64,000 bases of DNA from positions 248,001 to 312,000 of the forward strand of contig JARUPZ010000016.1 in the NCBI GenBank assembly GCA_031213475.1, in the 5' to 3' direction. Shown here one piece after another: positions 1-64,000 of this stretch. Under the pieces are notes generated by a model. That model made no database searches. It was not told where the DNA came from and saw only the letters and a list, made by a program, of their open reading frames with translations. Numbering within the stretch: the first letter of the stretch is position 1; the number at the start of each line of letters is the position of its first letter. This DNA is from Nereocystis luetkeana (lineage: Eukaryota > Sar > Phaeophyceae > Laminariales > Laminariaceae). The translations under genes and the position numbers were made by a program.

Positions 1-880
1 CCATAAATACTCACGCCTCGGTTAAGTCTGCTATTATAACGGTATATGTTGCTGTGTATATGGTTGTGCGTTCTAAGCACGGAAATACTTCGTAGAGTCC
101 ACATACAGCAGTAGAAGCATCATGTGCCCGATACATAGCCAACTAACTTGCAGTAGGTTGCACTTTTTGTTTGGGCGTTTCGTCACGTCTCACACATGCC
201 GCGGATCACATCATACGTCATACATGCACACATCATCATCACCTATATATATCGTACGTATCATGTTGCCCGGCCCATATCATCAGCTCGAGCCATTCGA
301 AAACATAGCATACACTGGGCTGGTTGGCGTTTCTTCGTATCATCTCCGTACTTGGTGCTGCCGCAACCAAGCTTTAACCACCCCGTTATGTTTGTGATTG
401 CGAAAACTACGTACCAGGTACGAGTACCAGGTATAGTTTAGTGTAGAATGGGGTATTCACAGTATACATAGCAAAAAAAGGGAGAAGTAAGACGAGTCGT
501 ATACCAGGTTAGCTTCTGGACAAGCCGGGGTCGCATGTGATGTCGTCCCTTCTGATACCAGGTGCAAAGTTTGATGTGATCATATCGTTTCGTTCCAGCA
601 CTGCTTTTTAGACACTTCTTGGGTCTGACTACTTGTGCAGCAGGCAGTTTTCGATTATTATTCCCGAAAGGACGATTCAGGGTATGAAGCTATGAATACT
701 GTACAACTGTTACAGGAGGTACCGCAGTGGTTTTCTCTCTCAAGTGCCGGTTGCCCGCTATCTTTAGTGCCTGTGCGATCGCTCTGACACAGATGGGATG
801 GGGCGAACCGTGTGCGGAAAAGTGTCGATTGCTGCTATAGTGCCGATTTCGCTGGCTGGCACAAACCGGCACCCTACCAC
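1..880. other. Gene-poor repeat-rich sequence
   Basis: No exon-like stretch was found on either strand. The open frames here are short and lack protein-like composition. The only structured signals are two exact TACCAGGTA words (412-420 and 425-433), close together, and degenerate versions near 501 and 555. Confidence 0.6.
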
Positions 881-1030
881 TATTACGGGGGACCATAGTT
901 AATTAGACCAAATATTGTTATTAATAGTAAAAATGGTTAAATATATATATATACCTGGTACCTGACCTGGTAGGTTTTTATGTCTACCATAGGTCCTACC
1001 AGGTATTATTAACTATGGTCCCCCGTAATA
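881..1030 (-). mobile_element. Palindromic MITE, copy 1
   Basis: Both ends carry the inverted repeat TTACGGGGGACCATAGTTAA followed by its complement, flanked by TA, so the element folds back on itself. The interior reads in the opposite sense to most other copies. It is the longest copy (150 bp). Against the family consensus it has extra CCTGGTA-type blocks in the interior (952-972) and an extra CCAGGTA block at 997-1005. No transposase is encoded. The TA flank suggests a Tc1/mariner-type mobiliser, which is inference. Confidence 0.9.
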
Positions 1031-2017
1031 CTACAATAATACCATTATACCGTAGTACCAGGCACAGCAGTATGTACTATCGTATAAGTAAGTGTGTAAT
1101 GTATGTATCAGGTACAGCAGTAGAATATATCTCGTCTTCTCGTACGAGTATACAATTTTTTGTATTCTATAGACTACTTCGTACTATAGTACTTTAATAA
1201 CGCGAATCAATTTCGATGCGTTATCGACACAGAATTGTTGTTGCTGTTGCTGTTGATGTTATAATTGCTGCTGCTGCTGTTGTTGTTACTCTTATTACCT
1301 TATATTGAACATGTATGTGTTTGAGCTGTCGAGGAGCTAACCAGTAACCAGCCAGCGAACAGCCCCACTGCGAACCAAGCGACACAATGGCGCAGACTCG
1401 CATACTACTACAGAGAAATCGATTTCTTTCTCTCGGGATTTTTTTCTCACGGAATCACACGCTCTACGCCCCCCGGGTTCCTCTCCCACATGGATCTGAG
1501 CCAACACGGCCCAGGCTATAAATTGCATCCGCAGGGGTGAGAGCGGAACGACGACTGGTCGGCCACAGCTGGCCATCAAAATCGCGCTCCAAATGTTTCC
1601 GAAACCGAGGCCCATCAAACGAGAAACCCCAGACCGCCCTCGTATTGTAAAAATTATTTTTATTGTTCTTCCACGTCCAAATCCGAATTTGCACAGCAGT
1701 ATCACAAACTTCTGCTTTTTATATTTCTTCAGTTGGTTGTGGAGGCCTGAACCCTGAGTCTCGGAATGGAGATCTTCGTGTGCGCCTATCAACTTTTTCG
1801 TGCTTTAATCAGCAATATCATTCAGTATTGATACGCTGTACCTACTTACTGCTGTAATTCCCAATAGCAACCACGCAACCACTGCTGGTTTCTCTACGAT
1901 CGACAGAATCGAGATAGATGTGGTAGATCCAGACTGACTGCGGCCCTTTTGGGACTTCAGAGAGGAAAGGTGACGATAGTAGTGCGGTCAGCATCTGATT
2001 CATCTTACGATTACACT
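1031..2017. other. Non-coding stretch with short TTG/TGC repeats
   Basis: Nothing gene-like is visible. A triplet-rich tract (GTTGTTGCTGTTGC type) lies around 1232-1290. A minus-strand open frame of 151 codons (1337-1792) has no recognisable domain and no clear splice context, so I do not call it. Confidence 0.5.
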
Positions 2018-2150
2018 CTTACGGGGGACCATAGTTAATACCCTGGTACCTGGTAGGACCTATGGTATACATAAAAAAACTACCAAGGTATATGTTTAAC
2101 CATTTTTACTCTTAATATTTATTTGGTCCTAACTATGGTCCCCCGAAATA
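2018..2150 (+). mobile_element. Palindromic MITE, copy 2
   Basis: Same terminal inverted repeats as copy 1, with a degenerate right end (CCCCCGAAATA). Just inside the left terminus it carries a tandem CCCTGGTA-CCTGGTA block (2041-2055) that the consensus lacks. Confidence 0.88.
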
Positions 2151-2177
2151 TTTAATAATACGAGCATCAGCTCCTAC

Positions 2178-2216
2178 ACACACGTACGCACGTACGCACG
2201 TACGTACGTACGACTT
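2178..2216. repeat. ACGT-type simple repeat
   Basis: A short tract of alternating CACGTACG/ACGTACGT units between a MITE and the next repeat. Low complexity, no further signal. Confidence 0.8.
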
Positions 2217-2300
2217 AAGTATTAATAGTAGCCAGGGCTTCTGGGATACATACCTGGTACGTGAATATCTTGTAGCGCCCAAAGTAATAGCGTATTTTGG

Positions 2301-2391
2301 GCCACGTCGATGCTGCCGGACTCGCCGGAGGCAGGCATGTTTTTACGCGATTTGGCTTCACTAGAACATATTTTTTGATTGATTTTGGGCC
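2301..2391 (+). repeat. 85-bp repeat family, unit 1
   Basis: The unit starts CGATGCTGCCGGACTCGCCG and ends GATTTTGGGCC. Two and a half more units lie at 2743-2945 and an inverted copy at about 47018-47117. This copy runs directly into the tRNA-like sequence at 2396, which suggests one composite repeat. Confidence 0.85.
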
Positions 2392-2395
2392 GGTC

Positions 2396-2467
2396 GCCCC
2401 GGTGGTTCAAGTGGTTAACCTCGAATTCTACTTGTTTGAGTCCTGGGTTCGAGCCCCAGGAGGGTCG
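2396..2467 (+). tRNA. tRNA-like sequence (probable tRNA-derived SINE head or tRNA pseudogene)
   Basis: The T arm is perfect: CTGGG (2443-2447), loop TTCGAGC (2448-2454), CCCAG (2455-2459). A D stem GGTT/AACC (2404-2407 with 2417-2420) and a five-pair anticodon stem CGAAT/GTTTG (2422-2426 with 2434-2438, including G-T pairs) can be drawn. The anticodon loop is TCTACTT, which lacks the invariant T33 and has a pyrimidine at 37. The acceptor strands pair poorly. A and B boxes for RNA polymerase III are therefore present, but a functional tRNA is unlikely. A short A-rich run follows (about 2487-2500). Confidence 0.5.
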
Positions 2468-2710
2468 GACTTTGACTTTATTTGCAAAAATAAAAAAAAG
2501 GGATTCAATTGTTGAGAGCGCCATGCAGCGTGGGTAGGCACAATTCGATGCGAGTCGACGAGGGAAGAAAAGGCTGAAATCTTCTCGCGATAAAAATGAA
2601 GGCACGTACCGTAGCGGGAAGGGGGGAGAAGAGCCTGCTATGTGACCCCGGATCTGAGTTACGAGTTGGAAGGAGAGAGAGAAGAAGATGTGCGAAGATA
2701 ATGAATGGGA

Positions 2711-2712
<2 letters not shown>

Positions 2713-2742
<30 letters not shown>
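2713..2742. repeat. Poly-A tract of 30 bases
   Basis: An uninterrupted A run sits between a unique stretch and the tandem 85-bp repeat units. It could be the A tail of a retrotransposed sequence on the plus strand, or simple slippage. Confidence 0.9.
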
Positions 2743-2744
<2 letters not shown>

Positions 2745-2945
2745 TCGATGCTGCCGGACTCGCCGGAGGCATGTTTTCACGCGATTTGGCTTCACTAGAA
2801 CATGTTTTTTTGTTGATTTTGGGCCACTTCGATGCTGCCGGATTCGCCGTAGGCACCGGAGGCGTGTTTTCACTCGATTTGGCTTCATCACTAGAACATA
2901 TTTTTTGGTTGATTTTGGGCCACTTCGATGCTGTCGGGACTTGGG
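2743..2945 (+). repeat. 85-bp repeat family, tandem units 2-4
   Basis: Two full units (2743-2825 and 2826-2921) and a partial third, head to tail. They share CTTCGATGCTGCCGG, the phrase GATTTGGCTTCACTAGAACA and the ending GATTTTGGGCC. The array stops at GGGTATAAATAC, and the inverted copy near 47 kb has the same boundary, so this is a true element edge. Open frames across it are by-products of the repeat. Confidence 0.85.
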
Positions 2946-3436
2946 TATAAATACCTGGTATTAATACCAGTAGTAGTACGTAAACGCAAAATATTTGTGG
3001 ACAACACAGTCATATATGTTGACTAATTTTCTTGACATCGGTGGGTGACATAGATAGCTAATCAATAATCACATGACTTGTGTATTCAACATAAATATTC
3101 ATCAACAAGTTGTTCCCGAAACATCTTGAAGCAAGTTGAAAGTCATGGTGGTGGTAATATTTCGGGATTTTGAGACCCGCCGTTCGGGTCTGCAGAGGGC
3201 GTGTTGCTGCTACTGATATTAGATTGTTCCATCGTGTGTACCCAACTCCCTCTAGTGTGTGCATGCCTTCGTCTCACAGAGCCTCTCCCCTCTGATGCGG
3301 CGAAATTCGTTGGGTTTCCATGTGGTTTAGGAGGCATAGTGTAGGGCGTGCGTAAGTGGGCCAAGTACTGCTTGTACTGGCGGCCTCTAATCTAGTACAA
3401 GGAGTACTGGCAGTACAGGAGTACTGCCAGTAGATA

Positions 3437-4262
3437 GATACTGACCGAGTTTGCGTATCTGGGCGGGGCTATCAGCGCAGATTGGACGGGCAGAAGTGTC
3501 GAGGTAACGCGTCGACTCCAGAGGGCATGGGCATGCTTCGAACGGTATAAGATGGAAATCTATGACCGCCCGGGTGTGCGCCTACGCCTGAAGGTGCGAA
3601 TGCTGAGAGCCGAGGTGATCGAAACGTTGCTCTACGGTTGCGTTACTTGGAGCCCGAGCAAGACTGATTACGGTAGGCTACGGGAGGTCCACCACAAGAT
3701 GTTCCTCCGATGCATCGGCTGGCGAAAACGAAAGCGCGAAGACCACATTCTATCCTATGCTAGCGCGCTTCTCAGGACAAAATCTGAAAGCGTTGAGACG
3801 ACGGTACGCAGACGTAGGCTCTTGTTTGCGGGCTTTGTGACACGCATGGGAGAGGAGCGTCTGCCGAAGAGGGTGATGTTTGGGGAGATGGTTGGGGGTA
3901 AGGGTTACTCCGGAGGACAGGAGTGGGACTGGATGAGGTACCTTGAGGAGGACCTCAAGGAGTTCGGCATCAAGCTCGAAGGGTGGCGCGAGGCAGCACA
4001 GAAAGCCGGCAGATGGTTCCGACGGGTCGACGAAGGGGCGGAGGCCTTCATACGGAAATGGCATACAGATGAGAAGGAGGCATCGGCAGAACGGCATCGA
4101 ATAGCTGCAACAACGACCACAGCCGTTGACGCCAACGCGAGTGCGCAGAATGGCAGGGAAGAGGGGGGGGGCGAAAGAGGGACGAGGGGGAATGCGGGGG
4201 GGAGGGGGGGGAGGCGGTCTGCCCAACAGACTGAAGCCTGGTTATGGCCATCATCGTCATGA
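3437..4262 (+). pseudogene. LINE reverse transcriptase C-terminal fragment
   Basis: About 275 codons remain open. Residues after the RT core include the TLLYGC..W signature and HHKMFLRCIGW, which non-LTR elements carry downstream of the polymerase palm. The catalytic YADD region is absent, so the fragment cannot mobilise itself. The last 40 residues are low-complexity (T, E, G and R runs), matching G runs in the DNA at 4165-4212. Confidence 0.8.
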
Positions 4263-4721
4263 TGCACTCCCTTCTTTGGGACCCAAGTAACTAGCATGGT
4301 GCCATCTGGGCAACGTTGCGTGTCTGTATGCTCCAGTGCCTGCCTTTCGTCTTTTCTTCCCCCCCCGCCCGTGATTATCGCTTTTTTGTCCCTTTTTTTT
4401 CTTTTTTTTTCATTTTTCTTTTATTCCCGTTTGTACCTCTTTGTGTCTTTGTTAGTATGGTCCGTTTTGCCTTTTTTTGCGTTTTCCTATCTGCTTCTGT
4501 TTTTGTTTTGTTTTGTTTTTTTGCTTCGCTTCATCTTCTTTTTTAGGTTTTTGTCTGCTATTAATAGTCTCCTTTTTGCTTCCCTGGTATCCGCAGTGGT
4601 GGAGTGCGTATGCTTGTTTTTTGTTTTTGCCTCTGTTTTACTTGAGGTATTTCTTCCACTCCAGAGTTATTGGAGCCTGTCCTGCGACCACGGACTGCAT
4701 TGTGTTGTGAGTTAATGTGAG

Positions 4722-4753
<32 letters not shown>

Positions 4754-4755
4754 CT
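3437..4755 (+). mobile_element. 5'-truncated non-LTR (LINE) retrotransposon
   Basis: The open frame runs from about 3437, before the first ATG at 3552, to the stop at 4262. It encodes the C-terminal end of a LINE reverse transcriptase: YLGGAIS, then LLYGCVTWSP, a LRCIGWRKR motif, and a long basic tail ending in low-complexity E/G/R residues. The endonuclease and RT catalytic part are missing, as expected for a truncated insertion. The 3' untranslated part is T-rich and ends in a clean (AAC)n tract (4722-4753), typical of LINEs that end in a microsatellite rather than poly-A. The clade is not assigned. Confidence 0.85.
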
Positions 4756-5034
4756 GATCCAGGACCCAACCCTAGATTATAGGGAGAAGTCCATCCCGCT
4801 GGGCGTCACCCATGCGGACCCTCAAGCGCAGATACACCTGCGAGGAAGGTAGTGCCAATCAAGATGGATCAGCTGCCTCTACCTCCGAGGCGCGCAAGCG
4901 CTAACACTACGCTCGTCCGGAACCTGTGTTCTTTGACGAACGGAGTCGCAAACTTGCCACTTTAGCAGTGGAAAGCGGGAAGCTTTGGGCGTCTCGGGGT
5001 AAAGGGCAGTAAGTTCATCGACCAGCTGGCAGCT

Positions 5035-5149
5035 GTTATGGGAGGCCATAGTAAATAGAACCAAATATTGTTGGTAAAAAAAGCGAAATATATAGGTTTT
5101 TTATAGTGCCGTACCTGGTAGATCCTATTTAATATGGTCCCCCGTAATA
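5035..5149 (-). mobile_element. Palindromic MITE, copy 3
   Basis: A diverged copy with left end TTATGGGAGGCCATAG and an intact right end. It carries one TACCTGGTA insertion (5112-5120), placed where other copies read CCGTAGGTCC. Confidence 0.85.
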
Positions 5150-5617
5150 GTAGTAGTGTAATGGGTGGGAGGGATGGTGGGTCGATGGGAAGGAAATAAT
5201 TGGTGAAGGAACTCCTACACCAAATCGTCTCGGTGGCTACACAGGTCGCCCTTTCGAGGAGGGTATATCGATTTAAACTTCAGCTTAGGCTGGCTTAGGG
5301 GTTGTCAGGAATCGAGAAGGAGCAGGGGAGGGGGAGATGACAGACCCACAATGTCATCGGTGGCGTGGGGGTGAGGAGCTTGAATGCGGCTTAGGAGTAA
5401 CGAGTACCTGGTACATATTAAGATGTATAGGAGGGAGCAAACACTCAACACAACATGAAAGTATCGTAGATAAAACATAAAAAGTAGACATAGAAGATAG
5501 ATAGACGTGGTGTATGTATAGGTTTCCTTTGTGTACGAAGATTTCGTCTTTCAGGAATGTTTTGATTGATCAACGTGAAAGCTCATGCTGCACATTGTCG
5601 GATGGCAAGCCTACAGC
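5150..5617. other. No gene seen
   Basis: Unique-looking sequence with no exon-like frame and no strong repeat. One TACCTGGTA word lies at 5405-5413. Confidence 0.5.
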
Positions 5618-5726
5618 TATGACGGGGGACCATAGTTAACAGGACCTATGGTACACATAAAAACCTATACGTTCAACCATTTTTACTAACAATATTTGGT
5701 CCTGTTAACTATGCCCCCCCGTAATA
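5618..5726 (+). mobile_element. Palindromic MITE, copy 4
   Basis: A compact copy (about 109 bp) with TGACGGGGGACCATAG at the left and GCCCCCCCGTAATA at the right. Its interior lacks a CCWGG insertion, so it is a useful unoccupied reference. Confidence 0.9.
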
Positions 5727-6413
5727 GTATACTTGGTATAGACTAGCTGTAACAGTTGAGAAGTGATAAAAAGCCGTACGTGCCTGGTACCAGTTACACT
5801 GGTATACTTTTTAGCTTGGTCGCTTCATGCCTGGTCCCAAGCGACCCCATTCTGTTCAAACGCAGGACTCCAGCTTACATAGGACCTTCTCCATCTACGA
5901 AGAGCCTGAAACCAAGAACCAAGAACCCACGAATGAGTGTGCGCATGTACTCGTATACGTCCTACGTATGAATAAACAATGCACGTATCATATTCTTCTG
6001 GTACCAGGTACTTGTACCAAGGTTTTACGAGCTGCCGCGTTGTTGTCGGATGTGGATTGTGGGGCTATATATTCATATCGATATATGTACTGCGGTAGCT
6101 CACGATTACCTCGTACTTTCTCTCTCTGTTGGTTGTAGTATAATAGTAGTACTTTATTTACTTGGTGCTGTAGACAGTAGTAGGTGCAGCATAGTATACC
6201 GAATATATGGAGTAGACGGCAGCAGTACGAGTACGGGTAGCATATACCAGTATCAGCAGTCCAGAAAACACACGTAAAAGGCATTAGGCAGGCCCAACGA
6301 GAGACCGCATTCTCTATCACCCCCGTACAGGTACACGATCAGTACAATAAGAGTACTATCATACAATAAGCACACACACACCTGGTAAGCAGAACAACAG
6401 CAGTAGTATTATT
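5727..6413. other. No gene seen
   Basis: AT-rich stretch with short open frames in all phases and no coding pattern. It contains TACCAGGTA at 6002-6010 and several degenerate versions (TACTTGGTA, TACCAAGGT). Confidence 0.5.
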
Positions 6414-6520
6414 ACTACGGGGGACCATAGTTAATAGGACCTATGGTATTGATAAAAACCTATATATTTAACCTCTTTTACTAACAATATTTGGTCCTAT
6501 CAACTACGGTCCCCCGTAAC
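6414..6520 (+). mobile_element. Palindromic MITE, copy 5
   Basis: The left end is TACGGGGGACCATAGTTAAT and the right end is ACTACGGTCCCCCGTAA. The interior matches the consensus without a CCWGG insertion. Confidence 0.9.
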
Positions 6521-7138
6521 AGCACGAACCTCCAACAAAATCTACCTCCGCTCGACGAGTCCTGTCGCCATATATATGTCAAGTGTTCCGCTTTACGTAC
6601 CTGTAACCTGACAAGCCCCACCCAAACCTAGCACGTACGTACCTTGCCCGACCAGCTCCACCCTCACCAAGTACGCACCTGGCCCGACCAGCCCCACCCA
6701 CACACCACGAGAATGACGAACAACTTGTCTCGTGCGACAATAATACAAGTTTTTTGCAAGCTGTTGCTGCAGAGTTTTCGTTGAAGTTTTAGATGCAGCT
6801 TTTTTTTTGTGCCACTTCTGTGTCACAGCTGGTTGGTACCTATCTGCTGTATCAACCTTCAACTCTCTCTCTGGTAGCAAGCTACAGATCGCAACCTAAC
6901 AAATCAATTATTTACTCACTATGCGTTGCTCACTGTTATTCCCCGCAATGCCACAACATGGTGTGGCATACCTCGTGTTCTGTGGCGATCAGCACACGAG
7001 CGCTCCGAGAAGATCAGGCTTCAAAGAAGGAGCACAGAATTTGTTCCACGCTCTCTCTGCTGATCAAATTCTTGAAAAAAAACGATAAAAAGTAAAAAAA
7101 ATAAAAATGGAATTGGGGTTCCACACATTGATTGGCGG
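6521..7138. other. No gene seen
   Basis: No coding-like frame with splice context. A short direct repeat rich in CTGGCCCGACCAGCCCCACC-type phrases occurs around 6600-6710. Confidence 0.45.
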
Positions 7139-8298
7139 TTGCACCACCACGGGGAGCGGGCCACCGTGATGATAGACCCTTTCGTGCGCGTGGTGATAGA
7201 CCCTTTGGGTGAGTCTATCGGTATCGGGGCGATGAAGCTGCGATTTCGGGGTGCGCGCTGGGATGCTAGTGTAGCTGCCACCTCTGGCGTGTCCGCAAGG
7301 GCCCAGACAGGCGTACCCCCAGTAGGCACACATCCAGATCCGGTGCTGTCCTTGCAGGACTTCCTTCGGGAAGAGGGTGTCTTGCCGGGGCTCTCCTTAC
7401 CCTTGCGCCGCCTCCCGAGGCCCCCACCAAGCACCGATCTCGCTTCGTGGTCGTATGCGGTCGCGATCCAACGCTATCGAGAAGGGGAAGAGGCCCTCCG
7501 CCTGACATCCGAGGGGTCTGGGGAGCTTGGTGGGGTCGCAAAGGACTCGGAGCTTTTGGACAACAAGCTTCAGGTGCAGATCTGTTTCTTATTTATGCGG
7601 CAATAAACTACGGTACATATTTACTTGTACCAGTTACGTTACGTGTTTACATCACGACAGACGCCCACCGGCTTTACAGTAACTGATCCACCGACAACAA
7701 TCGGTTTCATGTTTTTTTTCTGCGGGAACGCTGCTCAGTGCTGCTGTAAGCCCAGGCGTCCCATTTTGTGTCGTTCCCTTGTCGCCATCACGAACAACAG
7801 GGCGCCGACCGCTGGCCACAGAAATTATCTCAGGAATGTCACCGGGATGGCGTCGCAGCCCTTCCTACGCCAGTCTGCTGCGTCATGAGCAGTGACCCCA
7901 CCATTACCATGGAATCGGGGCGATCTTTCCTGCGTTTCGTGCTCACGGATCAGCAGCTGCGGGGCCATTTATTGTCGGAAATGGGTATGCAGCTAGGCGC
8001 GCAGGGGAACCTCTTATTGGCGGCAGCCTGCACGGATTCTGCCTCCACCTATTCCAGATTCGCTGGACGTATTGATATCAGCCACGACCAGTATCTGAGC
8101 GGTAATCTCAAGCGCCTGCGAGAAGCGAGGCCTTTGCCAAGAAGCGAAAAAAGGTGTCTCCCTCGTGTCGGAGCCGAGAGCGCGTCCCAGGTGCGAACCT
8201 CAACAAACTATACCAGGTACACGTTGTGCGGTGCTGAGCGGAATGCTACCAGCTCGACCACATGGGCGAGAGAACGTGGGGGATGCACTTTAGAGTAA
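7139..8298 (+). pseudogene. Decayed coding-like sequence, family unknown
   Basis: Two successive plus-strand frames look protein-like but do not join into one gene. The first (7139-7606, 155 codons) contains PGLSLPLRRLPRPPPSTDL and SWSYAVAIQRYREGEEALR. The second (best from about 7885) contains SFLRFVLTDQQLRGHLLSEM, SASTYSRFAGRIDISHDQYL and a basic end. No catalytic motif is visible. The zone has no clear GT-AG boundaries, and further broken fragments lie to about 10.6 kb, so an old mobile element is more likely than a host gene. Confidence 0.25.
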
Positions 8299-9161
8299 AC
8301 AGGGCAGCAGCGGTGGCACGTGTGAATGGATCCGCGAGTAATTACCGCTGACGCGTTTGTTCTTCTTCATCTCTCTATCCGGAAATTTAAGGATAGCTGT
8401 GTTTTTTACATTGTTAACAACCAAACAGTCCGTAAAATCGCGGGCATATTGGCGTGTGCAGCTTCGTGAGGCACGTGTTGAGTTACGGTAGGTTCCCACC
8501 CTTTCGCTTTCATTCTGAGCCGTCGGTATGGACGAGCTAAGGCTAACACTCGTGCGGAGGCCCCATCTCATGCCATAAACGTCGGTGGTGCTGACAGCGA
8601 TGCTTCGAACCGATCACTGAGGACTTCGACGAGCTCGTACAATTTCCAACGGGAAGAATCCGCCCCGGCAGCGGGAATAGGAGCTGGTGCAGCCCGGAGG
8701 TTGGTGCTAGTCAAACAACCGTTCACACAGACAACGCGTCGGAAGCACGCCGTTGCGAGATCTCGGAGGCGGCACCATGGCCCATGCCTGTATCATCATG
8801 GGACGCCCTAAGTGTCGGCCTCCTGCTCAAGGTATTCATCCTTTTTTTCATGTATGTGTTCCGTCGTAAAAATCGCATCCATCCAGGACGGTCTTAATTC
8901 ACCAGGCAGGCATGGTTAATCACGTACGTTCGTCCCTTGTGACTCGCGGTTATACACGCGACGACTGAAATGCTGAATCTATATGCTTATCCCAATAGTG
9001 GTGATCTTGCTTGGGTTTGATACCCCTCTTGAATCGTAGGTACATGTTGCGTGGGAGGGGTCTCCTCTGGTAGCACCTTTCGTTGTTCATGAGACAATAC
9101 TCATGTTCCCAACCCGCGACGATCTCTCTTGTACAATTATTATGCAGCCCTGGTCGATACC

Positions 9162-9404
9162 TGGCGTATCCGAGTTGACAAAGGACTACACCTTATCCGC
9201 GCTGTGGGCGACTCCCACGGAGCCGCGGGCTATGCGGATTACACGCTCGACTACTCCTGAACCAACGCGACGGACAGGGCCGAGTGGCGGTGATACCATA
9301 TTTGGAAACCGGCACCAAGCCTTGGACAGTTCAAGGAATCTGGTGGTAAAATGCGGGAGTGACTCTATGAGGTAGTGAAGGCTCATCCACTACTCCTCAG
9401 CCTC
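9162..9404 (+). pseudogene. Frame interrupted by three TGA codons
   Basis: One reading frame stays protein-like across three stops, all TGA: 9258-9260, 9291-9293 and 9360-9362. Between them it reads GLHLIRAVGDSHGAAGYADY, then TNATDRAEWR, then YHIWKPAPSLGQFKESGG, then LYEVVKAHPLLLSL. Each TGA could come from CGA by a C-to-T change, as expected if methylated CpGs in a silenced element decay. The family is unknown. Confidence 0.35.
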
Positions 9405-10080
9405 TGATAAACAGTAACCACATGGTTCAATGTGCGCGAGCGGTTGAATAGAGTCGACCACATCTACATTCTGGCGCGTGGCTAGCCATGTTTCTATTTC
9501 CAGAGTGTTTAGGTCTCCTAGCAGTGGATGGAAAGTACTTGAAATTCATTACTCAGATTGGAGCACGTTGCACCCCCGCGCCATTGCCCTGTGGTACTTA
9601 TCAATGCCAATCTCGACAATACTCGAGCCAACCGATCTCAGCGTAGTAGCGTTTTTCAATTTCGTACGCAAGCTGTGGGAGGATAGACTACTGGGCAATG
9701 TGGGCAACCGGTAACGTCTCGCTCGAGCTTGTGTGAAAGGAGGTGTCCGTACTCCAATACAGCCCATCGTGGAAGATCCCATGCAAGCTTGTACCCAACA
9801 AACGTTTCGGCGGAGAAGACCTTAGATAGACGGGGAAGACGATTGCGCTGAGTGTGTTTGACGAGGTTCAGCCGTCGGCGGACCGCAAATCTTGACCTTG
9901 CCCGCTGGGTGCTCAAATTAGCTACGATAATCTGAACAAGGACCCACTAGTCCTCTACCTCAAACAGGATCAACGTCGATGATTTCCCTGGGTGCGGAGA
10001 TCTGCAGCTGCAAACCATGCGCGAGGGCTTGGGACTTCTGGGTGCCCTTGGGAATAAGGCCTGTGAGATTTACGTGAGTC

Positions 10081-10581
10081 TTGCTACCCGGGTATTCTCT
10101 CTCATGGGCCAGTAGCGCATTGTCAGCAGGCATTCGGGTGTTCGATACTTCCTCTCTTCGGCTGGTAATTGAGACCGCCAAACTGAAGAAAAAGAGCGCC
10201 CTTTTGTGCGATCTACTACGCGCTTCAGACGCGAATTCTCCTCTTGGCTCTGCTCAACAGGTTGCTGCCGCCGGAACTGCCACCTGTGGCACGATTGCTG
10301 CTGTCGAGAACACCCACGGCTATTTCCGACCTGCCAACCCAACGCCCGCAATTTTGAGGCAAGAGCTATTTCCTGAGCGACATCCCCAAATCCCGTTGCC
10401 TGTTTTCGGAGCGACCGGCGGCGGGCGAGAAAGACGAGGTCAGAAGCAAACGCAGAGGTCGAAAGCGGCGAGCGTTTCAGTAACGACCGGCGAGAAAGGG
10501 AACGCACAGAGGACACACCAGCGTGTTTTGGCTGTGCTATGGGGTGCGATACGGGAGGTGAGCTGGCTAGGTGTAGTATGA
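10081..10581 (+). pseudogene. Uncertain 166-codon frame
   Basis: The N-terminal half is protein-like (IRVFDTSSLRLVIETAKLKK, then SALLCDLLRASDANSPLG). The C-terminal third is basic and low in pattern. The opposite strand carries a longer open frame (10070-10744) of poor composition. There are no splice boundaries and no domain. It may belong to the same decayed element as 7.1-9.4 kb. Confidence 0.2.
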
Positions 10582-11767
10582 AAACACGAGGTCTTGCGTT
10601 CCACGGTGGTGAGTGGTGTGGGGCCAGGATGGCGTACGAGAATGGGTTGTTGAAGTATAAATAGCAAAGCTGACGCCCTCCACGGACACGGCGTGGTTGA
10701 CTTACAATAGATGGGCTGAATCGCTTGGCTCGTTCCACGACCAAGCAAAACGAAGATGAGGGTGTTCTACTTTAGTACCCATGAGTCGTGTATAGTGCGT
10801 ACCAGGTACCTGTCAACACCCACTTTTGAAGGCGGTCATTGGTTCGAGCATTCATTTCGTAATGGATCGTCGTGGCGTGTGCTTCTTCGCCCCAGAATGG
10901 CACTGTCTCGTCAAGCAGCCTACCATCGAAGCCGGGGGCTTTTCTTGACTTCGCAGCGAGGAAGACGCACGCGAGTACTCTTTTTGAGCGAGCAGCTTCT
11001 CTTTCCACGAAGGCTGGGTGGAGAGGGGGGGGTACATCGAATTCAGTGACGAACGGACTGCTGGTGGATATATTGGGTGAGCGCATGGCGAAACCATCAC
11101 CCTATTCCTCGATAAAGCAGTAGCACATATGTTGGCAGAATTTTTACGGGCTACGCGTCACGACTAGATCCTTGACTCCCGTTTTTTTGCCCCACGCGCA
11201 TACGTCACTTTCAACCGTGGGCCCTCCTCGCCGAAGAATACTTTGCGCGCGAGCGTTCAAGGGATAATACCAGTCATGTCTGCAGAGTTCCGTGGATTGA
11301 AGACCTTCGCTATTCGTCATAGAAGAATTTGGCACGGTTCAGGTATCCATCAAACATGCGCACCCCTCCACCTGTTCAAAAACTATTTCGCGTGCACGGA
11401 GTCCTCTCCAGGCCACATATTCCTCGACGACGGTGTCGTGTACCTTTCGGTTTTCTGCTGTAGCTTGCATCATGCCCTTGCTTCAACCCGTCATGAGATG
11501 GCTAATGACAAAGAGCAGCCCTCACGTTTGCCACGTGCTTCACCTTCACTCCCGTATCACCTCTATCCAGCCCTGTTCTCGGTATAGTTAGAGCAGTCGT
11601 TCAGCGCGAGCACAACCCCATTGCATGACTAGCACAATTTAACAAACTCCAACAAACGTTGTTACACGCGACGCCGCGGATGTAGAGGTGCCTCCGGTCC
11701 TGCCTATATTCGACGAGCCGCACTCTGCCGTGTCCATATCCTTCCTTGCATCTGCTGTGTTGTCTCT
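10582..11767. other. Upstream region of the 11.8 kb gene
   Basis: Several short open frames overlap on both strands and none has a domain. This stretch should contain the promoter and any 5' untranslated exon of the plus-strand gene starting at 11768. I see no distinct TATA box or other core element. One TACCAGGTA word is at 10800-10808. Confidence 0.35.
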
Positions 11768-13142
11768 TTGATGGCGTGCGCAGCTTCCTGGCGACAATCT
11801 CGCGCCCAAGCCTATCTCACAGGTCCGACCTCGAACGCTGAGCCCAACCACAAGTCGGACGCTGTTCCAGTGACATCGCAGATTCCGATCACGACGCCAT
11901 TCCAAACACCACCGAAGCCAACCCTTGAGCCGGCTAGACCTACCACCGTCCCTTCCCACGACGGCAAACTTGCGTTGCCCCTCACCCTTCGACCCCAACC
12001 TGAGCAACCTCCCTCAACGAACCGAAGCGGCGGGAAACTGGCGGGGGGCACCGTGAAGGACCCAGCAGGCACCGCGAACGAGTCGGTGGAGCCAGCGAAC
12101 CCGCCGGAAGCTTCGGCAAGCATGCACACCAACGCCGGGGGTGGGGGTGAGGGTGAGCACGCTTTGGCCGTCAGCGCATACACCAAACAGCGGGTAGGCG
12201 TTTCTGAAAGCGATCCAGACCCTTGCACCACTGAGGGTGACAATGGTGTCGTGTTGGGCGGCCACACAAGTCGGCATCGAATGAAGGCGGTCGACTTGCC
12301 GGAGGAACGACGGGCTGTCTCGACCGGCGAGGGGCGAGCCGCGGTGGAACCTTCCGTGGACAGCAAGCGTAAACGAAGGAGATTCGACGAACCATCCACG
12401 GAAAACGTAACTGACGACGAAGTTGTCTCAGTGTCGCCTCGCCGCAGATCCGGTGGTGGTGGTGATGGTGGTGGTCCAGAAAGGGCGAGGTCTGAACATC
12501 CGGATTCTAAGCTAACTAAACGGCGGTCGAGCGAACGCGCATCGTTTCCGCCCCTTGGTGCGGTCCCACATCGTCCGAGAAGGATGCGTGCTTCGACGGG
12601 GGGTGTTTCGACCCGCTCCCCGCTCAACGGCATTTTTCAAGCTGCCGAGGGCGAAAGCGCTGTGGGTCCGCGTGTCTGCGAGGACGTGCTGGCGGCACCG
12701 TTGCTGCTGCCGGCGAACGCCCGAGATGACCGAAAACGGCGTTCATTGCCGGGGGAAAGCAGTGGTCGGCGCCCAATTCCATCGGGTACGGCTGCTTCTG
12801 AGCTGAAATCAGGCGCGTTTTCCCAACAGACTGGGGTCTGCACGCCAAGCGACGCGATACAAGCACGCCAGCCCAGACTCCCGGAGGTTGTGACATCTCC
12901 ACCACGCGAGGCCGCGATTTCGTCGGTGAAGTCCAAACCGGAATGCCTGTTGGACGGTATGCCTGTTGCCGCTCCCCCTTGGATGGGGCATGTCGGAGAC
13001 TACCCGATTAGCCAAGAGAAGTCCGAGAGGCCGAGGCACGTCGTACCCTCGGTATTGACGGTCAAAGAGAGTAAGCAGTCCCTCATTCGATCTCGGGATA
13101 CCAAGGGGCCGGGCGGAGACGTCAAGGATGCTGCAATGGCAG
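11768..13142 (+). CDS. Exon 1 of the unrecognised gene (disordered N-terminal part)
   Basis: ATG at 11768 opens 458 codons plus one base, ending at a strong donor CAG|GTGAGTAAG. The in-frame stop lies within that donor, so the open frame ends exactly where splicing would remove it. The sequence is rich in P, S, T, G and R, with PRRRSGGGGDGG and the basic KRKRRRF. No transmembrane segment or folded domain is visible. The opposite strand has a 273-codon shadow frame. The start is the first ATG in the open stretch, and a 5' exon cannot be excluded. Confidence 0.65.
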
Positions 13143-16100
13143 GTGAGTAAGCACGGGAACTATACGTAGTGTATTGTCGAGCAAACAACGGCCTCGACAT
13201 ATAGATATATCGACCGTCCGATAAATATATACATATATAGCTGTCAGGTTATCTAGACGATTAGTTTGACTAAAAGGTACTGTCCTTTATCCAGAATAAA
13301 ATGATACTCGCACAAACCCCAAACGTAAAGGTCAAACTTGGCATGAAGTGTCGGGGGTAACAGTTGCGGGTGGTGGCTTTCGGCGCTCTTCATCCATCAC
13401 AGGATATGATCAGTATCCATTCCACCCGTTCGTTTTTGGTGGGGTAATTCGAACTTCTAGCAGCTAGCGAGCAGATTGACTTCAACTCTCACGGGTTGCT
13501 TATTTGTGTGTACGCTTGACACTCATTCATAAGCGCACCACCCACCAACACGTAAGAATCTTACGCCGAAACTCAAGTACGCCTTCCAATGTGCTGTGTG
13601 GTCGCCACTGGTATGATGGTTGCGAAGACTGCGGATCGAAGCGTCAGCGGGAAATGCTTGCAGATTGACTTCAACTCTCACGGGTTGCTTATTTGTGTGT
13701 ACGCTTGACACTCATTCATAAGCGCACCACCCACCAACACGTAAGAATCTTACGCCGAAACTCAAGTACGCCTTCCAATGTGCTGTGTGGTCGCCACTGG
13801 TATGATGGTTGCGAAGACTGCGGATCGAAGCGTCAGCGGGAAATGCTTGCTTTAATCCGGGCCGGCTCGGTGGAAGGGACCTTTGCTTTGACAAGGGGAT
13901 GCGAGCCGCCAGGTGTGTTCCTATTGCGAGCCATAGCATATGCCCCCTCGCCCATGATGCACATTTTATATATTATAGCACTACAGCAGTACCATCCAAC
14001 AGCGGCAAATTCATCCCCGTGCTTCCGGCATATTGTTTAGTAGTCTGCACACTGGTAGGTTTGTTTGAGCGCTCCTGTGGGTAGGAAATGTGTTTGGCTA
14101 TATGGAGTAGGCTACCCCCAAAGGGCCCTTAGCTGTTTCTGGACCGTTGACTAGGTGTGTAGGTTGTATGATGTTACAAGCGTCAAAGCATGAACGACCT
14201 CTGGATACGGATGATCGGCACTCCAAACAACAATAGTGGGCACTGAAACACTTTGTTAGATACTAGTCCTGCGCGTTGTTTGAAGCGTTTCCACGTCAGC
14301 CCCCGGACATTTGTACCAACAACTGCTCTGGTCCGTCAACCCGTTCATGCTGATTTTGGTCGTGATTGTGTGAAGTACCACCACGATTGCATGCCAACAG
14401 CATGGAGCAGTCTCATTTGGGTCATACCTGTGGATCCATGAAACGGTTAGTAAGGCTAGACTAGAAACGCGTGATTCGACGAGTTCGTGGCAAAAAAACT
14501 GGTAAACTACTTGACGTGTTGGTATTTGAGCGCTCCAAAAGCGAAATACGTTAAGTCTGAACCCTTGAGCGACGATCCCCTTGACGAAATTATTTTGATT
14601 ATATCCCCATTCACCGTTCCAGCAATGTCATTGCACGCAATCAACGAAACGACTACATAAGAAACGGGCCATTCGATGTGTGGATTGTGATGATATCATG
14701 TGTTGGACAGGATATACGGGCAAGGGAGCAAGGTCGACGTCTGCCTCCGTTGCCTCAGACGCTCGTGTTGGTCGTTCGGGACCCGGAGGTCCTTCTGGCG
14801 CTGGAGGCGTTTCCACAGCCCCGGCCAGTTGCGATCCGGAAATAAGGTTCCCACGCGGCGGCAACCGTGTGAGTGCAAGGCATGCTTTTATGATTTTACT
14901 GACATCATTGCTTCGCCCCAGGTAATTAATTTTCATGACTGGCCCTAGTCCACCGGGTGAGGGCCAGGTATGATTGGACTCCCCAACATTGCTTGGCCCA
15001 GGACAGTAGACTTCCACGGTGTGTCCTTGTTCGTTGCTGAGCCAGAGGATGTGCTGGGGTTGGCAGCTTTGAAGGCATCTCCTTAGGGGTGGAGTCATCA
15101 CGGTTAAAACCTTATCGGCAGAGCTTTGAACAGCGTATGTGTACCTGCAGGTTCGGCGGGCTCACACTACCCTGCACTATCTCAAAACGTGTTCTTGAGC
15201 ATCAACGACAAATAATGTCAAGAGCCTTCACGCACGACATCCCCAACGCCGTACGAGCCGTTTTGTTTTCCGAGCCAACTTTGATGACCCCCCTACAAAG
15301 TATGTGTAGAGTATGGGTGCGTTTAATTTATAGCTACCTTGCTTGAGTTCGTGTGAAATAATTCGTTGATTGTTTTGGGAGACGATGAAAACGTATTGAA
15401 TTCAATCATTCATTGCCTCCCTCGTTAGAACGGGCCCTCTACGTCGTCCAGATCACACGTTTTTTTTTCCTTTTGCTGTTTCTGTTTTTTCAGGCTGTGT
15501 ATCGTGTGCACACAAATCGGTTGTCGATATAGGATATAGGACTAAAGTCAAGCCAACCGTTACGCGGCACACACCCTCGTACAAATATTGAAGCTGTTTT
15601 TACGACGACGAAGGGCGATGCGTTTTTTTTTTGCTTTGTGCACCCTCCTCGCGTTGTATCGTACATGCCACTCTGTACGAAACGTAAACCCCGCTTTGGC
15701 ATTCATATCAAAACCTAAAAAGTCCATACACTGCGGTGCAGAGTGCTACATGCTTCAAAGGATCCCGGGACGGGTTTTTATGTCAAAACTGGTCAAGAAA
15801 CGAGAAAAACACAACCTCGCGGGGACTCGAACCCCGAATGTTCACAACAGGAATCTGACGCGTTGTCGACTACCTATCCTCGGAGAGAGAGAGCTTCTAG
15901 CTCTGGGAAGTGCAACAGCTGTTCGTATCACACGCGTTTTCTGTCCAACCTCATTATTGTACCTACAATCGCCCTACGACGCTGACAAGCCTAAAAACGG
16001 GAACCACGCCACTCATACACGCTGCATGCTCGTAGACCGTCAAGACCGGTAGGCACGCCGAAACGTTTGTACCGAACACGCTACTTGCGACCCCCATCCT

Positions 16101-19100
16101 TCGCGTGTTTCGATCGCACTCACAACAAAATGCGCAAACTCCAACAAACGAAAGCAGGCCCGCTCCCCGTTTGTGCTGCATGTGCTCCGCCCAGACCGGA
16201 AAGCAAGCCGACAGACCGCTGTATGCGGTCGTGTCCGAAGAGCTTGTCGGCAAGGCAGGCTCGCTGGTGATGGCACTAACAACGCCACAGCGCGGACCCA
16301 GTGTAGGGGCATATTTGAATCCCCTGCAACGTGCACCCGCGGGCAGTGGGTCAGGCGCACGGAGTCCTGAGCGATTCGCGCTCCTGGAGCTGCCGGTAGA
16401 GCCGCCCGTCGACCTCATCGTCGGGGGAAGGTGGGCGGTGCCTTCCAGTCATGCTACGGGGCAGGGCGGGGAACCGAATATTAGAGAAAAACAAAACACA
16501 GCTGTGATATCTGAAAATTACTCCAATGTTATCCTTGCAAGCTTGGTGTGATGTTTCATTGCTAAACCCAACGTTCCATAACTGCCGATATCTCTGTACC
16601 TCAACAAAAACGTAAAACGGAATTGAGAATAATTAACACGTCGAACAGATAATCGATTTCCACTTCATGGCGGATCTATATGCTTCAGGGCGAATATATC
16701 CCTGATCTGTATGATCTAGCTCACGGTTCCGGGTGAGGGAGGTATAACCTGCAAGGTCTAGGACATGTTTCCTGGGTTAGATATGTACCTTACAGCCCCT
16801 GCGCAGCGTGTCATCACGGCAGGCTAGGCTCTTCAGTAGATGATCTAGGTCGTGATTAGTCCGAGGTGTGGAATAGTTGTATGCGCAACCCGATGAGCAA
16901 ACCTCCTTGGCTGTGCATATATCAGCAATCCCATTGGCTAGGCATATAACAGAAACGCATTGGCCAGGTGTATTATAATTATATATTCCTATTGGCTAGG
17001 TATATAACATAACCCCATTGGCTAGGTGTGTAGCAACAATCCCATTGGCTAGGCATAACATCCCATCGGCCAGATATCCGACAGAATGCCATTGGCTAGG
17101 CGAATAACTGCAATCCCATTGGCTAGGCATATCACTGCCGATAGAAACACCCACCGACCTCGTCGTCGGAGGCAGGTGGCTTATACCACATATTCTCCCC
17201 GCACTTATCCTACGGCAAGGGTTCACATCAAAGTTGTGACGTTCCTCGCTGAAACCGCTCTACCCTCAGTCTCGATCTAGCTCCACAGCCAACCGGACCA
17301 CATTTGGAAATATATGGACCACGTTGCTCCGCAGATTATGACATAACGTTATAGCTGGACGGTGTGCCGAAGGCGTTTCCGTTTTATTGGCGCGTCGCCC
17401 CAGGAGAAACAAACGTTACCGACGATTGGTGGGATCAGTTGACGAAGGGACTGAGATTGACCGCGTATAGCAGTTCAGAAGAAGTCCCGTGAGGGTAGCA
17501 GGATGTTTTGAGGGCCTGTAATCGCGACTGATATCTTGCCTTCGGTGATATACATGGACAGGCTACGTATATCCAGCCGCTGCTCAAGTAGTGACAGACA
17601 GTGGGTGACATGGGGTTTAGGCGACTGAACTCGGCTGTGCCGGTTGTATGCGCCCCTGACGGCTGACACTGGAGTTTCGAATATGTGCTTGAGATACGTT
17701 TCTTGCTTGGAACGGAACTGAGATCAAAGCGAGTTCATCAAATAGCGAGACAGCCAGCGGCATCAACAACACTGTCAAGTCGATGAAGTCTGAGGCGTCT
17801 CCTGACATTCCCGGCTCTGCAGCAGGACGTTCCGCATCATACGATTTCGATACGTAAACCTACTATTTTGTGTACCTGGTAGCTCTCTATCCCTCTGTCA
17901 CGTAACGTACTGAGACCCCCGCCCCCCCCCCCCCCCCCCCCCTTTGCCCCCTTTTCTGTTAGACGTGCCTACTGTTAGTAGAGTCAAATCAAATTGTCGA
18001 AGATTTGACACCCCTTCCCCGGACAGGAGTATGTGACACATACTAGAAACATGGGATGCCCTGCACCCGATCGTAGTGTACCGTAGCGAGTAAGATCGCT
18101 GAATTTGCACAGGAATGCGCGATTCTTCATCAGCGCTCGTTTTATCGACAATGTCAAGGGTGCTGAAGTCGTACCAGGTACGTTATATTTTCGGCTGGCT
18201 CTCGACGAGATTCCCTTGTGCGAACTCAACGGTATTCACGGTAGGCGACACAGGCTTCAAATGTGATGGCGCTTGAACCCACGCCCCCCGCGCTGTTAAT
18301 CCCAACACGCCATGGTATCGCGCCTTTCGCAGGAGCGCCATCGTCATAATCGACAGCCGTACTGTATCGTCAGTCGAACGCGGGGGCGGAAGAGGTGGAG
18401 ACTCGTCCGGTGTAGAGGTTGGGGTTTCCGAGGAGGCCTCGGCGGAAGCTGAGATGGCGGAGGCCAAGAAAAAGCTCCACCTCCTCACCCTACAGACCCT
18501 CAAGTACTCGACGCTGTGGATCATACTGCGGGTGAGCCCTGGCTGTCACGACGGTGCGCATGTTGGTGTATTATCGTGCCGTAGACGCATACTACGGTAA
18601 GACAATAGGGGTTGAAACTACTGCAGTAGCAGGGGTACCCTCTCTAAGACCATGGCACCCACTTCAAGAACATCCGTTTTCAGACTTTTCGGGAGATAAA
18701 ACCAGCTAAACAATTGGCGTGTCACGAGGAACACACTGCTTGAAACAAGAGTATGGTGAGTAGCAACAGATAATGCTGTTGTAGTATATATAGACGAGAC
18801 CACGCTTATTGGCTTGTCACGGGGATGGTCTTGAAATTTGGGTGGGTACCCCCACTGTAGCACTTTTTTACAAAACTTCTTCCTGACTGACGGGGGTCCT
18901 TAACCTATTAAGCATCTTGGGACTCCAGAGGGGTCAACGATCAAAAGTGACGGCGATCATAGCGATGGCCTCTACGTGATTGGGGCGTGATATGGGCGTG
19001 ATATAGGTTGGTGCCCGAGTTGCGATGCAACGAGCCGTACGGCATGGGCACAACGTGGTCCTCCCCATACTTGTGGAATCTCACGCTGCCCGCAGATGGT

Positions 19101-22100
19101 TAACAACACCAAAAGTATCAAGGTCCTTGGTCGCTGTGTCGGGGTCTCAAAACCTTGGGCACTCGCGCTAGAAAAACAAATCTTGAGTCTTTGCCCTGTT
19201 TTTGGTACGTATACCTAGAGTAGCCCATGACACCATTCATCAGCCTTGCACTTCAGTTTTTTCCAACCCTTCTACAGTAGTAGTAGTGCACTGCACCACA
19301 TATGAGCTTAAATATGTCTCTAGTTTCGAGTGCTCTGTCCCCAAAACGGGAGTGAGGTGCGAAAGGGGTTAAGGCCAGGTTTTGGTCAGGGAAATGGCCT
19401 ATCCCACGGTAAGGGTTGCACTTTTTGCCTTCTGACGCTTTCTCCGAATTCAAAATTGATGAAAATAAAATAACAAGCCATATTTTAATCCCATTTTTTT
19501 TCGAATTTTAATTGATAATATCGAATTATTTTCTGACCGGCTGAGCTCCTCAAGTGAGCAACTATTACATATCGGTTAACATTATTTAGTAATTTACTAT
19601 CGCGGAGGCCCATACTGAATACGCCCCAAACGAACCCAAACTGCCAACTCTGGTGCGTTGTATCTCAAGAACTACTGCGTTAACCCCTTTAGGACCGCAG
19701 TCCCGTTTTGGGGGCAAACAGTACTTGAAATTTGAATGGTGTGTCCCCAAATTGGGACTGCGGTTCTAAAAGGGTTAATCGATAATCAATTAATGGTGTC
19801 CGTTTTAAATACACTACTGACGATAGGCGTTCCAGCGATGCTACGTTTACGTTACTCAGAAATACATTGGGAAGCCTCTTTCCCCCCGTTTTGGGTCTAT
19901 GTATTAGGAGCCAACGTGACAGTATGTTTGTTTTAGGACTAGCGCACATATGTTTTGTTCGGGCTGCGGATACAACCTTTCTTTATCGAAGGCAGATTTT
20001 CGGGTGAGATATAATGAGAAACCACGTGACAAGCTCAGAAAACAACAAGTCACCAACCCTAAAGGGGCATGGCTCGTGTAGACTAGAGCTCCTCAAGTGA
20101 GAAGCCTCCTAAAACATTAGGTACACCCCTATCGCAGCCTTCACCCGCTCATACACTGGGATACTATTCATATCTACTACAGAGAAAACCTCTCTGCGTT
20201 TTGATTTCCGCGCGCGCTTGGCCTTCAGAGGGCGAAACCGGATGGGCGAGGTCTTCGCTGGTCGACATTAATTAGTGATCGTATGCCGTGTTGACCGGGC
20301 GTGGTCCGAGAAATGTTTAGACGCATCCCACGGCGGTGGTTGCACTTTTTGTTTCGCTATTTATTATCTGACCGGTTGAGCCCCTCAAAAACTCAACTAC
20401 GAGTATACCGGCTACTACGGGGGACCATAGTTAATACCAGGTAGGACCTATGGTATACATGAAAACCTATATATTTAACAATTTTTACCAACAATATTTG
20501 GTCCTATTAACTACGGCCCCCCGTAATAGTATAGTATCATACTTCGCACTGGTGGTATATGTTGTTTCGGAGGTCGCGCGAGGAAATGTTGGTTGGGTTG
20601 CGCCTACAGCTTTGTTCGAAGTCATGTTTCGGGCGATACATCGAGCTACTCATGCGAGTAGCCCAGAAAATGAGGCACCACCCCCAAGGAGGCCTTGCTC
20701 TTTACCGTCTTATTGGTGACTCGTTTACCGCCCCTGTTGGGCAAGTAGGACCTTTAACTATCGCATGCAATGGAGGAGAGGGGGGGGGGGGGGGGGGGGC
20801 AACTGGTTGCCGCTGCTTCTGTTCATCTTTGTTCGATCCCTGCTCTTCCCGAATGCGCAGATGGGAAAAACTCGCGTCGGTCGAGCAGCAGCAGCAGCAG
20901 GATCAAGGGGGGGCACCCTAGTCTGCCCCGCCTTTGAAAGGCTGGAGCAATGGTTGGTGGGATTCCCATGCAGAGTGTTTATCAGGCGCGTTACCTACTC
21001 CGACCGGGTGCAACCGTAAGCGGTGGGGAAACGAGCCGAAGGCCTTTCATTCATCCAGCTCGTTGTGCCTCGACTGTTTCGTGTTGACGCAATTTTGAGT
21101 CGAGTCGCGCTGTTTCGTGACAACTATTACGGGGGACCATAGTTAATAGGACCAAATATTGTTCGTAAAAATTATCAAATATATAGATTTTTATGTATAC
21201 CGTAGGTCCTATTAACTATGGTCCCCCGTAATACGTGGCATGTACGAGGCTGTCAGTATCCGCCGTCGTGTAGCGCTCTCGGTGACTGGGTGCCATCAAA
21301 GGGCCCGGGTCCAAGCGGGGTACATGCCTGCCAAGCGTTCGTCCCGGGCGCGAAATACGTTTTTAAGTTTGCAGTTCGTCGTGCACGTGCTGTGCAGTAG
21401 CGTATTATAGCAGAATAGTTGCGCAATCTACGATCGAGGTACACCTACCTATTTTTCTGAGGCTGCGATACTCACTTGAGCAGCCTATACTACTATCGGT
21501 AAACCACGCGTGACCTGACCTCGAGACTGATGAAAGTTCAACCCGACGGAAAATGCCATGTTCTAGGCCCCTCCCTGTCGAAAAATCGCGTTCAACACAA
21601 AATAAATGACACTCGAGCAAGTCCTCGGTGCCCTGTGAACTACTAAGCCTCTTGGGACTTCAGAGAGAAGAATCGACGGGAAAAAATGACGATTACAGCA
21701 ACGATGACTGCGTGATTTGAGAGGTGGTAGAAATCGCTGCCCTATCATACTGCAGTAGACCTATAATGCAAGCAGTGTTGCAAGCAGTGTTGCGAAACGG
21801 GTGCAGTAAGATCTTGCCCGTACCTCTGGGCGCTCACGATGCTCGCAGGCCGCTGATACTACAGTAGCAAAGCCATACCCCTGGTAAGTGTTTACCAGGT
21901 AGGTCGCGATTTCGGGGTCCCAAATAGGTCCAGGAGCCCCGCCTGTCACAAATATTTTGGTGAAACAGTTAGTGCTATCCCTATCATTCTAGCACGCCTC
22001 ATAATTAATGTTCCCCGTTTTGTATGAGCAGGTTACAGCAGACGCAACCAGGATACCTTCCCACCGGGAAGGCGGGCATCTGCATATATATATATACTTC

Positions 22101-25100
22101 AGACATATGTCAAGCCGAATCATGCTGTCCACCCACCACGTTTTCTTGCATTCCGTCCGGTCAAACCAGATACAGCAGCAACGAAGCTCAGCTGACAGAG
22201 CTGATCTCCCACGCGGCCTTAGCTGAGCAGCGATTGGCCAGAGCAGCCACCGGTACGGTCACGGCATCCCCCCGGGGTGGCGCAAACCGTCGTCGGTCGG
22301 ACCCTACCTCGAGGGAAGCGCCTACCGTATCCGGGAGGTCACCACTGGAGGCAATCGAACGTCTTTCTCGAGACGACCCCGACTGGGCGGCGGTGCACCA
22401 CCGGCAGGCGTGGTTCCTTCAGGTGCTCTGAAGACGCGTGCTCGCCTTGTAGGGGCATGTAACACCTATTTTGCCTTCTTCTACGGTTGCCCGCTTGAGG
22501 TGCTCTACACTGTCAGTAAGTCCGTGCTACCTCGCCAGGAAAACTAAATTCGAGAAAAAAAGCAAGAAAAAAAGCGCAGCCCGATCAACACTCCCGAAGC
22601 CTATTGATAGTAAGTATGAATAGGTATATCAACATGCGAAAATAGTATGAACACTAAATAATGGCATTCCAACGATAATATATATTGGGTCAAAGAGCCC
22701 GGTCTGTCCCAGTGACATATTTTGGTCAGAAATTGTGCTGCCACCATCGTAGCACGCCTCTTAAGGAAATGCATGTCTCTGAAGGGGGGGTTAGGGGGGG
22801 GGTTAGTTAGGTGTATGATATCCCAATCTCTGGCCACCCTCGGTCCCAAATTTCTTGGAAATGCCAGTCTGAGATCATTGCAGGGGTGTTTTCTCATGCG
22901 AGAAGCAGCGTACCGTAGATAGATGCGAGAAGCAGCGTACACTAGTGGTATTAATAACAGAATAATGTAGGCAACAGGTACGATATACGTACATCATGTT
23001 TATATAAAATATACCAGGTACCAGGGTATAGGGGTAGTGATGGATGGAAGTAATTACCTATAATGACTCAACCGGTGTATTAATTTTGAAAAAAGATGGA
23101 GACGATATACTTAACCGTAGGGGCGCATGTCTGAGGTCGCCACGTTGCGGCCTTGGTATCCCTTTAATGATTAGCGCGAGGTAGCTGATACATCTAAATA
23201 ATTACTACCAGGTATAGATTTAGGCATGCGCGCAAAGGAAATATATCTCGCCGTGCAACCCGATACGATCGTACAAGGTTGGTTGCTGCCTGTGTGAGCG
23301 GCGTTTGGTGCGCATGTCACATTTTCTCGGGTGCCCCCCACGCCTCAGCAGCCAAGCACTGCCCCTGTAGAGGTGGCGCCTTATTTTTTTATGAGCTCCT
23401 TGCAAAGGGAGCTCAATATCTCAACCGGAACATACCTGCGAAGAGCGTTTGTTGTCGCAACCCAGCCAACATTTATATGCGCCAGTCCTAAAACAAGCAA
23501 TACTATTAATCTTAATAGCAACAGTGTCACTTGAGGAGCTCCGCCCTGGCCGTAAGTATTCAGTCTCCTACATTATTGTTTGTATCATGGAAGCTTCCAC
23601 TGCTTCCACGAAGGCTCGTGGAAACTTCCATGGAAGCTTCCATAAAAAAACGCAGATTTGGCGCTGAAGTGCAATCGGCAAATGGGATGAGTAAGTCTCG
23701 GCTGCTTTGTGGAGCAGATGCTATTACTACCACCACTTTGTGTTTACATATGTTCCCCGTTAAGGCATGCCCTTAAGTCTAAAGCATTGGTGCTACGGTA
23801 GGAGGGGGGCGGGTGTACTCGATCTCATGCATGGCCGTGGTCGTATGACCATAGACCCTTGCATCCCTGCGATGCCGGGACGGAGCACGTCGGGTTTTCA
23901 CCGACCAGGCAGGCCTTTCTTGCGCCAAGCGCGAAGCGCCGTGAGGTGTTCGGCGAGTCGCATGAAGGGTGAGCTGCATCCTACTAAAAACCACGCTTGT
24001 GAGGCGGACTCGCACAAGGATAACGGCGTCAATGAGTTGGTTTATTTTCTGGTGTGGCCACTTCCAGAGACAGCAATGTAATGGTGCTGCAGCAGAAGGG
24101 GGCGGTGCACTCGATATCATTCAGGGCCGTAGTCGATTGAGCATAGGCCCCCGCGACACGTAGAGGGAGGCGTTTTTTTTTTAACCTCTCAGAGCCCCTC
24201 CGATCGAGTGACTATCCCGTTCCCTTGCAGTCGTGATCTTTTTAGCCTTTTTGTTTTCGCGATAAGCACCACCATGGGATAGTTTGTTACTCTCTACGCC
24301 AACTAAGAATATGTGTTTGTCGGTTTTTTTGCAAGGCGCAGGGTCACCTACCCTATTACGGGGGACCATAGTTAATGGGACCTATGGTATACATGAAAAC
24401 CTATATATTTAACCATTTTTACTAACAATATTTGGTCCTATTAACTATGTTCCCCCTAGTAGTGGCGTAAAGGCAGTAGTAGTGAAAATGGCGGCAGTTC
24501 CGCTACTAGCGTATATATCACCAGTCCACAGGGGCTAACCCCTCAAGTAAGTGCTGCAATCCCTCTATTACGGAGGACATAGTCAATAATAGGACCTACG
24601 GTATACATAAAAACCTATATATTTAACCATTTTTACTCACAATATTTGGTCCTATTAACTATGGTCCCCCGTAATAGGATGGGACAAATAGTTAAAATTC
24701 GTGTAGGATTGATTTTAAAAAAATAGTCGCGTGCATACTGCTCGTATGGCAGTCGACGTTTTCTCCACGTAACAAGCCCATCTATCTGACAGTCGTCGAC
24801 CCCCTCCCCTCATATTGTGTGTCCTGTGTGCCCTTCCTTCGGTTGATCTTCTCGACATTTTTTTGTTGATGGGCCACAAACGGCTCGTGAAACACAAACA
24901 CAGCTTTTCCCGGCGCTGAACGCCTACTCAGCCTCGGCCCTCCTTTCATCGGCTTCCTTGAAGCACCTCATCGTCGCGCCCTTCGAGGAACTGGCTCCAT
25001 GTCTCTTGGGGAAAGGCAGAGGGACTGACGGAGGCGGGAGTGGGGGGGTGGGGGGGGCGGCGCGTGGGGGCGTGGGCGCCGAATCTCTCCGTGATTTTTG

Positions 25101-25158
25101 CGCGGCCGTGCGATTGGAAGAGGGGTCGAAGGTCGATGACATGGCTGTTGTGCCATGA
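11768..25158 (+). CDS. Unrecognised multi-exon gene, about 876 residues (exon chain inferred)
   Basis: I assembled seven exons from splice sites, reading phase and protein-like composition: 11768-13142, 14711-14868, 16195-16430, 18333-18531, 20861-21015, 22170-22422 and 24904-25158. Every junction keeps phase. Donors are GTGAGT, GTGAGT, GTGGGC, GTGAGC, GTAAGC and the weaker GTGCTC. The first 458 residues are disordered (P, S, R and G rich) with a basic cluster KRKRRRF that resembles a nuclear localisation signal. The rest is more ordered, with helix-like stretches such as KKKLHLLTLQTLKYSTLWII and NEAQLTELISHAALAEQRLA. I recognise no domain. Introns carry MITEs, a 189-bp duplication and a CCAAT-type tandem array. 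If the 22422 donor is not used, the gene ends with a TGA at 22429-22431. The chain could also be more than one gene. Confidence 0.5.
13471..13848. repeat. 189-bp perfect tandem duplication
   Basis: Two head-to-tail copies, 13471-13659 and 13660-13848, appear identical by eye and share a GC at the junction. They sit in the proposed first intron. The identity points to a recent event or an assembly duplication. Confidence 0.9.
14711..14868 (+). CDS. Exon 2 of the unrecognised gene
   Basis: Acceptor TGGACAG|GA and donor AACCGT|GTGAGT. It contributes 52 codons with the right entry phase. The residues are small and polar (STSASVASDARVGRSGPGG, then CDPEIRFPRGGNR), continuing the disordered style of exon 1. 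The opposite strand is also open, so the strand is inferred from the splice sites. Confidence 0.5.
15814..15882 (-). tRNA. tRNA-like sequence, Arg(CCT)-type, probable SINE head
   Basis: Read on the minus strand, the T arm is CGGGG-TTCGAGT-CCCCG. The anticodon stem TCAGA/TGTGA has one mismatch, and its loop TTCCTGT has the expected T33, a CCT anticodon and G37. An A-box-like TAGGTAGTCGA is present. The 5' sequence does not pair with the 3' acceptor strand (CGAGGTT), so a working tRNA is unlikely and a tRNA-derived SINE is the better reading. It lies in a proposed intron in antisense. Confidence 0.45.
16195..16430 (+). CDS. Exon 3 of the unrecognised gene
   Basis: Acceptor CCGCCCAG|ACC follows a pyrimidine-rich tract, and the exon ends at GGGGGAAG|GTGGGC. 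It contains 78 codons plus two bases and reads DRPLYAVVSEELVGKAGSLV, then PERFALLELPVEPPVDLIVG. This is clearly more ordered than exons 1-2. A similar block (TPTDLVVGGRW) recurs 0.75 kb downstream in the next intron. The frame stays open past the proposed donor to 16551, so a different donor is possible. Confidence 0.55.
16665..16870 (+). repeat. GATCTGTATGATCT dispersed repeat, copy 1
   Basis: Shares, in order, a TCAGGG..GAT..CTGTATGATCT core, a CATG/CCTGGGTT block and a CATCACGGCAGG block with copies near 33.7 kb and 38.75 kb. It lies inside the proposed third intron. No coding potential. Confidence 0.6.
16900..17135 (+). repeat. Tandem CCCATTGGCTAGGCATATAA array
   Basis: About eight diverged units, 25-40 bp apart, each with the core CCCATTGGCTAGG followed by an AT-rich spacer. 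Every unit contains ATTGG, the reverse of a CCAAT box, so the array is also a cluster of potential NF-Y sites. Confidence 0.8.
17139..17185 (+). pseudogene. Duplicate of part of exon 3 (TPTDLVVGGRW block)
   Basis: Reads IETPTDLVVGGRWLIP, against VEPPVDLIVGGRWAVP at 16396-16443. Most DNA differences are synonymous or conservative at the protein level, and both copies end at a GCAG/GAAG|GTGG donor-like site in the same phase. It may be an alternative exon end or an exon relic. Confidence 0.4.
17922..17942. repeat. Poly-C tract of 21 bases
   Basis: A homopolymer run after ACCCCCG. Its length is likely unreliable in assemblies. Confidence 0.9.
18333..18531 (+). CDS. Exon 4 of the unrecognised gene
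   Basis: A strong acceptor (CGCGCCTTTCGCAG|G) and a strong donor (CTGCGG|GTGAGC) enclose one base plus 66 codons. It reads SAIVIIDSRTVSSVERGGGR, then SEEASAEAEMAEAKKKLHLL, then TLQTLKYSTLWIILR. The second half is likely a coiled or amphipathic helix. The hydrophobic end is too short and too charged nearby for a confident membrane segment. The minus strand has a 113-codon shadow frame. Confidence 0.6.
19681..19777 (+). mobile_element. Fold-back MITE family 2, copy 1 (97 bp)
   Basis: The arms TAACCCCTTTAGGACCGCAG and its near-complement CTGCGGTTCTAAAAGGGTTA enclose a CCCGTTTTGGGG..CCCCAAATTGGG stem and a small TTGAAATTTGAA core. A second copy of exactly the same length is at 34688-34784 and a diverged one is at 27418-27524. 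Confidence 0.85.
20413..20528 (+). mobile_element. Palindromic MITE, copy 6
   Basis: Matches the consensus except for a clean CCAGGTA insertion just inside the left arm: AATA becomes AATACCAGGTA before GGACC. It lies in the proposed intron before exon 5. Confidence 0.92.
20774..20802. repeat. Poly-G-rich tract
   Basis: GGAGAGG followed by a long uninterrupted G run. Low complexity inside a proposed intron. Confidence 0.85.
20861..21015 (+). CDS. Exon 5 of the unrecognised gene
   Basis: A long pyrimidine-rich tract precedes the acceptor GAATGCGCAG|ATG, and the donor is CAACC|GTAAGC. It has 51 codons plus two bases. It reads GKTRVGRAAAAAGSRGG, then TLVCPAFERLEQWLVGFPCR, then VFIRRVTYSDRVQP. 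The in-frame stop falls on the donor. A GCA-repeat gives the polyalanine. Confidence 0.55.
21125..21233 (-). mobile_element. Palindromic MITE, copy 7
   Basis: Near-perfect palindromic ends, flanked by TA on both sides, with no CCWGG insertion. One of the cleanest reference copies. Confidence 0.93.
21925..21995. repeat. ATCGTAGCACGCCTC dispersed repeat, fragment
   Basis: Contains AAATATTTTGGTGAAACAG and ATTCTAGCACGCCTC, the end of a family seen in fuller form at 22.67, 26.65, 31.02, 34.79 and 39.35 kb. Confidence 0.5.
22170..22422 (+). CDS. Exon 6 of the unrecognised gene
   Basis: Acceptor GTCAAACCAG|A; the exon ends either at a weak donor CTTCAG|GTGCTC (22422) or at the TGA at 22429-22431. 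It reads NEAQLTELISHAALAEQRLA, then a basic loop, then SPLEAIERLSRDDPDWAAVH and HRQAWFLQ. The two helical stretches look like structured protein. The terminal-exon alternative keeps 86 residues. Confidence 0.55.
22665..22760. repeat. ATCGTAGCACGCCTC dispersed repeat, copy
   Basis: Reads ATTCCAACGATAAT..GGGTCAAAGAGCCCGGTCTG..TTTTGGTCAGAAATTGTGCT..ATCGTAGCACGCCTC. It matches the copies near 26.65 kb and 39.25 kb. Confidence 0.6.
23588..23645. repeat. Compact inverted-repeat cluster built from GGAAGCTTCC
   Basis: ATGGAAGCTTCCA recurs at both ends, and CTTCCACGAAGGCTCGTGGAA lies between. The block can fold into a strong hairpin with a nested stem. Confidence 0.75.
23826..23995 (+). repeat. ATGGCCGTGGTCGT dispersed repeat, copy 1 (about 170 bp)
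   Basis: Reads GCATGGCCGTGGTCGTATGACCATAGACCC..GATGCCGGGACGGAGC..CACCGACCAGGCAG..GCGCCGTGAGGTGTT..GGGTGAGCTGCATCCTAC in pieces. A full second copy is at 31712-31890 and left-end fragments are at 46419-46475 and about 24113-24150. Confidence 0.75.
24354..24460 (+). mobile_element. Palindromic MITE, copy 8
   Basis: A consensus-like copy with a slightly damaged right end (GTTCCCCCTAGTA) and no CCWGG insertion. Confidence 0.9.
24566..24676 (+). mobile_element. Palindromic MITE, copy 9
   Basis: The left end is degenerate (TTACGGAGGACATAGTCAA) and the right end intact. Only about 105 bp separate it from copy 8, in the same orientation, so independent insertion or a local duplication is possible. 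Confidence 0.9.
24904..25158 (+). CDS. Candidate terminal exon (exon 7 of the unrecognised gene)
   Basis: Acceptor AAACACAG|CTT opens 84 codons ending in TGA. It reads LFPALNAYSASALLSSASLK, then HLIVAPFEELAPCLLGKGR, a G-rich linker, then ESLRDFCAAVRLEEGSKVDD and MAVVP. Composition and hydrophobic periodicity are protein-like. It matches the phase of exon 6 if the weak donor at 22422 is used. The minus strand carries competing frames of 128 and 89 codons that are richer in low-complexity proline, so I prefer the plus strand. Confidence 0.45.
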   Translation, partial: LFPALNAYSASALLSSASLKHLIVAPFEELAPCLLGKGRGTDGGGSGGVGGAARGGVGAESLRDFCAAVRLEEGSKVDDMAVVP

Positions 25159-26072
25159 TAATGATACTTGAGCTCGGCGAAGCGCGGCTCGGCAATGGGA
25201 ACGGATGAGCGGCATTTCGCCTGGGAACAGGAGGCGAGGGGTATTGACATTCGACTGCTAGCTCCATGATGGTGCTCGAATCTGTCGAGAAGCACTCTGC
25301 CTGCTGCCACAGGGGCATGAGGCTCGCCGTGGTGATCAGGCTTTAGGTGCTCGTGTATGCGAGGACGGACGGGTCCAGAAGCGATAAGGGCGGTGTAGGC
25401 AAACCATTAGCAAAGGAGCTTTCGTTCAGTTATTATGTTAGAGATGATCGCCCTTGAGAGGGCCCTAGTGCATCCGCGAATCGCCAAAAGCGAGTAGCAC
25501 CAAAGGCAGGAGCATCAAGGGGAAGGGGACTGACATGCGTATTGAGGGATGGTAAATGAGAGCGCGGAATCGAAGTTTAGGGGTTTCATGTTTTCTCGAG
25601 CTTCTCACGATGTATGTGACGTTTCAGTGAAGTGCCTGGTGTATCTGTTCTCCCGGTATGGGATGCGCACGTCGAGTTGATGTTGAAGGAAACTTTGTAC
25701 TGCTAATACCCGAACTACTACTACTACTCTGCACTTCAACAACTGCTATTAGTACTTCGACTGTAACGATACTGCTGCTGATATTTCTACAATTAATTAC
25801 CGCCGTCAAAGAGCGTGTTAAGGTCGCACAGGGGGTGCGATCTTTCTCCTGCGGTCGATTTTTTTCCAGAATGGGAAGGTTCTCATTACCGAACAATGGA
25901 CGCGTTTTCGGAAGAAAAAAAAAACATCTGGGCACGAGAGCTTTGTCCCAAAATGAGCTTTGTCCCAAAATATAATACTCAACGTTTAGCACCCTTTTAG
26001 CGTAGTCGACAAAATGAGCGCTGAAAAACGATATCACCCCTGTGCAAACCCTCCGCTCCTTTACGATACTTC
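25159..26072. other. Intergenic stretch between convergent genes
   Basis: Frames of 105-154 codons exist on both strands around 25620-26090 but show no domain or splice context. No polyadenylation signal was identified with confidence. Confidence 0.45.
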
Positions 26073-26190
26073 TATTACGGGGGGGCATAGTTAATAGGAC
26101 CTACCTGGTATGGTATATACATAAACACATATGTATTTAACTATTTTTACTAACAAGATTTGGTCCTATTAACAATGGTCCCCCGCAATA
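26073..26190 (+). mobile_element. Palindromic MITE, copy 10
   Basis: Carries a diagnostic clean insertion: consensus GGACCTATGGTATA becomes GGACCTA-CCTGGTA-TGGTATA (TACCTGGTA at 26102-26110). Confidence 0.92.
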
Positions 26191-26644
26191 CGACAGTAGT
26201 ACTACTGTAGGGTAGTATATTGCCTACTGTACGATAGAGGATTTAAGTCGCTGTCCGCGCGATACTACTGCAGTACGGTGGACATGGGTCCAGCCTCGGA
26301 GTATACACGTTTGTAGAATTTCGTTTGTCGGAGTGGTTGCATGGTACAGAGTCTCTACCACGGTACACACGTCTCCTCCTTTCAGAGGGTTTTGTGGGTA
26401 GTGGATCAATTGCTCGCAACTGTAGGCACACGCTCACCGCCTATGCTAGGGAGAGCACGCCCGGGACGCGTGCTTTGCCTTATAGGGGGAGCGCCTCAAT
26501 GTTCCGAGACTTATTTTTCACTTGAGAAGCTCTAACGATTAGTAAAACGTTAGCAAGTCACAAAAAACTGATTGTTGAGAAAAGCTACACACGCAGCCCC
26601 CTGTCAAACTCCAAAGCCTAGGGTCCATCACGAATAACACTGTT

Positions 26645-26755
26645 AGGCGCCAATGGGATGTATTCCAACGAGAATGGGTTCAGGAGTTTGGTCGGTCAGA
26701 AACATTTGGTCAGAGTGTGTGCTACCGCCCTATCGCAGCACGAGTTTGTTGCAGC
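26645..26755. repeat. ATCGTAGCACGCCTC dispersed repeat, copy
   Basis: Matches the copies at 22.67 and 39.25 kb through ATTCCAACGAGAATGGGT, CATTTGGTCAGA and GTGTGCTACCGCCCTATCG. Confidence 0.6.
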
Positions 26756-27066
26756 TGCCCCGTATATCACGCTTGGGCCAACGACGCGACAAACGGAGAA
26801 GGTCTCGAAAACGATAGAGTGTTTTGCGGGCATGTGAGGCAGCAGATCTGTCCGTTATTTGTCGTAAGAACAATTTCACGTCAGAAATCTCGTTGACCAA
26901 TGCCCCGTACAGTAACACATGACGATCCGCCCGCCCCGTCGTAAAAAAAGAGGGGGGGGGGGGCAGGCCCACACAGCCGGTTAGTCTCGGGCAAGCGGCC
27001 TAACTATTGGAGACATCATACGTATCCGGTTTTTCAAGTATTGCACAAGCCATCATGGATCCGTCA

Positions 27067-27218
27067 TCGATGCAAGCCCCGACAAGGGGTGCCCTTAGTG
27101 TTTCCGAGGATCCTTACTTGAGGATCTCCATGCTACTATTAATCGATGCAAGCCCCGACAAGGGGTGCCCTTAATATTTCCGAGGATCCTTACTTGAGGA
27201 TCTCCATGCTACTATTAA
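27067..27218. repeat. 76-bp tandem duplication
   Basis: Two copies (27067-27142 and 27143-27218) differ by only one or two bases. Each contains the small hairpin GAGGATCC-TTACTTG-AGGATC. Confidence 0.9.
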
Positions 27219-27417
27219 TTGCACCTCACACAAAGTAACCCGGATAAAAAAGGCAAGTGCAGCCCGATGGACATCGCCATGGCCTAAGTTATCACAAAAT
27301 TAAAGCACGAATGAACCCTTTAAGGGCTGAGCACACTGCTGTGCTACAGACACCTAAACGTGAGTCAATTTTCCAAGTGTTTTGTCCTCACAACGGGACT
27401 GCAGCCCAAAAGATGTT

Positions 27418-27524
27418 CAACCCTTTTAGGACCTGTACAAGACCGCAGTGCCGTTTCGGGGACAAACTACTCAGAATTTGAGTGGTTCGCCCCCAAACCG
27501 GGACTGCACCCCTGAAAGAGGTAA
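27418..27524 (+). mobile_element. Fold-back MITE family 2, diverged copy
   Basis: AACCCTTTTAGGACC, GACCGCAGTGCCGTTTCGGG, then CCCCCAAACCGGGACTGCA and CCTGAAAGAGGT are the same ordered blocks as the 97-bp copies, with a small insertion in the left arm. A further partial fold-back lies just upstream (27311-27417). Confidence 0.65.
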
Positions 27525-29094
27525 GTGTTTTCCGCCGATACTGGGCAGTTTGTCGGTCGAGCAGCCTCGTCACTCGAAAAATATTTTGGCCAAATAAAAG
27601 GACATTAGTACTCTTATATCCCAGCACGCTTCCGGCGGTATACCGTCAAAAACACGAAAACTGTTGGATGACTCGCTCAGTTGATTGCACACGCTCCAAC
27701 CAACGCAGCATCAAGCGATCAACACTGATCATCAACAGCCTCCGAGATAGGGTGGGGGCGGGGGGTGATCGAACGATATGTTCCAGTCTCGTCCTCCTCC
27801 AAAACCTACAAGCCGAGCCCAAAGTTGTGCCAGGAAGCCGATACTCTAGACACGTGGAGCTATACGGCGGGCAGTGTGCCCGCGGCATTCGCTGCACATT
27901 GCTTGCAGCAAATCTTTTAGTCCGCCGCAAGCACAGAAATCCATAAGGAGTCTTCATTTTGTAAGCATCAATATTAATAGTAAAAATATTGGAACATCGA
28001 TTGTATTTGAAAGAGAATACCCATTTCTTCCCAAGGTGGTGCTGCTAATCTATTACTTTATTTTATTTTTCATCCTCCGGCGCATTGGTAAAAATACACT
28101 TAACTTTGTTGATCCTTGGTACCTACGTAGGGAAATATACGTTATAGCAAAACTTCTGGGTTTGCTCCAAGTACAGAAGGTCAGAAGGTGTCTTCATTTT
28201 TCAAGGAGGAAAAGTCTCGTATCTTGAGAGCAGTGCTCTGAACTTGTTTGATCCTTGGTAGGCAAACTTGACTTCATTATAATCTGCAAAAGAGTCGCAT
28301 CCGCGGCAGTGCGGAGCAAGATCCGGGGAGGGGGGGGGTAGCGGGTAGCGACAACAACAAGAAGCAAACTTGCCTTGCCTTCATAAATAATTTGCTCACA
28401 CCAAGAAGTTACAATCGAGCTCCCTTGGCCAACAGGGGAACTCATCGCGTCGCCAAAAATCATGTATGTGAGCAATACCAGCAGCGGCAGGCAACACAAG
28501 CATTTACAGACAGACACCACTGCAGCCTCGCGCGGCAGAAGCTCGCGTCCCGAATAACAACACGCCCCACAAAAACTACGCACCGAACGGCAATCGCCCC
28601 GACCAAAGGCAGACAGCCAGCTGCAGCGGGTTCGGGTGTCCGGCGACACACCCGAGAGGTACAGGGGACCCAAGAATGTCGGCCACGGGCTAGATTTAAG
28701 GGAAACTAGTGAAAAATGTGGGGGCATTATCCTCATCATCGTCATACACCCCGCCAAGCGCCACGCGCAAGAGCAACACAAATCTCTAGATAGTGCCAAC
28801 CAGGTATGCTCTATGTGTACTGCGCGCTACAGACGGTGCGGGAATCACGGGAGTCGTTACAAAGTAGAAGGGGACGGATATTACCGCTCCCCCGGGAATC
28901 CTCAAGCCCTTGATTGGCGTATATGTTAGCCCAAAACACGAGCGATACAGTATAACATAACAGCAATAGCCACAGCAACGATTTCTGTCGAAGATCTCCC
29001 GAAACAAGCGCTGCCATCTTTAGAACTTTGACAAACGAAATTGCTATAAATGCTATTAATAGAGTGTCCTCCTCGTCGTGATGTCATCATGACC

Positions 29095-29295
29095 TTGTCG
29101 TGGAGCCGTCACGACGGCGTCACGACTCCGTCACCATGCCGTCACGGTCCCGTTATGGTGCCGTCATAATGCCGTCACGGTCCCGTTATGGTGCCGTCAC
29201 CATGCCGTCACGGTCCCGTCACCATGCCGTCATTACCCCGTTCTGGTGCCGTTACCATGACGCCACGGTCCCGTCACGATCCCGTCAAGGCACCG

Positions 29296-29301
<6 letters not shown>
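29095..29301. repeat. CCGTCACGGTCCCGTTATGG minisatellite
   Basis: About a dozen diverged 15-18-bp units mixing CCGTCACGGTC, CCGTTATGGTG and CCGTCACCATG. It ends on the stop codon of the spastin-type gene, so in that gene's transcript it forms the start of the 3' untranslated region and encodes the reverse complement. Confidence 0.85.
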
Positions 29302-45568
<16,267 letters not shown>

Positions 45569-46418
45569 AATGCAGGTTGCTCTCGTGCCTCTAGTCGCTT
45601 CACGCCGAGCTGAGGTGCGTACTCGCAGCAGTGGACCCAGTCGCGAACTTGGGTAGGATGGAAACTCTTACTCTTTTAAACAGTAGTCGTGCGAGTACTG
45701 CTCTGTAGTGCTGTAGATCAGCTCGTAGTAGGGACAGGCAGAGCACAGGAGCCCAAATGTCGAGATAAACCACAAACCAAGGTCCAGGCGCGCGTGCACT
45801 GAGTGCTCACGATCGTGAGGGAAACCGTTGTGTTACCTGTTGAGTATCTAGTGACGCATAGCACTCTAAACCACACTGCGCTCTGAGAAGGTATTTGATG
45901 CCGAAAGCAGTTGAAGGAGTTCACATGCTTCAAGTTGCGTTCTCTTTCGGGGGACATTTCGCTTTTTCAAATCCCCATTTATTTATTTGTTGCTTTCGCG
46001 AACGGCGAACGGCTCTGAAAGAGCGCGTCCTTTTGGCTTTTGGCCCCGTGGGCCGTGAGGCGCCATCCAGAGGCCACAGATCTAAAGCCTTCGCGAGGGG
46101 TGTATATCAAGCTTTGGCGAATGCTTTAACTACGCATCGTGGAGCAAGACTACAGAATCCAGGCGGATTGGCCCCGTCGCAGAAACCCGGAAAGCGGCGC
46201 CAGGTTAGGAGCACCCGCCGGACTGCTGTGACGCTGTGACCCGTGAGTTTTGCGGGTACGCCAGGCCGAGTTCACAACAGCGCATATATATAATATATAT
46301 ATATAAAAATAAATTCCCGGAGCATTCCTTTGCTCTGGATGTGCTTGTACGTACACGTACTGCGACTATTAATACCTTAAAAGTAACGTGGGGGGGGGGG
46401 GGCGGGACTCATTTGCAT
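45569..46418. other. Upstream region of the spastin-type gene
   Basis: No credible exon on the plus strand. It should hold the promoter for the minus-strand gene. No TATA box is obvious. A TA-dinucleotide tract (about 46285-46308) lies further out. Confidence 0.4.
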
Positions 46419-46475
46419 GGCCGTATAGTCGTGTGACCATAGACCCTCGCATCCCTACAGTGCCGGGGCGGGGTG
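46419..46475 (+). repeat. ATGGCCGTGGTCGT dispersed repeat, left-end fragment
   Basis: TGCATGGCCGTATAGTCGTG then TGACCATAGACCCTCGCATCC and AGTGCCGGGGCGGGG match the first 60 bp of the family. Confidence 0.7.
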
Positions 46476-47017
46476 GTGGGGGAGTGGACGGCGATATATC
46501 TCCGCGCGGTCTATGATGCCCAGCACCATGATTTTGGTGCTTTGTTCAATTGCGGGCTTGCACTATTCTTGTGTTTTTCTAGCACCCGACGATTTTTGAC
46601 CGTTCGACGACTTCTGACCGTTTGCGGTTCGCGCTTTGCGCTCACGGCCCCCGGCGGCTGCTGCGGAGGGCTAATTATATTTCTGCACCTTGTGGGTGGG
46701 AGCAGGGTGCCGAATGGGATCACATCCGGGTGGGATCAGGTCCGGGTGGAACCAGGAAAGCCTATTTATAGCAAGGACCTGTTTAGTTTTCTCGCTTTAT
46801 ATATATATATTATGGAGAATATGCCCAGAAACCTTTTCTATCTACGGCATGGAGAACTCTCTATACTATACGCCAGCCACAACTTGGGGGTCGACAACGC
46901 GTGGGTGCATATATTGTCATTGCCCTCGATGAAATGCATTCGAGCGCTGTTCTCAGTTTGCTTGTTTCTTTTTTTGTGGATGGATTCGCAGTTGGAGTTG
47001 GTTTACGTACTACAGTA

Positions 47018-47117
47018 TTTATACCCGAGTCCGGCAGCATCGAAGTGGCCCAAAATCAACGACAAAATATGTTCTAACGAAGCCAAATAGCGTAAAAACA
47101 CGCCTCCGGCGGGGCGC
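47018..47117 (-). repeat. 85-bp repeat family, inverted copy
   Basis: Begins GTATTTATACCCGAGTCCGG and runs through CATCGAAGTGGCCCAAAATC to AAGCCAAATAGCGTAAAAAC, the reverse complement of the units near 2.3-2.9 kb, including the GGGTATAAATAC edge. Confidence 0.85.
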
Positions 47118-47240
47118 CTCCAGCGGGGCCCTCCAGCGGGGCCCTCCGGGGGCGCCTCCGGCGGGCTCCCCTTACCCACTGGGAGGGGGTGGTGGTCGCG
47201 GCTGCGCCACGACCACGCGGCTTCGCCGCGGCACCAGTGT
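47100..47240. repeat. GC-rich CCTCCGGCGGGG cluster with hairpins
   Basis: Tandem CTCCAGCGGGGCC/CTCCGGCGGG units are followed by GGTCGCGGCTGCGCCACGACC and GCGGCTTCGCCGC, two perfect hairpins. This is the most GC-rich stretch of the window outside genes. Confidence 0.8.
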
Positions 47241-47244
47241 ACTG

Positions 47245-49300
47245 TTTGGACCCAGTGTACTGGGTGCTGACGCCGCCAGTACCCAACCCTAAAAACTCAC
47301 CATAGGGGTTTGTTTTTTTGACAAAAACGTCGAGAAGTGCTTTAAAAACTTGGAATTAGAGTCGGTGGTTTCCTTGATCCGCAGAGTATGCAAGAGGGGT
47401 AATTTCTCAAAGCGGGCAGAAAATCACGCCAGAATTTCGCACAAGGAGATGCTGTTTTCAACCGGCTAAAAATACGACTTCCTCGCTCGCACCTTTGGTG
47501 TGTCCCTCGGCGTTTGGAGTTCGTAAAAAAGCTGAATAGCAGCAGCAGCACAGCAGGGTTTGCCCTCGAGCCAGACTAATCTTCAACGCTCGGATATATA
47601 GGTAGGCGTTTGTGCGGGAGGCATTATGAACTTGCGCATCGCAGTACGTAGCTCGACTCAATCTGTCATGACAGAGGAAACAATGACAATCACATCGAGG
47701 AAAAAAATATACCAGGAGATCGCATTCTGCAGGCTGCAGGCTGAATAAGAGAGCAGTCACGCGACGAGCGTGTCAGGTTTCTAGGGCCGCAGAGTTCACC
47801 GGGCGGATCGCCATCATGCGAGCGCTTCCTACCCGCCAGTTGATATTTGGTTGGTTGGGTTGAGCGTTAGAATTACACCCTGTGTGCGTAGCTCGGACCA
47901 TGTAGCATGACGGAGGAAACCATCACAATCATACCGAGAAAATACTGATACCATTAAGTAATCGCATTCTTCAGACTGCAGGCTGAACAAGAGAGCGATC
48001 TGCTCGGTGAACTCTGTGGCCTCAGAGACCTGACACGCTCGTCGCGTGACAGTTCTCTTTTTCAGCCAGGCTAAGGCTCAACGCCGCCGACATTGCTGCT
48101 GTTGCAGGGTGATGGCTGCAAGTTCGTACTACACCGAGAAGCAGGCTGTACTTGGGTTGGGGGTTTGGATTGTATGGCGGTGCTATAAATGAGCTCCTGC
48201 TGCAGAGCTGTGGCTGCTTCTGCTGCATGTTGCTGAGAGGGTTGTGCTCGTATGGTCAAGCACCTCGGTTCTACTGTATTATCCTTGATATTGGGCATGC
48301 TCTTCTTGTGTCCTCGTATGGTTGAGCCCCTCCGGGGGTTTATTCGGGGCAGAATAGTGATGGTATGGTAGGTGGTACGGTACGGTGTGGCATGGTGTGT
48401 GTTGTGGCATGGTACGGTACGGTGTGGCATGGTATATGTGTATCAAATGTAGCGTTACCACCCACAGAGTACCATAGTGGCACGAGCACCTGCACCAGTA
48501 CTACAGCATCGGGATCGATTTCATTGCGGTAATCTGTTTTTGCTGTGCGAAATGCATCATCAAGCGATGCGGTCACAGCGCAGAAACCTTTTGTACAACT
48601 ACTAGAACTTCCTGTCGCGCGAGGTTGTCTCTGTCTAGGATAAGGCATGGACACTGGTTGTCCTGGATGTTCACGGCTGGAAATAAAAGTTTAGTGTGAA
48701 GGACAAACAGATCCATACCGTATATATACCAGACGGTGTCTGGTGCCGGGTAGCCCTATTTTTGTTTACCGCGTGAAACGAACACAACGAATTGCACATA
48801 CAACAATTCGATACTCGTACGAGTCGACGAGACGAGGAAAGCGCATGGCTCGAGCTGTTTGCTATTGTTGTTGCAGTTGCTGCCTACCAGGTATTGGATA
48901 ATTTCTCGGATTTACTTTTGAGCAGGAAGCGACCCTGCCGAAAAACGCCGCGCAATATATTGCAAACCCCAAGGGGTCAAGACCTTGCAGCCAGGAGCGG
49001 CCTTGCACGGCCTTTTGCGAGCTGCGGGCAACGACCTCATTAACGCCGTTAGCCAACCACGCTGAGTGAGCCATGCGTCTATAAGGTAATCCCGCTTTTG
49101 TTACAATCGACTCGCAGTAGCCAATATGCGGAAGACGTCGCTGATTGTACCGACTCTGGCATAAGCGATTGTCTACAAGCGACGTATGTGTCGTACCTTC
49201 TCCGCTTTATTTTTATTGCCCACCAGACCTTTCAATATCCCCGACTGCTCGTCGATTTTCATCAAGCTTTGCAAACTAACGACCCTATCAGACAAGAAAA
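47245..49300. other. No gene seen
   Basis: Only short frames. A diverged duplication pairs about 47640-47760 with 47885-48010 (GTAGCTCGGACC/GTAGCTCGACTC, CATGACGGAGGAAAC, GCATTCT[T/G]CAG..CTGCAGGCTGAA). ATGGTACGGTACGGTGTGG repeats lie at 48358-48435. Confidence 0.5.
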
Positions 49301-49329
49301 AAAAAATCAACTACTTCCTGCTGTGGAGA

Positions 49330-50690
49330 CCGTTTTCCAAAACTCGATGTGGTACAAGTTTCTATACTCGTTCGTGCAACGCGTGGGGGTGGTACAACAA
49401 CAGCAGTATGGTACCAGGTATCTTGGTACAACAGCAGTATGGCATCTACAACACTCGTTCGTGTGATGTTGGTACAACAAGAGTAGATGGTATCTATACT
49501 CGTTCGTGCAGGAGTACTCTGGGCGGGGCATGCTCTTCTTCTTGAGTCGTCGTTTGGCTCTGCGGTCGGAGAGCTGGCGACGCTCTGTTATCCCTATTAT
49601 AGTCGCGCGTTTGCTCCTCCTGCTCTGTCACCCTGGAGGCAGTGCAAGTGGAGCTATCATTTTGCTGAACAGGAAGGAGTGTAAACAGAGGTAGTAAGGG
49701 GACCCCCGCTGTCGGACGACGATTCCGACGTGCAGACCACGCCACGCATTTTTCAAGTCAAAAGCATCCCTAAAGATCCCTTCTCCCAGATTGCTAAACC
49801 TACTCGTGTGTTATTTTATGTACTGCTGAACTGTGATGGCGCTTGTACGCACGACGGTTACAAAGCAATCGACAGACGAATAGACAGGCGATATCTGCAC
49901 CACACAGAGGATCGTAAAATATAAGCGAATTAAAAGGTCCCCAACAAGCAATTCCATTGTGACAGAAGATCTCTGGTCCCTATCCTCTCGGAAGAAGTTG
50001 TCGGGCCGTCTTATTCGAACTAATTAATGCTGTGGAGACCATTTTGCAAAACTCAATGTGGTGTGGTGTTGGTGCAACAGCAGTATGGTACCTGGTACCT
50101 TGGTACAACAGCAGGATGGTTCCTATACTCGTTCGTGTGGTGTTGGTACAACAAGGGTATGGTATGTATACTCGTTCGCGCTCGAGTGCTCTGCGCGGGG
50201 CATGTGCTCTTCTTGGGTCCTCGTATGGCTCTGTGGGGAGAGAGCTGACGACGCTCTGCCATCGCTCGTCGCGCGCTTGCTCCTCCTGCTCTGTCGCCCT
50301 GAAGGCATGCTCTTGTGTACTTATGGTGTTGATACTGCAGTATGCGGTCAGAGAGCTGACGCTCTACCATCGCTTGTCGCACGCTCGCATGCTCTTGCGC
50401 ACTTGTGGTGTTGGAACAGCAGTATGGTATCTATAACCGCTCCTGCGCTGTCGCCCTGGAAGCATATGCTCTTGTGCACCCATCGCTCTGCCATCGCTCG
50501 TCGCGCGCTCGCATGCCCTTGTGTACTTACTTGTGGTGTTGGTAGCAGTATGGTACCTATGCTCGCTCCTGCTGCTTATGTGTACTTGTGGTGTTGGTAT
50601 AGCAGTATAGTGTCTATACTCGCTCCTGCTCTGTCGCCCTGAAGGCGTGCTCTGGTGCACTTACTTGTGGTGTTTGTTGTTAATAGTACA
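49330..50690. repeat. Complex GTTGGTACAACAGCAGTATGG repeat array
   Basis: Two blocks (49330-49650 and 50020-50690) repeat GGTACAACAGCAGTATGGTA, CTATACTCGTTCGTG, GGCATG(T)GCTCTTCTT and CGCTCTGCCATCGCTCGTCG in a patchwork. Many triplet-phase frames result, with no conserved protein. Confidence 0.8.
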
Positions 50691-50757
50691 TTAGTATAGT
50701 GGTATATATACTCGTGCAATCCTCGTATGGTTGAGCCCCTTAGGTGGTGTTTGCTGG

Positions 50758-51135
50758 TACAGTATGGGTATTTACATGGTATGGTACGGTACGGTGTGGC
50801 ATGGTGTACGATGTGGCACGGTATGTAGTATGGTATGTTGGTATGGTATGATGGTACGGTTTTATATTCTACAAGGGAGAGTCACGGTATGTGATATGGC
50901 ATGTTGGTGGTATGGTATGGTGGCACGGTGTGGTGGATGTATTTGATGGCTAAGCATTGCCTGGTGATATGCTTTGTTTCAGTATATAAGGTCCACAAGA
51001 GTCGAATACATCGTACGAATATCTTCTGTAACGACCTTATATATCGATCATGGAAACGTACAAATGTAAGCTCGAAAATGTAAGGCATGCTGGCAGACGG
51101 ACGGACAGACAGACAGACATACTCGCAAGTACCCA
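50758..51135. repeat. ATGGTATGGTACGG array plus a dispersed unit, copy 1
   Basis: A GGTATGGTACGGTGTGG tract is followed by a block (about 50930-51060) with TGTTTCAGTATATAAGGTCC and TATATATCGATCATGGAAACG. The pair recurs at 62000-62300, so tract and block travel together. Confidence 0.75.
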
Positions 51136-51884
51136 AATATAGACTCAGTTTGTTAAGAAATAGGCAGTAAATACATAGCCTATTGAGCCAATGCTTCGTA
51201 AGTTGCGGTTCATCAGTTGCGGTTCAGATGTATGACACCGCATAACGAGTAACAGGATATTTAGAAGACCTTTCAGCACTTCTTGTGGTCGACGAGTTGT
51301 AGCGATAAGCCGGCAATAGACGTTGCTGTGAGAGGGCATCGAGATTGAGGAACTGGAGTGTTCGCACACACACCCATCTTCACTCTTCTCCACCGCATCT
51401 GAACGTCTTATGGTTCATCGTTCCTTAAGCTTGTGTTGGCTCATCGAGCGCCACTTTCTAGTCAATATGCATCTTCTACATGATCAGTGATGCCCGAGCT
51501 TGTCCAACAACGGCTCTGCGCTAGCCTCTGAAGACCACCTTTGGTCACCCATCTGAGTGTGTATTCAACACATTATTAACAGGTTATGAGACTCGTTCGC
51601 GCTAGAGCACTGCACTGGGGGAACTAAGGGACTGCATCACAAGCTAGGGACTTCCTCTGTGCTCTTTGGCGAGCCACCTTTTGCGGCGTCCGCTGGATTT
51701 GTCAGCGACCACATCTCTAGGAACTACCGCTTTGAACTAACCCTTCTACTCGTCAACGCTTCTAGTGGCCGCTTCGTCTTCGCCGTCTCGACAAACCAAG
51801 ACCTGAACCGACAAGCACGACTTTTGGTCGCCCTGGAGCGGGAGCAGCAGCCGAGGAGTTTACCCACAACAGTTCAGCACGTCT

Positions 51885-52605
51885 TCCAGCGGTCCGACGA
51901 TACAGATCGGTGCCGTGAGGCCAGCGGCTCGACTCCGACTCGAGCGCGTTATTTTAGCGCTGTCACTGCTATACGCAGCAGTTCAACGCGATATTTCCAG
52001 CGGCCTGGCGATACAGCTCGGTGCCGTGATCATAGCCGCTCGACTCCGACTCAGGCGCGTGATTTTAGACTGCACCGCAGAACAACATGAATTTTCCAGC
52101 GGTCCGATGATACAGCGGTGCCGTGATCATGGCCGCTCGACTCCGACTCAGGCGCGTGAGTTTAACGCTGGCACTGCTATACACGGCAGAACAGCATGCG
52201 TTTCCCAGCGGTCCGACGATACAGCTCGGTGCCGTGATCATAGCCGCTCAACTCCGACCCAAGCGTGTGATTGTAGCGCTGGCACTGCTATACACGGTAG
52301 AACAGCATGAATTATCCAGCGGCCCGACGATACAGCTCGGTGCCGTGATCATAGCCGCTCGACTCCGACTCAGGCGCGTGATTGTAGCGCTGACACTGCT
52401 ATATACAGCAGGACAGCGTGTTGTTTCCAGCGCCCGGCGATACAGCTCGGTTCCGTGATAATAGTCGCTCGACTCCGTCTCAAGCGCGTGATTGTAGCGC
52501 TGGCACTGCTACACACAGCGGTTCAACGCGATCTTTTCAGCGGCCCGACGCAACTCGGTTCCGTGATTACAGCAGCCCGACTCCAACTCGGGCGCGTAAT
52601 GTTTC
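51885..52605 (+). repeat. About 105-113-bp satellite, seven units
   Basis: Each unit has TTCCAGCGGTCCGACGATAC, then GCTCGGTGCCGTGATCATAG, CCGCTCGACTCCGACTCAGG, CGCGTGATTGTAGCGCTG and CACTGCTATACAC. Unit starts are near 51885, 51991, 52092, 52201, 52314, 52426 and 52534. Because the unit length is not a multiple of three, the long frames change register and are not a repeat protein. Confidence 0.9.
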
Positions 52606-52609
52606 AGTC

Positions 52610-55090
52610 GCCCAACAGACTCGAGTTTGTGTACTGTTAATACACCTTTCATTTTTACACCCAAGGAAGCTAGAGGGGTACGCCGCGAGAAGCTGGTCAA
52701 CACGAAGATGGAGCTCAGCCTGGATCCGGACGACTACATAAATATGATTTGCATTTGATCCCGGCGACTGATTTGTGTACGAGAGGATACGCCACGCCAG
52801 CTATGAGGAAAGTAACTATGGATTTGACGATCCCCGCGCACGGAACACATGAAGCGAGCAGGCAACGGAGAAGTAAAGAGAAGCGCTCAAGAAATGGTGA
52901 GTGTCATCAACAGAAATAACAAACAAACAGAGCTATCCGCTCGATTTTGATCTTGGATTTAGATTTATTGCGAGCAACACATTTTGGTTGTACCAGGCAC
53001 GTTAAATTATTTTGGTTTTGGATTTCGATTTTCGATTGATTGCGGTAAAAATTAAGTTGTACGTGCCTGACTTGAGGTTGAGATTGGAAGGGGAAATGGG
53101 CTCCAAACGTAGCTGCTGGCCCTTTAGCAATCGAATAGCTCTGCTGGATAACCAAGTATGTATGTCCAGGTTGCGTACAGAGAGTGGCATATGAGTTTCT
53201 GAAGTAGAAACAGGTCTGCTGAATGCTTCATGCCATTCATGCAGTGTGTTCGGTGGTTATCATGAGGGTGTAGGAATTACTGGTGATTTCGGAGGTTATC
53301 ACTAGCTGCAATCGTTGGTTTCGTTCGTTGTTTTTGTTTGTTTGTTTGTTTGTTTTCCAAGTCTACCGCTGCCCAGACTCTGTTTATATTGGATACGTGT
53401 TGCAATTAGTCTACCCATGCAGCGATTGTGTCGAGCTAAGGGGGAGTAATGTAATCCGCTTGAACATAATAGCTAAATGAGTTGAAGCTCATTGGCTCAG
53501 GTCACGTTCCGTCTTATCCTCAGCGTGCGTGTTGCGATTAGTCTACCCATGCCGGGATTATGTGGAGCTAAGGGGAGTCATGTATTCCGCTACAACATAT
53601 TATCTACATGAGTCGAAGCTCGTTGGTTCAGGGTCCGCCGCACATCTTCTTGTGCCGTGACGTATCCGACACCAACAGGTATATCTTGCGGGTCTTGCCG
53701 CTGGTAGCTTCGATGTACGTGCTTCGTCTGGTTTTCCTTCAAACAGATATTAGGGCGTTGACACCTAGATCGCTGATCAATGCTCTTCGCCTCCAGCAGT
53801 CGTACTGTAGCCGGGGGCAACAGCAGGTAGAAGCACTGTACTGTAGACCGTTTGTTGGTAGAACGTGAAATGGACGCAGTGAGAATACTCAAGCAGCAGT
53901 TATGTTAGGCTAGGGGAGTGACGCATACTGTATTGCGCTTCAACAGAATGTCGGTACATAAGCTCAATGGCTCAGATTGCCGCTACTTCAGTACAAGCGG
54001 CTCCCCTATATTTACAGTTTTTTGCTATTATAGCTTTTGAATGTATCACGTGTTGCAAGTTGCTGGCTGGTGGTAAGTTAAGGGTCGGACTTTGTGCTCA
54101 TAAATACGCATATGCCCATGGAGCTATACCTTCCAGCTACGTAGGGGAGTCAGATATTTGCCGAGGACAAAGTATCTAGACGATATCGTTGATCTCATTG
54201 ATCTGGTAGCACAGCATCCACTCACGTGACGTATCCACCAGATGTTATCGAGTACCAGGTACGACATCAGGTTTTCGCTGTATATTTCTATTGCGAGGTC
54301 TAGCTCTATAATAGCGTCCCTACAGACTTGGCACAGGAACCGTTTTATCGGTATAATTTGAGTGTTCTATAGTGAGAAGTGAAGTCATGATGTCGACACA
54401 AATAGTGCTTATCGTTAGCCATGATCAGTATTTTAGTAATCTTGAATTTCCGTCCAGGGGGAGTGTTTTTGTGCAAAAATAAGCTAGGTAGGTACCCTGT
54501 TCATTTTCGATATTGGCTACAACAATAAGCAGCTAACTGGGTTGTTTAAGGACACTTTATTCAAGTTCGCCTGGCATAAAGTAAATAAAAAAAAAGGTAG
54601 AGCAAGGAAATCATTGGGTCCATTTTGTTCAACTTTACTTGCTATTTTCGCGGGAATAATGGAGTTACGTGCTAATCTTTGATTCAGCTGCGGTGGTACC
54701 TTTACTCCTTGCGCTACGCTGTATTGCTTCAGTAGAACATACTACTGAGCTAAGGATCCACTGTCTTCATGAGAGATATATGTGTGTTGTCATCTGAGAT
54801 ATGTGTTTTCGTTCGGTACCAAACTCATCAAGTAAGTGGCCCCGCGAACATGCCCACGAACCAATCCACAGATAGATCCAGATCCAGTCTGAAGTCTGGC
54901 TGGTGTATTCCAGGTACAATAATATTTCAGTAGACATATATGAAACTCAAGAATACCGCGATATTAGACTTTAGAGCCAAATTATGTGTCTCGAGTTTTA
55001 TACGAACGTCGGGTATAGGCGATATTATTGTCGCGATACGTGGTCCGCAACACACAATATAAGCTTGGGGTATTTTTACCTCAAGCATAT
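52610..55090. other. Repeat-rich stretch without a convincing gene
   Basis: Contains an about 130-bp diverged duplication (53398-53505 against 53528-53635, GTGTTGC[A/G]ATTAGTCTACCC) with a partial third near 53905, and two GTACGTGCCTG/CAGGCACGTTA inverted words near 52995-53070. Open frames of 86-100 codons at 53590-53892 lack a domain. Confidence 0.45.
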
Positions 55091-55092
55091 AT

Positions 55093-55551
55093 TTGTGTTC
55101 TCTTTTTATTGGTAGAGCCTCTGTAGAACCGAATTTGGCTGACAAAATTGGAAACAACCTGGCCCCTTTACTCGGCCATCCGATCATCACCTTGCCAGCA
55201 AGGACAACAGCAGCAGCAGCAGTGGCCGCCACGACTTGGTTGAATGAGTACGGCAGACGGGTGCTCCCTTGGTCGGGCAGGGGCGGATGCACGGGATGCC
55301 CGGGTCCAGCGGCACCAGCACATCATCCAGTACTCCGGCTGGGCGTCTTTCTGCCGGGGTTGCCCCAAACCCATGTCCCAAACACACAGAACGCCCCACC
55401 CTATCCGGGAACAACCGGGTAGCGCCAACCAGACCTTTCGTTTGAGGCGGATACGTCTCAGCACGAGCACGAGATGCGTCCGCGCTGCGGCCTCGTCTAT
55501 GCCAAGAGCCAAGTGGTGTACGCGGGCGCTCTAGTCTGCCGAGTTACCTAG
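55093..55551 (+). other. GC-rich exon-like stretch, unassigned
   Basis: Several frames are open on both strands. The best plus-strand reading starts ASVEPNLADKIGNNLAPLLG then HPIITLPARTTAAAAVAATT. Another possible terminal exon, after ACCGGGTAG, reads RQPDLSFEADTSQHEHEMRP then RCGLVYAKSQVVYAGALVC and stops at about 55549. A GCA repeat at 55206-55220 adds polyalanine. I cannot decide strand or family. Confidence 0.25.
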
Positions 55552-55900
55552 AGAAGCAGGAGCAGCAGCTACGCCCCCCAGCCCATCCCATGCTGTATAC
55601 AACATGATATCCTTTGTGTTTGTTGGTGAACTTGCTGACTATTCAATTCACCCATGTTTTACCTCACGTTCTACTATCAAAGAACCAGATGCGTCGTGCC
55701 TCTAAGTGCACGTGAGATGCCTGTTTTGTTCACAACCGACGGAATTAATTAATTATAGTCATGGGCTCTACCGGCGAAACCTAAACGGCTTAGTTTTTTC
55801 AGAGGCAAAGAGAAGAGAAGAACGGCCACACCCGTCGAGTGCCCCCTCCTAGCTTCTCGTGATAGGTGCCCAAGCATAACATGGCACTGCTCGCTGCCGA

Positions 55901-56188
55901 TTGATAGGCCTAGAGGCTAGGTCTACTGTTGTGGTTTCTCACAATTCGAGTATTTTAGACCGCTGTGTGGGGTTGTTGCGCGACATGCACCATGTCGCAT
56001 CGATTGATTGTGTTGCTCGGTCGGAGATTACGGACCACGTGGCTAAGCAGTTCGTGCAGTATTTTCGGGCGAGTGGTAGCCGCTTTGGGTGTATGCGGGC
56101 CATCGAGACAGCCCTGGACGTGCCGCGTGTGAAAGCAGCTAGGATTCGTTTTTGGTTCGAACGACAGAAAGGGTTCCCTGGGGTATAG
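55901..56188 (+). pseudogene. Upstream coding piece of the YR retroelement
   Basis: Reads ITDHVAKQFVQYFRASGSRF then MRAIETALDVPRVKAARIRF and ends a frame short of the RT frame. The transition is a frameshift rather than a normal overlap, judging by continuity of composition. Its role is not recognised. Confidence 0.5.
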
Positions 56189-57651
56189 AGCACTTAGCGG
56201 ATATCGCCGCACACGACGCGCCCGTCCACGTGGAGGGGGGTACGGACATCGGCGCGGCCTTGGCATCCTCAAACCATAGCAGCGTAGCCCCACACTCTGA
56301 CACTATAACCGCGAAGCTTTTTGACGACGTACGGTTTGGGCGGGCAGTCATTTTTCCGCGCAGCGAAGCGCACACCATCCCCGGCCTGCGGCTATCGCTG
56401 CTGGCCGTGGTTGTATCCCCGTCAAAAACTCGGATCATTCACGATCTAACGTTTTCGTCGTCGCAGGACGCACACAGCGTCAACGCGGATACTGATATCA
56501 AGCAAGCCCCCCCCGTGGCGTTGGGCCACGTATTGCGAGACGTCATTTGGCGCTTTCTGTACTTGCGTCGGCGGTTCGGGCCGAGCGCGCGTATTGTGTT
56601 GAGTAAGATCGACGTCACTGAGGCGTTCCGTCAGGTTAGTGTGCAGTGGGCAGGGGCGCCAGTATTCGGATACGGCTTTCGCGAGTGGATCGTGGCCGAC
56701 CGTCGGCTGCAGTTCGGCTGGCGCAGTTCGCCGGGGTTTTTTTGTATGTTTTCGGCAGCTCTCGAACACGCTCATCGTCACACGTCATTCGAAGACGCCG
56801 TGGTGATGGAACAGGGGCGTATCGCGACGCAGCATGTCGCGGTCACCCCGCCGAGAGCAACCGACCGGCCGACCCTCTTGCCGCCCGGGTTCCGGGTCCC
56901 CGTCGGGAAAGGGGGGAGGGGGCGTAGCCAATTTTTCGTGCGGTATTTCGTAGATGACGGGATGCTAGTTGAGGTACAGTGGTGGCCCGACGGTCGACGC
57001 TGTCGACGCGCGTCCGCATCCCTGGCGTCGGACCATTTTGGGCTTTTCGGGCAGAGCTCCTCACGGGACCCCCCTCTGCTGCCTTCTCGGAAGATATCAC
57101 CGTGGGACACCGTGTTGTGTGTGCTCAGGCGGGAGATTGATACCGTGGCAATGACTATTTCCGTTCCCGTAGCCAAGCTGGAGCAACTTCGCGACACGCT
57201 GAGCGAGTGGCCGTTGGACCGCGCGTTCGCGCCCGATTGCGAGCTGCGCTCTCTCGTCGGTCGATTACTGCACCTGTGCGAAGTCGTGCGACCAGAAAAA
57301 TACTTTGTACGACGCATTCTCAACCAAATAGGCTTGTCCCCAGTGCGCGCGTGGAGCGAGAATTTCCACGTGCCACACGCGCGCGCGGCGTTGTCCTCAC
57401 GGATTCGATTGGGTCCTGAGTTCCACGCCGACGTATCTTTTTGGCGTCTGTTGGTAGAAGAAGGGCTAGGCTCCGTGGCGGGCTGCCTCTCTGCCCCCCT
57501 GTGCCGTAGTTACATGCAGCCGCCGGCGTTTACACTGTGGTCGGACGCTTCCGGCGACGCCATGGGGGGTTATTTCTTGGGGGCGGTCCCCGGGTCGGCG
57601 TGTGGTGGCGCGTCGAATTTAACGCAGACGTTCGCGCTCGCCTGCGCGTGA
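56152..57651 (+). pseudogene. Reverse transcriptase with start of RNase H
   Basis: About 500 codons. The RT fingers and palm show SPSKTRIIHDLTF, VLSKIDVTEAFRQV, LQFGWRSSPGFFCMF and the catalytic box VRYFVDDGML (YFVDD, near residue 265). LWSDASGDAMGGYFLG near residue 460 is the first acidic motif of the RNase H. The frame is then lost near 57590, and the ORF ends in an unrelated tail. Confidence 0.88.
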
Positions 57652-57905
57652 AGGTTAGCGGTTGGAACGATCTGTCGATCAATGTGCTCGAGTTGGTGGG
57701 CATGGTCGTGACAGCGTGGATATTCGTTTCCGAGTCGGGCATAATGCCTAGCTACGCGCGAGACCCCGTCTTGATGCGGGGAGACAATACACCCACCGTG
57801 CACTGGGTCTTCAAGTGTAGGGGGGGTAGGGAACCCCGATCGGGGGCACTCATGCGTCTTTTAGGGTGTCTGGAGGTAGGTAGCGGGTGGTGTTCGACAC
57901 GCTAC
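57595..57905 (+). pseudogene. RNase H remainder, shifted frame
   Basis: In a different frame from the RT: WNDLSINVLELVGMVVTAWI, then DPVLMRGDNTPTVHWVFKCR. INVLEL and RGDN are the second and third RNase H motifs. It continues, after another shift, into DTLHAAGVKNNIAG and a stretch with two stops. Confidence 0.8.
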
Positions 57906-58041
57906 ACGCCGCGGGTGTGAAAAACAACATCGCCGGCGGCAGATTACAATGGAAGCCGGAGGCGATCGACGGTAACCTCCGCGCGTCCCGGCCCGATGTT
58001 GCTTAGCGCCGATAGGTCTTGGGGCGAGCGGGCGTCGCGCC

Positions 58042-58665
58042 ATGCTCAGGAATGCTGGCAGCCAGCTCATCCGCCAGCCGGTTGCGCCTTCGTCTCACAG
58101 AGCTAATTCGTCAGGTTTCCGGTCTTGGACCGCTTTTTGGGGTTTGATAAGGGATGCTCCGTATTTTGACACGTTAGCCTCCAATACGGATAATATCCAG
58201 GCGCTGCTTGAGTTCATAGCGTGGTGCGCGTCGGAGGGGGATCAAGTCGGTACTATTGCCAGTAAACTATCAGCCGTGTTACACTTCCACCTCGTAGACC
58301 TGCAAATGGAGTTGCCCACGTCGTCGCCGCTTGTTAAACGCGCTTTAAAAGGGGTGGCACGGTCGCACGTTGCCGCCGGTACCCCAAAAAGAATTCGTCG
58401 TCCTATCTCGTGGGACACGTTGTTGGGAGGACAGGGTCTGGCCTTGTCGTGGGGCCCGGGTGGCCGAATTCTTTGGCTGTCGCTAGCATTGGGCTATTTC
58501 TTCATGGCGAGGTCCGACGAAATATTCACGTCCTCGTCCGGAGTAGTACACCCCGTGCATTGCTTGACGAGGGGGGGGCATAGCGGAATTCGAGGGCGAG
58601 CGGCCGCTGAACTCGCTGCAGGGGCATCAGGTTACCAGCATCGAGGTTTTGTTTCGAGGCCATAA
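58042..58665 (+). pseudogene. Tyrosine recombinase, N-terminal and first catalytic part
   Basis: FRSWTAFWGLIRDAPYFDTL, IQALLEFIAWCASEGDQVGT and IASKLSAVLHFHLVDLQMEL form the SAM-like DNA-binding part. WLSLALGYFFMARSDEIF carries the first catalytic arginine (FFMARSDE). The frame is lost near 58600 within CLTRGGHSG. Confidence 0.8.
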
Positions 58666-58794
58666 AGGCGACCAAGCTTAGCAAGGATTCGTCATCGTGC
58701 GCACGCGCGACGACGCCTTCGGGGCGCGTTCAGGGGTAGGAGCAGGCGGTGGTGCCGTCGTTATCATGGTGGAGTTATTGTCGGGATACCGACG

Positions 58795-59148
58795 TTGCCA
58801 GAAAGCGTCCCCCTGTCATCGTATCGGTACGGCAATGATATCAGAGTGTGGGGGTGCACGGAGGCCCTCGGGGCACTTCGCGAAGTGGTAGCGGAAGCAG
58901 GAGACGATCCCAGCGAAGTCGGCCTCCACTCACTGCGGATCGGCGCAACCACTACGCTAGCGGCGGGGGGGGAAGTGCCGCAGAGGGTAATCCAGAGAGA
59001 AAGTAGACGGAAGTCCTCAGAGTCTTCCAAGACGTACACCCGCAATAACCTAGAGGACGCGGGTATCGTCTCTAGTAAACTAGCAGACACGGGAAAAATA
59101 GGGCAGAGGCAGCCAGGCCAGGGTACTGTTTGGGGTCGAACACCGTAG
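58795..59148 (+). pseudogene. Tyrosine recombinase, C-terminal catalytic part
   Basis: GLHSLRIGATTTLAAGG holds the HxxR box, and SESSKTYTRNNLEDAG holds the nucleophilic tyrosine (KTYTRNN). The usual third H/W position lies in VIQRESRRKS and seems altered. Confidence 0.8.
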
Positions 59149-59374
59149 TATCGACGCGACCTCGGAATTGGGGTATGTCAATGGTTTACTACCATTGGGG
59201 GTCTCGGTCGTCCGAGACTGCGTTTGTTTGAGCCCCGGCCAGTCGGCTGGGGGGAGGGAACTCCGGGGTAGCGGCAGTACTATAGGCAACGAGAGTCAGC
59301 GGCCGGTGCCGCGGCTCTCATACCACGCCAGTGGACTTCCCCCCCCGACGTCGCAGAGAACAATAATAACATGA

Positions 59375-59752
59375 CAATTCGAAGGATATACAACACAATA
59401 GAGTTTTATATCGAGGGATTTGCGTGTACGAAAATCGCGATAATGAATTCGACGCAAAGAGTCGAAATATCACGCTCTCTTGAGTTTTATGTTTGTTTAG
59501 TATGATTCATAGAAGAAAAATACTGCAAGCTACTACACAACCCGGCACACAGGCCGTTATTCCAATGGGCCCAACCCAACTACAATTGATAAACATCAAC
59601 TGGCGGTACTATTAATACTATTAATACTATACTTCCATACTACTGATACTATACCACTGCTACTACTATACTACTACACTACTATTTATACTACTACACT
59701 ACTATTTATACTACTACACTACTATTTATACTACTACAACTACTGCAACTAC
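59375..59752. repeat. TACTAC-type simple repeats
   Basis: From about 59608, (TAC)n and the 19-bp unit ACTACACTACTATTTATAC repeat several times up to the MITE. 59375-59600 holds nothing recognisable. Confidence 0.75.
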
Positions 59753-59861
59753 TATTACGGGGGACCATAGTTAACAGGACCAAATATTGTTAGTAAAAAT
59801 TGTTAAACATATAGGTTTTTATGTATACCGTAGGTCCTGTTAACTATGGTCCCCCGTAATA
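59753..59861 (-). mobile_element. Palindromic MITE, copy 13
   Basis: A clean copy with full inverted ends and no CCWGG insertion. Confidence 0.93.
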
Positions 59862-61980
59862 CTACCATTTCAGGGAGGTCGTGGTTGAGAGTTGTGGATA
59901 GTAGAGCAGTAGAGCATGCAGGAGTGACGGCGCTGCTGCAGAAGAGCATGCAGTAGCCAGCGCCGGGCACAGGTTCACGTAGAGTAAAGACAGAGTGGAT
60001 CAGTAACTCACAGCACAGGCGCGTCGAAGCTGCTTGTACTGACGGCTTCATATCCAAGTAAACTGCCATAACATACAGTACAAAACCCAATATCCTCTTG
60101 AGTCGTTCTTGCACTACAAATATCCTGACAAGAGTTGGCGTGGCACCCAATCGGTTGCACAGCAAACAGTGCAGCGGGTTTTCTTGGTACTGCGGCTGCG
60201 ACGTGTCGATTGGGGTCGTGATCCCCAACAAGCAGTTCCGAACAACACCTTTTCGACGTATATTTTCTGTTTGTCGGCCTCTCTCCGCTTTGATGCGTCA
60301 TGTCCTTCGAAAAGGAAGACTAAAAAGGCCATCCATCAACAGCCACCAACAATGGGTTGTGGTCTGCCTGGTCCATACGGCGGTAGTATTAGTAGTGTAT
60401 TCGGGAAATCACGTCTGCCGATATCTGTATATCGCAGAATGTCTCATCTTGCCCCTGAGAAAAGCCCGCGGCTCCGGTTCCGAGCGACGATGGAAGCCGG
60501 AAGCCTGCCCGTCCCTACGTACGGAAATACACACTCCTTTTACTAAGCATGCTATCATAACGTCATGTAGAGTCCAGGCGGTGGTGGGTCAGTGGGTACA
60601 GCTTGCAAGACATAATATTGAGCACGTATTTATTTTCAGAAATCGGGGAGATGAAATATACGACGGCAACAAAGTGATTGACAGACGATTAGAGACAGAG
60701 CTGTAACATGTTGCTACATAGAGGATTCAATATTGGAAAGTAAGCGATAATTACTTGAAGTTGATGCGAATTAGACTATAGTTGGCCAATGAAAAACATG
60801 TGGCTTGTGATCCTCGTCGCATGTTTCAGTACTCACTCGTAAATAACCCGGAAGTTGAAAATACATGTCAATCTGTCGAATAATGTGTACACAACATATA
60901 ATATAGGCGAAGTAAAAAGTAATTCACTGCTATCCCCGTACCGCCGCTGTTTTCGGCTGCAGGCGGCGCAGTTTGTTCTTTCTCGTTGCAAATTGTCAAC
61001 ACACGAGCGTAAAAATCAGCTCATGCGACGATAGACGCTCGGTCTCGACATAGACTCGGCCCACGGCCAACCCGCTTGGTGGCGGGCAAGGACAACGAGT
61101 GTAGATGACGGGCTAGAAGAAATTATGTGGATCTATGTTCTAGGGGGTAAAAGCTTGCCGGCTGCGTCCTACGGTATCCTCCCTAATCTGAAAAAAGGAC
61201 TATTTTTCGCCATTCGAGACGGATAGAGAAAACTTTTCTTCCATTTCGTCTCCCCAAATTCGGAAAGTACATAACTCTATTTCCAGTAATATTTGATTCA
61301 ATCAGCTCTAGGAGTTCTGCATTACTACTTCAACTACTGCTACTACGGCTATTAAAATTACTATTAATACTACTATTACAACTACTGCTATTAATACTAG
61401 GAACACTACAGCGGCCAATGGTTTTTTCATAGTACGCCTGACCAGAGCCCGCTACGCATCACCGGCCATTGTGTGTTGCTGTTGCTCGGATTTGCTGGGC
61501 GCGCACAGACGCGAGCAAATGCCGAGACCAACTGCTGTTGTTGTGGTCTGGTGCCGCGAAAAGACGTGCTGGGTGCGCTGCACTGCGCGTAGAACCCAAG
61601 CGTTCGAGCAAACACTGACTACCTTTCTTTGGTCTGGCGGCGGAGAGACGCGCCGTGTCAACTCGTCTTGGTATTTTGTACTTCACAGTGTGACTGACTG
61701 CTGCTGCTGCTAGTGGTGGTGTTGCTGTGCAGCTGCTGCTGTAGTCTACGAGTACGTATCCACCGAGAGGTGCACGTGTGCGCTTCTCTTGGTCTCTAGG
61801 CTCAAACACGCGCCAGCCGACTGTTGTAGTGGCCACGGAGAGATTCGCCGCCCGCTAAACGCGCGTCGGGCGAAAAGCAACGACACTATACAGCTGTGTC
61901 ACCATCGAACTCATCGATCGTTCTGCTGTTGTTCGTTGTCAAAGAGAACATCTTGAATTCAGAGAGCTTGCTCTTCTTGT
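59862..61980. other. No gene called
   Basis: A 202-codon plus frame (60098-60706) and a 145-codon frame overlapping it have no domain and no biased composition. The frame's end (DGNKVIDRR) resembles the end of a short frame at 49730-49924 (DGYKAIDRRIDRR), so it includes a dispersed repeat. CTG-rich tracts lie around 61470-61740. Confidence 0.45.
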
Positions 61981-61997
61981 GTACTTGGTGTGATATC

Positions 61998-62300
61998 ATA
62001 TGTTGGTACATGGTATGATGGTACTACACGGCTCTTGATATACTAAATGGATCAAACACGGTATGGGATATGGGATATGTTGGTGGTATAGTAATTGGGA
62101 AAAACACCGTATGTGGTATGGTATGGTACGTTTACGGTATTGTACCATAGTACGGTATAGTGGATGTATTATATGGCTAGTTTTGCCTGGTGGTATGGGA
62201 TGTTTCAATATATAAGGTCCGTCAGGGTCGAATACGTCGTACAAATATCATCTGGAACGACTATATATATCGACCATCATTGGAAAGTGTTCGGAAAATC
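61998..62300. repeat. ATGGTATGGTACGG array plus dispersed unit, copy 2
   Basis: GGTATGGGATATGGGATATG and GGTATGGTATGGTACG tracts precede a block with TGTTTCAATATATAAGGTCC and ATATATCGACCATCATTGG, matching 50930-51060. Confidence 0.75.
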
Positions 62301-62339
62301 TAAGCCATGCGGACAGATGGGCAGAGAGACAAGTTTGCA

Positions 62340-62412
62340 TTTACCAAAATAGAGACTCAGTTCTACAAACTGAGAATTTCCAAAATAGAGACTCAGTTTA
62401 TAAACTGAGAAT
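62340..62412. repeat. Tandem CCAAAATAGAGACTCAGTT hairpin units
   Basis: Two units of about 38 bp. Each can pair ACTCAGTT with AACTGAGA, giving two adjacent small hairpins. Confidence 0.8.
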
Positions 62413-62485
62413 ATCTGTGAAATAAACAAGCCAGACTTTATGATGTTCTCCCATTGCCTCGGGATAGTGTCGTCTAGTCTTTGAT

Positions 62486-62815
62486 CATGTCGCCATGCGA
62501 TTTCTCGCCGGACTTACCGAGCACAACCACGGGAAAATGTCGGCAGTGGCGGGTGACACGTGTAAAGCCACCTCCGCGAGCGCGTAGCCGTGGCTTACTC
62601 GAGCGTGGGCGTTTCAACGATTATCTTGGAAAGAGGCTCTAGTCTTTCATCAAGTGAAAGCGGGTTTTACAGGCGCCGGAGTGCGATTTCTCGCCGAAAT
62701 TGCGGAGCAGAACCTGGAGACTTTGATGGGAAGCGGGGGGTGACACGACTGCCGCAAGCGCGTGGCCGTGGCGTGCTTGAGGGTGGATGCTTCGACGACG
62801 GTGAAGAAACTGAGT
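62486..62815. repeat. Diverged duplication, period about 195 bp
   Basis: TGCGATTTCTCGCCG, GGGTGACACG and GCGCGTAGCCGTGGC/GCGCGTGGCCGTGGC recur in the same order in the two halves. Confidence 0.65.
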
Positions 62816-62929
62816 TAAAAAAAACACGGTTAAGAAAATAGAATTTTTCCTAGGGGAACCAGAAACTAGATCCTAAAGGGATGAAGTTAATCTGTTGTTT
62901 TTTCGCCCCCTTGAGGCATGTATTTACCC

Positions 62930-63250
62930 GAGTATCACCCGTACCCAGACTTTCAATTAGTTATCTACGCCCGTGCCACAATACCCGGAACATATGTGAA
63001 TTCTGTAAGACTTTCATATCCATACCCAGAACTCCTGTGAGTTCTGCATGACGTTCATACCTGTACCCAGAACTTCTGTGAACCCGTGCCACAATACCCG
63101 GGGTACGGGTGCGACATTTTTAAACCTGCCCGAAACATGTGGGAGTTCTGTACGGCCACAATACCCAGAATTTCTATGATTCCTGTAAGACTTCCATACC
63201 CGTACCTGGAACTTTTTGTAAGTTCTGTAAGACTTCCATACCATTTTCCG
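62930..63250. repeat. CCCGTACCC / TTCTGTGAGTTCTGTAAGAC minisatellite, copy 2
   Basis: The same alternating phrases as 30140-30600, including CCCGTGCCACAATACCCGG. It abuts an exon-like minus-strand stretch. Confidence 0.8.
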
Positions 63251-63385
63251 GAATCCACAAACCCCACGGATGATAGCTTTGCAATCTTCTCTCCATCCTT
63301 TCTAATTTTGGCCTCATACACCTTTCCAAACGAACAGTTTTCTTCGTCATCACCAGTGATCTTCACAGACGTTTCAGTACCACCT
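63251..63385 (-). CDS. Exon-like stretch, unassigned
   Basis: Minus-strand reading GTETSVKITGDDEENCSFGK then VYEAKIRKDGEKIAKLSSVG and FVDSG is hydrophilic and well mixed, unlike the surrounding repeat frames. It may start after TACACAG. It runs into the minisatellite, where a donor GTATGG is possible. The rest of such a gene would lie beyond the window's right edge. Family unknown. Confidence 0.3.
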
Positions 63386-63734
63386 CTGTGTATTTTACCT
63401 TAGACACTCCACACGAGTCACTGTTTTATAGGTTATGAGCCTCGCCCTTTCATCTACACATCGACTGGCACCCCGCACCAATGGCCCGCTGAGCTCGTCA
63501 ACTTTTACAAGAATCTCTAGGAACATCACGTTTTTAAGTGCGGAGGAATACGATTTCCCCCAGCTATTTGAAGATCAGCCTCGACTCAGCAGCACCATCG
63601 ACGTCCATCTAGTTCGTCGGGATTATACAAAAGCAACGACTGCTTCACGATATCACTCATAAAGCAGGTACATAAGGATACTGTTGTCGTGTTTTTCAGC
63701 GCGTAGCACGTACGCGTATGGAGTCTGGTTTCTC

Positions 63735-64000
63735 GCTCTCACGCGCGAAGCTCGTATCAACATTAATTTCACGCTGCAAGCTCGAAATACGTCACACGAC
63801 TATTTTATGCGTCACCACGCGCAAAACTTTGTTTCGATACTACTTTCATGCGGTACGCACGAGAAATGTTACACGGCTATTTCTGTGCTACCACACACAA
63901 AGTTGATTTCAAGACTATTTTCACACTGTACGCACGAGAAACATCACCCGACTGGTTTCTGCGCTATCACGCGCAAAGTTGGTTTCGAGCCGTTTCACGC
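63735..64000. repeat. About 77-bp tandem repeat running off the window
   Basis: CACGCGC(G/A)AAGCT/AGTTGGTTTC recurs near 63740, 63815, 63891 and 63969, with GCACGAGAAA[T/C] and ACACG(A/G)CTATTT between. Confidence 0.85.

Follow-up and report, generated by a model that had tools for sequence, protein, structure and literature searches.

TACCWGGTA words in the Nereocystis luetkeana genome as probable excision scars of a TA-targeting transposon

The 465-Mb genome of Nereocystis luetkeana contains the palindromic word TACCWGGTA at 182,395 places. Most of these words are very probably scars, each left by one cycle of insertion and excision of a cut-and-paste transposon of the Tc1/mariner type that targets TA. 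A sequence-only reading of a 64-kb stretch of this genome (the window) had proposed an excess of the word. This excess was confirmed in the window, which contains 31 words compared to a mean of 0.44 and a maximum of 3 in 100 dinucleotide shuffles, as well as genome-wide, the word read backwards being found at only 1,744 places. After low-complexity filtering, TACCWGGTA ranks first among the window 9-mers that occur 12 times or more (31 versus 0.42), and a scan for palindromes likewise put it in first place (31 versus 0.64). Extrapolation from a sample of 264 kb, which has 14,547 TAs, puts the TA dinucleotides of the genome at about 25.6 million; by this estimate, the 182,395 words account for 0.7% of them.

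All 29 positions listed in the sequence-only reading are exact words, and our scan added those at 20435 and 48885. Single words found by the exact word scan, with no strand assigned, are located at 2251..2259, 2952..2960, 5405..5413, 6002..6010, 8211..8219, 10800..10808, 17873..17881, 18172..18180, 21893..21901, 23206..23214, 31417..31425, 38504..38512, 42983..42991, 43701..43709, 48885..48893 and 54253..54261; two further words, at 412-420 and 425-433, together span 412..433.

Within-genome copies of one MITE were used in place of a strain comparison to see filled and empty sites. Of 28 aligned copies, 6 carry words, 7 altogether, distributed over three TA positions where most other copies have a plain TA. 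The position TTAATA/GGACC carries the words 997, 2047 and 20435, the position GGACCTA/YGG the words 5112 and 26102, and the position AACCTA/TATAT the words 952 and 29802. Word scan and MITE alignment placed word-bearing copies at 881..1030 (minus strand, words 952-960 and 997-1005), 5036..5149 (plus strand, word 5112-5120), 20413..20528 (minus strand, word 20435-20443, with several empty paralogues), 26073..26190 (minus strand, word 26102-26110) and 29753..29869 (minus strand, word 29802-29810). In the copy at 2019..2149 (plus strand, MITE alignment), a variant longer by one base, TACCCTGGTA (2039-2048), is accompanied by a word at 2047-2055 and by a TACCAAGGTA variant. Copies without a word were aligned at 6413..6519 (minus strand, an empty paralogue for 20435 and 26102), 21125..21233 (minus strand), 43318..43425 (plus strand) and 59753..59861 (minus strand). 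The gain cited in the sequence-only reading was found at 26102, where GGACCTATGG has become GGACCTACCTGGTATGG. A TA thus becomes a word by gaining 7 bp. The gains from TA to TACCWGGTA, read from scars rather than from a resident element, point to insertion at TA with duplication of the TA. Copies that carry the word at the same position differ by the centre base or by local structure, and the MITE copies also contain one TACCGGTA gain and one TACCAAGGTA gain. Genome-wide, the position TTAATA/GGACC, which is part of both MITE ends, is empty at 23,206 places and contains a half-word at 712 and the whole word at 658.

A scan for empty paralogues yielded a TA-only relative for 9 of 117 words, compared to 5 of 393 for TA-N5-TA controls; for window 2047, which is among the nine, the relative is a different scar variant rather than an empty site. 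The scan is weak on its own, since the TA-N4-TA control gave 30 of 394. For other words it found 3 of 123 (TACWGTA; control 4 of 390), 2 of 23 (TACCGGTA) and 0 of 51 (TACGAGTA).

The flanks of the words show a symmetric preference that extends to 8 bp. Compared to all TA sites, A is enriched at position -6 (96 of 198 half-sites, background 0.26, p 1e-11) and W at both -7 and -8 (104 of 198, background 0.27, p 9e-14), and T is depleted at -1 (14 of 198, background 0.19, p 3e-6). The target therefore has a symmetric AT-rich preference around TA, as is typical for Tc1/mariner/IS630-type elements. The form CC[A/T]GG, as read from the scars themselves, is self-complementary with a mismatched centre. 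Of the one-base-longer forms, TACCAGGGTA is present at 11,422 places in the genome (control 409) and TACCTGGGTA at only 1,578 (control 362); the extra G is tied to a centre A, and the scar letters therefore belong to a longer sequence TA-CCAGGG, probably an element end. The repair-like variant TACCGGTA is also in excess (24 versus 4.7). Taken with the target symmetry and the repair-like variants, the link of the sixth base to A suggests a transposon end that has been cut. Words with one mismatch are more frequent than expected (119 versus 55, alongside 97 exact words), a decay like that of unconstrained DNA. Among the 100 cases listed out of 712 at the MITE position, 71 have T and 29 have A as the centre base in MITE orientation. 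This is not 1:1 and departs from random mismatch repair, although inheritance of a scar by MITE copies could explain the imbalance. Over 90 words overall, the centre base did not correlate with flank asymmetry (p 0.40).

In the mechanism that we propose, the element would duplicate the TA upon insertion. At excision the transposase would cut 5 nt, sometimes 6 nt, inside each end, so that each flank would keep a CCAGG 3´ overhang. The two overhangs could anneal with one central A:A mismatch that repair turns into A or T; CCGG, CCAAGG and CCAGGG would be rarer repair products. An element that keeps jumping and stays scarce would let scars build up in a clock-like manner, with few residents. A new TA within a scar may be hit again, which would generate part of the tandems. 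The core of this mechanism, a TA element with a 5-nt stagger scar, was put forward in the sequence-only reading, and it is supported by the genome-wide excess, the MITE gains, the target symmetry and the variants; the source element itself is a deduction.

The tandem form TACCWGGTACCWGGTA is present at 15,917 places in the genome (control 2). In the window, the exact word scan found tandem words at 32927..32942 (TACCAGGTACCTGGTA, no strand), and the word scan found a word and after it the one-base-longer variant TACCAGGGTA at 23012..23028, and a word and after it a second, decayed one (TACCTGGTG) at 45151..45166, both without strand. The sequence-only reading had explained tandems by repeated visits, which may hold for part of them. 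For the rest it does not: the two centres agree in 40 of 59 listed tandems, which is too often for independent events, so that some tandems are probably duplications. In viral contigs, the tandem word was found in 9 stretches with 2-3 words apiece, which looks like background.

The search for a complete element with TA-CCWGG ends and a transposase, which the sequence-only reading had suggested as a check, was not successful: none was seen in the window, in 20 fixed-position 10-kb stretches or at 16 transposase loci. Because no CCWGG-ended element was seen in the sequence read, the source can only be inferred. The DDE_1 profile has 28 matches in the genome and the IS630-like profile 47 at E up to 0.1 (none above the curated cut-off), and none of either was linked to the scar. 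The loci read for CCWGG ends were, for DDE_1, L043-L048 and L049-L052, containing 11 of the 28 matches, and, for IS630-like, L053 (with L058 and L059), L054 (with L060 and L061) and L055 (with L056, L057, L062 and L063), covering 9 of 47 match rows. They include the copy pairs L043/L045, L053/L054 and L055/L057 and therefore represent fewer independent families. Both element ends were seen for L043 only; the left end of the L053/L054 element lies outside the sequence read, and for most others the ends could not be set. Searches of the genome with PF13358 and PF01359 gave no match, and PF01359 was silent in every control genome too. An apparently perfect element with TACCAGG ends at 2141-6126 of locus L023 was rejected since its inverted repeat runs on beyond these positions, and the window MITE was rejected as source since its ends read TATTACGGGGGACC. 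No clear scar pattern was found in ACAGCAG-rich contexts. Viral contigs had no match for the MITE end or for the LINE-like protein, and phages had none for the latter. The window gave no hit in Rfam or tRNA scans, and of seven window frames searched against Pfam only one had a match.

The pogo element at 38-2061 of L043 is TA-flanked, contains DDE_1 and has matching 8-nt ends, CAGTGGGG. Its predicted scar, TAC[A/T]GTA, is in excess (123 versus 51), in which it is like the source proposed here and which speaks for the excision reading; its ends are CAG rather than CCAGG, which excludes it as the source of the CCWGG scar. The word TACGAGTA is also in excess (82,203 versus 9,641), as is TACAGCAGTA (23 versus 3.3). 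The pogo element with its TACWGTA excess and the TACGAGTA excess suggest that the genome contains further scar families.

No genome-wide scar population of comparable size is known to us, and a literature search by title found none; it also gave no match for the word TACCWGGTA, and the papers found for transposon excision in Ectocarpus were unrelated, judged by their titles. Minos leaves a 4-nt Tc1-type scar, which resembles TACGAGTA/TACTCGTA, in excess here, but differs in letters and length from the CCWGG scar. The footprint of Sleeping Beauty has the form TAC[A/T]GTA. This element is reported to be cut 3 nt inside its ends, and end-joining repair leaves a footprint identical to the overhangs (PMC7827188). 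On this account, the scars proposed here would resemble those of Sleeping Beauty and mariner in the TA duplication, the staggered cut inside the ends and the overhang-identical footprint; the stagger differs, since the main form here keeps five terminal nucleotides instead of three. For Osmar5, Ppmar2 and Stowaway, the excerpts consulted describe a duplicated TA and the retention of terminal nucleotides, as in the proposed scar, but of heterogeneous length (1-4 nt), whereas one 5-nt form prevails here; they also report re-insertion of plant mariners adjoining an older footprint (PMC9632168, PMC1925063). The proposed 5-nt stagger exceeds the 1-4 nt of the footprints compared, as far as these excerpts go, and this counts against our reading.

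Could the word instead be a functional or conversion-driven palindrome, maintained through selection or the action of a sequence-specific enzyme, comparable to HIP1 of cyanobacteria? The very high copy number and the palindromic form would fit, but the words are 7-bp gains at TAs in MITE copies that mostly lack them, forms with one mismatch exceed expectation more than twofold, as in decaying DNA, and a symmetric function would not link an extra G to a centre A. This explanation is already disfavoured, and we consider it very unlikely. Spread within longer repeats, which the sequence-only reading had named as a possible objection, or as a 7-bp minisatellite is less likely still. The many tandems with their concordant centres fit such a spread, as does a 528-bp array on C1 that bears TACCAGGGTA. 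The word at 49412..49420 and its paralogue at 50089..50097 (word scan and repeat comparison, no strand) share a longer repeat, although their centre bases differ, and some same-position MITE words could be inherited copies. However, 116 of 117 words are unique once 5 bp of flank per side are included, most share no extended flank and same-position MITE words differ in centre or structure, thus only a minority could have arisen in this way.

A source that was never a long-lived resident, namely an extrachromosomal, viral or developmentally excised TA-integrating element that is regularly removed, or a TA-cutting nuclease, is unlikely too, if less so than the two former explanations. It would agree with the lack of a source element in the loci read and with the half-word MITE places, where the first 100 of 712 include five non-canonical cases, all of them altered scars and none with a resident element. 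An ordinary low-copy transposon that jumps often would result in equally low residency, however, and the sample is small, with five read of the 54 half-word places without a second TA. Excision scars of a TA-targeting transposon thus remain our preferred explanation. In a more far-reaching version, to which we give somewhat less than an even chance, this transposon has an unusually long 5-nt 3´ stagger and belongs to an undescribed group or exists mostly outside stable chromosomal sites; it would have landed and departed more than 180,000 times, its scars would far outnumber its residents, and each scar would be one tick of a transposition clock.

The excision footprints described in the excerpts consulted come from one locus or one assay each. 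With one scar in an estimated 0.7% of TAs, one could count, date and map past transposition even with the element missing. If our reading holds, DNA transposon traffic would be far above that shown by the resident copies seen, the stagger would be longer than in the published footprints compared, as far as the excerpts describe them, and excision would be a large source of 7-bp insertions in the Nereocystis luetkeana lineage. The scars of a jumping gene that landed and was then excised would be the genome's countable record of its jumps.

The sequence-only reading had placed 29 copies of the word TACCWGGTA in the window. All of these positions proved correct, and two further words were found at 20435 and 48885, giving 31 words against a mean of 0.44 in 100 dinucleotide shuffles. 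The word tops both the ranking of filtered 9-mers and the palindrome scan of the window. The excess was expected to extend through the genome, and it does: the chromosome-scale assembly (465,085,209 bases in 1,987 contigs, the largest of 21.9 Mb) contains TACCWGGTA at 182,395 places, compared with 1,744 for its reversal. Twenty stretches of 10 kb, taken at one fixed position on each of the contigs C1-C15 and C17-C21, contained 66 words over their 200 kb, and 18 of the 20 had one or more. These genome-wide counts carry the argument for reading the word as the excision scar of a TA-targeting Tc1/mariner-like transposon. No mention of TACCWGGTA was found in the literature searched.

Aligned copies of the MITE family in the window (approximately 108 bp, ends TATTACGGGGGACCATAGTTAATAGGACC) indicate that the word is an insertion at TA. 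The alignment comprised 28 copies, 13 from the window and 15 from fetched loci elsewhere, and contained seven words in six copies. The words lie at three TA positions: TTAATA/GGACC (words 997, 2047 and 20435), GGACCTA/YGG (5112 and 26102) and AACCTA/TATAT (952 and 29802). In the alignment and in pairwise views most other copies have a plain TA at all three, so that the clean gain from TA to TACCWGGTA described by the sequence-only reading was confirmed. Words at the same position probably represent separate events, since they differ in centre base or local structure. Genome-wide, the first position, which is found in both MITE ends, was seen in the empty form CATAGTTAATAGGACC at 23,206 places (11,714 + 11,492), in the half-word form CATAGTTAATACCWGG at 712 (352 + 360) and in the whole-word form CATAGTTAATACCWGGTA at 658 (326 + 332). 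All word-bearing copies of the alignment come from the window (6 of the 13 copies between 881 and 59861, versus 0/15 elsewhere and about 3% genome-wide at the commonest position), which may reflect chance or a local hot spot.

The objection that words are merely copied inside longer repeats holds for the pair at 49412 and 50089, which lies within one longer repeat, and the words are therefore not all independent. Relatives with TA only turn up in other repeats too, but the scan is weak: 9 of 117 words had one, versus 5 of 393 TA-N5-TA and 30 of 394 TA-N4-TA controls, and for one of these 9 words the aligned relative is a scar variant. The target of the word is transposase-like. With every TA site of the analysed DNA as background (this DNA includes loci fetched for transposases or MITE sites), the 198 half-sites of 99 unique non-tandem words show A at -6 in 96 (background 0.26) and a pair of W at -7/-8 in 104 (background 0.27), while T at -1 is depleted (14/198, background 0.19).

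The one-base-longer form TACCAGGGTA occurs at 11,422 places (5,725 + 5,697; control 409), TACCTGGGTA at 1,578 (780 + 798; control 362). This imbalance is unaccounted for by a symmetric word and is expected of an end reading TA-CCAGGG, which argues that the word derives from this longer end. Included in the 11,422 are eight copies at C1:1304145-1308362, the last seven spaced at 528 bp, which suggests a satellite carrying one scar variant. The variant TACCGGTA is also in excess (24 versus 4.7), and MITE copies show one gain each of TACCGGTA and TACCAAGGTA; both are what repair of a mismatched A:A pair could leave. The centre base itself counts against an excision scar, because random mismatch repair does not predict the bias seen at the half-word places: 71 T and 29 A in MITE orientation among the 100 listed out of 712. 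This bias could stem from scars inherited as MITE copies multiplied, or from an effect of orientation. In 90 words no link between centre base and flank was detected (p 0.40). Tandem words (TACCWGGTACCWGGTA) occur at 15,917 places, the control at two, and had been taken as repeated visits. Independent events predict that about half have the same centre base, but 40 of the 59 plus-strand places listed do and 19 differ; perhaps a third are therefore duplications, and re-insertion would account for the remainder. In a re-insertion the scar's own TA would be hit again; its inner side TACCWGG has T at position -7 and A at position -6, both of them favoured. Insertion adjoining an older footprint has also been published for Stowaway sites (PMC1925063).

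The word does not look maintained: in 264 kb, 97 words are exact and a further 119 differ by one mismatch, versus 55 such forms expected, while shuffled words with the same letters reached a mean of 0.95 (sd 0.27) of the expected count. If decay explains the entire excess, the words would on average have diverged by close to 8% since insertion, and the process would then have been at work for a long time. Resident elements are few. When the first 100 of the 712 half-word places were compared with the list of whole words, 95 recurred there; the remaining five, drawn from the 54 without a second TA, comprise two TACCAGGGTA, two sites with CA where the second TA would stand and one with a small deletion, and none holds a resident element. 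A low-copy, often-jumping and persistent element would yield such a ratio of scars to residents, since scars would build up while residents would not.

The scar works like one left by Tc1/mariner excision, its source being a candidate member of this group. The dominant 5-nt scar exceeds the 3 nt given for Sleeping Beauty and mariner, which cut 3 nt inside their ends and leave matching footprints (PMC7827188), and the 1-4 nt left behind by Ppmar2 and Osmar5 (PMC9632168). Searches of the assembly gave no match to PF13358 or to PF01359 (a profile also silent in every control genome), 28 matches to PF03184 (pogo) and 47 to NF033545 (IS630-like) at E up to 0.1, none above its cut-off. An element with CCWGG termini, which the sequence-only reading had proposed, was not seen in the 16 transposase loci read (11/28 PF03184 and 9/47 NF033545 matches), in most of which element ends could not be set. 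That no such element turned up in these loci also counts against the scar reading. Two IS630-like copies (C10:3951300-3955800, loci L058, L053 and L059; C30:2037100-2041600, loci L060, L054 and L061) are 99.3% identical over 4.2 kb and have open frames of 493-515 aa. Because their right end, the only end reached and TATTACGGAGGCTCATAATTAGTAGGACC in one copy, resembles the end of the window MITE, this element may be the autonomous partner of the MITE.

On the minus strand the window also encodes a MIT domain (Pfam, E 4.4e-8; 41657-42193), in a frame upstream of another (35108-35896) that by eye looks AAA-ATPase-like and has no Pfam match; the two are perhaps parts of an intron-rich spastin-like gene.

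A pogo element (L043 38-2061, in C1:8319130-8322681) has TA-CAGTGGGG at both sides; a partial copy, 99.7-100% identical, starts at position 1222 of locus L045, has an internal deletion and lacks the right end. The scar predicted for this pogo element, TACWGTA, is in excess (123 versus 51), but only 3/123 have TA-only relatives (control 4/390). A 489-aa transposase, presumably plant-mariner-like, was found at C20:960400-963500 (L055 and L056) and C24:8371050-8373250 (L057), 99.8% identical over 1,746 bp, the common sequence beginning at AGTCCGACAAAAAATATAACC; TAGWCTA, mildly in excess (39 versus 17.8), is perhaps a scar of this kind of element. In the 332 kb of loci TACAGCAGTA is in excess as well (23 versus 3.3), every context being unique. 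A candidate for a second genome-wide TA scar is TACGAGTA/TACTCGTA, with 82,203 places (41,495 + 40,708) versus 9,641 for the reversed word, for example C1:18892-18899 and window positions 419, 1143, 5948, 6226, 20398, 30305, 48812 and 61747. In 332 kb all 51 contexts were unique, and none of the 51 had an empty paralogue. The excess of TACWGTA and of TACGAGTA/TACTCGTA suggests that several TA-scar families may coexist in this genome, and among those counted the CCWGG scar is the commonest.
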